DNA of 64,000 nt from Heliopora coerulea (lineage: Eukaryota; Cnidaria; Anthozoa; Scleralcyonacea; Helioporidae). Below are positions 1-64,000 of this stretch, piece after piece. The position numbers and the translations under genes were made by a program. The stretch's first letter is position 1. Each line of letters opens with the position of its first letter. Under the pieces are notes generated by a model. It was given only the letters and a program-made list of their open reading frames with translations. It searched no databases and was not told the origin of the DNA. The DNA is taken from NCBI GenBank assembly GCA_030142905.1, contig JASJOG010000511.1, forward strand, positions 1-64,000, read 5' to 3'.

Positions 1-49
1 GCCGTAAGTTGGTTTCCAAAGTCTGTGCACAAAGTGTGCTGGTACCCAC

Positions 50-1771
50 ATGTTCTATTCTACTTATGCCTTGTTCCTCGTGCTCTTTCCAGCACTTTAC
101 TTTATCTCAAGCAAGAACTGTCCTGAATCGACCTCCACTGAGCTAGAAAAGATGCTTGCATCTCCACAGGACGATTCGACGATCAGCAAGCAAGTGCTTC
201 CTGGATATGTAAAGGTTCTTTAATTGTGATTATTTTGTTACATAATTTGGATCTTCTTTTCTCGTATCTCTTAAATGGGTTAACGTGAACTATCTACAGC
301 CATTTGATCTCAAAGTGCCTTTTCTCGTTCTAGGGTGAAGATTTTCAATTGACAAGTAAAATCGTCTCGCGTTAGCCGGAGTAAAATAACACAAGGCTTA
401 GGCCGCCGAGTTAAAGTTAAATTGGCTTTCTTTCTTTTGTTTCTGAATCACTTATTCAGGTTATTTTTAATCATGAGATAACTCTGGAAGTTATATCCCG
501 CCCATTCGCGGTTAAAAAGGTTGAAAATGTCTGCTCGTGTAGAAATCTTAGTACAGTAAATCTAAATCACAACTCAGATTCATCGTGAAATCCTTTTAAA
601 ATATTATCCTGCAATTGCATATTGGTAATTTTAGCTTAGTAGATTGGGTTCTGAAATTTCATTTCTGTATTTAACACGATGACTTGAGGTTTGTTCGATG
701 AAGCCATCAACAATACGCCATTTTCGTCTCATATAGAAATCTGGAATAACTCTGAACTTTGGGTATGGAATGAGAGATTTTATCCTTCGTGACAAAGGTT
801 ACGGTGTCTACGCACAGGTTTGTAGTCGTTAATTGTGAAGAATGTATTAAATCCTTTAAATTTCGAAGGAAAACATGGCGTGATACACCAGCACATGCAG
901 TACAGACCGAATGCACTAGCACTATAAACAACCCATCTTGAAGACAACATTTGAGTTCCGACATTAAAAGGATCGAATAATTTACGGCGTATTTTTTTGT
1001 ATATAAGTATTTTTCCTTCAAATGGAGAGTAGATGCAAGTGGTCGACTAACTTCAACGTGGTAGCTGGTGCCTGTAGGGAGGTCAATTTGAAATTAAAAT
1101 AACAACTTGGGAAGAGAGTTCTGACGAAAGTGACAATTCTTACCGTCTAACCCATCTGATATCATGTTAATGCTATCAAAATGACGTCAAACCTTTCAGT
1201 TTAGCCTAGACAGGGAAAGGAAGCTCCAAAAGTTACGAACACTGCAGCGTTCTATGTCTCAATTTACCTGCTCTCCCCCGTCCATGTTTTGATGCAGGTG
1301 ATAATCATATGTAGAATATAGAGAATAAGTGCTACAACCATAGCTAATTAAATCTTTGTCCTTTAGGTCAGTTGATAATTAACAGAGTTCGGCTATTCGA
1401 CAAAGTAAAATCACAAAGTAAAATCACATATTTATTTTAACTTTTTACAGTTGTACTTTTTGATTTTCCAGACCCATCTCGCCTTCGAGCAACCCTTACC
1501 AGGGGTGATATTTATCGATGGACTTTACCTTTTCAGTGTCTCGCACTTGCAGCACAATGGATGTCGTAGCTTTGTTCGTCTTAGAAGGGATAATACGGTA
1601 TACAGCGATTTACATGCCAACCATAGAAATTACGATCAGTAGAGTAAAACTGTACTTGCAATGTTGAAAAAGAGCCAGACTTTTTGGGTTTGGTTGGAGA
1701 GAAAAAAATTTTATGCAATATACGGTAGAAACCGGTATACCACTTTTGGTGGATTTTTCATCTCTCACTAA
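50..1771 (+). pseudogene. C1q-domain secreted protein, broken copy A
   Basis: Three-exon relic. Exon 1 (50-208) encodes a signal-peptide-like stretch (ALFLVLFPALYFISS) and an acidic linker ending at a GT donor at 209. Exon 2 (737-817, 81 nt) follows an AG and encodes 27 residues including GMRDFILRDKGYGVYAQ. Exon 3 starts at 1472 (THLAFEQ). Compared with the copy at 63724, exon 3 lacks about 100 bp of the N-terminal half of the C1q fold, between about 1509 and 1526, and stops at TAG 1640-1642. Recognisable C1q sequence continues past that stop to about 1771. The family is short secreted C1q/TNF-fold proteins, probably acting outside the cell. The internal deletion plus the nonsense codon make this copy non-functional by inference. 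The start at 50 is uncertain because the sequence before it does not match the other copies' MAFVGV/MALVGV start. Confidence 0.75.
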
Positions 1772-1949
1772 GGTTAAGGATTCGATGTGTAACATTACTC
1801 ATGATAAAGAATATTTAGACGTAATTATAGATATTGTTTCTGTAGTTTCTCTTGGAACTCGTTGATAAATTAACCAAATATAGTTGTTTGCAAGTTGACT
1901 TCGTTACATATTTTTTACATTTGACATGTACTGTCTTCAAGTTTGTTAA

Positions 1950-3085
1950 GTTTATTAAGATAAGTGTCTTTTATTTTTTCTACAAGAAATTAACCTGAAA
2001 AATCAAGAACATCCGAAATGTCTGACTTGCAGGTTATTATTATCTTGACTTTAACATATTAAACCCTTAAAAGCCCAGATTTTTCTAAATTTAAAATTAG
2101 AAGTTCAAAGCATTATCAAGATATTGAGAGCAGGCTACCCCAGGCATTTAATATCAAATATTGTTGACCAATTTCTCAACCCAATTAAGACGAGAAACTG
2201 ATTCCCGACTGTTTGTTGAAAGAAGAGAAGATGTTTGATAACTTACCGTATTGTAAAGCTAGCGTGAAATTAAGCAAGTACTTTCCTACTAAATTCAACT
2301 GGTTTACAAACGAGTGTGTTATCCTTATTATCTTATGACAAATGCTGAAAATAAAAAGCCTTTTAATTCAAAAGGCAAAAATTCCCTCAGGTCACATGCG
2401 GTGTATTCTGGGAAATGCTTATTTGGGGAATCGTACATTAGAGAAACCTTGAGAAGTGAAAAACGGAACTCCACAATCACAGAGAGAAATCAGAACCTTC
2501 GTGTTGGCCATTTAACGAAGAATTCCATGCATTCACGTGGAACATTTTGGCTATAAAATTCACACAAAGAGAAGAATCATGGAAAGAAAACCGACCATCC
2601 CCCAATGAAATTGTTTTATGGCAAACGTTTTCCCTTAGAAAATTACATCGGACATAAAAAAGTTACTGTTTGCGGTGCTTCTAGTTTGTATTGAGGACGA
2701 CTTTACGTCGAAAACATTTTGTTATTTTCCTGTTTTTAACAAAAAATTTTAAGCCATTTTAATACATTTCAATAGGGAATATAATGACACCAAATTTGAA
2801 GTATTCAGTGAGTTCAAAATCCCATTGAAATTTGTTTCTGCACCTAATTTACATTAATTAAATCCCACAGATATTTACGTTTGCGAGCTAGAAGAGTAAA
2901 CAATAATTGGACGAGATCAAAGCGTTGGGAAAAATACATTTTGTTATCAGCGACAAACAGATAAATTATTTGCAGAGCTAGATTGGCGAGAGAGACAACA
3001 ATTGGTCTGCGAAACAGGAAATTCAGTATTCTTTTAGATTACCGAGCCCCATAATGATTAAGTCCCGTTTACGTCACATAGAACG
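1950..3085. repeat. Diverged intergenic duplication (partner 53498-54685)
   Basis: This gene-free stretch matches 53498-54685 in order: the shared start near GAAATTAA, then CCCAGATTTTTCTAAATTTAAA, and the end near ACCGAGCCCC and TTACGTCACA. It lies downstream of C1q copy A, while its partner lies upstream of C1q copy C, so it was probably copied with the gene cluster. A reading frame at 2314-2556 is not convincing as a gene. Confidence 0.6.
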
Positions 3086-3514
3086 AGGTACACCCAAGAA
3101 ACCTGCAGAAATTGTTAAATAATCTTCCTTTTTATCATTGGGCGGAAAAATTGTCAGTCATCAATGGTACTCAATTATCGAAAGAAAGAAGCTTTATATT
3201 TACAAAGCCAAATAAACCTTGATTCTCCACGAAAAGATATAATATCAAAAGTAGTTTGATTTCGAGTTAAATACCTTGACAAATGAAGCTTTCATGCAAA
3301 TTGATGGCTACTTTGACAAGTAAAGGATAAATAATGCACTTAGTTCATGACCCAAATATCTATAGGCGAGTTCCTGCTAGGGGTTTAGTGCCTCCGGATA
3401 GTCATTCGTAACCATAAATTAAAAAACAGTGCTGAGTAGGCACTGTTGAAATCCTAGTGAAATGATTGGAAAGGTCTGAGTAGTGACGGAATGTAAAGAG
3501 TATTGCTCGTCAGC

Positions 3515-3560
3515 ACTGCACTGATGAGGGCCAATAGGCCGAAACAGTTCTGTCTGCAGT
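3515..3560 (+). ncRNA. Hammerhead ribozyme-like motif 1
   Basis: All parts of a hammerhead are present in order. Stem I 5' strand is ACTGCA (3515-3520), then the core CTGATGA (3521-3527). Stem II is GGCC-AATA-GGCC (3529-3540). The core GAAA follows at 3541-3544, stem III is ACAG-TT-CTGT, the predicted cleavage site is after C3554, and the stem I 3' strand is TGCAGT (3555-3560), which pairs fully with the 5' strand. Hammerheads of this compact type are known in PLEs and metazoan retrozymes. Activity is inferred. Confidence 0.75.
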
Positions 3561-3744
3561 TAGATATCGTTCTATGGCCTCTTGGTTCATATTGAGCGCT
3601 CTACAGGATGAGTCATGCCGCTAGTGCATTTGCGAACACTCACTAGTCTCTAGTTAAAGCGCTCTGACATGGCTTAGATGTACCACAAGCGTGGAACATT
3701 TGAGTTGCCTATATAATGTAGGCTTCTCCATCCTGCTCATCAGC

Positions 3745-3789
3745 ACTGCACTGATGAGGCCCAATAGGCCGAAACGGTTCCGTCTCCAG

Positions 3790-3790
<1 letters not shown>
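3745..3790 (+). ncRNA. Hammerhead ribozyme-like motif 2
   Basis: Second copy 230 bp downstream. The core CTGATGA (3751-3757), a GGCC/GGCC stem II and GAAAC (3771-3775) are kept. Stem III reads ACGG-TT-CCGT against ACAG-TT-CTGT in motif 1, a paired change that supports the fold. The stem I 3' strand (TCCAGT) has one mismatch, so this copy may be weaker. Predicted cleavage is after C3784. Confidence 0.7.
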
Positions 3791-3829
<39 letters not shown>

Positions 3830-4081
3830 ACACACACACATACGCACACACACATACGCACACACACGAAGATTAAACATATATACCCTCCCTCTTTTCG
3901 ATGTTGTTGAGCACTCTACGGATATATAAGGATAACCGATGGCGTTAAGTAATGCCCACAACTCGAATATCGGTTTGAGCACTGTTGTCCCTTAACAATC
4001 GAAGTTCATTCCGAGCTCCACTGATGAGCTGTAGTACAGCGAAACGTACGTCTGCAGATTGAACATATACATGTATATTTA

Positions 4082-4158
<77 letters not shown>

Positions 4159-4318
4159 ACATATATATATACATATATATATACATATATATATACATAT
4201 ATATATATACATATATATATACATATATATATACATATATATATACATATATATATACATATATATATACATATATATATACATATATATATACATATAT
4301 ATATACATATATATATAC

Positions 4319-4370
<52 letters not shown>

Positions 4371-4372
4371 GT
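3791..4372. repeat. TA/CA microsatellite and 12-bp ACATATATATAT array
   Basis: (TA)n then (CA)n-rich tract at 3791-3866; then, after a unique spacer containing hammerhead motif 3, (TA)n from about 4077 and a near-regular tandem array of ACATATATATAT at about 4155-4340. Reading frames here ([10 protein letters not shown]) are low-complexity artefacts. Confidence 0.9.
4016..4057 (+). ncRNA. Hammerhead ribozyme-like motif 3 (diverged)
   Basis: Third unit. The core is CTGATGA (4021-4027), stem II is GCTGT-AGT-ACAGC (a different but perfect stem), then GAAAC, stem III ACGTACGT and a predicted cut after C4052. Stem I pairs CTCCA with TGCAG at four of five positions. The core is kept although all helices changed sequence, as expected of a real ribozyme, but the tight stem III loop leaves activity uncertain. 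Confidence 0.6.
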
Positions 4373-4568
4373 GTATGTGTGTGAAAATGGTCACAAAAAA
4401 CATATGTAAATGAGATAGTGGCTCGTCACTCGCCTAAAATATCACCGATCAGCAAACCAGGTGGATGTGTCAAAAAATTTGGAGGTGAGTAGAAGCTAAA
4501 CACAAGCGAGCTAAGTAGCTATTGTTAACGCTCTCCCGTGCAAAGCAAACACATTGGCCACACAGGAA

Positions 4569-4606
4569 TTAAGTAAAAGAAAAACGTTCATTGAGTCAGT
4601 CAGGGT
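4569..4606 (-). pseudogene. Last codons of the Penelope-like element split by the Polinton
   Basis: On the minus strand this reads to LNERFSFT then a stop at 4569-4571, which looks like the C-terminus of a PLE protein. It continues the frame that ends at 22530 on the other side of the Polinton (RLIFKIGTIYP). The 6-bp duplication CAGGGT sits at the junction. One in-frame stop lies just after the junction, so the PLE was probably already degenerate or has decayed since. Confidence 0.6.
4601..4606. repeat. Polinton target-site duplication, left
   Basis: CAGGGT, identical to 22524-22529, immediately outside the first base of the TIR. Confidence 0.9.
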
Positions 4607-5049
4607 AGTAGTCTATAGAAGCCGGGTTCTTGGACATTTTGGGATTTGACTAAATTTCCACATTTTCAAAATCGATAAAAATAGTCGGGAAAAACCCTTT
4701 TCCTTGTTTACGTAATTTTCAGCTGCTTCGCTGAGCAGCTCTGCTGCCTTCGGTTCGCTCGATCACTTCCGGTCACTTCCGGTCTCTTCAAGGAATTTGT
4801 TAACGTTACCGGGAATTTCAACACATTTAAAAAACGGGTCAAAATTTTCAAAGTGTCGCGGGGGAATCACCGGACTAACATTTTTCAAATTCCAAACATT
4901 CCATACATGCTCAATCTCCCTAACAACTAGCCTCGCTCGATGTCAACAAAAAAACTATTTTCGGATTCGCCGGTTGTTAGGGAGATCTGGAATGTATGGA
5001 ATGTGGGGAAAACCCCTCAACGACTGGTGGGGAATTACCTTTTTTAACA
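4607..5049 (+). repeat. Polinton left terminal inverted repeat
   Basis: Matches the reverse complement of 22080-22523 almost base for base, with a few substitutions and a 1-bp length difference near 5008-5030. It contains a 20-bp hairpin (4721-4740), a repeated CACTTCCGGT motif near 4766-4785 and a larger internal palindrome (4896-5004). No convincing gene lies in it. Confidence 0.95.
4896..5004. repeat. Cruciform-forming palindrome inside left TIR (twin at 22126-22234)
   Basis: Two ~32-bp arms (4896-4927 and 4973-5004) are inverted copies of each other with about four mismatches, around a 45-bp loop. The same structure occurs in the right TIR. Confidence 0.85.
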
Positions 5050-5099
5050 TAACCGAAGGTCCACGCGAAGCGTTTTTAAGAATTTTGTTTTAAATAAAA

Positions 5100-5297
5100 A
5101 TGTATGATATAGTTTTAAAAAATACTAATAGATATTTATTTACAATATGTAAAAAATGTTTGAAAATTCTAAATTTTTACCTAAGATTTAGTAAATTGTT
5201 TAGATTTTTTTGGAATAATGTTTTTAAACTTTATATTTATATTTCAGAACCTAGAACATTTCGATGTAAAATTTGTGGAAAAATTAGTTATTATTAA
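5100..5297 (+). CDS. Small Cys-rich hypothetical protein
   Basis: A 65-residue frame just inside the left TIR. I do not recognise it. It is rich in basic and aromatic residues and has two Cys pairs (CKKC near residues 18-21, CKIC near 57-60) that could bind zinc as a pair. The start codon is preceded by TAAATAAAAATG, close to the motif that precedes most other genes in this element, which is the main reason to list it. It is separated from the next gene by 16 bp on the same strand. It could still be chance in A+T-rich DNA. Confidence 0.4.
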   Translation: MYDIVLKNTNRYLFTICKKCLKILNFYLRFSKLFRFFWNNVFKLYIYISEPRTFRCKICGKISYY

Positions 5298-5304
5298 AAT
5301 TTAA

Positions 5305-5316
5305 TATAAATAAATG
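5305..5316 (+). promoter_or_regulatory. TATAAATAAATG start-codon motif (type example)
   Basis: The motif ends in the ATG of the gene at 5314. Equivalent sites with TATAAATAAATG or TATAAAATAAATG lie at the starts 12467, 13154, 14664, 16182, 16750 and 17015 on the plus strand and at 6375 and 9666 on the minus strand. Looser A+T forms lie at 5100, 6997, 8252, 10808, 10830 and 17287. The recurrence at so many starts on both strands implies a promoter or initiator, not chance. The role is inferred. Confidence 0.75.
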
Positions 5317-5763
5317 GGTCATTGTATTTCAAAAACAAAAAGTGAAAATAATTCACACGATTCAAGTATTGAAAATCATATTGAAAATTCTAAAAATAAA
5401 AATTCAAAATCAAATCTTGACCGATCCGGTATAAATCTTCATGGTTATCCACCAATAAATTTTAGAAAAGTTAAAAAAAGCGGTTTTAGAATTGGCGCGC
5501 ATGTTGATATCGGTTTTAAAGATTTTGAAGCTGGTGCGAATTTTGGAAGTAATTCTATTGAAGAGGTTAATTTTTCAGAAAATAATAGTCATTTGAAATT
5601 ATTAAAGTCTCTTGAAAATGAAAATAAAAATGACACAGAAAAAGATAAAATAATTGCTTCACTAATTAATTTAAAAAATGATAATGTTAACATTCCCTCC
5701 GGTCATCGACTTCGTCGCCCTTCGGGTTCCGCTGAGCCAAAACCTAAAAATGAAGATGAATAA
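5314..5763 (+). CDS. Predicted N-myristoylated Polinton protein, unknown function
   Basis: 149 residues with no family I recognise. It begins MGHCISKTKS: Gly2, Cys4 and Ser6 match the usual N-myristoylation signal, with a possible palmitoylated Cys, so membrane anchoring is likely if it is made in an animal cell. The first 45 residues are Asn/Ser/Lys-rich and probably disordered. A middle stretch (residues 55-90) is Gly/Phe-rich (IGAHVDIGFKDFEAGANFGS), followed by an acidic, Lys-rich tail. The start is fixed by the TATAAATAAATG motif. Codons for GHRLRRPSGSAEP near the end coincide with a GC-rich double hairpin (5707-5726), unlike the rest of the gene. It is the only long rightward gene in the left arm and ends tail-to-tail with the leftward block. 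Confidence 0.7.
   Translation: MGHCISKTKSENNSHDSSIENHIENSKNKNSKSNLDRSGINLHGYPPINFRKVKKSGFRIGAHVDIGFKDFEAGANFGSNSIEEVNFSENNSHLKLLKSLENENKNDTEKDKIIASLINLKNDNVNIPSGHRLRRPSGSAEPKPKNEDE
5707..5726. repeat. GC-rich double hairpin in coding sequence
   Basis: CGAC-TTC-GTCG followed directly by CCC-TTC-GGG, in frame near the end of the gene at 5314. Confidence 0.8.
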
Positions 5764-5799
5764 TTTTGTAATTTTATAATAAATCAATATATTATAAAA

Positions 5800-6375
5800 T
5801 TAATTTGTTGAGGATGTTGATTCTTCTGTCGGAGGTGTTGAAGCTTCGCTTCCGGACCTTCGGTCCGATTTTGTTTTAGTTTGTTTTTTAATAACATGTT
5901 TTCCAACGGTAATACCACCAGATAATATTCCAAGATATGGTAGATATGGAGATACTTTTTCAACTACATTTTTTACATCTCTTTTTAATAATTTATCTTT
6001 AACAAGTTCTTTTTCTAATTCTTCACTACTTTCAATTGCTTCTAACCCTCCTAATAAATCTGAAAATTTACTAATAAGTAAATCTGTTAAAAATACGTTT
6101 GCTTTTTCTGCTTGTTTAATTTCATATTCAGAATAAATTTTTAATATAATTTTATCACTCGCTTTTTTCAAATTTTGAACTGATTGACAAATTTCCCCAT
6201 CTTCAGACAATCTTATCAATTCTTCTCGTTTTTTCATTACTTCTTTTTTAACATCTTGCGTTTTACTTTCTTGATCATCCGACTGACCGCTTGCGGACCG
6301 TAGGTCACGTTGATTACTTGCGGATGTATTTGATTCCATTTGTGGTATTTTTACATAATCACTAGTTGCACTCAT
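5800..6375 (-). CDS. Hypothetical coiled protein, last gene of leftward block
   Basis: 191 residues, unrecognised. The N-terminal third is polar and Ser/Gln/Asp-rich, the middle is strongly helical and charged (likely coiled coil), and a short hydrophobic stretch (YLPYLGILSGGITVGKHVI) near residues 144-162 could touch membrane. The tail is Ser/Thr-rich. The start has TATAAAATAAATG and overlaps the stop of the ATPase gene by 14 nt. Two segments are encoded by GC-rich hairpins: RSASGQ near residues 26-31 (6287-6306) and SDRRSGSEAS near the C-terminus (5840-5867). A virion or assembly role is only a guess from its place after the capsid and ATPase genes. Confidence 0.65.
   Translation of the reverse strand: MSATSDYVKIPQMESNTSASNQRDLRSASGQSDDQESKTQDVKKEVMKKREELIRLSEDGEICQSVQNLKKASDKIILKIYSEYEIKQAEKANVFLTDLLISKFSDLLGGLEAIESSEELEKELVKDKLLKRDVKNVVEKVSPYLPYLGILSGGITVGKHVIKKQTKTKSDRRSGSEASTPPTEESTSSTN
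5840..5867. repeat. GC-rich double hairpin in coding sequence
   Basis: GAAGCTTCGCTTC then CGGACC-TTC-GGTCCG (a perfect 6-bp stem with 3-nt loop), inside the C-terminal codons of the gene at 5800-6375. Confidence 0.85.
6287..6306. repeat. GC-rich double hairpin in coding sequence
   Basis: CCGC-TT-GCGG overlapping GACC-GTA-GGTC, near the N-terminus of the gene at 5800-6375. Confidence 0.7.
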
Positions 6376-6997
6376 TTATTTTATAACTAAATGGAAAAAT
6401 TAAATTTATTTCTAAACATGAATATTTTTTTGTTTTCAAAGTTTCCAAAATTTTTTCCATCGAACTCTGTTCGCCGCTTCGCGGTTTGCGGTCGCCTACG
6501 CCTAAATATTCTTGAATTATTGTTGTCATATCTTTTTTATTAGGGTTATAAAATGTGACTAATTTTGAAATATTTTCTCTAAATGGTTTTGCAATAGATG
6601 TCAGCTGCTGGGTTATCACACAGCAGCTAAGATTATAATGTCTAGCGCTAAACCCTAATTTAACCAACTCGCTTGTTCTATTTTTAACATTTTTTCCACT
6701 TGCACAATCATCCAATATGATTAAACTTTTACTTCCTTTTGAAAAGTCAACTATAAATTTTAACCAATCTTCAACAATATCTTTGTCACAAGGAATAGCA
6801 ATAAAATCTTCATCTTTATCATATTTCCAATTTTCATAAGTTTTATTCCATTCAAATGTTGGACAAATTAGAAAAATATAATCAAAATAATTTTTATATT
6901 CATTTTCTATAAAATCCAAAAGATATTTTGTTTTTCCACAAGCAGTCATTCCAACAATTATCATATTAAATGGTTTTTTGTCATCGTTCACGTTCAT
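6362..6997 (-). CDS. A32-like genome-packaging ATPase
   Basis: 211 residues. Walker A is GMTACGKT (residues 16-23) and Walker B is LIILDD (92-97), followed by a conserved ITQQ (128-131) at the expected sensor position. This order and length match the FtsK/HerA-type A32 packaging ATPases of Polintons, virophages and large DNA viruses, which drive DNA into preformed capsids. It sits immediately downstream of the candidate major capsid gene, the usual partner, with a 16-bp gap. The start is preceded by an A+T run (AAAAATAAAAAATG), a looser form of the element's start motif. A segment near residues 166-174 (GVGDRKPRSGE) coincides with a GC-rich double hairpin (6461-6484) inserted in frame after the catalytic core. 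The reading frame is intact. Confidence 0.9.
   Translation of the reverse strand: MNVNDDKKPFNMIIVGMTACGKTKYLLDFIENEYKNYFDYIFLICPTFEWNKTYENWKYDKDEDFIAIPCDKDIVEDWLKFIVDFSKGSKSLIILDDCASGKNVKNRTSELVKLGFSARHYNLSCCVITQQLTSIAKPFRENISKLVTFYNPNKKDMTTIIQEYLGVGDRKPRSGEQSSMEKILETLKTKKYSCLEINLIFPFSYKINECN
6461..6484. repeat. GC-rich double hairpin inside ATPase gene
   Basis: CGAAC-TCT-GTTCG then CCGC-TTC-GCGG, in frame, downstream of the Walker motifs. Confidence 0.8.
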
Positions 6998-7013
6998 TTT
7001 TTATTTTTGATGT

Positions 7014-8252
7014 TTAAAACTGAATTGAAGATAAATCTTTATTTACAATATTTAACAACCCATCGCTTATTACAAATACATAACACATTACATTTGCTGT
7101 AGTAGCAGTCTTTTTAATTTCCAACATTAACCCAGATTGTGTGTTTACTAATTTTTTTCCAGTTCCATAAACAAAATTGTCGTCTAATGTTCTCAAATCA
7201 ATACATAATGCGAAAGAGTCTTTGTAGAATTTTTCAATATCCATAACTGCATCACAGTCAAAATAATTACATCTAAATATTCTTTTTGCTTCTTCAAAAA
7301 ATCTACGTTTGGGAAATCCTTGGGAATAAACACTATTTGGAATTCCTTCAACACTAATTTTTACATCTGTTATATTTGGGTAAACAAATTGTTCACTGTC
7401 TGTAACAGTTTTATTTCTAAATAGCAACACAACCGCTTTCATACTTTTTCGCGGAATATTTATGGTTTCATTGTGTAAAGTAGCGTTTTTATCCCATTCT
7501 ACTGTTTTCATCAAAGTCACATAATTATATGACAATGATCTTCCTGAGGTGTAATTTGTTAAAATATCAGTTGCTAAATCTTGATTTTCAATAGTTTCAT
7601 ATTCCAATTCTAAATTTTCTAATTTGTATCCTACAACACTTTGACCACTTTGTGCAACCATAATTTCACTAGCTTTTGGGAAAGTTAAAACATATTGAAA
7701 ATTATTTATCATTCCATAAGGAGAATATAATCCATGATCTGCAAGTATTTTTTCCAGTTTTAAACATTGTTTTGTTCCATAAATGTCAAACATTAACTTA
7801 TCAGAAACTTTTTCTGCACTTCCACTTGTTGCTCCAGAGTCATCTTTTGAAATTAATTTTCTAAGATTTTCTCTTGCAATACCATACTCAACCATATCTT
7901 CTCTTTCGAATTTAGTTTTCCAAAGATCTTTGTAAATTTCCAAAATAGATTCTCCGCTATTATCGTAAACAATTTCTCCAGCAAATTTAACAACTAATCT
8001 TTTCTTTAACAATTTTGATAAATTATTTAAAAACCAAGACTTTGTATTTGAATTTTTAAAATTAAATAACAATCTTAATGAATCGGGTACAAGACACAAA
8101 TTAGGGTTTAATTTTGGGATATCTATATAAAGGTCTTCTTCTGGATTTACTGAATTTGGATTTAAAGTTACAACATGTCTTGTTCTGATTCCTTTAATAT
8201 CACTCATTTTGGATCTTTTATATCCTGGATATAATTCGTTTACTCTATTCAT
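7014..8252 (-). CDS. Candidate Polinton major capsid protein
   Basis: 412 residues, intact. It resembles a group of proteins common in cnidarian and other animal Polintons, with an N-terminal block VVTLNPNSVNPEEDLYIDIP (residues 27-46) and a C-terminal block YPNITDVKISVEGIPN then VYSQGFPKRRFF (291-319). Position next to the A32-like ATPase, length and beta-rich composition fit a double jelly-roll major capsid protein, but no catalytic motif exists to prove it, so the call rests on family resemblance and synteny. No GC-rich hairpin was seen inside this gene, unlike several neighbours, which suggests such insertions are not tolerated here. The start follows TATATAATAAAAAATG. An alternative is another structural protein of the same module. 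Confidence 0.7.
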   Translation of the reverse strand: MNRVNELYPGYKRSKMSDIKGIRTRHVVTLNPNSVNPEEDLYIDIPKLNPNLCLVPDSLRLLFNFKNSNTKSWFLNNLSKLLKKRLVVKFAGEIVYDNSGESILEIYKDLWKTKFEREDMVEYGIARENLRKLISKDDSGATSGSAEKVSDKLMFDIYGTKQCLKLEKILADHGLYSPYGMINNFQYVLTFPKASEIMVAQSGQSVVGYKLENLELEYETIENQDLATDILTNYTSGRSLSYNYVTLMKTVEWDKNATLHNETINIPRKSMKAVVLLFRNKTVTDSEQFVYPNITDVKISVEGIPNSVYSQGFPKRRFFEEAKRIFRCNYFDCDAVMDIEKFYKDSFALCIDLRTLDDNFVYGTGKKLVNTQSGLMLEIKKTATTANVMCYVFVISDGLLNIVNKDLSSIQF

Positions 8253-8285
8253 TTTTTATTATATAGGAAATACAAAAAATTTTTT

Positions 8286-9666
8286 TTATTCTTTATCCTT
8301 TTTATTTTTCTTTCGGTATTCTTTGTATTGTTTGTATAAAAAGTATGCAATTGCAATAGATAATATCCATAGATTTTTAGCTAAAAAATTAATACCTTTT
8401 GCCCCCCATGCTAATATTTGAGAAATTAAATTTAAAACTGCTGAAATGACTGCACCAAAATTTTTACCTATATTTGCAATTGCTTTTCCCAATTTTCCAA
8501 CTGCATTTGCACCTTTTTTTAATGCGTTTCTTGCTCCTATAACTATTGTTGTAATTATACTTGCCACAGCAATTGCTACTGCTGATAAACCTGCAATATT
8601 TTCTTTTGCCCATTTTTTGAATCTTTCTAATCTTCCAAGGTCAGATTCCTCCGCTTGTTCATTTAAAATATTTATTCCTTCTTCACTGGTTGGTTTTTCA
8701 TTATTTCCAAGTATCATTTTATCTGTTTGACGTTCTGCAATTTCTGAAAAAGCTTTATATATACTTTTTTTGGTTTCATCTGTTTCTGAATTAGCTTTAT
8801 CTTTCCAATATTTATGCTCTTCATAAAATGATTTAATTTTTCCTATAACTTGCATCTGTCTTTCTTCTTCTGTCAAATTAGGATCAATATTTTCCAAATA
8901 TATCAAACCCGCAAATTCTCTTAAATCATCTCTTTCAAATGATGTTCGTCTTTGATCCCGTTCATTATTAATGAGTAATTCAAGTTTATTTTCTTTAATT
9001 ATTTTATCAATTTTATTTTGAATTTCCGAAATGGAATTTTCAATTATATTTTTTCTCTCAATCTCTTTCAGTTCAATATCCTCATAACTTCCATCATTAG
9101 ACAATTCTCCTATTTTTTTATCTATAATAGAATCTGGTGTTTTTTTCATATTCTTGTTTTGCTTTTTCAAAAATATCTCTGAATTCATTAACATAATTCT
9201 TATTCCATTTTACAAATAATTTTAGTTTATTGTGAGCACCAACATTACCAATTCTTTTATCTTTGTAAATAATTGAAACATTTCCTTTTTCATTTCTTTC
9301 AAACCTAGTTTTGTCTAACAATATTGTATTATTTTCTCCATTTTTCTTTTCAGGAGTGAAATCAAATATTTTTTTGAAAGATTTTTTTCTATCATCAGTA
9401 ATTGATCTTTTAATTCCTCCTAAATTTTTTAATTTTTTTAAAAAACCTTTAGAGTCAGGGTCTTTAACTCTAGTTACTTTGGTGTTTTGGTCTGTTAGGT
9501 CTGGGAGTAACATAGTTGTTTCTCCAGTATCTAAATTTGTATCAGCAAAATTTCCCCCATCAGCTTTGCTGCCCCCAGTTTCACCTTCATCACGGTCGTC
9601 TTCAAACTCACGGTCTCTTATATTTCGCTCATTTAATTCTATATTATCAAAACCGTTATTATCCAT
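8286..9666 (-). pseudogene. Membrane-associated Polinton protein, frameshifted
   Basis: Two overlapping frames (9666 to 9118 and 9194 to 8286) look like one gene of about 460 codons. The total span is one base over a multiple of three, an A-run near 9142-9148 sits where the frames change over, and only the first frame has the TATAAAATAAATG start motif. The N-terminal half is acidic and disordered with Asp/Glu/Gly stretches (GETGGSKADGG, partly encoded by a hairpin at 9561-9571). The middle is helical and charged. The last ~110 residues carry a hydrophobic segment (AVAIAVASIITTIVIGA), an amphipathic Lys/Gly/Ala-rich stretch, then LWILSIAIAYFLY and a basic tail. A virion membrane-interacting role is possible by analogy with lytic minor capsid proteins, but I do not recognise the family. 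A sequencing error in the A-run would explain the break equally well. Confidence 0.6.
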
Positions 9667-9671
9667 TTATT

Positions 9672-10808
9672 TTATACATTTTGAATAATTTTTTCTGCAA
9701 TCCAAGAATTATGTTTATTGTCATAACCTTCCCACTTTACCAACACCATATTTTTTCCTTTCACTTTTTTTCTTTTTAATATTTTCTCTACTTTATATAA
9801 GTGATCTTTATCACTCACATCATTCACAGCAGATAGTTCCTGTTCATAAAATTTTCCAATAATTGGTTCTCCCTCAAAGTCTTCCACTTCATACATGTTT
9901 GGATCACCTCTGAATACTTTTACAATTTTAAAAATTTCTTCTGTAAAATTAGCTTCATAACCTTTTTTAAAGATATTCTTATATTTAGAAATTCTAACAG
10001 TGTCACCAATTCTGAATTTAGGTAAAGGTAAATCTCCCAATGGGTGGCCATATAATGTATTCCACACTTGGTCTTTGTTAGATTCATTTACATCAACAGG
10101 TTTCATTAATATACTACTGTGTTTAGTATTATTATAATTATCTACAAGTTTTTTCAAAACGTTGATCCAATTATAAGTTTTATTTTTATAAAAATATTTC
10201 CACATAGATGTTTTTAGAGTTCGATTAAATCTTTCAACTATAGCTGCTTTTTTAACAGATTTAGAGGAAAAATAATCAACACCATCACCAGTTTCTTTCA
10301 ATAAACTTTTTACACCAACATTATAAAATTCTTTTCCTTCATCAAATTGAGCTACATTTGGATATTTACCAAATCTTTTTTTGAATTTTCTAAGTAAGTC
10401 TGAAACAGCTATTGTCATGTTTTTAGTATCTTTTCTATAAACAGGAATAGCAAACGCATATCGGCTCAAAATTTCAACAGCAGTAAGAATCCAGTAAAAA
10501 TCATCATTATCTTTTTTGTATTTTTTCATATCAATTAAATCCATTTGTATTTGATCACCTAAATCTTTAACAAATGTTTTTTGAAATTTATGTCTTCTAA
10601 CAATTGGTTTGTGTCTTGTAAAAGTATCTTGTGTTTTTAACCAGTCTTTCACAATTTTTCTACTAACTTTTAACCCCTTTGGAAGTCTGTCTTTTAATTT
10701 TTGGTAAAGTCTTTCTGCAGATTGATAACCTGTTTTAGGATTGTAATAAATATCTCTTAACTCTTGTTCAATAACAAGCATGTTGGTATCACTCACTTTG
10801 TCGTTCAT
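9672..10808 (-). CDS. Retrovirus-type integrase with chromodomain
   Basis: 378 residues, intact. Catalytic triad D90 (QMDLID), D156 (AQFDEGKEF) and E192 (VERFNRTLK) gives D-65-D-35-E, the spacing of the rve integrase family. The N-terminal domain lacks an obvious HHCC zinc site. A C-terminal chromodomain (about 337-378; YKVEKIL, LVKWEGYD, NSWIAEKI) could bind methylated histone and steer insertion. In Polintons this enzyme joins the TIR ends to the target and makes the 6-bp duplication, as seen at 4601 and 22524. It is the first gene of the leftward block and shares a 21-bp A+T spacer with the divergent gene at 10830. It ends 5 bp before the next leftward gene. The catalytic residues are all present, so this product may still be active by inference. 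Confidence 0.95.
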   Translation of the reverse strand: MNDKVSDTNMLVIEQELRDIYYNPKTGYQSAERLYQKLKDRLPKGLKVSRKIVKDWLKTQDTFTRHKPIVRRHKFQKTFVKDLGDQIQMDLIDMKKYKKDNDDFYWILTAVEILSRYAFAIPVYRKDTKNMTIAVSDLLRKFKKRFGKYPNVAQFDEGKEFYNVGVKSLLKETGDGVDYFSSKSVKKAAIVERFNRTLKTSMWKYFYKNKTYNWINVLKKLVDNYNNTKHSSILMKPVDVNESNKDQVWNTLYGHPLGDLPLPKFRIGDTVRISKYKNIFKKGYEANFTEEIFKIVKVFRGDPNMYEVEDFEGEPIIGKFYEQELSAVNDVSDKDHLYKVEKILKRKKVKGKNMVLVKWEGYDNKHNSWIAEKIIQNV

Positions 10809-10829
10809 TTATTTTTATTAAAATAAATA
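10809..10829. promoter_or_regulatory. Divergent promoter between integrase and rightward block
   Basis: The whole intergenic gap is 21 bp of nearly pure A+T between two start codons facing away from each other. It reads as an ATAAAAATAAATG-like motif to the left and TTAAAATAAATAATG to the right. Both start motifs overlap in this spacer, so the two blocks cannot have separate conventional upstream promoters here. Confidence 0.6.
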
Positions 10830-12080
10830 ATGAATTCACTTGAAAAAGCTGAGAAAAAATATTATGGAAAAAATTATGATTTTGTGGTTAATGAAAGAAA
10901 AATTTTGGATAAGAAATTTAAAGAAAGTTTTTTGAAAAAATATCCATATGCAGACATGTCAAAGTTTTATTTTGAACATGATATTAATAAAGATGGAAGT
11001 TGGGAAAAAACAATAACATATTTCAAAAACAATGAATATATTTCAACAGACATAAATTCAGATACATTTAAAAATGATCCAAATATGGCAAAATATCTTT
11101 ATATAAATAAACCAAAATCAAACTTTCCAAAAATTTGGAAACTTGGAGGAGCTGTACAAGAATTACCAAGAGTAAAAAGACATGTTGATTATACAGGAAA
11201 AAATTATTATTGGGATAATTTTCCTACGCAGTATATTTTAAGTTATCCAATTAATCAGTTTAGAATTTATGTAAACAATACAGATTATTTTCAAAGTAAT
11301 TTTCCTGGATTAAACATAACTACAAATGATAATGCAAAATGGTCACTTAATGAACCATACTTTCAAAGCATTATAGGAGCATGGATTGCAACTTATGGTT
11401 GCGGAATTTCAATCCAACATTTATTATTTTCATCTTCCATTCCAAAACAAATTACATCATTTATGAGATTTCATTTATATTTTACAGTCAGAAGAATTAT
11501 GCACCAACTGAGAAATGGTGATGACAAAATCTTTCATAAATTTAATGCTGGTTTTTTAAAAGATCATTATCCAAAATGGACTTATCAAGAAATTATGAAC
11601 CTGAAAGGTGAACACCTGGGTCAAGATGTTGTTGGTACAGACCCATGGAAAAGATATCAACACGTTCCGGGCCAAATTAGAGACACTCAAAATGATTATA
11701 AAAAATTTGTTCCAAAAATTTCAAATGGATTAATAAAAAATGGAACTGAATTATTGAATCAAAGCATTGAAGCATATCTTTATGCAATACTAGGAGCACA
11801 AGCAAGAACAAGACAAAGTATTGTTTCAAATAGAGCTTCAGCTTTAGAAACACAAAAGATTTTTAGACAAATTTTTGAAGATTCAATTATAAATTATGAC
11901 ACATCAACCTGGATAAATAATATGAATACAGCAGTTTCATCAACAAATGTTGTTTTAAATACTGCAATAAGTCCAACTTTATGGCTAATTCCGAGCAGTT
12001 TAATTATTTTAAAAGATCCTATTGAAGGATATAATAACAAATTAAAAGTTTCTGATGAAAAATATGGTTTTTGGAATTAA
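10830..12080 (+). CDS. Conserved-looking Polinton protein, unknown function
   Basis: 416 residues, intact, unrecognised. It is Asn/Lys/Tyr-rich with many aromatic residues and no clear membrane segment or catalytic signature. A soluble N-terminal helical part is followed by a region with FPTQYILSYPINQFRIYV, a Gly/Cys/Ser stretch GCGISIQHLLFSSS, and a long C-terminal half ending KYGFWN. First gene of the rightward block, next to minor-capsid and fibre genes, so a structural or DNA-handling role is plausible but unproven. I looked for the His-Asp/Glu-Cys layout of adenain proteases here and did not see it. The next small gene's ATG (12064) overlaps its end. No GC-rich hairpins were seen in it. 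Confidence 0.75.
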   Translation: MNSLEKAEKKYYGKNYDFVVNERKILDKKFKESFLKKYPYADMSKFYFEHDINKDGSWEKTITYFKNNEYISTDINSDTFKNDPNMAKYLYINKPKSNFPKIWKLGGAVQELPRVKRHVDYTGKNYYWDNFPTQYILSYPINQFRIYVNNTDYFQSNFPGLNITTNDNAKWSLNEPYFQSIIGAWIATYGCGISIQHLLFSSSIPKQITSFMRFHLYFTVRRIMHQLRNGDDKIFHKFNAGFLKDHYPKWTYQEIMNLKGEHLGQDVVGTDPWKRYQHVPGQIRDTQNDYKKFVPKISNGLIKNGTELLNQSIEAYLYAILGAQARTRQSIVSNRASALETQKIFRQIFEDSIINYDTSTWINNMNTAVSSTNVVLNTAISPTLWLIPSSLIILKDPIEGYNNKLKVSDEKYGFWN

Positions 12081-12151
12081 CGAAAATTTAAATTATTATG
12101 GTGGAGAAAAAAAAACAAAATTACAGGGAAATGAAATAAAGAAAAATGATT

Positions 12152-12176
12152 GACCGGAGGTCTCACCGCTTCGCGG
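12152..12176. repeat. Double hairpin that coincides with a premature stop
   Basis: GACC-GGA-GGTC, TCA, CCGC-TTC-GCGG. Short direct repeats ATAAAGAAAAATGA lie on both sides, and the TGA of the broken small gene overlaps its first bases. Confidence 0.8.
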
Positions 12177-12261
12177 AATAAAGAAAAATGAATCCAAAAA
12201 AGATATAAAGAAAAATGAATCCAAAAAAGATTTGAAAAATAATACATTAAAAGACATTTCA

Positions 12262-12287
12262 AGCCCTTCGGGCTCGCCGCTTCGCGG
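12262..12287. repeat. GC-rich double hairpin
   Basis: AGCCC-TTC-GGGCT, CG, CCGC-TTC-GCGG. The second hairpin is identical to those at 6474 and 12166. Confidence 0.8.
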
Positions 12288-12375
12288 TCTTTCAGGTAAA
12301 TCACCAAAAACACCCATTGGGTCAAGTGAAAATTTAATTATTTTATCTTTATCAATAATTGGAGGAGTTTTAATC

Positions 12376-12440
12376 GCACGGTACGTGCTCTGATCGGACA
12401 AAGTCCTCAGGACCAGAGGTCCAGAAAACTTTTAGTTTTC
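12376..12440. repeat. Run of four hairpins between small gene and minor capsid gene
   Basis: GCACG-GTA-CGTGC (12376-12388), GTCC-TCA-GGAC (12403-12413), GGACC-AGA-GGTCC (12410-12422) and GAAAACTTTTAGTTTTC (12424-12440), the second and third overlapping. They occupy most of the spacer before 12467 and could also act as RNA hairpins. Confidence 0.75.
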
Positions 12441-12466
12441 GAATCAAAATATATATTATAAAATAA

Positions 12467-13153
12467 ATGACAAATCTTAAAATATTTATCAGACAAGACG
12501 AAAACCGTGAAAAAATAATTCAACTAGAAGAACCGCTTATATTAACTCATTGTGGAGGTCATATGTTTGTAAAATCAGTAAGTATATTTTGGAATTATAA
12601 TAATTTATATCAAAATATTCATCATTATACTTATGATACACAAGGTGCTAATAGAAAAATTGACTTCAAAGATGGATATTATACCTTTAATATTTTAAAA
12701 ACTGAATTAGAAAATGTCGGCGCAATTGAACTGGAACAAATTGATTTTTCTGGAAAATGCACAATAAAATCGGATAAAACATTAAATTTACAAACATTTG
12801 GTCCAATCATAGGATTTCCAGAAAATAAAGTAATACAAGCAAATACATTAACAGAGAGTGGCAGCGAGGTAAATATTAATAACAACTTGGAATATGTAAA
12901 CATAAGCTGTAATATGATTGATAAAAGTAAAAATTTTGTAGATGGTAAAAGAAGTGACATTCTTATTCAAATTCCAATAACAACAGAACAAACATTAAAA
13001 GGTAGTGTTTCTAAAATTTATCTACCTGAAGAAACAGGACCGGGAGGAGGAATAAAATTATCAAATGGAATATATAATGAATTAGAATTCAAAGTAGAAG
13101 GAAATAATTCATTATCAATAGGAAATGTTTTGTTAGAAATTATTATAAAATAA
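12467..13153 (+). CDS. Candidate minor capsid (penton) protein
   Basis: 228 residues, intact, starting at TATAAAATAAATG. It is beta-rich, with recurring short strands and loops: DGYYTFNILKTELE near residues 68-81, a central IGFPENKVIQA, an IPITTEQTLKGSVSKIYLPE stretch and a C-terminal GNVLLEIIIK. The size and predicted all-beta composition fit a single jelly-roll minor capsid protein, and it lies directly before the fibre-like genes, as a vertex protein might. There is no diagnostic motif, so the call is by composition, size and synteny. It could instead be a fibre-anchoring protein. It ends immediately (0 bp) before the next start at 13154. Confidence 0.5.
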   Translation: MTNLKIFIRQDENREKIIQLEEPLILTHCGGHMFVKSVSIFWNYNNLYQNIHHYTYDTQGANRKIDFKDGYYTFNILKTELENVGAIELEQIDFSGKCTIKSDKTLNLQTFGPIIGFPENKVIQANTLTESGSEVNINNNLEYVNISCNMIDKSKNFVDGKRSDILIQIPITTEQTLKGSVSKIYLPEETGPGGGIKLSNGIYNELEFKVEGNNSLSIGNVLLEIIIK

Positions 13154-14640
13154 ATGAGTTTATTCTATGGATATGAAAAAGTTAACGATAACGTACACGA
13201 TATAACAACAGGAGGTTTACCAACAACAGGAGGGGATATGACAGGAGATATTAACATGGGTTCAAACCATATCATAACATCAGTTGACCCAACAAAAAGA
13301 GAACACCTTGCTAGAAAAAATATGTAGATGATTTAGTAAGAAGACACACAGATGTAGATTATCTATCAAGAAGAGGAGGTACAATGAGAGGAAATATTGA
13401 TATGGGCTCTAATAAAATTACATCAAATGTGAATCCTTCAAGTGATAAAGACCTTTCTAGAAAGAAATATGTAGATGATCAAGATTCTAGAAAATTATCC
13501 TTAACTGGTGGAACAATGTCAGGAAATATTAGCATGAGAAATCATAAAATTCTAACAACTTCAGATCCTACGGGCGAAAAACATTTAGCAAGAAAAAAAT
13601 ATGTAGATAATCAAGATTCTAAAAAATTATCCCTAACTGGTGGAACATTGACAGGTGATGTTACAATTGGAAGTAATAAAATTATTTCTTCAACAAATCC
13701 TACACTTGAAACACATTTAGCGAGGAAGAAATACGTTGACGACCGTATTTATAATAGTTTAAACATTCTCAAAAAAGATGTTAGTTTTTCAATTTTGAAA
13801 GATAATTTTTCTTTGAAATTTCATAATTTATATTTCATTGAATATAATTCAGTTTATGATTTATTGTTTGAAAGAAATGGAGGAAAAGTTAAAGAATTAA
13901 TTGATTATGGAATTGAAGGAAAAAATTTTAAACAAACAACAAAAAGTCTTCAACCTTCTTTGTGTTTAGAAAATGAAAAAGAAAATAATAAATATTTTTT
14001 AAAATTTAACGGAACCAACTGCAGAATGATTTCAGATTCCAACATTAATCCGATACCCACAGGGTCAGGAAAAAAAGATATTGTAAATGTTTTTGTTGTT
14101 TATAAATTGAATTCTGTTCCTTCATCTGGAAGTGATTGGTTAAAAGGAGGAATTTTTGGACATGATAATGGAGGTTATGATAAATTTGTTTGTTTTGCAA
14201 ATCCATCCACAAAAGAATTAGTTATTTCTGGAGATAGTGCTGATTTTTTCAGTATTGGTTCAAATCCTGTAAATCATAGAACACCAATTGCCGCCTTCAA
14301 GTCGAAGGCGAATGCTGGGGATCTGAATAAATGGATATGTCTTTCAGTTCATTGGGACTTATACACAACACCGAACCCAGGGGGCACCGTAGGTGATAAT
14401 GAAAGTTTTGTTTATTGTAATGGAAAAAAGTTAACATCTTTTACATCGAAAACTGTTTCAGGCAGCGCAGCTTTAACAATTGGAGATATAAAAAACAGCA
14501 CAAATTCACCTTTTGATGGAAGCATGTCTTTCTTTTCAGTTTTGAAACATGAAAAAATGACAGAAAAAGAAATTTTGTTTTATCATTATGTTCTTTGTAA
14601 TTTATACAATGTTGACCATGATTCAATAAATATATCATGA
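13154..14640 (+). pseudogene. Tail-fibre-like repeat protein 1 with lectin-like C-terminus (frameshifted)
   Basis: Starts at TATAAAATAAATG 13154 and, with one frameshift, spans about 495 codons. The frame breaks at an A-run (13315-13320): the first frame ends at TAG 13325-13327 and homologous repeats continue one frame over, open from there to 14640. The N-terminal half holds four repeats of about 40 residues, each with GGxMxG-x-I-x-MG-x-N-x-I ... LARKKYVD; the same pattern builds long fibres in bacteriophage tails. The C-terminal ~280 residues look like a concanavalin/LamG-type beta sandwich (FLKFNGTNCRMISD, KWICLSVHWDLY, FVYCNGKKL, LTIGDIK). By analogy it would be a capsid spike that binds a host surface glycan. 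A hairpin (14292-14310) encodes an extra loop in the lectin-like part. A homopolymer sequencing error could explain the break. Confidence 0.7.
14292..14310. repeat. Hairpin in fibre gene 1
   Basis: CGCCTTC-AAGTC-GAAGGCG, a 7-bp perfect stem, encoding an AFKSKA-like loop in frame. Confidence 0.7.
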
Positions 14641-14663
14641 AATTAATTTAATTGTATAAATAA

Positions 14664-15839
14664 ATGAGTGTTATATTTGATGATGATGATTTTAGTTCAA
14701 AAACACAAAGTCAAAAAAAATTTTTATTAAAAGAATTTGATAAAAAATTATATTTATCTGGCGGAACAATGCATGGAAATTTGAATATGCTTTCTTATAA
14801 AGTAATTTCCAGTGCAACACCATCTGGAAATACTGATTTAACAAATAAATCATATGTTGATTCCAAATTATCTTTATCTGGTGGAACAATGACAGGAGAT
14901 TTGGATATGGGAAATAATCATATTGTTCACGCTGCAAATTATTCTCCTTCTTCTAATTATCATGTTGTGAATAAAAAATACGTTGATGGTAAAACTAAAG
15001 CTTTGAGAAATGATATTGTGGCAACTTCGTTGTCGTGTATTTATAATTTACAAATGGATGATTTGGGAATTTTTGAAGTTAAAGATGATGATAATTATAT
15101 AGAATATACTGGAAGCAATAAAAAGGTTGAAAAACTTTTCAATTTGTCAAGAAAAAAAGATTGGAATTTCAAACAAGATGATACAAACAAACAACCATTT
15201 TTCAAAAAATCCACAATTAATAATAATTTTTATTGTGTTCAATACCACGCTGGTCTTGGATCAAACGTTTCAAATAGCAGCAATTTACATTTAGTTAGTA
15301 CACAAGATATTTTAAGCAATCAACACTTGAATTTTTATTTTGTATATGGTTTAAAATCATTAAATTTGTCTAACAATGAGGTGTCGTTGTTTAAAATCGT
15401 AGATAATGAAACAGCAAGTCAACCAGATCCTTCTAATTTTGGTATTTCTTATCGTAATTCATTATTATATATCACAAATTCATCCACGTATTCAATTTCA
15501 AATGACAGATGGCAATTGAAAGCAAATGCAACTCAAATAAACAAATTAATATGTCTTTCTGTTCATTGGGATCAAGGTAACGTCAGTGGTGATAAAAAAG
15601 GAAATCTTTATGTGAATGGAAAAGAAATTGTTTCTTTCAATACAACTGCTAGAAAGTATCACACCCCAAATATGAAATTTTATCTTGGATCAAAAAATAA
15701 AGATCACGGAAAAATGGATGGAGAAATATTATATGTATATATTTCAACAAGAAAAATGAAATATCCAGAAATTGTTTTAAACCATTATCTTCTTTGTAAA
15801 AAATATAGTGTTGATTTTGACGAAGATAATATATTATAA
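14664..15839 (+). CDS. Tail-fibre-like repeat protein 2 with lectin-like C-terminus
   Basis: 391 residues, intact, starting at TATAAATAAATG. Residues ~30-105 hold two fibre repeats (LSGGTMHGNLNM ... NKSYVD and LSGGTMTGDLDMGNNHIV ... NKKYVD). The rest is a concanavalin/LamG-like domain parallel to that of the upstream gene: NKLICLSVHWDQG and LYVNGKEIVSF match its ICLSVHWD and YCNGKKL blocks, and both end in a KK/LYNVD or KKYSVD motif. The two genes are thus tandem paralogues that kept the receptor-like head and lost or gained shaft repeats. A host-binding spike role is inferred from phage tail-fibre families, with the shaft expected to be trimeric. There is no signal peptide, as expected of a protein assembled inside the cell. 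Confidence 0.75.
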   Translation: MSVIFDDDDFSSKTQSQKKFLLKEFDKKLYLSGGTMHGNLNMLSYKVISSATPSGNTDLTNKSYVDSKLSLSGGTMTGDLDMGNNHIVHAANYSPSSNYHVVNKKYVDGKTKALRNDIVATSLSCIYNLQMDDLGIFEVKDDDNYIEYTGSNKKVEKLFNLSRKKDWNFKQDDTNKQPFFKKSTINNNFYCVQYHAGLGSNVSNSSNLHLVSTQDILSNQHLNFYFVYGLKSLNLSNNEVSLFKIVDNETASQPDPSNFGISYRNSLLYITNSSTYSISNDRWQLKANATQINKLICLSVHWDQGNVSGDKKGNLYVNGKEIVSFNTTARKYHTPNMKFYLGSKNKDHGKMDGEILYVYISTRKMKYPEIVLNHYLLCKKYSVDFDEDNIL

Positions 15840-16181
15840 AATATTAAAATATATAACTAAATAACTAAATAAATTTTAAATAATTTTAAATAACCGCTTG
15901 CACGCAGCTTTGCTGTTTGTGGCTATTTAAAATTTACTTGTTTTTTATTTGAATCTATTTAATTTTACTTATGAATAACTTTGAATAACTTTTAAATAAA
16001 TTTTAAATAACTTTTAAATAACGTGAAGCGTGACATCGAGCAAAGCTCTCAGAACCGAAGGTTCAGCAAAGCTGTTTTAAATAAAAAAATTTACTTGTTT
16101 TTTATTTGAATCTATTTAATTTTACTTATGAATAACTTGAATAAATTTTAAATAACTTTTGAATAAAAAAATTATAAATAA
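15840..16181. other. A+T-rich spacer with 50-bp direct repeat and hairpins
   Basis: No gene seen. A perfect 50-bp direct repeat (15931-15980 and 16088-16137) surrounds a run of hairpins: GAGCAAAGCTC (16038-16048), GAACCGAAGGTTC (16052-16064) and AGCAAAGCT (16065-16073). An imperfect hairpin also lies near 15893-15924. It is the longest gene-free stretch inside the Polinton apart from the TIRs, so it could hold a regulatory or replication signal. Confidence 0.6.
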
Positions 16182-16706
16182 ATGAGTGAAGACAGTAAAA
16201 CAAATAAAGTAACAGCAGTTGAAAAATCTGAAAAAGTAAAAGACCCAAGAAAAGTAGAATTGGGAAAAAGATTAGCAAAAATTTCAAGAGAAGCAAAAGA
16301 AAGAAAAGCAAGACAGCGCGAAAAAAGTGAAGCGGAGCTTGAACGTAAAGTTGACCGCGACGACCGAAGCTTAGCGGAAGAAATAAATGACTATGTAGAT
16401 TTTAGGTATATTGTTGGAGGAGTAACAATTGTTGCTGCGCTTGGAGGCCTATATTATGCATATAAAAGCGACAAAAGACAAAGTGAAATCAAACAAAATG
16501 ATCGACCAGAGGTCTCATCGACCGGAGGTCTCAGCACCAAAGGTGCAGCATCGAGCCGAAGGCTCTCGCCGCTTCGTGGAGCGAAGCTGCAGCAAAGTGA
16601 AGAAGAAAACAAAAAAGTTAAGATAGAAAATAAAAATGGCTATGAAATTAAATTCAAACCATCACGCTTCGCGACGGCTACGCCGTGTTCTATTGAAAAC
16701 CTGTAA
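16182..16706 (+). CDS. Single-span membrane protein with hairpin-encoded tail
   Basis: 174 residues starting at TATAAATAAATG. Residues 1-70 are very charged (Lys/Glu/Arg, probable helix). Residues 76-95 (YIVGGVTIVAALGGLYYAYK) form a clear membrane span. Residues ~108-138 (starting DRPEVSSTGGLSTKG) are encoded entirely by a cluster of GC-rich palindromes at 16504-16579, unlike the A+T-rich rest of the gene. The tail contains a further hairpin pair at 16665-16685. The frame stays open through all of them. No family is recognised. The likely topology is N-terminal charged domain and single anchor; a virion envelope or inner membrane role cannot be shown. Confidence 0.65.
   Translation: MSEDSKTNKVTAVEKSEKVKDPRKVELGKRLAKISREAKERKARQREKSEAELERKVDRDDRSLAEEINDYVDFRYIVGGVTIVAALGGLYYAYKSDKRQSEIKQNDRPEVSSTGGLSTKGAASSRRLSPLRGAKLQQSEEENKKVKIENKNGYEIKFKPSRFATATPCSIENL
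16504..16579. repeat. Cluster of five hairpins inside the gene at 16182
   Basis: GACC-AGA-GGTC (16504-16514), GACC-GGA-GGTC (16520-16530), GCACC-AAA-GGTGC (16534-16546), GAGCC-GAA-GGCTC (16553-16565) and CCGC-TTC-GTGG (16569-16579). All loops are 3 nt and the reading frame stays open. Confidence 0.9.
16665..16685. repeat. Double hairpin in coding sequence
   Basis: CGC-TTC-GCG then CGGC-TAC-GCCG, near the C-terminus of the gene at 16182. Confidence 0.75.
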
Positions 16707-16749
16707 GAAAATAAAGTTTGCAAAAAAAAATTTTTATATGTATAAATAA

Positions 16750-16983
16750 ATGGGTGAAATGAATAGAAAAGAAGGTATGAATGAATTATATGATTCTACA
16801 ATAATTACATTGGGAGCTGTTGGAGTTGGAATGGTAACTAGAAAAGTAATTAGTGATGGTTTGTCAACTCCATCTAGTTTAGTTCCAACTTTAAAACTTG
16901 CAGCAGCTGTTGGATTATCATCGCTTACAGTTAAATATGCTCAAGACAAAAAGTGGATTCCTTCTGATCCATTCAAATCATGA
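16750..16983 (+). CDS. Small two-span hydrophobic protein
   Basis: 77 residues starting at TATAAATAAATG. Two hydrophobic helices (IITLGAVGVGMVTR near residues 18-31 and VPTLKLAAAVGLSSLTV near 45-61) sit between a charged N-terminus and a short basic/acidic C-terminus. It begins MGEMNRK, so Gly2 could be acylated, though the context is weaker than in the gene at 5314. Between a single-span protein and a coiled-coil protein in the same orientation, with short gaps. Unrecognised family. Confidence 0.6.
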   Translation: MGEMNRKEGMNELYDSTIITLGAVGVGMVTRKVISDGLSTPSSLVPTLKLAAAVGLSSLTVKYAQDKKWIPSDPFKS

Positions 16984-17014
16984 ATGTCATAAAATAGAAA
17001 AAATGTATAAATAA

Positions 17015-17290
17015 ATGGAAACAGTCGTTGGTGGATTATTTAATGCAGTTGCTTTTGCAGGTGCTGGATTTTTATTTTCAAAATTAAATCATTCTGGATA
17101 TGAAAAAGAAATAAAAAGACATAATGAAGTAATGGAAAAATTGAGCGAAGCGAAAGAAAAATGGTATGAAGAGCAAGTAAAAAGAAAACAAGAAATTGAA
17201 AAATTAAGGCAAGAGTTGTCTGATGCAAATGCTGATATAAATTTTTTTTTTATGCTTTTAAAAAAAAATATATATATAAATAAAGGATGA
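17015..17290 (+). CDS. Small membrane-anchored coiled-coil protein
   Basis: 91 residues starting at TATAAATAAATG. An N-terminal hydrophobic segment (VVGGLFNAVAFAGAGFLFSK, residues 4-23) is followed by a long Lys/Glu coiled coil (residues ~30-75). The last residues are encoded by a T9 run and an A9 run and read into the next gene's start (4-nt overlap), so the true C-terminus may be shorter if those runs have slipped. No known family. Three small membrane-type genes in a row before the polymerase suggest a membrane-linked module. Confidence 0.55.
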   Translation: METVVGGLFNAVAFAGAGFLFSKLNHSGYEKEIKRHNEVMEKLSEAKEKWYEEQVKRKQEIEKLRQELSDANADINFFFMLLKKNIYINKG

Positions 17291-18533
17291 ACATGTCAAG
17301 TAATGTTTCACAAAATATATTGGATTCTGATAATCCAAAACGTGGTCGTGGAAGACCAAGAAAATACCCTTTTGGTTCTTTTGTAGGACCAAGACGGGAA
17401 AAAAGAGGTAGACCAACAACATTACCTCCAGAAAAAAGGCAAAGTGAGCGAATTTTTGCTAGAGGCAGAGGAAGACCAAGAAAAAATCAGGAAATTTCCT
17501 CGTCAAATTTAGACAAACCAGTTACAGAAGAAAATTTACAAGCACCTTTAAAACCAACTCAATATATAAAACCAAATAAAAATTTTGTTGAAAAATCAAA
17601 GGAAAAAATATTAAAATTAATTGATAAATACAGTCCATTAAATAATAAAGTAACGGGAAAAAAATGGTATAACCACCTGAAAGATAATGTTTTAGATATA
17701 TTTAATAAATTACAAAATAAAGTTTCAACCCCAACTGCAAAATTTGTATTGGATAAAGAAGCTTTGAATGTAACAAAAAGATATCAAATGGATTTGAAAA
17801 AATTTGGATTGTCTTTATATGATCCTTTGACTCTCTTGAAAAAAGTAAAACCATTGGTGATTGAAAAATTCAAAAAATATCCAAGTACAAAAGAACAAAT
17901 AACTCTTGTGTGTTTGATGGAAAAAACAAATCCAGCAACAGGTGAAACAACTGTGGATAATGCTCATTTTCATAGTTACTACGAAGAAATTTTTGAAGGA
18001 AATAATTTTGATGAAATATATGAAAAAATGACCCAAAAAATTAATTTAAGTTTTGAAGAATTTTTAAATAATTCAAGTTTGTGGAAATTTCATAAAAGTT
18101 TGAAAGTAATTCTCAATATTAGCGAAATTAAAAGATTACTTGCCTCATCTTATATTCCTTTACCAGAATTTTTGAAAAATAAAAAAGCAATTATCAATCC
18201 AAAAAATGAAGATCAAAAATGTTTATTATGGTGCATAACAATAAATGAACTTTTGAAAACCACACCTGATTTAAAACACCCTGAGAGAATTACAAAAATT
18301 TTGAAAAAGAAAGCTGAAAGTTTTAATGTAAAAGATATTAATTTTCCATGTGGATTTTCTGATATTGATAAATTTGAAAAAAATAATAACATTACAATTA
18401 ATTTATTTGGATACAACGAAGACAAAAATCATGAAATTTTTCCTTTGAGAGTAAGTAAGGTTGATCTGAAGGTGCTTTGCGATCCAAATATTGAACCATC
18501 ACACGTAAATATATTGTTAATAACTAATGAAAA

Positions 18534-18553
18534 CCCGAAGGGCAACGGAGTTG
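18534..18553. repeat. Double hairpin, polymerase copy 1
   Basis: CCC-GAA-GGG plus CAAC-GGA-GTTG. It encodes NPKGNGV in frame, just before the His of the Cys-His region. The second stem differs from the other copies by paired changes (CAAC/GTTG against CAGC/GCTG). Confidence 0.9.
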
Positions 18554-18833
18554 ATAAACATTATTGTTTAATTAAAGATAAAAGTAGATTATTTTCAAGT
18601 CAAATTAATAAAAGTAAAGAAAAAACACATATTTGTGATAATTGTTTGCAACATTTTAGTAAGGAAAATGTTTACAAAAATCATTTAGAATATTGTAAAG
18701 AGTATGAATGTGGAAAAACTGTTTATCCAGATAAAGGTGAAAAATTAAAGTTTAAAAATTATGAAAGAATGCATGATGTTCCATTTGTAATTTATGCAGA
18801 TTTTGAATGCAATCTGAAAAATATAGATGAAAA

Positions 18834-18853
18834 CCCGGAGGGCAGCGGAGCTG
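18834..18853. repeat. Double hairpin, polymerase copy 2
   Basis: CCC-GGA-GGG plus CAGC-GGA-GCTG, encoding NPEGSGA shortly after Exo I. Confidence 0.9.
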
Positions 18854-20067
18854 TTGGTGAACATACAAAACAATTTCAAAAGCATGAACCATCTGGATAT
18901 TGTTATTTAATAAAATGTTTTGATGATAATTTATATAAACCAAAATTAGTAAAATGTAGTAAAAAACCCGGTGAACCTGATTTTGATATTTCATTAAAAT
19001 TTGTAAAAAGTTTAGAAAATGATATTAAAAAAATACATGAGAAATTTAAATACCCAAAAAAAATAATATTATGTGAAAAGGATAAAGTAGATTTTAGAAC
19101 TGCAAAAAATTGTTATGCTTGTGGAATTAAATTTGGTAAACAGGAAAAAAATGATATTCTTAGTGAAAAGTTAAAATCTTTAAAAGATAAAATAATATAC
19201 AAAAAATGTGGTATAAATATTGAAAAAACAATTTCTTATGTTTATAAAAATCATTGTGATTTATATGAAAAAACGCAAAATTATAAATGTATTGAAGATA
19301 TTAGTAATGAATTTAAAGAAATTTTTAAAAACAAAGAACAACTTGGTTTAAAATTTAATATGAGGAAATATGAAAATGAACTTTTTATATATTTCAAAAA
19401 AAAAATTAAAAAAGAAAATCATGATGGTTTAATTTATAATATATTAAAATATAATTTAAAATTAAAAGAAGAAGTTAAAGAAATGATAAAATTATTTAAA
19501 AAATCAGAAAAATTAAAAGTAGAACCAAAAAAGCCTGATGATAATAACATTTTTGATGTGACTGATTATAAAAAAATTGAAACTGAATTAACTTTTGAAG
19601 AAGCTGACGAATTATTTATGAACGATAAAATTTCAGCTGAAGAATTTAAAAAATATTTTGATAAAAAAGAAAATGAAATAGAAAACGAAAAAGAAAAAGA
19701 AAAAGAAAAAGAACCGAAAAGAACCAATTTCACAGACAAAGTTAGAGACCATTGTCATTATACTGGTAAATATAGAGGGGTTGCTTGTATTAGTTGTAAT
19801 ACAAAAATGAAAAAACCTAAATTTATTCCAGTTATATTTCATAATTTACAAAACTATGACAGTCATTTGTTTATTAAAAATCTTGGTGTTTCAGAAGGTG
19901 AAATTGATTGTATACCAAACACTGAGGAAAAATACATTTCATTTACAAAAGAATTTATTGTTGGTAAATTTGAAAAAACAGACATAGTAACAGAAAAACA
20001 ACTTAAAAGTAAATTAAAAGAAAATATTATTGAGTGTGAAGAATTAATTATTGACAGTGAAACGACA

Positions 20068-20080
20068 GGACCGCAGGTCC
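20068..20080. repeat. Single hairpin in polymerase gene
   Basis: GGACC-GCA-GGTCC, in frame (GPQV). Confidence 0.75.
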
Positions 20081-20219
20081 AGTATAAAATTAAAGAAATT
20101 GTTAATGTTAAAAGAAAAATTAGATTTATTGATAGTTTTAAATTTATGCAAACTAGTTTAGCAAATTTAGTTAATAATTTAGATAAAAATGAAATGAATA
20201 TTTTGAAAAAATTTTTTAA

Positions 20220-20239
20220 CCCGAAGGGCAGCGAAGCTG
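20220..20239. repeat. Double hairpin, polymerase copy 3
   Basis: CCC-GAA-GGG plus CAGC-GAA-GCTG, encoding NPKGSEA between Exo II and Exo III. Confidence 0.9.
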
Positions 20240-21434
20240 GTGAAGAACAAAGAAACTTGTTAACTAGAAAAGGTGTTTTTCCATATGAATGGTTTGACAG
20301 CATTGAAAAATTAAAAGAAGAAAAACTTCCTGATATTGAAAAATTTTATTCTAGTTTAAATGATGAAAGTATAAGTGAAGAAGATTATTCACACGCACAA
20401 AATGTTTGGGAAAAATTTAATATTAAAAATATGAGAGAGTACCATGATTTGTATTTGAAAACCGATGTAGTTTTATTAGCTGATGTTTTTGAGAATTTTA
20501 GAAAAGTATGTAAAGAAAATTATAATTTAGACCCAGCATGGTACTTCACTTCCCCTGCCTAGCATGGGATGCAATGTTAAAAATTACAAAAGTAGAATTG
20601 GAACTATTATCAGACCCACAAATGTATCTCATGATTGAAAAAGGAATCAGAGGTGGAATTTCAACAATTGTAAAAAGATATGCAAAAGCAAATAACAAAT
20701 ATATGGAAAACAAATATAATTCTGAAAAAGATAGTGTTTATCTTCCGTATTTGGATGCAAATAATTTATATGGTTGGGCAATGAGTAAGAAATTACCTGT
20801 TAGAGATTTCAAATGGATGAAAAACAATGAGTTAAATAATTGGGAAAAATATAATTGTATTTTAGAAGTTGATTTAGAATATCCAGAAAATTTACATGAT
20901 TTACATAATGAATATCCTCTCGCCCCAGAAAGATTAAAGGTTGGTCAAGTTGAAAAACTGATTCCAAATTTAAATAATAAAGAAAAATATGTTTTACATT
21001 GTGAAAACTTGAAATTGTATGAAAAGTTGGGATTAAAAATCACTCGAATTCATAAAGGAGTAAAATTCCATGAAGAAGATTTTATGAAACAATATATTGA
21101 TTTGAACACAAATTTGAGAACAAATGCAAAAAATGATTTTGAAAAAGATTTTTTCAAATTGATGAATAATTCTGTGTTTGGGAAAACCATGGAAAATGTA
21201 AGAAATAGAGTTGATATACAATTGGTAAATAGACAAGAAAAAGCATTAAAATTATTTTCAAAAAGTAATTTTAAAAGTAGAACGATATTTTCTGAAAATT
21301 TAATTGCAATACATAAATATAAGACTAAAATTATGTTGAATAAACCAATATATTTAGGAATGAGTATATTGGATTTATCAAAAACTTTAATGTATGATTT
21401 TCATTATAATTATATTAAGAAAAAATACGGCGGA

Positions 21435-21455
21435 ACCGAAGGTCGCGGAACCGCG
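21435..21455. repeat. Double hairpin just before polymerase motif C
   Basis: ACC-GAA-GGT plus CGCGG-AA-CCGCG, encoding TEGRGTA in frame, about 15 bp upstream of the DTDS codons. Confidence 0.8.
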
Positions 21456-21703
21456 TCATTATTATTTACCGATACAGATAGTTTAATGTATGAAATTAAA
21501 ACCGAAGATTTTTATAAAGATATTTCTCCAGATGTAGAAAAAATGTTTGATACAAGTAATTACTTAAAAGATCATAAAAGTGGGATAAAAACTGGATTAA
21601 ACAAAAAGGTTATTGGAATGATGAAAGATGAATGTGGTGGAAAACAAATAGAAGAATTTGTTGGTTTGAGAGCAAAATTATATGCTTACAAAATGTGTGG
21701 AAA

Positions 21704-21723
21704 CCCGAAGGGCAGCGGAGCTG
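21704..21723. repeat. Double hairpin, polymerase copy 4
   Basis: CCC-GAA-GGG plus CAGC-GGA-GCTG, encoding NPKGSGA downstream of motif C. Same strand and reading frame as the other three copies. Confidence 0.9.
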
Positions 21724-22079
21724 ATGAAGACAACAAAGGAAAAGAAGAAAAAAAATGTAAAGGTGTTAAGAAAAATGTAATTAAAAAAGAAACAACATTC
21801 CAAAATTACAAAGATTGTTTATTTGATGGAGAAGAACAAATAAGAAAAATGAATTTGATAAGACATAGAAACCATGAACTGTATACAGAAAGTGTTGAAA
21901 AGATTGCTTTGTCATATAAAGATGACAAACGAAACATACTTGAAAATAAAATAGACACTCTTGCATTTGGTCATTACATGAATGAAATGATTGAAACTTA
22001 TGAGAATATATTTGGATTCAAACCGTAAAATACTTTATCAGCGAAGCTGTTTAGCAAATAGACTTATTGTTTAAAATTC

Positions 22080-22523
22080 TGTTAAAAAAGGTAATTCCCC
22101 CGCTTGTCGTTGAGGGGTTTTTCCCACATTCCATACATTCCAGATCTCCCTAACAACCGGCGAATCCGAAAATAGTTTTTTTATTGACATCGAGCGAGGC
22201 TAGTTGTTAGGGAGATTGAGCATGTATGGAATGTTTGGAATTTGAAAAATGTTAGTCCGGTGATTCCCCCGCGACACTTTGAAAATTTTGACCCGTTTTT
22301 TAAATGTGTTGAAATTCCCGGTAACGTTAACAAATTCCTTGAAGAGACCGGAAGTGACCGGAAGTGATCGAGCGAACCGAAGGCAGCAGAGCTGCTCAGC
22401 GAAGCAGCTGAAAATTACGTAAACAAGGAAAAGGGTTTTTCCCGACTATTTTTATCGATTTTGAAAATGTGGAAATTTAGTCAAATCCCAAAATGTCCAA
22501 GAACCCGGCTTCTATAGACTACT
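22080..22523 (-). repeat. Polinton right terminal inverted repeat
   Basis: Inverted copy of 4607-5049. It ends CTATAGACTACT directly before the target duplication. Confidence 0.95.
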
Positions 22524-22529
22524 CAGGGT
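22524..22529. repeat. Polinton target-site duplication, right
   Basis: CAGGGT, identical to 4601-4606, immediately after the last TIR base. Confidence 0.9.
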
Positions 22530-25262
22530 AAATGGTTCCAATTTTAAAGATGAGACGCTATTCCTGTCTTTTGTGACTACTATTACCGCCAGAAATTTTT
22601 GAGATAACACAAACTTTCATGCCCAAAAGACAATGATTGGCACTATTGAAATGTCGGGCGACAGGTTTGTCAGCGTCTCCATTCCTTACGGAGCGAAGAT
22701 GTTCGGCAAATCTGTCGGATAAGCGTCTTTCCGTTTCTCGAACGTAGAGCAGACCACATCTATTGCTCGAAATTAAGTTAATGAGGCTGGAGGAGATACG
22801 TGTGAAACAATGTCGAATAACAAAATTAGATTTAGGCCCCGAAATGCATGTAGAGGCGTTGAAAAAAAACAAGTGTTGCAGCGGGTCCGAGAACAAGGAA
22901 AAGTAACCGCTGGCGCTGAAAGATTTTGTCTAAGAGCGCTATGGATTAAACTATCCCGAATGTTTTTATTACGTCGGAAGGAGACTAAAGGGTTGTCGGA
23001 GAAAATGGAAGATGTTTCAGGATTATTCTTTAGAACGTGAAAATTGCAGGGAATGATATCACTAACTTTGTGGTTGAAAGGATGAAACATGAGCACTAAT
23101 GGGATTTTATCTTCAGAAACAGATTCGAAACGTTGCTTTAATGCATCCGAATGGGGAATACTAGAAGTTCTTTGAAAAGCAGTATGCAAAAGATGGGTTG
23201 GGTAGCCACGCTGGACAAGAAAAGATCTCATCTCCGAAGATTTTGTCTCAAAATCTTTGTCATCGCTTCAAAGGCGGCGAAGTCGCAGAAATTGTGAATA
23301 TGGGATGGATTGTTTGGTGTGGTTAGGGTGGGAGGATGAAAATAACAGGTAACTGTGTGAGTCGGTAGGCTTGTAAGAAACAGATGTTGCGTGCGCACTA
23401 CCATTAATCGACACAAAAATATCAAGGAACGCCACGCTGCCTTCACTGATTTCCCATGTGAGCGCTTGATGGTAGTCATTAACATAGTTAATAAAACGCT
23501 CTAAATCCACACTTGAGCACGATGTTGTTCCTAAGCAGTCGTCAATGTAACGGGCGAAAAAATCAGGGTGAGAGCCAGTATATCTCTCAAAGATTTGTTT
23601 TTCTACATAACCAACAATTAGATTGGCTTAACTTGGGCTTATTTTGGTGCCTATAGCTACACCACTTATCTGTTGGCAATGTTCTCCATCAAATAAAAAT
23701 TATTGAGGGTGAACACAAGCTCTGCCAAGCGAATTAATGTAGTTGTCGATGGTTGTAGAATGGTGTGTTGGTTAAGAAAAAACTTCAAAGCTTCGAGACC
23801 ATCACGATGAGGAGTAACGGTGTAGCGAGACTTGACGTCCATGGTGTAAATGAATTTATTGGGGCTGTTAAAATAAATTTGATCGAAAATTTGTAGAGCA
23901 TGCTTGGTGTCTCTTACATAAGTAGGCAACTTCTTAAAAAAAGGATCCATATCATGATTAAAAATCTGCATATAAGTTCTGTGGGGCAACTGCAAGCGGA
24001 AACTATCGGCCTGCCGGGGTTATTAGGTTTATCAATTTTAGGTAAAAGATACATAACTAGCGTTCTGGGAGTATTAACTATTAGGTTAAAAGTAGATGTG
24101 GGTTGTTCACCGGCTTTAACCAAATCGTTAATAGAGGTTTTGACCTTTTTTTGGTGGGTAGGCGTGAAATCGCAATTTAATTTGGTGTAAAAAGAGGTAT
24201 CGCTAAGCTGCCGGAGAGCTTCTTATCGATACAAATCAGCTCTCCAAACTACAAAGGCGCCACCTTTGTCCGAAGGTTTGACGACAACGTCATTCCGAAT
24301 AGGCTTGTACAGATTGTGCTACGAAATTGCTGAAATTGTGCTCTAAAAATACTCAAAAGTTGCTCGAAAATTGAAAAAGTTGCCCCTAAAATGTGAAGAG
24401 TTGCTCACAAAAAAAGAGCACAAAGCAAGATTTAACCTATTTTAAACTGCCTCTACTCGATCTAGCAAAATTTAAATTGAGTAACAGTTGCTTATGCTAC
24501 CCCATTGACTTGAATGAACAGAACAGAAACTTTATTTAAGAAGGCTAAGCCTCCACATTATTAAAAACTACACGAAAAAATGAGTTCTCAGTTCTGACAC
24601 ATACACTGTAACATCAACTGCTTTGATTACTGAATTGAGTAACCGCCTAATCTGGTTTCGGCCTGAATTATTCGAGAAAAAAACAAATACAAAACACGTT
24701 CTTCACTTCTTTCCTAGTTTCCACTAAAAATTTCCTAAAATGATGCTTCTGCCGGAGAAAATTGCTTGAAGTTGCTGGGCCCATAAAAAGTTGCTCCAAA
24801 CACAATAAGTTGCCAAAAAGTTGCCGAGCACAATCTGTTCAAGCCTAATTCCGAATTCGCAATGATTTCAAGGCCAGAAGTTAATCCATGCTGAGGTTGG
24901 AAGGTCTTTTGGGACGGAAATGGTTTAATTTGTCAATTTCGTGGCGACACTGTCGAACGAAAAGATCGAGGGCCGAAACTGGCCTTCAGGTCGAGACCAA
25001 GAAGATTTTTTTGGATTAATGGCCTCAAAAACATCTTTATTATAGACTGAGGACTGATTGTTATGGAAAAGCGCTTTCAAACGTAAGCGACGGAAAAAAG
25101 CTTCGGTATCTTCTTTGACTGAAAAGAAATCGATGGGACCGGAGTTGGGAACGAACTTGAGACCTTTCGTAAGAATTATTCTCTCGGGGTCAGTTAAGGG
25201 CAAATCGGGAGGAATGGTGAAAACTACTCAGACATTTCCGATCATTTCACTAGTCATTTGTA
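22530..25262 (-). mobile_element. Penelope-like element 1 (RT plus GIY-YIG), degenerate
   Basis: Read on the minus strand from right to left: VVFTIPP then ILTKGLKFVP (25200-25150), a typical PLE start; VVKPSDKGGAFVVW (about 24270); YLLPKIDKPNNPGRPIVSAC (about 24040-23980); FIYTMDVKSRYTVTPH motif A (about 23850-23810); RYIDD motif C (23538-23552); and a C-terminal GIY-YIG-type nuclease (LLYVRETERRLSDRFAEH, about 22750-22690). Several frame changes and stops (for example TAA at 23628-23630) show it is dead. Motif A lacks the usual Leu-Tyr after DVKS. It is split by a hAT-type MITE at 24300-24848 and by the Polinton at its 3' end. PLEs copy RNA into DNA using this RT and endonuclease. Confidence 0.85.
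24300..24848. mobile_element. Non-autonomous hAT-type MITE
   Basis: 549 bp with near-perfect inverted ends (TAGGCTTGTACAGATTGTGCT with one mismatch). It is flanked by a perfect 8-bp duplication ATTCCGAA at 24292-24299 and 24849-24856, the hAT signature. It lies inside the PLE reading frame. No coding capacity; short internal repeats of TTGCTC/GTTGC type. Confidence 0.9.
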
Positions 25263-25263
25263 A

Positions 25264-25440
25264 GCCTGGTTTTCACGAGGGACATAAGCATAAGCATAAC
25301 GACATACTTAAGCGCAGTAGGCACTTTATGGTTAATCTCTTTGTGTTGGTGAAGCACAAAGAGTTCAACTGACCATGGTGTACTTGCTGAGCTTGCGTAT
25401 GTCGTTATGCTTCTGTTTATGTCTCTAGTGAAAACGAGGC
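25264..25440. mobile_element. MITE family A copy
   Basis: Ends are inverted copies: GCCTGGTTTTCACGAGGGACATA and the reverse of TATGTCTCTAGTGAAAACGAGGC. Related copies lie at 48001-48172, 55333-55590 and 60831-61000. Confidence 0.65.
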
Positions 25441-26400
25441 TTTAAGTAGGCATGAAGGTCACAAGACTGGAGGAAGTGTTGGTTTGGGTCATAAGCATAA
25501 CTCTTTCTGCGCGAACTATCTTAGGCCAATTTCTTTGGTCAGAATGACAATAAGGAGACTATGAATTGGTGATATGCACTTAGCCTGATTGTGTCGTTCA
25601 TGTTGATGCATCTTTAACAAAAGCATTTCACGAACCCTTTAACGTTCAACTGCATATACAGGCACGATTTAATACATGTAAATCTCAGGTATGAACCGAC
25701 TTCAATAGATTTTGATAAGGAACGTGAATAGAGTAATTTGTGGCTTCTTTTAAAACGTTTAGAGGTTAAAGGGTATAAGTTCAGGTAGAAAAGTAAAAAA
25801 AGTGTTGGTGGAAATGTAATGCTGCAACCATTACCGATGTACCACCATCTTTTCCATCTCAAAGAACTAAATGTAATTCATCAACTATTTTCGGTCCAAG
25901 TTGACTTTGGTATTTTACTCTGGCTAACACCCGACGATTTTACTCTTCAACGGAAGGCGTCTTGGAAAGGAAAGGATTAAAAATACCTCAAATATTGACC
26001 AAGGATTTACCAGGTGGGAATCGTAGTCGCAGAATGAATATTAATGCCCAGCTCAAAATTCGAATGTGAATAGCCATAACAGGATAAAACACGACAAATA
26101 ACAAAGCATGTTAGTTTAGACAAGCTTTACTGACGTTTAGTTGCAAACGCGCAACATTTTCAAAGTAACATAGATGATGGATAAGGTAAGGTTATAAATA
26201 CGATATTTACAAGGTGTGAAAATTAATTAGCCAATGAGAAGAGAAAGGTGTGAGAAAAGTAGAAGAGGAAGAGCAGAAGGAAGTACATTTTTTTTTTTTA
26301 ATTTTCTCACGCCCTTCGTGGAAACCAGCTTATGTTGTCTAGGCTAGCGTGAATAAATAAACTTATCATAATCATCATCAGACTAATTAAAATAAGGCAA
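25441..26400. other. Gene-free spacer
   Basis: No supported gene, RNA or terminal repeat. There is a short T-run near 26289-26300 and otherwise unique-looking A+T-rich sequence. Confidence 0.5.
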
Positions 26401-26404
26401 GCGG

Positions 26405-27078
26405 AACAGACCTGATGTTTTCATTAAGGACAGGCTTAAATTTATCAATGAGTAAACTCTCCCGAATGAGTAATTCAAGGGGCGAGTTACCGGACGAAAT
26501 AATAGAAAAGTCATCGGCGGAGATGGTGTGATGAGAAGCTTTGGTGTGAGAAAGGATGCTAGACAGGCTAGTGTAAGATCTTTTCTTCCCCGTTAAAGGC
26601 GAGATTCCTAGGTGTTCAGAGATGCGTGTGTAGAAGCCGTCGAATTTACCCTATATTCGATGCTCCGCAGCATCGACACATGTATTGATAAACAACATAC
26701 GATCTCATTAATTTCGGAAAAATGTCCTTGAACCTGAAGAAACTAGACAGACGTTTGTTAGACTTAAAGATAACCCGTAGCTCAACTTGAGGAAAACAGG
26801 AGAGAAGTTTTGTTAACTGTGAACGGATTTGGAGGCAATGTTTACCAGTAAATGGCATAGAAAAATTAATGATACGTTTAGAGACATCCTAATTTTTAGC
26901 GGAAACTGAAAAAACTTTATCGAGAAATTTACCAAGGCAAAGGTCAAAGAAAGGAGTGGGATACCGATTGTTAGTGAGAAAATTTTTCAGCTTGATGACT
27001 TCCGAATAAAATATGTGGTAGGAGGAGCATATCTTAAAATATCTGTCGAGAATGGTGTAGACAAGTCCATTTAAGGCA
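26405..27078 (-). mobile_element. Penelope-like element 3, 3' fragment
   Basis: Minus-strand pieces include LVYTILDRYFKICSSYHIFY (about 27060-27000), LRVIFKSNKRLSSFFRFKD (about 26790-26730), YVVYQYMCRCCGAS (about 26700-26660) and, after a stop, ISEHLGISPLTGKKRSYTSL (about 26620-26560) with RESLLIDKFKPVLNENI to about 26420. This is the end of a PLE RT plus GIY-YIG nuclease, with the Tyr-Ile-Gly region damaged. It stops abruptly at the left edge of the tandem array. Confidence 0.75.
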
Positions 27079-28290
27079 GAGCCACTCCGCACTTATACTA
27101 CCGAGTTTATTATTACATGCAGAAATAACCGGACTAACAGAGAATTCCCTTTGCAAGATACCATGTAATTTCTTAAGAACCATAGCCGGGAATGAGTTCT
27201 ACTAGCAACTCTAACATGCCATATAGAAAGTGAATGTAATGATGATTATAAAACTCAGTTATTCTATATCAAATAGGGCTTCTGTTATTTTTCTCTGCAT
27301 GCAACTGATCTGTTCGCCACTGGTAAATGAATATATTTTGTTCAACGTTTTGACCCCGTTCGGTTATTGGTTAATCGAGATGATAATAACGAACAATTAC
27401 TCACCGAAGTGGTGATGAATACTTACCTAGCCATGAAGTGGCGAGGTAAATATCTACAGTATTCACGGACACTGGGTTAAATGATTGTTTAAGGTTTTAG
27501 CATATCCTTTACATTATTGTTTTCACATATGCTTTTGTTTTTTTAATTTTTTTAAAACAATTTTTTCGGAACGTCGACTTGTTGCCAACTCGTCACTTGT
27601 CAACAAAACGTTTTGAAGGCATCCTGCGTGCACTTGTCGCTAAAAAGTAAGAGATATGCGTATCTTTGAACATTGAATTAGAAAATTTCGTTCCTTTTTT
27701 GGTTGCTGTGTTGCAAGGTAACTTCGTTTATTAAAACAATTCTGCCGTAACTTAAGGGTCGTGTAAACCTGCTATTTTGCATGTTGGAATTAGCATCCTG
27801 GTTTATGCAATGCACTCACAATAGCCTATGCAGCAACACATCCACACTAATTATTCGCTGCAGTTTGTCCACGACGCGCTCGTCGGTCAAACACTTACTC
27901 CAAGATGTCAATCCCAAGACACAAAATCTCACGTGTAAACAGTCCTTTAAAGGAAAAAGGACGCCATCTTTCTTTACTCGGAGTTGAATCGTGCAGGATA
28001 TTCCAAGATAGAGGAACGCAAAACAAGACTATTCACTTGCAAGGTATATGCTAACGTAAGTTAGCCTGGATCTAAAGATTTTCGCCTGGCCCAAATTCGA
28101 CAGGTTAACTTCTTGTAAAAAGAACAAAAGCCACTCATGTTAAGTTGAAAGTTTTAAACTATAATAAACGGTTAGCACATTACAACAGCTACCTTGTTGA
28201 CAACATTATTTCGTCCATTAAAAAGGAATTCTAAGCAAACTACATTGACAATTTCTATGACTCCAAATATATTTTTTACTGTTGGAATCC

Positions 28291-31001
28291 TTAACCTTTG
28301 TAAGAGATCAGATAGCCACCAAAAGTCGTATACCGACCTCCACCGTATATGGCATAAACGCTATTTCTCTCCAACCGAACCCAGAAAGTCTGACCCTTTT
28401 TCAACATTGCTAGTACAGTTTTACTCAACAGATCGTAATTTCTATGGTTCGCATGTAAATCACTGTATACTGTATTATCCTTCATAAGACGAACAAAGCT
28501 ACGATATCCATTCCGCTGTAAGTACGAGACACAGAAAAGGTATAGTCCATCGACTGGTGCAGTAAATTTTCCTGTCGAAGGGTTATAAGCACCTCCAATG
28601 TTGAAGGAAACGTCGTTGAATTTGATTGCACCGAGAGCGTAGTTAGGTCCAATATTGCCGCTGGTGAGGGTTGCTTGGAAGGCAGGACGAGTCTGAAAAA
28701 TTAGAAGTACAATAAAAGTGAGAACGAAATATGCTCTTATTTCACCAAACAACTGATTTCTAGTGTTTACTAAATTGTATAAAAAAAAAAATAAATAAAA
28801 ATAAATGAAAGAAGATTTTAGTTGGAATGGATCTTGTTCCTATCTCGTGAAAAGGAAAAATACTGACAGTAAGCTCTTAGTCGAGCTTTTCAGAGAATCT
28901 TAAGCAAGCCAGGAAACCTAGGACTAAGAAAATCTCCGTATTTTTTTTTTTTTTTTTTCACGGTTAACAATGTCCTAACGAAGGTACCGTCGAAGGTTAT
29001 CGTTGTAGTCGCATTTATTATAGCATGAATTAAGAGATCCCATCCATTAGACTATCAGAATTGTCATTTCTGCCCTAGAACGGTTTAACCACACAGTCCT
29101 ATTGAAAAACTTCAAAATTGAATTGCTAAGTTTTAAGGTTCGAAATGAATGCCAAAAACACAATTTCGCTCCATCCTCGAACCAGTGATGGGATAGTTGT
29201 GGTTAACAGGCTGTTTTTATAGAACAAAATCGTGTCGAGAGGTTTTGCCAAAAAAAATGTTCACTAAGAACTAGCCGAGTTATTGCTCATTTTCTCACAA
29301 TACCTCTTTCGCCTAAAACGAAAAGAATGCGATGGCAGCTGGAATGGCCTAAAGAGCGTTTTTACTCAATCCCCAAAGATTCGAATGAGAAAGGACTTTG
29401 CAGCGGCCACGTTGGTGTACCGAAAAAAATGTCCTCAAAAGTCTTTGGTAAAGGAACACCTACATTTGCAGTGACGATATCAAGTGAAAACGTTTAGTAT
29501 TTGATGCATTCCCCCCATTATTTGTTAGTATGTGTATTCTTGAAAAAGGTATCAACTCTTCGGCACCATTAATAAATATTCGAAGAATCATCTCAATTTT
29601 CTGAGTAAAATCATCAAAATTTGACGAAACAGGCGAGAAAGAGTCCCTCGTCCCTGCTCCTCTCCCTTACCCGCTACAAGGGGACAGCGAGTTCATAGAA
29701 GCTGAGCCCCTGCAGAGCGTCACTCGCACCGCTTTACCCATTTGTGAATTTCTTTTTGTTATACATATAGTCGCAGAATAAAACAGCTTCAAGTGGACAC
29801 TTGTCTCGTTCTTCCATGAAAATATTACGGAAGATTGCATTCTGTGTTAAACGAAAAGATTTAAAAATTAGTTTGCCGGTGTAAAAAGTAATCACAATGA
29901 AGGAACGCGAGCACTTTTGCTCTCCTCACTACGCACTTTTAATCATTAAGTCCAAGAACTTAGGTTGAAATTACTGAAGAACAGGTATGCACTTCGATTT
30001 CAAGAGAAGGCCAATAAGTTCGTGCGTTTTATTTCGTAAAATAGAAGTAAGTTGATTAGTTAATATCGAAACTGCAAAAAGCTTTCTCTGATTTTCAATT
30101 GACCATTCCAGCCACATAGACTGCGTTCAATACTACATCTGTGTTTACACTCTCTTTTCTTTTGCAATTTAAATCAGTTAATAAAAGCTTTGCAATTAAG
30201 ACTACAAACCTGTGCGTAGACACCGTAACCTTTGCCATGAAGGAGAAAATCTCGCATTCCTTGCCTGAAATTCAGAGTTATTCCGTATTTCTATATAAAA
30301 CAAAAACCATGCATTGTTCATCTCTTTACCGAGCAAAGCTTCGGAAGCTGGGTTACATGGATGAACGAAATTTTAAAACTACCGAACTATTGTCGCATAA
30401 AATTGTTCATTCTGATGAATCTGATTAACTGAGTGGAGCCCTGAGGATGTATTGCTACCATAGTTAGCCAATCGAAAGCAGGAATTGTGCCATTAAGACG
30501 ACAATACACTCCCCAGGAGGAACACTTGTAGACGATAATCTAAATGAAACCCGGTTGTGATTTTAGCCTGGCGTACTGGATAGAGATTTCGACCAGAACT
30601 GGTATCGTTCACGAATTCAGCCCTTAACAGTTTGGAAATAATGCTCACAGATTGAAAAGGATGCACAATCAAAACCTCAGTTAAAAATGACAACTCAGTA
30701 CCACACAAAGCCAACTTAATATATCGTATAAAATCAGGCGGCCAGTAGATAATTCATCTTAATCCAGTTAAGAGATTCTGCAAAAGAATACACAGATTAT
30801 TTCACGAAATAACTGTAGTGAAAGAATACTTACATGTCCATGGAGCGTGCGTTTGCTAATCGTCGAATCTTCCTGTGGAGAACTAAACATCCTTTCGAGC
30901 TCAGTGGAGGTCGATTGAGGAAGATTCTTGCTTGAAGTAATGTAAGGCGCAGCAGAGAGCACAAGGAATAAACCAAACCACGATACTCCAACGAATGCCA
31001 T
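28291..31001 (-). CDS. Secreted C1q-domain protein, tandem copy 1 (3 exons)
   Basis: Gene model by splice sites and comparison with copies 2, 3 and D. Exon 1 is 30834-31001 (56 codons; MAFVGVSWFGLFLVLSAAPY signal peptide, linker, then KR as a possible cleavage site), exon 2 is 30210-30290 (27 codons; GMRDFLLHGKGYGVYAQ) and exon 3 is 28291-28692 (133 codons; C1q fold). Donors are GTAAGT and GTTTGT, acceptors TATAG and TTCAG, and all introns are phase 0. The predicted protein is 216 residues. Exon 3 carries C1q hallmarks: FNDVSFN, PVDGLYLFCVSYLQRNG and YTTFGGYLIS. C1q-fold proteins trimerise and bind ligands outside the cell, often in innate recognition; which ligand is unknown. No collagen-like stretch is present. 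A TATA box lies ~65 bp upstream of the start. Confidence 0.8.
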
Positions 31002-31061
31002 TCTGATGTCGATCTTCTATTCTTCTTGTTGAAATGCGATGGTAGCCAGATGAGCAACCTT

Positions 31062-31069
31062 CTTATATA
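31062..31069 (-). promoter_or_regulatory. TATA box of C1q copy 1
   Basis: TATATAAG on the minus strand, 61-68 bp upstream of the ATG at 31001. A conserved block (TTGAAACAATGAATTGTGGG) follows further upstream near 31090-31110 and recurs before copy C at about 55608. Same sites at 37036-37043 and 43010-43017 for copies 2 and 3. Confidence 0.65.
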
Positions 31070-33093
31070 GGATATAATTTCATGACACACCCACAATTCA
31101 TTGTTTCAACATTGGAGTTAAATCCTTTATTGTACTCAATAGTATTCAAGATTGTGAAAATCATTCAAAAGAGCGTAATAACCATTTACCAAACGGATTT
31201 CTTTTAAAAGCTCAATGATAACCACTTGTCACCCTATAGACCAGTCGCATTTATTCCCCTGCTGGAGGAAAAATACTTTTAAGTAAAAGAATTTCAATAA
31301 ATTATTCGACCAGTTGAACGTCGGAGCTTTGAAGTTGTCCTCCAGATGTGATCAAACTGAATTTCTATTAACAAACGTCTCTTGTACGCCAAACTTTAAG
31401 AACAATCTAATTTAACTGTGAGTGAATGATCAGTGAGATAAGGTGGTCTATGAAATTTTCATTGCCGTTACGTCTCACTCGCGATGTTAAATCCTTTATC
31501 GCATTGATGACCATTAATTAACATTTACTTTTTTGAAAAACGTAATGAACTCTAACACACTCCTTCAAGGATTACATCACCAATTTGATTCATTCGCATT
31601 GATGACCGTTAATTAACCTTTACTTATTTGAAAAACGGGAAGAGCTCAAACACACTCGTTCAAGGATTACATCACCAATTTGACTCAGACGGGGAGATTT
31701 GTGTGACTGGGACAATTACGAAAGACAAGGATAAGAAGTGGAAAATGGTGAGATCGACGAGAAAATGTTCTCTTCTGTCTTTCACAGTAAGTGGCCTGAC
31801 CAGCATTTTTGGGTGGCCTTCTGGAAACTCAAGACATAGCCATGGAGAATTTTGGCTCTGTGAGAAAAGCTACCAGTTAAATTTTGTATCTTAGATCTCT
31901 AAATATTGTGATACAGTTATGACACTTGCTTAAATGTTTTGAATAGTCTTTCACGCAAAAACGTTACAGGTGTTGTAAAAATAGGGGAGGCACAGGTTTC
32001 CCAGGTCCCCCTTAACCACGGCAACACTCTAAGCCTGGTTTACACAGGCGATACAAGAACAAGCGTAACTACATAAAAACGCACAGTTAGCAATTCACTG
32101 TCAACTGAACTCTTTGTTCATCCCCAAGACGACAGGATGTACCAGGCATGAAATACCTATTGTCCTTGCATATCTCGTCATGCTCACGTTACTCATTTTG
32201 AGTAACAAAAAAAAATGCACAATTAGACTGTTGTTTCTACAGTCTTACCTCGATTTTTTGTATAGGTTTAGTACTGGTAGACAATTATCATAACATAAAT
32301 AACTCGAAGTATATTAGAGAGGAACGACGGGGTGTCTTTAACAGAATTTGCCTCGGGTTAACCCTTTATCGATCAATGTTCTGTATACACGACACCAAGA
32401 ACAAAAGAAATTTTTGGAGAGCAAAGCGAATACAGTGAAAGAACAATGAACAAAAGAAAACGAATCCAACCTTTGAATGGTTGTGATTTAGGCACGGTTC
32501 TGAATATATGAAGTTCGTCAAAGATTTAGAAAGAGGTCAAATGCGTTCCCTATATACAAATCCCCTTCGAATGCAGCCAAAGCAAAATGACACCAAAGAA
32601 AATCTCACTGTTGACTCCGTTGTACTGTTGCTTGAAATTACATTGCACCGTTGGATTATTACTCCTGTACATTGATCTTGTCCGCATGCATTTACAGTTC
32701 ATTAAAAAACAAAAATAAAAAAATTAAAGAAAAATTAAAAAAAGAAAAACAAACCACATCAGACGTCTAATGTTGCTCTGGATTTCGACATTTCAGGAGA
32801 CCATAAAATGATTGTTATGTCAAAAAATAATTTGCATTGCTTGTGAGGAAGTCTAACGTGCCCACACTCCTGTGGGTTTTGATGCGATCGTGTATCTGAA
32901 GCTTGTGAAGTGACTTAAATGGCTTTTGGTATTAGTAACACATCAGAATCGTTCCTCTCACTACAGTGTAATGCAAGGTTCTTAACACTTAGTGCAATAT
33001 GACGAGAAAAGTAGAGTAGTTTACGAACGGTCTTATTGTGCTTGATATTGACCTGGTACGTAGTTTAGGAAATGAAAGGCAGAGCGACTCCGC

Positions 33094-36000
33094 ACTTATA
33101 CTACCGAGTTTATTATTACATGCAGAAATAACCGGACTAACAGAGAATTCCCTTTGCAAGATACCATGCAACTTCTTGAGATCCATAGCCGGGAATGAGT
33201 TCTACCAGCATCTCTAACATGCCATATAGAAAGTGAATGTAATGATGATTATAAAACTCAGTTATTCTATATCAAATAGGGTTTCTGTTATTTTTCTCTG
33301 CATGCAACTGATCTGTTCGCCACTGGTAAATGAATATATTTTGTTCAACGAGATGATAATAACGAACAATTACTCACCGAAGTGGTGATGAATACTTACC
33401 TAGCCATGAAGTGGCGAGGTAAATATCTACAGTATTCACGGACACTGGGTTAAATGATTGTTTAAGGTTTTAGCATATCCTTTACGTTATTGTTTTCACA
33501 TATGCTTTTGTTTTTTTTAATTTTTTTAAAACAATTTTTTCGGAACGTCGACTTGTTGCCAACTCGTCACTTGTCAACAAAATGTTTTGAAGGCATCCTG
33601 CGTGCACTTGTCGCTAAAAAGTAAGAGATATGCGTATCTTTGAACATTGAATTAGAAAATTTCGTTCCTTTTTTGGTTGCTGTGTTGCAAGGTAACTTCG
33701 TTTATTAAAACAATTCTGCCGTAACTTAAGGGTCGTGTAAACCTGCTATTTTGCATGTTGGAATTAGCATCCTGGTTTATGCAATGCACTCACAATAGCC
33801 TATGCAGCAACACATCCACACTAATTATTCGCTGCAGTTTGTCCACGACGCGCTCGTCGGTCAAACACTTACTCCAAGATGTCAATCCCAAGACACAAAA
33901 TCTCACGTGTAAACAGTCCTTTAAAGGAAAAAGGACGCCATCTTTCTTTACTCGGAGTTGAATCGTGCAGGATATTCCAAGATAGAGGAACGCAAAACAA
34001 GACTATTCACTTGCAAGGTATATGCTAACGTAAGTTAGCCTGGATCTAAAGATTTTCGCCTGGCCCAAATTCGACAGGTTAACTTCTTGTAAAAAGAACA
34101 AAAGCCACTCATATTAAGTTGAAAGTTTTAAACTATAATAAACGGTTAGCACATTACAACAGCTACCTTGTTGACAACATTATTTCGTCCATTAAAAAGG
34201 AATTCTAAGCAAACTACATTGACAATTTCTATGACTCCAAATATATTTTTTACTGTTGGAATCCTTAACCTTTGTAAGAGATCAGATAGCCACCAAAAGT
34301 CGTATACCGACCTCCACCGTATATGGCATAAACGCTATTTCTCTCCAACCGAACCCAGAAAGTCTGACCCTTTTTCAACATTGCTAGTACAGTTTTACTC
34401 AACAGATCGTAATTTCTATGGTTCGCATGTAAATCACTGTATACTGTATTATCCTTCATAAGACGAACAAAGCTACGATATCCATTCCGCTGTAAGTACG
34501 AGACACAGAAAAGGTATAGTCCATCGACTGGTGCAGTAAATTTTCCTGTCGAAGGGTTATAAGCACCTCCAATGTTGAAGGAAACGTCGTTGAATTTGAT
34601 TGCACCGAGAGCGTAGTTAGGTCCAATATTGCCGCTGGTGAGGGTTGCTTGGAAGGCAGGACGAGTCTGAAAAATTAGAAGTACAATAAAAGTGAGAACG
34701 AAATATGCTCTTATTTCACCAAACAACTGATTTCTAGTGTTTACTAAATTGTATAAAAAAAAAAATAAATAAAAATAAATGAAAGAAGATTTTAGTTGGA
34801 ATGGATCTTGTTCCTATCTCGTGAAAAGGAAAAATACTGACAGTAAGCTCTTAGTCGAGCTTTTCAGAGAATCTTAAGCAAGCCAGGAAACCTAGGACTA
34901 AGAAAATCTCCGTATTTTTTTTTTTTTTTTTTCACGGTTAACAATGTCCTAACGAAGGTACCGTCGAAGGTTATCGTTGTAGTCGCATTTATTATAGCAT
35001 GAATTAAGAGATCCCATCCATTAGACTATCAGAATTGTCATTTCTGCCCTAGAACGGTTTAACCACACAGTCCTATTGAAAAACTTCAAAATTGAATTGC
35101 TAAGTTTTAAGGTTCGAAATGAATGCCAAAAACACAATTTCGCTCCATCCTCGAACCAGTGATGGGATAGTTGTGGTTAACAGGCTGTTTTTATAGAACA
35201 AAATCGTGTCGAGAGGTTTTGCCAAAAAAAATGTTCACTAAGAACTAGCCGAGTTATTGCTCATTTTCTCACAATACCTCTTTCGCCTAAAACGAAAAGA
35301 ATGCGATGGCAGCTGGAATGGCCTAAAGAGCGTTTTTACTCAATCCCCAAAGATTCGAATGAGAAAGGACTTTGCAGCAGCCACGTTGGTGTACCGAAAA
35401 AAATGTCCTCAAAAGTCTTTGGTAAAGGAACTCCTACATTTGCAGTGACGATATCAAGTGAAAACGTTTAGTATTTGATGCATTCCCCCCATTATTTGTT
35501 AGTATGTGTATTCTTGAAAAAGGTATCAACTCTTCGGCACCATTAATAAATATTCGAAGAATCATCTCAATTTTCTGAGTAAAATCATCAAAATTTGACG
35601 AAACAGGCGAGAAAGAGTCCCTCGTCCCTGCTCCTCTCCCTTACCCGCTACAAGGGGACAGCGAGTTCATAGAAGCTGAGCCCCTGCAGAGCGTCACTCG
35701 CACCGCTTTACCCATTTGTGAATTTCTTTTTGTTATACATATAGTCGCAGAATAAAACAGCTTCAAGTGGACACTTGTCTCGTTCTTCCATGAAAATATT
35801 ACGGAAGATTGCATTCTGTGTTAAACGAAAAGATTTAAAAATTAGTTTGCCGGTGTAAAAAGTAATCACAATGAAGGAACGCGAGCACTTTTGCTCTCCT
35901 CACTACGCACTTTTAATCATTAAGTCCAAGAACTTAGGTTGAAATTACTGAAGAACAGGTATGCACTTCGATTTCAAGAGAAGGCCAATAAGTTCGTGCG

Positions 36001-39000
36001 TTTTATTTCGTAAAATAGAAGTAAGTTGATTAGTTAATATCGAAACTGCAAAAAGCTTTCTCTGATTTTCAATTGACCATTCCAGCCACATAGACTGCGT
36101 TCAATACTACATCTGTGTTTACACTCTCTTTTCTTTTGCAATTTAAATCAGTTAATAAAAGCTTTGCAATTAAGACTACAAACCTGTGCGTAGACACCGT
36201 AACCTTTGCCATGAAGGAGAAAATCTCGCATTCCTTGCCTGAAATTCAGAGTTATTCCGTATTTCTATATAAAACAAAAACCATGCATTGTTCATCTCTT
36301 TACCGAGCAAAGCTTCGGAAGCTGGGTTACATGGATGAACGAAATTTTAAAACTACCGAACTATTGTCGCATAAAATTGTTCATTCTGATGAATCTGATT
36401 AACTGAGTGGAGCCCTGAGGATGTATTGCTACCATAGTTAGCCAATCGAAAGCAGGAATTGTGCCATTAAGACGACAATACACTCCCCAGGAGGAACACT
36501 TGTAGACGATAATCTAAATGAAACCCGGTTGTGATTTTAGCCTGGCGTACTGGATAGAGATTTCGACCAGAACTGGTATCGTTCACGAATTCAGCCCTTA
36601 ACAGTTTGGAAATAATGCTCACAGATTGAAAAGGATGCACAATCAAAACCTCAGTTAAAAATGACAACTCAGTACCACACAAAGCCAACTTAATATATCG
36701 TATAAAATCAGGCGGCCAGTAGATAATTCATCTTAATCCAGTTAAGAGATTCTGCAAAAGAATACACAGATTATTTCACGAAATAACTGTAGTGAAAGAA
36801 TACTTACATGTCCATGGAGCGTGCGTTTGCTAATCGTCGAATCTTCCTGTGGAGAACTAAACATCCTTTCGAGCTCAGTGGAGGTCGATTGAGGAAGATT
36901 CTTGCTTGAAGTAATGTAAGGCGCAGCAGAGAGCACAAGGAATAAACCAAACCACGATACTCCAACGAATGCCATTCTGATGTCGATCTTCTATTCTTCT
37001 TGTTGAAATGCGATGGTAGCCAGATGAGCAACCTTCTTATATAGGATATAATTTCATGACACACCCACAATTCATTGTTTCAACATTGGAGTTAAATCCT
37101 TTATTGTACTCAATAGTATTCAAGATTGTGAAAATCATTCAAAAGAGCGTAATAACCATTTACCAAACGGATTTCTTTTAAAAGCTCAATGATAACCACT
37201 TGTCACCCTATAGACCAGTCGCATTTATTCCCCTGCTGGAGGAAAAATACTTTTAAGTAAAAGAATTTCAATAAATTATTCGACCAGTTGAACGTCGGAG
37301 CTTTGAAGTTGTCCTCCAGATGTGATCAAACTGAATTTCTATTAACAAACGTCTCTTGTACGCCAAACTTTAAGAACAATCTAATTTAACTGTGAGTGAA
37401 TGATCAGTGAGATAAGGTGGTCTATGAAATTTTCATTGCCGTTACGTCTCACTCGCGATGTTAAATCCTTTATCGCATTGATGACCATTAATTAACATTT
37501 ACTTTTTTGAAAAACGTAATGAACTCTAACACACTCCTTCAAGGATTACATCACCAATTTGATTCATTCGCATTGATGACCGTTAATTAACCTTTACTTA
37601 TTTGAAAAACGGGAAGAGCTCAAACACACTCGTTCAAGGATTACATCACCAATTTGACTCAGACGGGGAGATTTGTGTGACTGGGACAATTACGAAAGAC
37701 AAGGATAAGAAGTGGAAAATGGTGAGATCGACGAGAAAATGTTCTCTTCTGTCTTTCACAGTAAGTGGCCTGACCAGCATTTTTGGGTGGCCTTCTGGAA
37801 ACTCAAGACATAGCCATGGAGAATTTTGGCTCTGTGAGAAAAGCTACCAGTTAAATTTTGTATCTTAGATCTCTAAATATTGTGATACAGTTATGACACT
37901 TGCTTAAATGTTTTGAATAGTCTTTCACGCAAAAACGTTACAGGTGTTGTAAAAATAGGGGAGGCACAGGTTTCCCAGGTCCCCCTTAACCACGGCAACA
38001 CTCTAAGCCTGGTTTACACAGGCGATACAAGAACAAGCGTAACTACATAAAAACGCACAGTTAGCAATTCACTGTCAACTGAACTCTTTGTTCATCCCCA
38101 AGACGACAGGATGTACCAGGCATGAAATACCTATTGTCCTTGCATATCTCGTCATGCTCACGTTACTCATTTTGAGTAACAAAAAAAAATGCACAATTAG
38201 ACTGTTGTTTCTACAGTCTTACCTCGATTTTTTGTATAGGTTTAGTACTGGTAGACAATTATCATAACATAAATAACTCGAAGTATATTAGAGAGGAACG
38301 ACGGGGTGTCTTTAACAGAATTTGCCTCGGGTTAACCCTTTATCGATCAATGTTCTGTATACACGACACCAAGAACAAAAGAAATTTTTGGAGAGCAAAG
38401 CGAATACAGTGAAAGAACAATGAACAAAAGAAAACGAATCCAACCTTTGAATGGTTGTGATTTAGGCACGGTTCTGAATATATGAAGTTCGTCAAAGATT
38501 TAGAAAGAGGTCAAATGCGTTCCCTATATACAAATCCCCTTCGAATGCAGCCAAAGCAAAATGACACCAAAGAAAATCTCACTGTTGACTCCGTTGTACT
38601 GTTGCTTGAAATTACATTGCACCGTTGGATTATTACTCCTGTACATTGATCTTGTCCGCATGCATTTACAGTTCATTAAAAAACAAAAATAAAAAAATTA
38701 AAGAAAAATTAAAAAAAGAAAAACAAACCACATCAGACGTCTAATGTTGCTCTGGATTTCGACATTTCAGGAGACCATAAAATGATTGTTATGTCAAAAA
38801 ATAATTTGCATTGCTTGTGAGGAAGTCTAACGTGCCCACACTCCTGTGGGTTTTGATGCGATCGTGTATCTGAAGCTTGTGAAGTGACTTAAATGGCTTT
38901 TGGTATTAGTAACACATCAGAATCGTTCCTCTCACTACAGTGTAATGCAAGGTTCTTAACACTTAGTGCAATATGACGAGAAAAGTAGAGTAGTTTACGA

Positions 39001-39067
39001 ACGGTCTTATTGTGCTTGATATTGACCTGGTACGTAGTTTAGGAAATGAAAGGCAGAGCGACTCCGC
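33094..39067. repeat. Tandem unit 2 (5,974 bp) with one C1q gene
   Basis: Head-to-tail copy. Every landmark sits exactly 5,974 bp from its partner in unit 3 and, past the 30-bp indel, in unit 1. Confidence 0.95.
34265..36975 (-). CDS. Secreted C1q-domain protein, tandem copy 2 (3 exons)
   Basis: Exons 36808-36975, 36184-36264 and 34265-34666. The predicted protein is identical to tandem copy 1 and all splice sites are kept. It is one repeat unit (5,974 bp) to the right with the same TATA box and upstream block, so expression should match copy 1. There is no evidence of decay. Confidence 0.8.
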
Positions 39068-42000
39068 ACTTATACTACCGAGTTTATTATTACATGCAGA
39101 AATAACCGGACTAACAGAGAATTCCCTTTGCAAGATACCATGCAACTTCTTGAGATCCATAGCCGGGAATGAGTTCTACCAGCATCTCTAACATGCCATA
39201 TAGAAAGTGAATGTAATGATGATTATAAAACTCAGTTATTCTATATCAAATAGGGTTTCTGTTATTTTTCTCTGCATGCAACTGATCTGTTCGCCACTGG
39301 TAAATGAATATATTTTGTTCAACGAGATGATAATAACGAACAATTACTCACCGAAGTGGTGATGAATACTTACCTAGCCATGAAGTGGCGAGGTAAATAT
39401 CTACAGTATTCACGGACACTGGGTTAAATGATTGTTTAAGGTTTTAGCATATCCTTTACGTTATTGTTTTCACATATGCTTTTGTTTTTTTTAATTTTTT
39501 TAAAACAATTTTTTCGGAACGTCGACTTGTTGCCAACTCGTCACTTGTCAACAAAATGTTTTGAAGGCATCCTGCGTGCACTTGTCGCTAAAAAGTAAGA
39601 GATATGCGTATCTTTGAACATTGAATTAGAAAATTTCGTTCCTTTTTTGGTTGCTGTGTTGCAAGGTAACTTCGTTTATTAAAACAATTCTGCCGTAACT
39701 TAAGGGTCGTGTAAACCTGCTATTTTGCATGTTGGAATTAGCATCCTGGTTTATGCAATGCACTCACAATAGCCTATGCAGCAACACATCCACACTAATT
39801 ATTCGCTGCAGTTTGTCCACGACGCGCTCGTCGGTCAAACACTTACTCCAAGATGTCAATCCCAAGACACAAAATCTCACGTGTAAACAGTCCTTTAAAG
39901 GAAAAAGGACGCCATCTTTCTTTACTCGGAGTTGAATCGTGCAGGATATTCCAAGATAGAGGAACGCAAAACAAGACTATTCACTTGCAAGGTATATGCT
40001 AACGTAAGTTAGCCTGGATCTAAAGATTTTCGCCTGGCCCAAATTCGACAGGTTAACTTCTTGTAAAAAGAACAAAAGCCACTCATATTAAGTTGAAAGT
40101 TTTAAACTATAATAAACGGTTAGCACATTACAACAGCTACCTTGTTGACAACATTATTTCGTCCATTAAAAAGGAATTCTAAGCAAACTACATTGACAAT
40201 TTCTATGACTCCAAATATATTTTTTACTGTTGGAATCCTTAACCTTTGTAAGAGATCAGATAGCCACCAAAAGTCGTATACCGACCTCCACCGTATATGG
40301 CATAAACGCTATTTCTCTCCAACCGAACCCAGAAAGTCTGACCCTTTTTCAACATTGCTAGTACAGTTTTACTCAACAGATCGTAATTTCTATGGTTCGC
40401 ATGTAAATCACTGTATACTGTATTATCCTTCATAAGACGAACAAAGCTACGATATCCATTCCGCTGTAAGTACGAGACACAGAAAAGGTATAGTCCATCG
40501 ACTGGTGCAGTAAATTTTCCTGTCGAAGGGTTATAAGCACCTCCAATGTTGAAGGAAACGTCGTTGAATTTGATTGCACCGAGAGCGTAGTTAGGTCCAA
40601 TATTGCCGCTGGTGAGGGTTGCTTGGAAGGCAGGACGAGTCTGAAAAATTAGAAGTACAATGAAAGTGAGAACGAAATGTGCTCTTATTTCACCAAACAA
40701 CTGATTTCTAGTGTTTACTAAATTGTATAAAAAAAAAAATAAATAAAAATAAATGAAAGAAGATTTTAGTTGGAATGGATCTTGTTCCTATCTCGTGAAA
40801 AGGAAAAATACTGACAGTAAGCTCTTAGTCGAGCTTTTCAGAGAATCTTAAGCAAGCCAGGAAACCTAGGACTAAGAAAATCTCCGTATTTTTTTTTTTT
40901 TTTTTTCACGGTTAACAATGTCCTAACGAAGGTACCGTCGAAGGTTATCGTTGTAGTCGCATTTATTATAGCATGAATTAAGAGATCCCATCCATTAGAC
41001 TATCAGAATTGTCATTTCTGCCCTAGAACGGTTTAACCACACAGTCCTATTGAAAAACTTCAAAATTGAATTGCTAAGTTTTAAGGTTCGAAATGAATGC
41101 CAAAAACACAATTTCGCTCCATCCTCGAACCAGTGATGGGATAGTTGTGGTTAACAGGCTGTTTTTATAGAACAAAATCGTGTCGAGAGGTTTTGCCAAA
41201 AAAAATGTTCACTAAGAACTAGCCGAGTTATTGCTCATTTTCTCACAATACCTCTTTCGCCTAAAACGAAAAGAATGCGATGGCAGCTGGAATGGCCTAA
41301 AGAGCGTTTTTACTCAATCCCCAAAGATTCGAATGAGAAAGGACTTTGCAGCAGCCACGTTGGTGTACCGAAAAAAATGTCCTCAAAAGTCTTTGGTAAA
41401 GGAACACCTACATTTGCAGTGACGATATCAAGTGAAAACGTTTAGTATTTGATGCATTCCCCCCATTATTTGTTAGTATGTGTATTCTTGAAAAAGGTAT
41501 CAACTCTTCGGCACCATTAATAAATATTCGAAGAATCATCTCAATTTTCTGAGTAAAATCATCAAAATTTGACGAAACAGGCGAGAAAGAGTCCCTCGTC
41601 CCTGCTCCTCTCCCTTACCCGCTACAAGGGGACAGCGAGTTCATAGAAGCTGAGTCCCTGCAGAGCGTCACTCGCACCGCTTTACCCATTTGTGAATTTC
41701 TTTTTGTTATACATATAATCGCAGAATAAAACAGCTTCAAGTGGACACTTGTCTCGTTCTTCCATGAAAATATTACGGAAGATTGCATTCTGTGTTAAAC
41801 GAAAAGATTTAAAAATTAGTTTGCCGGTGTGAAAAGTAATCACAATGAAGGAACGCGAGCACTTTTGCTCTCCTCACTACGCACTTTTAATCATTAAGTC
41901 CAAGAACTTAGGTTGAAATTACGGAAGAACAGGTATGCACTTCGATTTCAAGAGAAGGCCAATAAGTTCGTGCGTTTTATTTCGTAAAATAGAAGTAAGT

Positions 42001-44040
42001 TGATTAGTTAATATCGAAACTGCAAAAAGCTTTCTCTGATTTTCAATTGACCATTCCAGCCACATAGACTGCGTTCAATACTACATCTGTGTTTACACTC
42101 TCTTTTCTTTTGCAATTTAAATCAGTTAATAAAAGCTTTGCAATTAAGACTACAAACCTGTGCGTAGACACCGTAACCTTTGCCATGAAGGAGAAAATCT
42201 CGCATTCCTTGCCTGAAATTCAGAGTTATTCCGTATTTCTATATAAAACAAAAACCATGCATTGTTCATCTCTTTACCGAGCAAAGCTTCGGAAGCTGGG
42301 TTACATGGATGAACGAAATTTTAAAACTACCGAACTATTGTCGCATAAAATTGTTCATTCTGATGAATCTGATTAACTGAGTGGAGCCCTGAGGATGTAT
42401 TGCTACCATAGTTAGCCAATCGAAAGCAGGAATTGTGCCATTAAGACGACAATACACTCCCCAGGAGGAACACTTGTAGACGATAATCTAAATGAAACCC
42501 GGTTGTGATTTTAGCCTGGCGTACTGGATAGAGATTTCGACCAGAACTGGTATCGTTCACGAATTCAGCCCTTAACAGTTTGGAAATAATGCTCACAGAT
42601 TGAAAAGGATGCACAATCAAAACCTCAGTTAAAAATGACAACTCAGTACCACACAAAGCCAACTTAATATATCGTATAAAATCAGGCGGCCAGTAGATAA
42701 TTCATCTTAATCCAGTTAAGAGATTCTGCAAAAGAATACACAGATTATTTCACGAAATAACTGTAGTGAAAGAATACTTACATGTCCATGGAGCGTGCGT
42801 TTGCTAATCGTCGAATCTTCCTGTGGAGAACTAAACATCCTTTCGAGATCAGTGGAGGTCGATTGAGGAAGATTCTTGCTTGAAGTAATGTAAGGCGCAG
42901 CAGAGAGCACAAGGAATAAACCAAACCACGATACTCCAACGAATGCCATTCTGATGTCGATCTTCTATTCTTCTTGTTGAAATGCGATGGTAGCCAGATG
43001 AGCAACCTTCTTATATAGGATATAATTTCATGACACACCCACAATTCATTGTTTCAACATTGGAGTTAAATCCTTTATTGTACTCAATAGTATTCAAGAT
43101 TGTGAAAATCATTCAAAAGAGCGTAATAACCATTTACCAAACGGATTTCTTTTAAAAGCTCAATGATAACCACTTGTCACCCTATAGACCAGTCGCATTT
43201 ATTCCCCTGCTGGAGGAAAAATACTTTTAAGTAAAAGAATTTCAATAAATTATTCGACCAGTTGAACGTCGGAGCTTTGAAGTTGTCCTCCAGATGTGAT
43301 CAAACTGAATTTCTATTAACAAACTTCTCTTGTACGCCAAACTTTAAGAACAATCTAATTTAACTATGAGTGAATGATCAGTTAGATAAGGTGGTCTATG
43401 AAATTTTCATAGCCGTTATTTCTCAGTTGCGATGTTAAATCCTTTATCGCATTGATGACCATTAATTAACTTTAACTTATTTGAAAAACGTAATGAACTC
43501 TTGCACACTCGTTCGAGGATTACATCACCAATTTGACTCAGACGGGGAGATTTGTGTGACTGGGACAATTACGAAAGACAAGGATAAGAAGTGGAAAATG
43601 GTGAGATCGACGAGAAAATGTTCTCTTTTGTCTCTATCAGTAAATGGCCTGACCAGCACTTTTAGGTCGCTTTCTGGAAACTCAAGACACAGAGAAGGAG
43701 AATTTTATCTGTGTGAAAATAGTTACTAGTTACATTTTGTATCTTAGATCTCTAAATATTGTGATACAGTTATTGACACTTGGTTAAATGTTTTGAATAG
43801 TATTTCACGCAAAATCGTTACTGGTGTTGTATAATAGGGGAGTCAAAGGCTTCCCACGTCCCCCTTAACCACGTCAACACTCTACGCCTGGTTTACACAG
43901 GCTATACAAGAGTAAGCGTAACTACATAAAAACGTGCAGTTAGCACTTCACAGTCAACTGAACTCTTTGTACTTCCGTAAGACAAAGGGACGTACCGTGC
44001 ATGAAATACCTATTTTCCTTGCATATGACGTTATGCTCAC
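39068..44040. repeat. Tandem unit 3, partial, with diverged right end
   Basis: Nearly identical to units 1 and 2 up to about 43320, then clearly more diverged (many substitutions and small indels) to about 44040, where the match ends. The sharp change in similarity suggests the last part is the older flank, not copied in the recent duplication. Confidence 0.85.
40239..42949 (-). CDS. Secreted C1q-domain protein, tandem copy 3 (3 exons)
   Basis: Exons 42782-42949, 42158-42238 and 40239-40640. It differs from copies 1 and 2 in the predicted protein only at residue 34 (Glu to Asp, codon in exon 1). Splice sites and promoter are the same. Its 5' flank beyond about 43320 is the diverged, probably original, flank, so its distal regulatory region may differ from the other two. 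Confidence 0.8.
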
Positions 44041-45110
44041 GGAACACCCAGGATGTTTGTCAGGGGTGTGCTAAAATGTCAAATGAGGGGTCCTGAAGAC
44101 TTGGTCCCTCTGGAACACTATATGTTTATGGTTATATCACTGGTGTAAACCATGCTTTAGAGTTTAGAGTTTCGTCAGTTCTTATGGAGCTTCACTCGAA
44201 AGGATGATATTTGCATGCGTTGGGTGATTGTAGTATATTATGGTACGTCACCTCATTGACGACTAATTGTCTATAAGCCATTTAAGGTGGATTTCCACTT
44301 GCAATACAACCAAGTAGAAAATTATTCAATTTTAACATGACATCGGTCGTGCAAGTGACATTTTGTACCAAGCAGAAATCTACCATTAATGCTGTTTTCC
44401 ACTTGACGATTTCCTTCGTGCGAAGCTACCTTTTCTTTAGTCTCATGAGCTTTCGGCTGGAACTAATGATATTCTATTCAATTTAAACAACGAAAAGTCG
44501 AATCGTGCGAAAAAATTTTCCTAGTGGAAAACGGGCTTTACTACACTTCATGTTATAGCTGCAATGTTGATGTTCCTTAACAAAAGAATATTGATTATAT
44601 TCTTATGCATATTACATGACCACGATTTTTGCTGGGCGGGTTCGGAGCTGATTAAATTAGTGCAATATGAAGTCAGATGGGCAAATCTTGAGATCGCTTC
44701 CTGTACAAATCCCTGTTTTAGTTTACATGAGATCAGCTGAAAAAGTGCACTCGGACTGGTATCGCTCATTTCTGGTGCTAGACCAAAAACAAATAGTTCA
44801 GACAAGTTTGAACTCGGACTGGTACGAAATTTTCTTCATGAAAACGCAAAATCTCTCCCAGAACAACCATTAATGTGACAAACAGGAAAAACATTACTTA
44901 ATGGGAATTAACGAAAAGTCGAAATACTGTCAAAAAAATTTGCAAGAACGTGGCTTTAGTTTCATTCCGGCCTCGTTTAAGCACTTAAATAATTTTTCAC
45001 TTTGAAAGTGGTCTGAATTCGTACCGATGTGACGTAACCACCACCTTGGGTTACTTGAGCCTTAGTATGCTTGGTAAAGACATGAACATAGAATACATCA
45101 TTTTCGTTTC
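44041..45110. other. Intergenic DNA with MITE family B
   Basis: No gene supported. About 44288-44540 has inverted ends of the TTTTCCAC type (GGATTTCCACTTG and CTAGTGGAAAACGG) and resembles the elements at 47551-47688 and 60381-60518. The part near 44238-44290 resembles DNA upstream of C1q copies C (54912) and D (62079), so an exon 1 might be expected, but I could not find one. Confidence 0.5.
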
Positions 45111-45116
45111 ATGTAG

Positions 45117-46158
45117 AAATCCGTAATAAATCTGAATTTTGGACAAGGAATGTGAGACTTTACCGCTGACGGCAAAGGTTATGGTGTCTACGCACAGTTT
45201 GTATTGATAATAGTAAAGAAATTTATTAGGCGCTTTAAATTTCAAAGAAAAATAGCAAGCGAAACATAAATGTCAAGCTTTTTTTAAACGCAACCAGGAA
45301 TTCATAACGGCACGGAGGTCAACTGGATATTAGGATCAGAATCTAAGAAGTCTATAAGGCAAAAACGTCAATTCTGATCATCTAATCTCTCATATCATGT
45401 TCATTCTATCAAAATCGGCTGCACAACGTCGAATTTTCCAATGTAGCTGTGTTGAAAAAATAAAGAGCCGAAAAAATTACCAGATCTCCAGCTTCCTATG
45501 TCTAATTTTTCCTGCCCAAATAAATTAAATCGAAAGGTCGACTATGAGCAGGTTGTCTAGGTTTTCAGGAAGCTGATCCGAACATGTAGAATGTTGGGAA
45601 TATCGAACTTTAAAAACAAAAGTATTATAAACTAGAAGAAATTTAATCAAAATCTCTTTCCTGTAAGCTTGTTCGGCAAATAATACAAGAAATCAGTTAC
45701 TTGTTTGAGTTAAAGCATATTTTTGTTTCTTACTTTGAATAATATTACTAATGATTTTTCAGAAACATTCTGCCTTCTAAGCAACCCTCACTAGCGGTGA
45801 TATTGGACCTAACAACGCCCTCGGTGCAATCAAATTCAGGGACGTTTCCTTCAACATTTTAGGTGCTTATAATCCTTGGACAGGAAAATTTACTTCACCA
45901 GTTGATGGACTTTACACTTTTAGTGTCTCGTACTTGCAGCGGAATGGATATCGTATCTTTGTTCGCCTAATGAAGGATAATACGGCATACAGTGATTTAC
46001 ATGTCAACCATAGAAATTACGATCAGTCGAGCAAAACTGTACTTGCAACGTTGAAAAAGGGTCAGACTTTCTGGGTTCGATTGGAGAGAAATAGCGTTTA
46101 TGCAGTATACGGTAGAGGCCCGTCTGCCACGTTTGGTGGATTTCTTATCTCTCGCTGA
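45117..46158 (+). pseudogene. C1q-domain gene, broken copy B
   Basis: Exon 2 relic (45117-45197) has an in-frame TGA and has lost its GT donor. Exon 3 (45763-46158) keeps a TTTTCAG acceptor but has TAA at codon 6 (45778-45780). After that the C1q domain is open to TGA 46156-46158, with PVDGLYTFSVSYLQRNG and ATFGGFLIS still recognisable. No exon 1 was found upstream. The fold itself is well kept, so loss was recent, or the intact segment from 45934 (MQRNGYRIFVRLMKD) is a chance remnant. Confidence 0.75.
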
Positions 46159-46364
46159 GGTTAAGGATTTGCGATGTAACATTTTAAACCATTAATCATA
46201 TTCAGACGTAGTTATAGAAACTGTCGCTGTCGTTCTAACAATTCCTTAATATACGGACGAAAGAAAGTGGTCAGCAAATTGACTCTGTTTTTTTGTGATA
46301 AACGTTAATTCTGACTGAAACTTTCAAACTTGATATAAGTGTCTTTTTTTCTTTTTTTTTTCTA

Positions 46365-48900
46365 ATGAATGAACACGGAAAAATTTATGGTCTCTAATCA
46401 GTTTTTTGAGATTGAAAAGACAATAACACATCTGAAATGATTGTACCACATATACCAACACTTAATTAGATACATTTATTACAGTTCCATCATCATGGTC
46501 TTGGACACCATGATACCTTGTGGAGACCATCAATTAACAGTCTGGCGATTTTCACCTTGATGTATCTAATTGCTGCAGGGCAGTCTACTAGCAAGATTTC
46601 TGCATTGAGCTCTAAAAACACGGGAACGATACCTGCAAACTGTATTTTAAAGCCATCATGGAGGCTTATATGTAGGTCATTTGTTTGTTTCAGTTTCTTG
46701 CATTTCATCGCCTTACTTTTGAGCACATGACTCCGTTTCGTATAAAACTTTGTGTAGTTGCTACTCCTCTTTCAGAAAACGACTCATTTCTCTGACGAAG
46801 AGGCTTTCCTCGAAACGTTGGAATTCTTTGCGATCAGTTATGGAAGTAATCGAACCTCATAAGTATTTACGACATGTAGGTCAATTTGCTGATCATCCCA
46901 ATCCTCCACGCGATAAAACACGCAACTTATAGCGAAAAACTTCACTCAAATGTCGGATTTATTTTCAGTTTTATTTTTTTATCCTTAGCAACTAGAGCAC
47001 AATGTCCATGGGACTGCATACTTGGGAGAATTAACTGTCAATGAAAAGTAAAGCTTCAATGCAACTTTTTTCCCTAGCGCGTTTTTAACCTGCATGGCTG
47101 CCCCCATGTCTGCTTCATCTACTCGTTAGATCTTTTGCAAAGAGGTATCGTTCCAGTCTTTTTAGAGTTCAATAGATTTCTGCTTATAACTCGCTCTGGC
47201 TCTCTCTCAGGATGACATTCCTGAGGCACAAAGACACCTTTAGGCGGGGATCCTCAAGCACTAATCATCGTTTTCTTCAAAGAAAAACTCGTTCATTGTT
47301 GAAGAGAAAAATACAAAGGAAAATCGTAACAGTTTCCTGCCTATGAATGTGATTAAAACCCGCTTACTTTTCTCCTCAAAATTTTTTGACTTAGAAAACA
47401 TAAATTTTCAATTTTCTTTGATAATTAGCGTTTAATCAAGAGGTTTGTTTGTTTTAAAGTCATTTAAAAAAACTTGCAGTTTATGCTTTCGTATTAGTAA
47501 GATGTCTGTTTTAACACTTTTATTTCTCGCTATAGATTGGGTAAAAGATATTTTCCACCAGGCAAAATATATCGCGTGAATCGACGTTTCTTTATGTAAA
47601 TTCAGTTGGTTTCTCATTAGTAACAGTCGAGAGGCTATGAGAGAAAAGTAAAAATCACTTCCCACGATAAAATTTTCCTGGTGGAAAACAGTTGAGTTGT
47701 TCAATTCATTCGCTTTATTGCCAGCGACTTTAACAGTGTGTCCAGTCACTTGTCGCTTGGTCGACGGTTGCCTTGTCACTGGGTTCTTGTTACCTTGCGA
47801 GGCGATGGTGTGTCTCTGCATTTTTTCTATTTGCATGCAAACATTGATTTCCCAAAGCAAATGGAAAGATAATTGCGCCGATAAGTATTGCAAAAATGAT
47901 TTCAAAAGGCATTCTGGTAGTTGTATTCAGCAGGTGCATAAGGGGAACTGGTCATTTGCATAAAAGATTTATTTGTTGACCCGTTCAAGCAGGATATTTT
48001 AGGCCTGGTTTTTACTAGTGACATAAGAATGAGTTATACAGTACGCTTTTAATGGTGAACTTAACTCTTTGTACTTAATCAATACAAAGGGATTTACAAA
48101 CCCTGAAGCATTTACTGCGCTTGCCTGTGGTCGTTATGCTTATGCTGATGAGGCAAGTGAAAACCAAACCTTAAATTTTTTTGCTTGTTCTCATTTCATC
48201 TCGTCTTTGTTCTATGATAGATTTTTCTGCTGCAATGACCGGTTCGGTTCCTTTACAACGTCAACTGAACGGCGGTACCCGAATACCTTGAGGGCCATTT
48301 ACAAGTGTGACTTTGCACGTTGAGATTATCATCCTGGTGTATGTAATGGACTCATGACAATCTATGCAGCAAGAGATCACTTATGATTCGCTGCAGTTTG
48401 TCGTCGATGCTCTCGTCAGTAAAACAGATACTCCAAGATGTCTAACGCCAGGCACAAAATTGCACATGTAAACAGCCCTTTTCGACGTTGTCTTTTTCAT
48501 TCAAATATTTAATACTCAATGGGAATGAAAAGACAGTTGCTTCAATTAGCTTAGCAAAAAAAGTTTCTAAAAGCTTTCTGGTACTTGTATTCAGCAGATA
48601 AACAAGGATAACCATGGACATTTGCTGTTGTACGAGAACGGTGTACATGAGAGGGTTAAAGGATAAAAAAAGTCTCAGTACCCAGCATATATGTAAAGGA
48701 ACTTTTAGGCCATGATGAGGTCCTTTCTTTAATTTAAGTCACGAGCAGTTCATTGAGCATTATATCGTGACTGGCTCAGTTTCTCTTGTTCTCGATAGGT
48801 TAATAACTTACTTATAAACCTCATAAAAATATTCATGAACGTTCTATCGAAATGTCGTCGTTGCTGTACGTTTGTCGGGCAAGTTAAATGTTTCTTTCAA
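46365..48900. repeat. Segmental duplication, partner 58318-61740
   Basis: Gene-free stretch matching 58318-61740 in order and orientation with many substitutions. Both have the GAAATGATTGTAC block, the GACAATGTCC block and the MITE A and B copies in the same places. The right partner has an extra ~870 bp inserted at about 59481-60360. It includes MITE B (47551-47688) and MITE A (48001-48172). Confidence 0.75.
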
Positions 48901-48949
48901 AATTTGCCCAACGATGATATAAATAGGTTATATACCTTGACTTGACCTC

Positions 48950-49012
48950 GGTGTTTAAGCGATATATGAACCGTCGGGCTTCGCCCTCAGGTTTATACAT
49001 CGCTTAAACACC
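48950..49012. repeat. 63-bp near-perfect palindrome
   Basis: GGTGTTTAAGCGAT (48950-48963) and its inverse ATCGCTTAAACACC (48999-49012), with inner pairing TGAACC/GGTTTA-type and a central GGGC-TTC-GCCC hairpin. Could be a foldback relic or a structured RNA. It is unlinked to any gene I can see. Confidence 0.75.
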
Positions 49013-49329
49013 TCTATGATGGTATATAATCTTTACTTCACAAATAAGTACTGCTGGGGAGAATCATTAACTGTCGACAAGCAGTTGGAAGGGCATAGCA
49101 GCCCACGAGTAGTTTATTGATTAATATTTCCGTAGTTTCGTAATAGCACAATAGTAGTCAGACATTTCAAATAAACGACAAATTTTTTAATAGTAAACAT
49201 GTTTCGGCATACTTATGCCATCTTCAGTACAGTGGAAGAGATCTGATTATAATTTATAATAGGATATATATTCATTACATGTCAAGTGATGAGGATATTA
49301 AATTACAATGTTGAGAACGCGGAAAATAT

Positions 49330-49808
49330 TTACAAGTTGAAAATGGTGTTAAGGTGGTATGTCTTTTTATTAAGGTCTGGTTTAAGTTTCTTAATGTAAA
49401 GTGCTTTTTTGAGTTTTAATGAAAAAGGAGAGTTAGCAGTGTCTAGGACACGAAAGCATGATGGTGTGAAGTTAGACTTGCATTGAGGTGAAGCGAGGAA
49501 ATGTTTAAAGATGTTTGAGTTTTTGCCCGAAGTGGTATGCTCCTTAATCCGTGTGGATAGATGGCGAGTAGTTTCGCCAATATAGCGAGAATTACATCCC
49601 GCACAAGAGAATTCATAGACCACACATGATTTAAGGAGAGATGGAATGGGATCTTTGAAGCTAAAGGAATTTTTTATTTTGAAAGAAGAGTAAACTATTT
49701 TGAGATCTAAGACAATACAAAAGAGTTTAACGAGGTTCCGTAGTTTCCGTTCAGTAATTTGAGAGTAAAAGCCGATGTAAGTTAGTTTAAAATAGTAGGT
49801 GTCGGGTT
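49330..49808 (-). mobile_element. Penelope-like element 2, 3' part (GIY-YIG)
   Basis: The minus-strand frame encodes SCAGCNSRYIGETTRHLSTR, a GIY-YIG nuclease core with RYIGET, then a typical PLE tail SLKLKKALYIKKLKPDLNKK. Just downstream (49201-49227, minus strand) lies CTGAAGATGGC...GCCGAAAC, a degenerate hammerhead-like end motif. The element is cut by the hAT insertion at 49809 and resumes at 53371. Confidence 0.8.
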
Positions 49809-52800
49809 CAGGCACGTAGCTACGGGGGTGCGAGGGGGTGCAACAGCCCCCCCAAAATTTGTCCTCGCCACCCCCAAGAAAATTCTGAAGTGGTTTCAAA
49901 TATAATTTAAATATGCCAAAATTTTTAAAACATCTAATGGAAAATATTTTTTCGCTGACCATTCTGACCTATTTTTGTAACATTATAACAAGTCAACTAC
50001 ATTTGGCAACATGAAGTAGTCGCTGAGTAGTCTAGGTAGAGACGGAAATCGCGGGCGTCAAAACTGAAATTTTATAACCACTAATCCGTTTTAGCTAACT
50101 TAGCTTTGAGACTTTAAGTCGTTTAAGAGCTTTTTCGAAAGGTAAGTCACGTTTTTTATCTCTTTTGTAACATTTATTTTATTTTCAGTTAACCAGGAAT
50201 GTTAGGCTGCCTTTTTATAGCAGAATTACTTGAGTTATTTATTTTCTGTTTGGATTGTTTGCAATGCAAATGTTGCATGACGTTGACGGTTAACGTTGTC
50301 AAACTCAAAGATAAAAACACTCAAAGGAAGTATAATTTATGTGCAAGAATTGTACTGAAAGAAAGTAAGGCCATTGGTATTTTTAGTAGGTTTGGTATCT
50401 CGCTCAGGTCTTCAATGCTCATTTATGAATAGCCAAGCGAAACAAGAGTTCAAAGTCTAAGTCAGCATGGTGTGCCGCGTGTCTCTAACTGTGTTAATCT
50501 GCCAGTCAGGATTCTGAAATGGAAAACCCTTTATCTCTTAATACTCTTATAGATTTTTGCTGCCTTTTGTTTCTCGTTTTAACTCGTGATTTAAACATGA
50601 GTAAAAGGTTACCACAAACTATGCCAACGATGTCGTCATATTTTGTAAAGCGAAATCGAACGGAGGATACAGAACCCACTTCTAGCGTGCATAGTGATGA
50701 GACACAGACTCCTTGTCTCGAGAGCTTAAAACTAAAAGATTCACAGTCATCTGTTTCGACTTCAGACTGTAGTAGCTCCAGAACCTTTGCTACCGAGGCA
50801 AACACGAACGAAGCGAGAACAGAAGCCTTATCTCTCGAGGGCTTATCCAAAAAGGGTGAGAAACCAAGTCAGCCTACCATTACGTTTCCAAAAAATTCGC
50901 AGGGTAGACATTTCAGTAGTCAATGGTATTCTCACTTCTCATGGTTGGAGTACAGCATAGACCAAGACGCCACGTTCTGCCAACCGTGTCGGCTTTTCGG
51001 TGGCCCAACAACTGAGCCTACTTTCTCAGCAACAGGACTTCGTGACTGGAGGAAACTTGGTGAGAAGTGCAGAAAACATCAAGGTTCCGCATGTCATGCA
51101 GCAGCTGCTGAATCTCTGAAACTGTGGATGGTGCATCAAAAAATAGGCACAGTTGATAAACAACTTAATCCTGATTTTTGCAATGAAAAGTTCATCAACG
51201 ATAACAAACAACATTTGATGACCATTCTTGATGTTATCATCTTTTGTGCTAAGCAAGAAATTCCTCTTCGAGCAGATGACGAATCAGACAAGTCACGAAA
51301 TAGAGGGAACTTTCTAGAACTATTAGAACTGATAGCTAAGTATGATGATAATGTAATGAGGAGGATGAAAGCCCTCCCTGATAATGCTAAAATGCTAAGT
51401 CCAGAGATTCAAAATGACCTGCTTCAGTCAATTACTTCTGTTCTTCTTGAGCATATTAAGCTTGAAGTAGAAAATGTCAGTTTTTATGCTGTTCTTGCTG
51501 ATGAAGTGCAAGATGCGTCCAAGAAGGAGTTGTTGGGGGCCTCTTTACGATATCTGCATGCAGGCAATATTGTTGAAAAGGCAATTGGGTTTATTGAGTT
51601 GAAGGGAATGGATGCAAATAGTATATCTTCAAAACTCTTAAAGCTACTTGAGCCCTTTAATCTTGATCCCCTTTAGTGTGTAGGTCAAGGTTATGACGGA
51701 GCTAATGTCATGTCGGGTAGAAATGGGGGAGTACAAGCCTTAATAAAGAAGGCTGGTTATGTTAATGCTACATACGTTCATTGTGCTTCGCACAGGCTCA
51801 ACTTAGTCTTATCTGCGACTGCTGGACGACACCCAATTATAAAATCATTTTTTGACACGTTAGATTTGACATATACCTTTAGGACTGGAACAAAACGCCA
51901 CGCAGCTTTCTTAGACATTCAGCGTGAACGTTATCCAAACGCTCAGGTTCTTGAGTTCACACATTCATGTAATACTCGTTGGTCATCTCATTCAATGGAA
52001 TTTGAAAGGTTTCTGCGTCGATTTGATTGCATTCTTAATACTTTAAGCTTATTAGAGGATGACCAAGATGCAGAGACGAGGCTTGCTGCCAAGTCCTTGC
52101 TCGGTGTTTTACAAACTAAGGAATTTGTAATCCTCTTAGTTTTCTTTGGTAGGCTGTATGACTACTCTGACTTTTGTTCCAAGGGTTTTCAAAAGTCCAC
52201 AACGACTGTTTCTTCTCTCCAGATACTGCTTAGTGACCTGAAAGAAAGGCTGCCCAATTTCGATTTTGACAAAATGGTAGAATATGCTATGGATTTGTGT
52301 GAGAAATATGAGGTAGGCACTTTCGATGTGAGAAGTGGTAGTAGACAACGACGTATTCCTGAAAGCTTAAAAGACACCTATGTAACTAGCACTGTTGGAC
52401 ACCAACATTCTTCAAACTTAGAAGAGCTTACAGCTGTTCTACGCCAAAATGTTGGCGAGATCTTAGGAGAACTAGATGACCGTTTTGGCACAGAACAATT
52501 GGGCATCATGAATGCTGCTTCCTGTTCTTTACCAAGCTCCCCCAACTTTCTTGATAAACAGGAGCTGAATAAGTTGTTGCAACTGTACTCTCTAGATATA
52601 AGCGATTGTGAAATAGAGGTTTTTCGTTCATTCGTTGCCAGACATGACACATCAAAGTTTGAAACTTTGATTGATGTCTTGGATATTGTTGACAAAGACA
52701 TTTTCCCTTCCATTTACAGTTTATATCAGCTACTTGTTACAATTCCTCAGACACCTTGCAAAGTTGAGCGGATGTTCTCCTCCGTGAAGAGAATTAAAAC

Positions 52801-53362
52801 GCGTCTGCGCTCTAAGATGACCACTGTACGTCTTAATAGTTTAGCACTGTTATCTACTTAAAGAGATATTACGGAATCTCTTAGCAAGAGCGACGTAATC
52901 AATTTTTTTAAAAGTATGAAGCACCGTCGTCTTCTTGTGTAATTTTGTACTATTGTATTAATATGACAAGTTGAGCATGCTGTTGTTGCAAAATACGTTG
53001 TGTTTGAATTCGAATGTCAAACGTTCTTTGTTGAGTTGTTGATTTTAGTTTAAATAGAGCAATTTATTTATACTGCTACTATAGTTTTGGTGAATGTATA
53101 CTAATAAAAAAATGGTGGTTTTGATCTTTTATGCAATATTTCTAGTTTTGTATATGCTTGCCTCTTGGAAAAAAAACAAATTATAAGTTCATCGGTTTAA
53201 ATAATCATGAAACAAAATCAAATTTAAGAAACATAAATGAAAAAATGAACTTGAGTGTCGAGTTATATTTGTATTAGTGTTAACATTTTCAGCTTACGTC
53301 GACAACTGCTCCCCCAAAAATAGTGCTGCCCCCCCAAATTTTACATCCTGGCTACGTGCCTG
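49809..53362 (+). mobile_element. hAT transposon (3,554 bp)
   Basis: Inverted ends CAGGCACGTAGC, with an 8-bp target duplication GTCGGGTT (49801-49808) and GTTGGGTT (53363-53370), 7 of 8 identical. G- and C-rich subterminal runs lie inside both ends. It encodes one transposase. The insertion splits a PLE. Confidence 0.9.
50597..52861 (+). pseudogene. hAT transposase (ZMYM1-like group), one nonsense codon
   Basis: One frame from MSKRLPQTMP (ATG 50597; the frame itself opens at 50519) to the stop at 52859-52861, interrupted only by TAG at 51674-51676. Order of domains: TTF-type zinc finger (RHFSSQWYSHFSWLEYSIDQ, DATFCQPCRLFG), a middle region ending in the RNase H-like catalytic start LADEVQDASKKE, the second catalytic block GQGYDGAN just after the nonsense codon, and the C-terminal dimerisation block (CKVERMFSSVKRIKTRLRSK, RLNSLALLS). 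About 754 codons, usual for the group. Only a single substitution appears to inactivate it, so the family may be recently active. Confidence 0.9.
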
Positions 53363-53370
53363 GTTGGGTT

Positions 53371-53510
53371 TCGTCGTAGTAGGTTGACAAGTATAGTTCG
53401 ATGGGTCCGAGTTATTGATATCGTTGTGTGATTTGATGACTTTGTCAATGAAGTGAAAAGGAAAATGTGGATGGATGGCGAGTGGTTTCGCCATTAAAGT
53501 TTCTTGAGAT
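53371..53510 (-). mobile_element. Penelope-like element 2, part right of the hAT insertion
   Basis: The minus strand reads FPFHFIDKVIKSHNDI and then TTKPN up to the hAT target duplication. It joins, after removal of the hAT, to PDTYYFKLTYIGFYSQITER on the left side. Beyond 53498 it passes into the duplicated intergenic block. Confidence 0.6.
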
Positions 53511-54685
53511 AAGTGCGTTTTGTTTTTCTAGAAGAAATTAATCTTAGAAATCAAGAGCATCCGAAATGTGTGTATTCCAGGTTAACTTTCGTTATAATCA
53601 TCTTTACGTTGGCAGGTTAAACCCTTTAAAGCCCAGATTTTTCTAAATTTAAAGTTAGGATTTCAAAACTTTGCTAAGAAATTAATGAGAGCGGGCTACC
53701 TCAGGAGTCTAATATCTAACATTGTGGACGAATTTGTCTTCCCAAAGACCAGAAACTGATTCCGGGCTATTTGTTCAACGAAGAAAAGAACATCTTTATT
53801 AACTATCCGTATTGTAAATCTAACGAGATATTGAGAGAGAACTTTATTGCTAAATTCAGCTCGTTTACAAACGATCGTTTTATCCTGATTATCTTACGGG
53901 GAAACTCATAAGGTCAGAAGCCTCTTCATTTTAAAGACAAAAATTCCCATAGGTCACATGTGGTTTATTCCGGGGAATACTCATGCGGAAAATCGTACAT
54001 TGTAGAAACTATGAGAAACTTTGAGATACGAGAAAAGGAGTATTAAAATCCCAATAACTCACAACCTGTTTGTCATTTAAAGAATTCCCCATATTCATGT
54101 GAAACATTTTGGCTATTGAAAATTCACTTTTTAAGACAGGAATCATGAAAGGACGTATCTTTAGCCATAAGAAATCCATTAAGAAAACAGAAGAACAAAA
54201 TAAACCTAAATAAAAAAATTGTCTTATGGCGAATGTTTTGCCTCAGGGAATTCCATTGGACATAAAAAGACTACGGATTGCGGTGCTTGTAATTATTAGC
54301 ACTGATGATGACTTGAGGTCGAAAGCGTTTTGTTATTTTCTTGTTTTTAATATTCAATAAATCTTTTAGGCCGCTTTAATACATTTCCAAAGCAAATATT
54401 ACAACAAATGATAAATTTTTCAGTGAGTTCAAAATCCTATTGAAATCTATTTTTGTACATAATATCTATGAATTATGTTTGGGTGGTAAAAGGTTAGACA
54501 CTAACTGAACGAAATCGAAGCGTTGCGCACAGTAAATTTATATATCAGCGACAAACGGGTATATTCTTTGCAGAGCTAGAAAGCCGAGAGAGATAATGAT
54601 TTGTTTGCGAAACTTAGTAAAATGACTATCTTTTTACATAACCGAGCCCCTTAATGGTTATTCAGCCCTGTTACGTCACAGAATT
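53498..54685. repeat. Diverged intergenic duplication (partner 1950-3085)
   Basis: Second copy of the block downstream of C1q copy A. No gene supported. A ZnF-like SGEYSCGKSYIVET stretch near 53970-54010 is too short and broken to call. Confidence 0.6.
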
Positions 54686-55640
54686 ATAACGTAGTCAGTC
54701 ATTCGTCTGCCATATTTGATAATAACGTAGAGCAATGCTCTTGAATACTGAGTGAACTAAAGAGTCCAACAAATTTCTGGTCTCTTTTTACAATCTGTTG
54801 CAGAAAACTCCTTTGAGAGCTCATCTCGCCTTTTCCTTTTTGTTCTCTTAGGACTTGTCAGTGCGAAGGGAGCTTTACGCCAAATGATGTTTTACGCAAT
54901 AATTAACTGATTATGGTATGTTGTCTAGTTGACAACCAATTGTCGATAAGCCGATTTTTTAAAGCAAGCCTATTTTAATACTGTTATTATTGTTTTTCGT
55001 TCTGGCAGTACTTCTCAGTATTTAAATAAGTAATGATTAATCAATGGTCACTTGTGTGATAAAGGAGTTAACATCGTGCTTGAAGTGTTACGGTCACTCG
55101 GGGTTGGTCATCTACTTTATATCATGACTCACTCACTATTAAATAACTAATTATTTGATTTTCAATTTCCGCAAAAGAAACGTTGGTTATTAGAAATTAC
55201 GATATTCACTTAATGAGATGCGGTAAGCAGGGCGATAATCACACTATTTTCAAGGGAAAACAGTTTTATAAATGGTTATCACGCTACTTCGAAAGGTTTT
55301 CACAATTCTCAGAACTGTTGAGTACAATAAATTCTGGTTTATACTTGAACATAAGCATAAGCATAAAGACAAAACAAAAAGCAAAACAAAGGAATAAAGT
55401 AAAGCCTGCGACATAAAGATCGTCATTAGCGTAAGCATAAGCGTTTGATCATAGTTCCAGCATAAGCGAAGAGCTGAACAAAAGACGAAACAAACAACAT
55501 TGCAACTCCCAGAGGAGATGCGATGTTTTGTTTTCGCATTGACCTTTTTGTTATCCTTATGTCCTTATGACCCTAGGTGAACCAGGCTTAGGATTTAACG
55601 CTTCTGTTGAAACAATGAATTGTGGGTGTGTCATGAGATA
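54686..55640. other. Upstream region of C1q copy C with MITE A
   Basis: No gene. Contains a MITE A copy (55333-55590; ends CTGGTTTATACTTGAACATA and GTGAACCAGGCTTA) and, at about 55608-55640, the conserved promoter block shared with the tandem copies. Confidence 0.55.
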
Positions 55641-55713
55641 AATCGTATATAAGACGGTTTCTTTGCTAGTTATCATCGTATTCGAAGAAGTAGAATATAA
55701 CATATATTACAGC

Positions 55714-56543
55714 ATGGCATTCGTCGGAGTATTGTGGTTTAGTTTATTCGTTGTGCTCTCTGCTGCACCTGGCCTTACTTTAAGCAACAACCTTCCTAAC
55801 TCGACCTTTATTGAGCTAGAAAAGATGGTCATTTCTCCACAGGAAGATTCAAAGATTACAAAGCGCTTTGTCGGTGGATATGTAAGTATGCTTTAATTGC
55901 AGTTATTTCGTGAAATAATCTGGGTCGTCTTCTCTCGTATGTCGCACCTAGATAAACATCAGTTATCTACTGTCTGTCTTATTTTACGATGTATTAAGTT
56001 GGCTTTCCAGTCTACCACGGTATTGCAGTCGTCATTTTTGTCAGAGCTTTCTTACTCAGCATCTTTTAATCGTAAGTTAACTGTGACGATTATTTCCCGT
56101 CGGGTATTTTGGGCTGAATACGCGAATACTTTCTGTTCTGGTAGAAATGTCTATCCAGTTCCTTTGGCTAAAATCACAGCCCGAATTCATCCAGACTTTT
56201 GTAAACGACTGTTCTTCCAGGTGTGTGTGTTGTTGTCTCAAGGCTCGATTCCTCGTTTGGATAATCTAACTAAAGTTGCAATACGTCTGCAAGGCTCCAC
56301 TGAGTTTATCGAATACATCAGAACGAGCTATCCTACGCAATAACTTTGTCGTAATTTTCAACTTTTGTTCATTCGTTCATTCGTTCATTCGTTCGTGTAA
56401 CCCAGCTGGTTTAGGTTTGGTTGGTAATGACACTAACTATTCATTATTTTTGTTTCGTGTAGAAATCCGGAATAACTCTGAATTTTGGGCAAGGAATGCG
56501 AGATTTTATTCTTCATGGCAAAGGTTACGGTGTTTATGCGACG
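55714..56543 (+). pseudogene. C1q-type gene copy C, exons 1 and 2 only
   Basis: Exon 1 (55714-55881) encodes MAFVGVLWFSLFVVLSAAPG then a linker ending KRFVGGY, with a GTAAGT donor. Exon 2 (56463-56543) encodes GMRDFILHGKGYGVYAT with a GTTTGT donor. The TATA box is at 55646-55652, 68 bp upstream. Signal peptide and splice sites are intact, but no C1q exon follows before copy D begins at 62269. Either exon 3 was lost, or the transcript splices to the C1q exon at 63724 as an alternative 5' end of copy D. Status as pseudogene is therefore a guess. Confidence 0.6.
56367..56396. repeat. (GTTCATTC)n short tandem repeat
   Basis: Three full tandem copies of an 8-bp unit followed by a partial one. Confidence 0.8.
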
Positions 56544-58317
56544 GTTTGTGTTCGTAATCGTGAAGTATATTTTGAGCTGCTTAAATTCTCAAAGAAAAAG
56601 AGCACGTGAAACAGAAATGTAGTATTGAAAGTGGCTTTGTTGTTTATTTGGGCGGGCGGGTTAGCTGAAGATCAAAATAAACATCTGGCAATCAGAATAT
56701 TGAAAGTGATCAAGCTTATTTTTATTTGCAAAGAAAAACGCACCAACCTATTCGCCTTATCCCCAATCGAAGTGAATAACTGTTCTTGAATAACTTCATG
56801 AGTTTTAAATCACTAAATAAATTGTACAGGACCTATTTCAATGATTATTTCACCGACTTTCTTGTCAGTAAAAATATTTCAGTTAACGTGTCCTCAATGC
56901 ATGGCGGTAGAACTTCAGCGTAACCTAGGTTCATTGATCCAACGATTCTAAGCGCATGCAAAGAAAGGACAAGTGCCAACATCTTTTTATTGTCTCCAAA
57001 AAAACAAATTGCCTATAGTATTATCACTGTAAAAACACATAATTGAATAATGGGGAGAATGCATTGAATGAGAAAACGTTTTCACCTGATTGTCGCTGCT
57101 GTACTAAAGTTCCTTGAAAAATCATCTTACATTTTAATCATCTTGCATTTTTTGGCACCCCAACATAGCCGCTTCCGCGTCCTTTATAATTTTCCTATTG
57201 AAAATTCCACATGACTATTCACATTTGATCATTTGTGTTTTGCGTCTATCAATTGTGAGATCTGGCATGTGTTGTTTTCGTAAGGGTGAGGCGGATGGTT
57301 AGATCTGTGTATTAATTCGTGTTCAAGCGATATTTTTTACCAGTACATAATGACCCATGAAACCTTTGTCATCAATCTGAGTCATTTTAGCTTTAATATT
57401 GTTTTACAGTACCCTCGGCGGACACGATAATATCAAAATTAAACTCCTATGTGATCACATGTGAACAGTGATGTAAAATTTTCATAAGACTTGAATCCTC
57501 GCGAATTGAGTGAAAACATATCCAGGCCGTTAAAGAATAATATTTGTCTTTTTGTAAGCCAAATCTCTTTCCAAACTTTTCGTGACAAAATTATTTGCTT
57601 GCAGTGGGAACTTTTTCATCGCAAAGGTTCCGAACAGGATTTTGTTCGTTGGAAACGGCGTATTAATATTAACTAATATCGCATCAACATCTCGAGGATG
57701 CAGATGTTTAGATAATTTTCTTAGCACTCATTTCCAGCGGCGAAGGCCAGAGTTAACAAGTGGGGACGTGGAGGGAGGCTAGCAGCCCGTGTTCTTCAAA
57801 GATTGACTCAAGTATTGGATGAGAGATGTGGAGATGATATAGTCATTTTCACACGACGGTAGGACTCTACCGTTCTTGTAAAGACTGTATATCCCCTGGA
57901 TGTATTCTCTTCATATTTCAGTGAATCTAGTTGACTATAGTTCTGAAAATTGGGGAGATAGGAACCCCCATCATTCCCTTAGTCTTACCGCTGCTAGAAC
58001 TTTAAAACATAGGAATTCGATTGAGAAATGCTTCAACACGACTGCAGGGGTGAAGGTTCTCATGAGGAGCAAGTGGGGGAAAAGGAAATTAAAACTCCGA
58101 CTGTCTAAACCATGTGATCTCGAGACAATTTTGTCAAAATAGCGATCACTTCGTATAACCTTCCAATGTAGTTTAGCACAAAAAAACATTTAGCGTCGAA
58201 AAACTTGCCAAGACTGCAGGTTTAACAAAATTAATTAATAACAAAATTAATTCCAAAAACAGAACCAATAAAAGTACAAAGCACAAGAACCAAAAAAGAA
58301 CAAACTGTAAAATAATA
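56544..58317. other. Gene-free stretch after C1q copy C
   Basis: No supported gene, terminal repeat or RNA. No C1q exon 3 homology was found here. Confidence 0.5.
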
Positions 58318-61300
58318 AAAATGAATTAACACGAAAAAGTTAAGGGCCTCTAATCAGTCCTTTGAGATTGAAAAGACAATGATACATCCGAAATGATTGT
58401 ACTACCTACACTAACACTTAATTAGGTACATTTTTTACAGTTCCATCGTCGTGGTCTTGGACACAATGATATCTCTTGGAAACCACCAATTAACAGTCTG
58501 CCGATTTTCACCCTGATGTATCCAATAGCTGCCGGGCTGTCTACTAGCAAGATTTCTGCAATGAGCTCTAAAGACTGGAATTATCCCTGCAAACTGTGTT
58601 TCTAAGCCATCATGGAGGCTGATATTTAAGTCGTTTGTTTTAGTTTCTTGCATTTCATAGTCTTAGTTTTGAGCATATGACTCCGTTTCAAATAAAACGT
58701 ATTGTAGTTGCTACTCCTATTCAGAACACAATTCACTTTACTGACAGAAAGGCTTTGCTCGAAACTTTGGAATTCTTGTTGATCAGATACGGTAGTTATC
58801 AACCTCATAACCTTTTACGACATGTAGGTCAATTTGCAGATCATCACAGTTCCCTACGAGATAAAACACTTAACTTATAGGGGAAAACTTCACCCAAATG
58901 TCAGATTTTTTTCAGTTTTCTTTTTCATCCTTACCAAGTAGAGGACAATGTCCGTGGGACTGCATAATTGACAGAACTAACTGTCAATGAAAAGTAAAGG
59001 TTCAAAGAAACTTTTTCCCACGCGTGTTTTTGATCTTCATGGCTGCTCTCATGTCGGCTTCATTCACTTGTGGGATCAAGTGCAACGAGATATCGTTCCA
59101 TTCTATTTACAGTTTAATGGATTTCTGCTTATAACACGCTCTGCCTCTTTCTGAGGATGACATTCCTAAGGCACAAAGACACCTTTATACGGAGATCCTA
59201 GATCACTGTTCATCGTGTTGTTCAAAGAAAAACTCATTTATTGTTCAAGAAAAAAAATACAAGGGAACATACTAACAGTTTCCTGTCTATAAATGTGATA
59301 AAACCCCGCTTACTTTTCTCCTCAAAATTTTTCGACTCAGAAAACAAATTTTCAAACTTTCTTCGATAATTAGCGTTTGAATAAGAGGTTTGTTTTTGTA
59401 GTCAGTTAAAAAACTCGCAGTTCGTGCTTTTGTAATCGTAAGATATCTTCGTTTTAATACTTTTATTTCTTGTTATTGATATCAACGTACACTCACATAC
59501 ACTTCCTGCTCTCTCTGAACGTTGTCGCCCTTACATCACTTACGGCTCATTACATTTTATATCGAATCTGAAACACTCGGCTATCGCCGGCTTGGCGTTC
59601 CAATTCCGATAAAAGACTCTTGCTCAATTTTTAAATATTACTTGACAGACCAGCAAATAATGACCAGTTCCCTTATTAGTCAGCTGGATACAACTACTAG
59701 AACGCCCTGCGGTTTTAGGCACAGACCATTGAGCTCTAAGAAAACTGCAACGACATATCGTTGTTCCAAGCCTCTCTATTGAATGAAGCCGACATTGGGG
59801 CAGCCATGTAGGTCAAAAACACGAGTGTGAAAATATTGTATCGAACCTTTATTTTTTATTGACAGTTAATTCTGACAAATATGCTTTCCTACGGGCATTA
59901 TTACTAAGAATAAAACAGAAAAATGCTCAAAAATCTGAAATTTAGGTTAGGTTTTCCGCAATAGGTTGGGTGCTTTATCGCGTACAGAACAGGGATGACA
60001 TGCAAATTGACCTACATGTCAGCTTCCATGTTGCCTTTAAAATGCAGTATGCAGGTATCGTTCCAGTCATTTTAGAGTTCAATGGCAGAGACACATTATC
60101 GCTGTCGCCGTGTCGCTCGAGCTTAGCGATACATTTGTGCTGTTACCAAGGCTTGTCGCTCTGTCGATGTCTCTGGGAACGCGTCGCTGAAATCGCTGAA
60201 TCACATGAAATCGCTGACTCGTTGCTGAATCACTAGCGAAAAATTTCAAAGTAGTGTCGTTCCGAGAAGGTTCTAATCAGCGTAAATTGTACCACGTTCT
60301 TTATGATATCTCATGCACGGAAGGACTATAAGAATGAGAAAATGAAGTTGAATGTTAGGGAAAAGATGGAGTTAAAGATGTTTTCCACAAGGCAAAATTT
60401 ATCGCGTGAATCGACATTTCTTTGTGCAAATTCAATAGGTTTCTCAATAGTAACAGTCGAGAGCCTATGAGAAAAAAGGAAAAGTCACTTCGTGCGATAA
60501 AATTTTCCTAGTGGAAAACACTTCAGTTGTTCAAATCATCCGCTTTATCGCTGGCGAATTTTACAGTGAGTCTCTCCACTTGTTGCTTTGTCGGCGGTTG
60601 CCTGGTAACTGGGCTCTGACAATTTGGCGACGCAATAGTGTGTCTGAATTTTTTTCATTTTCATGCAAACATTCAATTCCTAAAGCGAATGGAAAGACTA
60701 TTACACCGATGAATATTATTAAAAAAGATTTCGAAAGGCATTTTTGTAGTTTTATTCAGAAGGTGCATAAGGGGAACCGGTCATTTCGATAAAAGATTTA
60801 TTTGTTGACCCGTTCAGGCAGGATAATTTAGGCCTGGCTTTTACTAGTGACATAAGCATAAGTTCCACAGTTAGCACTTCATCGTTAACTGAACTCTTTG
60901 TAGTTCACCAATACAAAGAGATTCACAAACCATGAAGTGCCTACTGCGCTTGCGTATGACGTTATACTTATGCTGAAGTCGCTAGTGAAAACCACGCCTT
61001 AACTTTTGTTTCTTGTTGTTATTTCATTTCCGCTTTCTTTTATGATGAATTCTTTGGCTGCAATGACCGGTTCGGTTCCCTTACAACGTCAGCTGAATGC
61101 CGATACCCGAATACCTTGAGGGCCGTTTATAAGTGTGATTTTGCACGTTGAGATTGTCATCCTGGTGTATGTAATGAACTCATGACAATCTATTCACCAA
61201 GATATCAACATATAATTCGCTAGTTTGTCCTCGACGTTTTCATCAGTAAAACAGATACTCTAAGAAGTCCAATGCCAGGCACCAAATCGTATGTGTAAAC

Positions 61301-61740
61301 AGCCCTTTTCGACTTTGCCTTTTTCATGCAAATATTTAATACCCAATGGGAATGGAAAGACAGTTGCTGCAATTAGCTTGGCAAAGAAAGTTTCAAAAAG
61401 CTTTCTGGTACTTGCATTCAGCAGATAAACAAGGGTAACCACGGGCATTTGCTGGTGTACGAGAACGGTATACATGAGAGGGTTAAAGGATAAAAAAAGG
61501 TCTCATTATCCAGCATATATATATATAAAGGAACTTTTAGGCCATGATGAGGGCTTCTCTTTAATTTAAGTCATGAGGAGTTCATTTACCATTATATCAT
61601 TGTTGACTCAGTTTCTCTCGTTCTCGACAGGTTTATAATTTACTTCCAAACGTCATAAAAATATTCATGAACTTTCTACCATAAATTTCGCCTTTTCTAT
61701 AAGTTTGTTCGGCAAGTTAAATGCTTGTTTCGAAACTTCA
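58318..61740. repeat. Segmental duplication, partner 46365-48900, with extra insert
   Basis: Gene-free. The extra segment (about 59481-60360) contains inverted copies of nearby DNA: 59770-59880 is the inverse of part of 58980-59120, and about 60000-60085 resembles the inverse of 58560-58640. It ends in a run rich in TCGCTG (60085-60240). MITE B at 60381-60518 and MITE A at 60831-61000. Confidence 0.65.
60085..60240. repeat. Quasi-tandem TCGCTG-rich cluster
   Basis: Irregular repetition of TCGCTG, TCGCTGAATC and variants over about 150 bp. Higher GC than its surroundings and absent from the partner duplication at 46365-48900. Confidence 0.6.
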
Positions 61741-62200
61741 GATTAAGGTACCAAAGTCGAGTATGGACCGGGAGGAGTTAATGAAAGACAATTATCTTGG
61801 CTAATGATAAAAAGAATGTTATCTATTGGGTGTAGCTGAACTTTATGGCATATATGTATTCATAATTTATCTACTTTTTACACATTATCGTTAAAAATAT
61901 TTTTCGGATGGTCACTTAGCACAAATGATATTTTAAACATCTAAATACTTTTGATCTCATTAACAATCTGTGGTGAAACCTGAGAGCTTAACTCAAGTTT
62001 TCCTTTTGTTCTTTCGGAGTTTTGAAAATGCGAAGGTAACTTTAGGCTTATTGAAATTTTTTGTACACTTTGACTAATCATGGTATGTCATCTCATTGCG
62101 AACCAATTACCGCTCAGCCGCTTCCTCGAAGCCTACTTATTTTAATACCATTATTGCTGTTTTTCGTTGATGCATTACTTCCTGTTACTCAAATAAATCC

Positions 62201-62208
62201 TATATAAA
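62201..62208 (+). promoter_or_regulatory. TATA box of C1q copy D
   Basis: TATATAAA, 68 bp upstream of the ATG at 62269, the same spacing as in copy C. Confidence 0.6.
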
Positions 62209-62268
62209 GACGTTGCTAGACGTACTAACTTCGTATTTCAAGAAGTACTGTAGAAGATACAGCGTAGT

Positions 62269-64000
62269 ATGGCGTTGGTCGGAGTATCATGGTATGCTAT
62301 GTTCCTCGTGCTCTTTGCAGCACCTTGCTTTATTTCAAGCAAGAACCTTCCAAAATCGACCTCCAATGAGCAAGAAGAGATGCTTTCTTCTCCACAGGAC
62401 GATTCGACGATCAGCAAGCGAGTAGTTCCTGGATATGTAAGAGAGCTTTTATTGTGATTATTTTGTGAAATAATTTGGGTCTTCTTTTCTCTTAACTCTT
62501 AACTGGGTTAATGTGAATTATCTACAGCCATTTGATTTTAAAGTACCTTAACTCTTTCGACGCGAAGCTTTCCCTTTGATGAGTAAAATAGTCTGGCGTT
62601 AGCCGGAGTAAAGTAATACAAGTCTTATGCCGCCGAGTTAAACTTGAATTGTCTTTCTAAGGTATCGTGGTAGAGTTGCATTTATTCAGGCTATTTCTAA
62701 TCATGAGATAACTGTGAAAATTATATCCCGCCCATTCGCGGTTTAGTAGGTTGAGAATTTCTGCCGTTGTAGAAATCTTAGTCCAGTAAATCTCAATTAC
62801 ACTCGAATTCATTATGAACCCCTTTTAAAATATCATCCTGCAATTACATGTTGGTAATCTTCGATTAGTGGATTGGGTTCTGAAATTTCATTTCTGCATC
62901 TAAAGCAACGCCTTGAGGTTGGTTCAGTGAAGCCATCAACACAACGCAATTTTCGTTTCATGTAGAAATCTGGAGTAACTCTGAACTTTGGACAAGGAAT
63001 GAGAGATTTTATCCTTCGTGGCAAAGGTTACGGTGTCTACGCACAGGTTTGTAGTCGTTAATCGTGAAGCATTAATTCCCTTAAATTTTGGAGGAATACA
63101 TCGCGAGAAACACCAACATATATGCAGTATAGACCGAATGCATTCGCACGATAAGCAACCTACTTGGAAGACAACTTCTGAGTTCGGACATTAAAAAGGT
63201 TGAATTGTTTATCACACATCTTTCTGTTTATAAGTATTCTTCCTTCAATTGGAGAATAAATGCAAGTGGTCCAATAAACGTGACCTGCTAGTCGATACCT
63301 CTAGGGAGGTCAATTTGAAATTAGAATGACGACTTGGGAAGAGAGTTGAGACGAAAATGGCAATTCTTACCGTCTAATCTATCTGATATCATGTTAATGC
63401 TATCATAACGTGTACCACGTCAAACCTTTCAGTTTAGCTTAGTTAGGGAAAGGAAGCGCCTAACGTTAACAATTCTGGAGTGTCCTATGTCTTCATTTAC
63501 CTCCCCTTCCCGTCGATGTTTCAATCAGGTGATCTTAACATGTGGAATATTGAGAGCATCAAGTCTTTGAAAAAAAAAAAAAAAAAAAAAAGATTTTGCG
63601 CCATTCTTAATTAAATCTTTGTCCTTAAGGTCAGTTCGTAATTAATCTCAGAATTAGGTTATTCTGTAAAGCGAAAGGATATATTTATTTTTACTTTGGA
63701 TTATTGTACTATTAATTCTTCAGCATCATCCTGCCTTCCAAGCAACCCTCACCAGTGGTGACATTGGACCTAACTACGCTCTCGGTGCAATCAAATTCAA
63801 CGACGTTTCCTTCAACATTGGAGGTGCTTATAACCCATCGACAGGAAAATTTACTGCACCAGTAGATGGCATTTATCTTTTTAGTGTGTCGTACTTGCAG
63901 CGCAATGGATATCGTAGCTACGTTCGACTTATGAAGGATAATACGGTATACAGCGATTTACATGCCAACCATAGAAATTACGATCAGTTGAGCAAAACTG
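62269..64000 (+). CDS. Secreted C1q-domain protein, copy D (3' end beyond window)
   Basis: Exon 1 is 62269-62436 (MALVGVSWYAMFLVLFAAPC signal peptide; linker with KR), exon 2 is 62966-63046 (GMRDFILRGKGYGVYAQ) and exon 3 runs from 63724 to the window edge (HHPAFQATLTSGDIGPNYAL ...). All donors and acceptors are intact, with a TCTTCAG acceptor before exon 3, and no stop appears in the visible 92 codons of exon 3. The most complete plus-strand member of the cluster and the best template for judging the broken copies. An A22 run (63570-63591) lies in intron 2. The last ~40 codons are outside the window, so integrity of the C-terminus cannot be confirmed. Confidence 0.8.
63570..63591. repeat. A22 homopolymer in intron 2 of copy D
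   Basis: Twenty-two consecutive A residues. Possibly a retroposon tail or simple slippage; no element is recognised upstream. Confidence 0.85.

Follow-up and report, generated by a model that had tools for sequence, protein, structure and literature searches.

Why should a single A+T-rich transposon be studded with short GC-rich hairpins, inside its genes as well as between them? The window analysed here (64,000 nucleotides of Heliopora coerulea contig JASJOG010000511.1) contains an element that an earlier note, made from the sequence alone, had described as invaded by a family of such hairpins. The carrier has the long terminal inverted repeats (TIRs) and the ~6-nt target duplication (TSD) of a Polinton/Maverick: the TIRs are 439 nt long (4607-5045 and 22085-22523, 98% identical) and the duplication, read in the sequence at 4601-4606 and 22524-22529, is CAGGGT. 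It also encodes the rve integrase, A32-type ATPase and B-family polymerase of that group (Table 1). Jelly-roll capsid proteins are a further expected feature of Polintons; g7014 and g10830 gave no Pfam match. No Rfam family reached its gathering score anywhere in the window.

Hairpins were counted when they had a stem of at least 4 pairs, a loop of 3 nt and at least 3 G/C among the four loop-proximal pairs, shorter stems being left uncounted. By this test the Polinton interior (5046-22084) holds 31 three-nt-loop hairpins against 1.32 ± 1.30 (maximum 5) in 60 dinucleotide shuffles, and the coding sequence holds 17 against 1.40 ± 1.15 (maximum 5 among 200) under synonymous-codon shuffling. The abundance of GC-rich hairpins with 3-nt loops claimed beforehand is thus real and far above both kinds of shuffle. 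Loops of 5 nt numbered 9 against 0.75 in shuffles, no clear excess was seen for loops of 4, 6 and 8 nt (1, 3 and 0 observed; 1.1, 1.15 and 1.4 shuffled), and GAA loops numbered 10 against 1.6 expected. Of three host stretches used as controls, two showed no excess (4 vs 5.0; 0 vs 1.0), whereas the third, 47000-64000, was itself enriched (12 vs 4.75, shuffle maximum 11). Seven genes carry at least one hairpin (g5314, g5800, the ATPase gene, g9118, g13384, g16182 and the polymerase gene), where at least six had been proposed; those of g13384, with loops ACA and GTA, may be due to chance. The 14 hairpins classed as noncoding include some within 12081-12466, possibly a small gene. The proposed lack of hairpins in the integrase, the capsid candidates and the 416-residue gene holds for the integrase, for g7014 and for the 416-residue gene of this Polinton, but not for the 416-residue gene of other copies, which in L008 and L082 bears two different hairpin inserts. 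The repeated module CCGCTTCGCGG is indeed present at 6474, 12166 and 12277. As a Polinton-specific marker it was discarded: its genome count was 181 vs 15, yet 4 of 8 inspected places were a host repeat.

Table 1. Coordinates of the carrier Polinton, its diagnostic genes and its hairpin elements in the window.
Feature	Position	Strand	Evidence or state among copies
Polinton bearing the hairpins	4607..22523	not assigned	TIRs and TSD
Double hairpin CGAC-TTC-GTCG / CCC-TTC-GGG, in g5314	5707..5726	+	8 copies: empty 5, other hairpin allele 2, present 1
Double hairpin GAAGC-TTC-GCTTC / CGGACC-TTC-GGTCCG, in g5800	5840..5867	-	empty in 6/8 copies
18-nt insert, g5800	6287..6304	-	8 copies: present 4, empty 3, other 1
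Pox_A32 ATPase	6362-6997	-	Pfam
Double hairpin CGAAC-TCT-GTTCG / CCGC-TTC-GCGG, ATPase gene	6461..6484	-	missing in 8/8 other copies
rve+chromo integrase	9672-10808	-	Pfam; rve match 31.7 bits, slightly below the cut-off of 32.6
Type-2 variant, 28 nt, starts TT, second hairpin CCGC-TTC-GCGG	12150..12177	+	pattern read in sequence
Double hairpin AGCCC-TTC-GGGCT / CCGC-TTC-GCGG	12262..12287	+	hairpin listing, copy comparison
Type-2 double hairpin TC-GGACaaaGTCC-TCA-GGACCagaGGTCC-A, 30 nt	12394..12423	+	empty site in relative
Type-2 double hairpin TC-GAGCaaaGCTC-TCA-GAACCgaaGGTTC-A, 30 nt, intergenic	16036..16065	+	pattern read in sequence
In-frame type-2 double hairpin of g16182, 30 nt	16518..16547	+	within hairpin array 16504-16600
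B-family polymerase	17287-22028		two overlapping ORFs
Type-1 double hairpin variant CCCGAAGGG-CAACGGAGTTG, polymerase gene	18534..18553	+	cassette survey
Type-1 double hairpin CCCGGAGGG-CAGCGGAGCTG, polymerase gene	18834..18853	+	cassette survey
Single hairpin GGACC-GCA-GGTCC, polymerase gene	20068..20080	+	same or close variant in 12/50 copies
Type-1 double hairpin, polymerase gene	20220..20239	+	same or variant in 10/50 copies
In-frame insert of 15 nt within GGCGGAACCGAAGGTCGCGGAACCGCG at 21429, one possible placing	21435..21449	+	in 7/50 copies
Type-1 double hairpin, polymerase gene	21704..21723	+	same or close variant in 10/50 copies
Single hairpin CAGC-GAA-GCTG, behind polymerase gene	22039..22049	+	varies among copies

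Two types of element with a conserved unpaired skeleton, each made up of two adjoining hairpins with 3-nt loops, could be recognised, which are absent from the earlier note, as are their confinement to Polintons, the phase locking of type 1 and the inserts in the 416-residue gene. Type 1 (20-21 nt) is a 3-bp hairpin followed by a 4-bp hairpin, nearly always preceded by A (15 of 16 surroundings), and as folded DNA is no stabler than its shuffles. Its cassette occupies eight gene sites in four genes, with a single direction and codon phase at all eight, a uniformity not predicted by random insertion; the phase was identical in all 22 copies read. Type 2 (30 nt) reads TC, 4-bp hairpin, TCA, 5-bp hairpin, A. 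This pattern gave 253 matches in the 430-Mb genome and the reversed pattern none, 253 being a lower bound because the strict pattern misses the window's own elements at 12394 and 16036. When the linker was left free at 0-8 nt, 241 matches were obtained against 0; among the free-linker matches listed, linkers were just 2 or 3 nt, by eye TCA except in 19 of about 100. Of 14 TCA-linked hairpin pairs, 13 had TC in front and all 14 had A behind, the pattern having demanded neither. From one element to another, both arms of a stem change together: among 100 listed type-2 elements, 99 kept all four free stem pairs (shuffles: mean 27.3, maximum 44), so that the paired stem changes suspected earlier are genuine, here as at 20220 (see below).

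Where sampled, both elements lay in Polintons. This was the case for 24 of 24 exact type-1 copies (17 assigned by proximity to polymerase copies, 7 by tblastn) and for 20 of 20 type-2 places, hand-picked among the first 100 of the 253 and chosen away from polymerase matches, albeit one of them (C15:83549), 11 kb from a polymerase match, may belong to that match. Neither cassette occurred in 46 kb of host flank or in four host loci. IMG/VR contained zero matches to the type-2 pattern, and its single match to the type-1 cassette, in a 64% GC stretch where 50 such hairpins fall within 11.8 kb and no loop is clearly preferred, was dismissed as unrelated. The polymerase query and the 416-residue query found no relative in IMG/VR; an alignment query retrieved two distant relatives (44% identity).

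Comparison of Polinton copies within this genome established that the hairpins are insertions with empty sites, one cassette recurring in several genes and at numerous sites that are unrelated to one another. At eight sites (5690, 5830, 6275, 6455, 20068, 20220, 21428 and 21703) some copies bear the insert whereas others have an empty site or a different insert, and at several of these the flanks are nearly identical. The hairpins are therefore not at identical positions in all related Polintons, and the interpretation that a family has spread through the element is supported. At 12394 the related copy L071 passes from CTCTGA directly to GAAAAC. The empty allele at 6287 reads GACTGA^TCACGTT, and the hairpin GACC-GTA-GGTC (6296-6306) uses flank bases. 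The array at 16504-16600 is unlike among copies L060, L061, L063 and L068. Separately, footprint peptides defined by our own regular expression were seen in 16 of 70 g16182 homologs.

The polymerase gene was read in 50 copies, the window's own included, out of 86 scored matches (36 left out) and 1,335 candidates. All 82 hairpins lay inside length-variable blocks and none in the remaining 83,600 nt, and the tree showed 1-10 changes per site. At 21428 the segment is 11 residues long in 25 of 27 anchored outgroups and 16 in the window, five more (26 of 53 homologs unanchored); at 20706, 33 of 34 have 15 residues (19 of 53 unanchored) and 10 of 47 anchored same-genome copies have 19-25. At 20849, 4 of the 11 outgroups with an anchor are longer as well, so that the difference at that site may reflect gain or loss, and at 21428 outgroup P0085 is longer by five residues. 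Among 12 outgroup length exceptions, the four at 20849, two at 21428 and two at 21703 are longer, and the four at 20591 were set aside as apparent matching artefacts. The insert at 21435 lies seven residues upstream of the catalytic DTDS motif and corresponds to the low-confidence loop 300-303 of a predicted polymerase structure, a weak model (mean pLDDT 57) used solely for the loop before motif C.

Clean insertions (12394; 6287; 20706, +30 and +12; 20591, +18; g8286 in L084) share 0-1 nt at their junctions, with no 6-nt duplication, and each can be placed adjoining an A. Clean filled/empty pairs with hairpin-like inserts were obtained at just 2 of 9 polymerase sites; at the remaining ones bases were replaced too, which is compatible with template switching and also with other repair. 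We conclude with good confidence that the hairpins are non-autonomous ultra-short mobile elements parasitic on Polintons, which would probably spread by template switching on single-stranded replication intermediates. The acting form would be single-stranded Polinton DNA, exposed by strand displacement during copying by the protein-primed polymerase. The hairpin would fold on this exposed strand, and the growing end might switch template at short AAAAC or GATGAA-like homology, so that the cassette is copied elsewhere. Recombination among Polinton copies could then spread filled and empty alleles, and stem pairing could be maintained by arm-from-arm copying or by swapping of whole hairpin modules. 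Within genes, frame-keeping lengths and soluble linker peptides (N-P-K-G-S-G-A) would pass selection. A bolder proposal, which we find attractive and stop just short of endorsing, is that of a hyperparasite of 20-30 nt, defined by its structure (TC-hairpin-TCA-hairpin-A) and restricted to Polintons. Its stems would be free to change provided that they stay paired, and it would multiply on single-stranded DNA generated in protein-primed replication, adding new peptides to the polymerase.

The same junctions could suit mobilisation by a trans-acting enzyme with specificity for folded single-stranded DNA, which would place the cassette behind an A and leave no target duplication. Such an enzyme might be a HUH/Y1-type transposase (compare bacterial REP elements) or belong to a host nuclease-ligase pathway. 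The unpaired TC / TCA / A skeleton conserved at the hairpin feet, the 0-1 nt repeat at clean insertions, each placeable beside an A, and the A before type 1 all point in this direction. We nevertheless consider it unlikely, as no HUH/Y1 (RAYT) Pfam match was found among this Polinton's proteins, several of which match nothing, and replacements outnumber clean insertions among the sites.

Strong stem covariation, and the hairpin that follows the polymerase gene in the majority of copies read, would also be expected of functional Polinton elements (RNA processing, stability or packaging signals) whose structure is under selection and which are merely shuffled by recombination. This is improbable: sites are gained and lost among near-identical copies, L010 and L011 having unlike 20220 inserts with about 7 differences in 2,127 sites; the type-1 peptide is absent from the 120 polymerase homologs searched; and the two distant IMG/VR relatives show no hairpin excess (2 vs 1.6; 3 vs 2.2).

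A shade less credible again is local mutation, by which hairpins would be made in place through quasi-palindrome correction or slippage, with no movement. Stem arms do change jointly, the innermost pair of the second hairpin at 20220 being C-G in 4, T-A in 4 and the intermediate T-G in 2 of 10 copies, and some indels are simple GGTGAAGAT repeats; a 27-nt insert beside 20220 also contains mismatches. However, the empty alleles at 20220, 5830 and 6455 hold neither stem arm, and the same cassettes of 20 nt and 30 nt turn up at sites unrelated to one another. Already weakened by identical cassettes at eight gene sites, local mutation was rejected as the main cause. Insertion of the hairpins as tiny non-autonomous elements by the rve+chromo integrase that the Polinton encodes is very improbable and was likewise rejected as the main cause, since a ~6-nt duplication like CAGGGT would be expected and the junctions contradict it. 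A MITE of the Polinton was discarded because clean junctions lack the 6-nt target duplication that the autonomous element makes.

The hyperparasite, if true, would by the literature searched be the first such family in a eukaryotic nuclear DNA transposon or its virus relatives. Protein genes, including that of a replicative polymerase, here absorb pieces of DNA worth 4-10 residues whose shared trait is hairpin folding. Because hundreds of copies reside in a single multi-copy replicon whose polymerase is of a known type, with clear empty sites where checked, one can measure directly where the hairpins insert, what their junctions look like, how far their structure is constrained and how they turn over. 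Organelle location, a feature of GC clusters, double-hairpin elements (DHE) and repetitive hairpin-forming elements (RHE), does not apply to these hairpins, which lie in a Polinton of the 430-Mb assembly; COX1, looked for there as a marker of host mtDNA, was not found.

Among known systems, bacterial REP/REPIN elements resemble the present hairpins in being small palindromes that often come in pairs, in having an unpaired foot that is conserved and in lacking a long target duplication. They depend on the RAYT transposase, to which no Pfam match was seen among this Polinton's proteins. The double-hairpin elements of Allomyces are mitochondrial relatives in kind. The comparisons that follow rely on the available portions of the accounts cited. 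Rickettsia palindromic elements also lie in frame in protein genes with their peptide tolerated, but are ~150 bp long, have their own ORF and belong to a bacterial chromosome, unlike the 12-30 nt hairpins of this eukaryotic transposon (PMC10969869). Volvox organelle palindromic repeats are similarly short and selfish, with loops of 3-5 nt, yet measure ~50 nt and occupy intergenic and intronic organelle DNA, nuclear copies being thought inert (PMC2670323). The hairpin-forming repeats of sponge mtDNA, alongside which the Allomyces elements are cited, are sometimes double and lie mainly in spacers, at times in genes without frameshift; they differ in being mitochondrial and in their 10-18 bp stems, and the available portion describes no fixed TC/TCA/A skeleton (PMC2800124). 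Yeast mitochondrial GC clusters (GC42 and kin) are likewise short GC-rich palindromes in A+T-rich DNA, sporadically present or absent, with merger and shuffling of units and exchange between genomes via recombination (PMC4478555). They are mitochondrial and have AG or ACT flanking repeats, in contrast to the 0-1 nt at clean junctions in a Polinton, where the hairpins are often within genes, and their changes concentrate in loops, whereas the Polinton hairpins vary in stem and loop alike while staying paired (PMC4478555). Their movement is unsettled in that account, cut-and-paste and retrotransposition being weighed without decision (PMC4478555). Closest in kind are the mitochondrial GC clusters and double-hairpin elements, and the Polinton occurrence extends to a new setting a kind of ultra-short mobile hairpin already known from mitochondria.

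The carrier hairpins are insertions. Across the polymerase region, where 50 copies were read from the 86 found, length-variable blocks (6-nt margins included) hold 82 of 82 hairpins and the other 83,600 nt hold none. The earlier note had described a dense hairpin family that spread by insertion, and in density the carrier stands well above its shuffles (31 hairpins observed versus 1.3 expected); one of three host control stretches is likewise in excess (12 versus 4.75). A foldback repeat in that host stretch may account for part of its excess. Within the carrier genes, 17 hairpins were counted versus 1.4 under synonymous-codon shuffling. The excess is carried by three-nucleotide loops and less so by five-nucleotide ones (9 versus 0.75), with GAA loops about sixfold above expectation.

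The carrier lies in a 429.8 Mb assembly containing the window contig C459 and codes for an rve+chromo integrase, a Pox_A32-type ATPase and, split over two overlapping open reading frames, a B-family polymerase; its ends, its duplication and these three genes mark it as a probable Polinton. The C-terminal part of the polymerase is present in at least 86 genomic copies with 87-100% protein identity, and just one organism, a sea anemone (65%), is named in the list of 120 polymerase matches. For a hAT-like protein in the flank, the closest match that carries an organism name is from the glass sponge Oopsacas minuta (60-70%).

Coordinates of the carrier and of further features in the window
Feature	Coordinates	Observation
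Carrier element	4607-22523	inverted ends of 439 nt; duplication CAGGGT read on both sides
Three CTGATGA...GAAAC stretches	3510-4045	resemble hammerhead ribozyme cores; no Rfam match at gathering score
A+T-rich inverted repeat	5769-5798	seen by eye between two convergent genes; unlike the GC-rich hairpin family; possible 3'-end signal
Two genes containing LSGGTM motif repeats	13384-15839	132-nt tandem repeats; weak Laminin_G_3 match in the second gene; motifs similar to those of phage tail fibres
Large tandem repeat	26000-45000	period 5,974 nt; equal-sized ORF at 28291, 34265 and 40239
Host foldback	48925-49010	GGTGTTTAAGCGATATATGAACC ... GGTTTATACATCGCTTAAACACC, tip TC-GGGC-TTC-GCCC-TCA; similar to the first half of type 2, whether by chance or through a link

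That hairpin positions vary among related Polinton copies, as the earlier note's reading implied, was borne out at four sites (5690-6500) compared in eight copies with similar flanks: the ATPase insert is absent in all eight, the C-terminal insert of gene g5800 in six, the g5314 insert in five (two others carrying another insert) and the second g5800 insert in three, with a different one in one copy. In the polymerase, site 20220 holds CCCGAAGGG-CAGCGAAGCTG or a variant in 10 of 50 copies and mostly KN or DD in the rest. Copies L010 and L011, which could be alleles of one locus, show about 7 differences in 2,127 aligned sites (insert edge excluded), yet their 20220 inserts are unlike. A single point at 20706 takes inserts of 12 (two sorts), 15, 27 or 30 nt, and 15 residues are found there in 33 of 34 anchored outgroup cases. 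At 20849 the change could have gone in either direction, since 4 of 11 anchored outgroups are also longer. Site 21428 of the window is longer by five residues, which fall between the conserved Tyr297 and Ala306 and before the DTDS motif; the site is perhaps an insertion hot spot ahead of the polymerase active site. Four other copies (L019, L024, L039, L055) have there a type-1-like cassette whose second hairpin is interrupted by a further six-nucleotide insert, and an unrelated hairpin occupies the place in other copies. On a tree built without the indel blocks, ten insert states need 1 to 10 presence changes each.

Type 1, CCCGRAGGGCAGCGRAGCTG, has 24 exact genomic copies (control 0), of which 17 are at most about 1.2 kb away from a polymerase match; the remaining seven fall in Polinton genes, namely the polymerase (four), g16182, the 416-residue gene and g8286. 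Frames were read for 22 of these copies and one variant, covering 16 surroundings and eight sites in four genes; at one locus, L084, the phase was taken from the window gene, stops occurring in every frame near its gene end. All 23 cassettes read have the same direction and codon phase, giving N/D/S-P-K/E-G-S/N-G/E-A/V. No other observation speaks as strongly as this single phase for peptide selection, or for copying via AAAAC / GATGAA-like surroundings. Folded as DNA, type 1 was no more stable than its shuffles.

Type 2 was found by collecting adjacent perfect hairpins with a TCA linker; of 14 distinct pairs, 13 are preceded by TC and all are followed by A, neither being demanded by the search. 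The pattern TCGRSCNNNGSYCTCAGSASCNNNGSTSCA, with four stem pairs free, matches the genome 253 times and its reverse 0 times. Among the first 100 matches by contig (31 distinct), 99 keep all four free pairs intact (shuffled mean 27.3, maximum 44), and three of these pairs are seen as both C-G and G-C. Such pairing could reflect compensatory change or exchange of whole-hairpin modules, the latter because the elements compared differ and occupy different places. Freeing the linker to 0-8 nt gave 241 matches versus 0 in the control; in the listed matches every linker measures 2 or 3 nt, and by eye it is TCA in all but 19 of about 100 (the others CA, CT, TTA, TAT and TCG). Fetched loci yielded 50 type-2 elements with distinct surroundings, of which 31 stand outside any open frame, 16 lie in exactly one (several phases, both directions) and three in several. 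Two type-2 elements folded as DNA into the expected double hairpin (-6.5 and -5.6 kcal/mol).

All 24 type-1 copies and all 20 type-2 places picked from the 253 matches are in Polintons, and both types are absent from the 46 kb host flank in the window and from four host loci. Two distant polymerase relatives from IMG/VR (44% identity) show no hairpin excess, and the type-1 peptide occurs in none of the 120 polymerase homologs listed; 16 of 70 g16182 homologs carry peptides expected from such cassettes. Host loci L002, L003, L005 and L007 contain a repeat in which GGTGAA palindromes flank CCGCTTCGCGG; it is related to 27391-27755 and has a likeness of about 70-72% to sequence of the window.

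As to the cause, stems that vary with pairing kept imply that the fold is selected, that arm is copied from arm or that a module has moved. Clean filled and empty pairs have 0 or 1 nt in common at the junction. They are a minority: such a pair with a hairpin-like insert was obtained at two of nine polymerase-region sites, and one of the two, 20591, is without a perfect three-nucleotide-loop hairpin. When polymerases of this protein-primed class copy DNA, a single strand is displaced, and in a Polinton hairpins could form on it. We therefore favour template switching in Polinton replication, given the clean junctions, cassettes new to empty alleles, the kept pairing and the possible displaced-strand hairpins: a cassette would be copied by such a switch, and filled and empty states would then be exchanged between Polinton copies, for which the 1 to 10 changes per insert state on the tree speak. 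Mutation on the spot is disfavoured, whole cassettes being present where the empty allele has neither arm. Insertion by the integrase is disfavoured by the 0-1 nt junctions.

Among the open-literature papers searched, no title or abstract beginning, that of PMC5799277 included, describes such a palindrome or hairpin family in Polintons, adintoviruses or virophages. Rickettsia palindromic elements (PMC10969869) are also in-frame but far longer than the Polinton hairpins, whose nearest kinds are mitochondrial: the yeast GC clusters (PMC4478555) and sponge hairpin elements (PMC2800124), with the Volvox palindromes (PMC2670323) and the Allomyces double hairpins, as cited in PMC2800124, also among the nearest.
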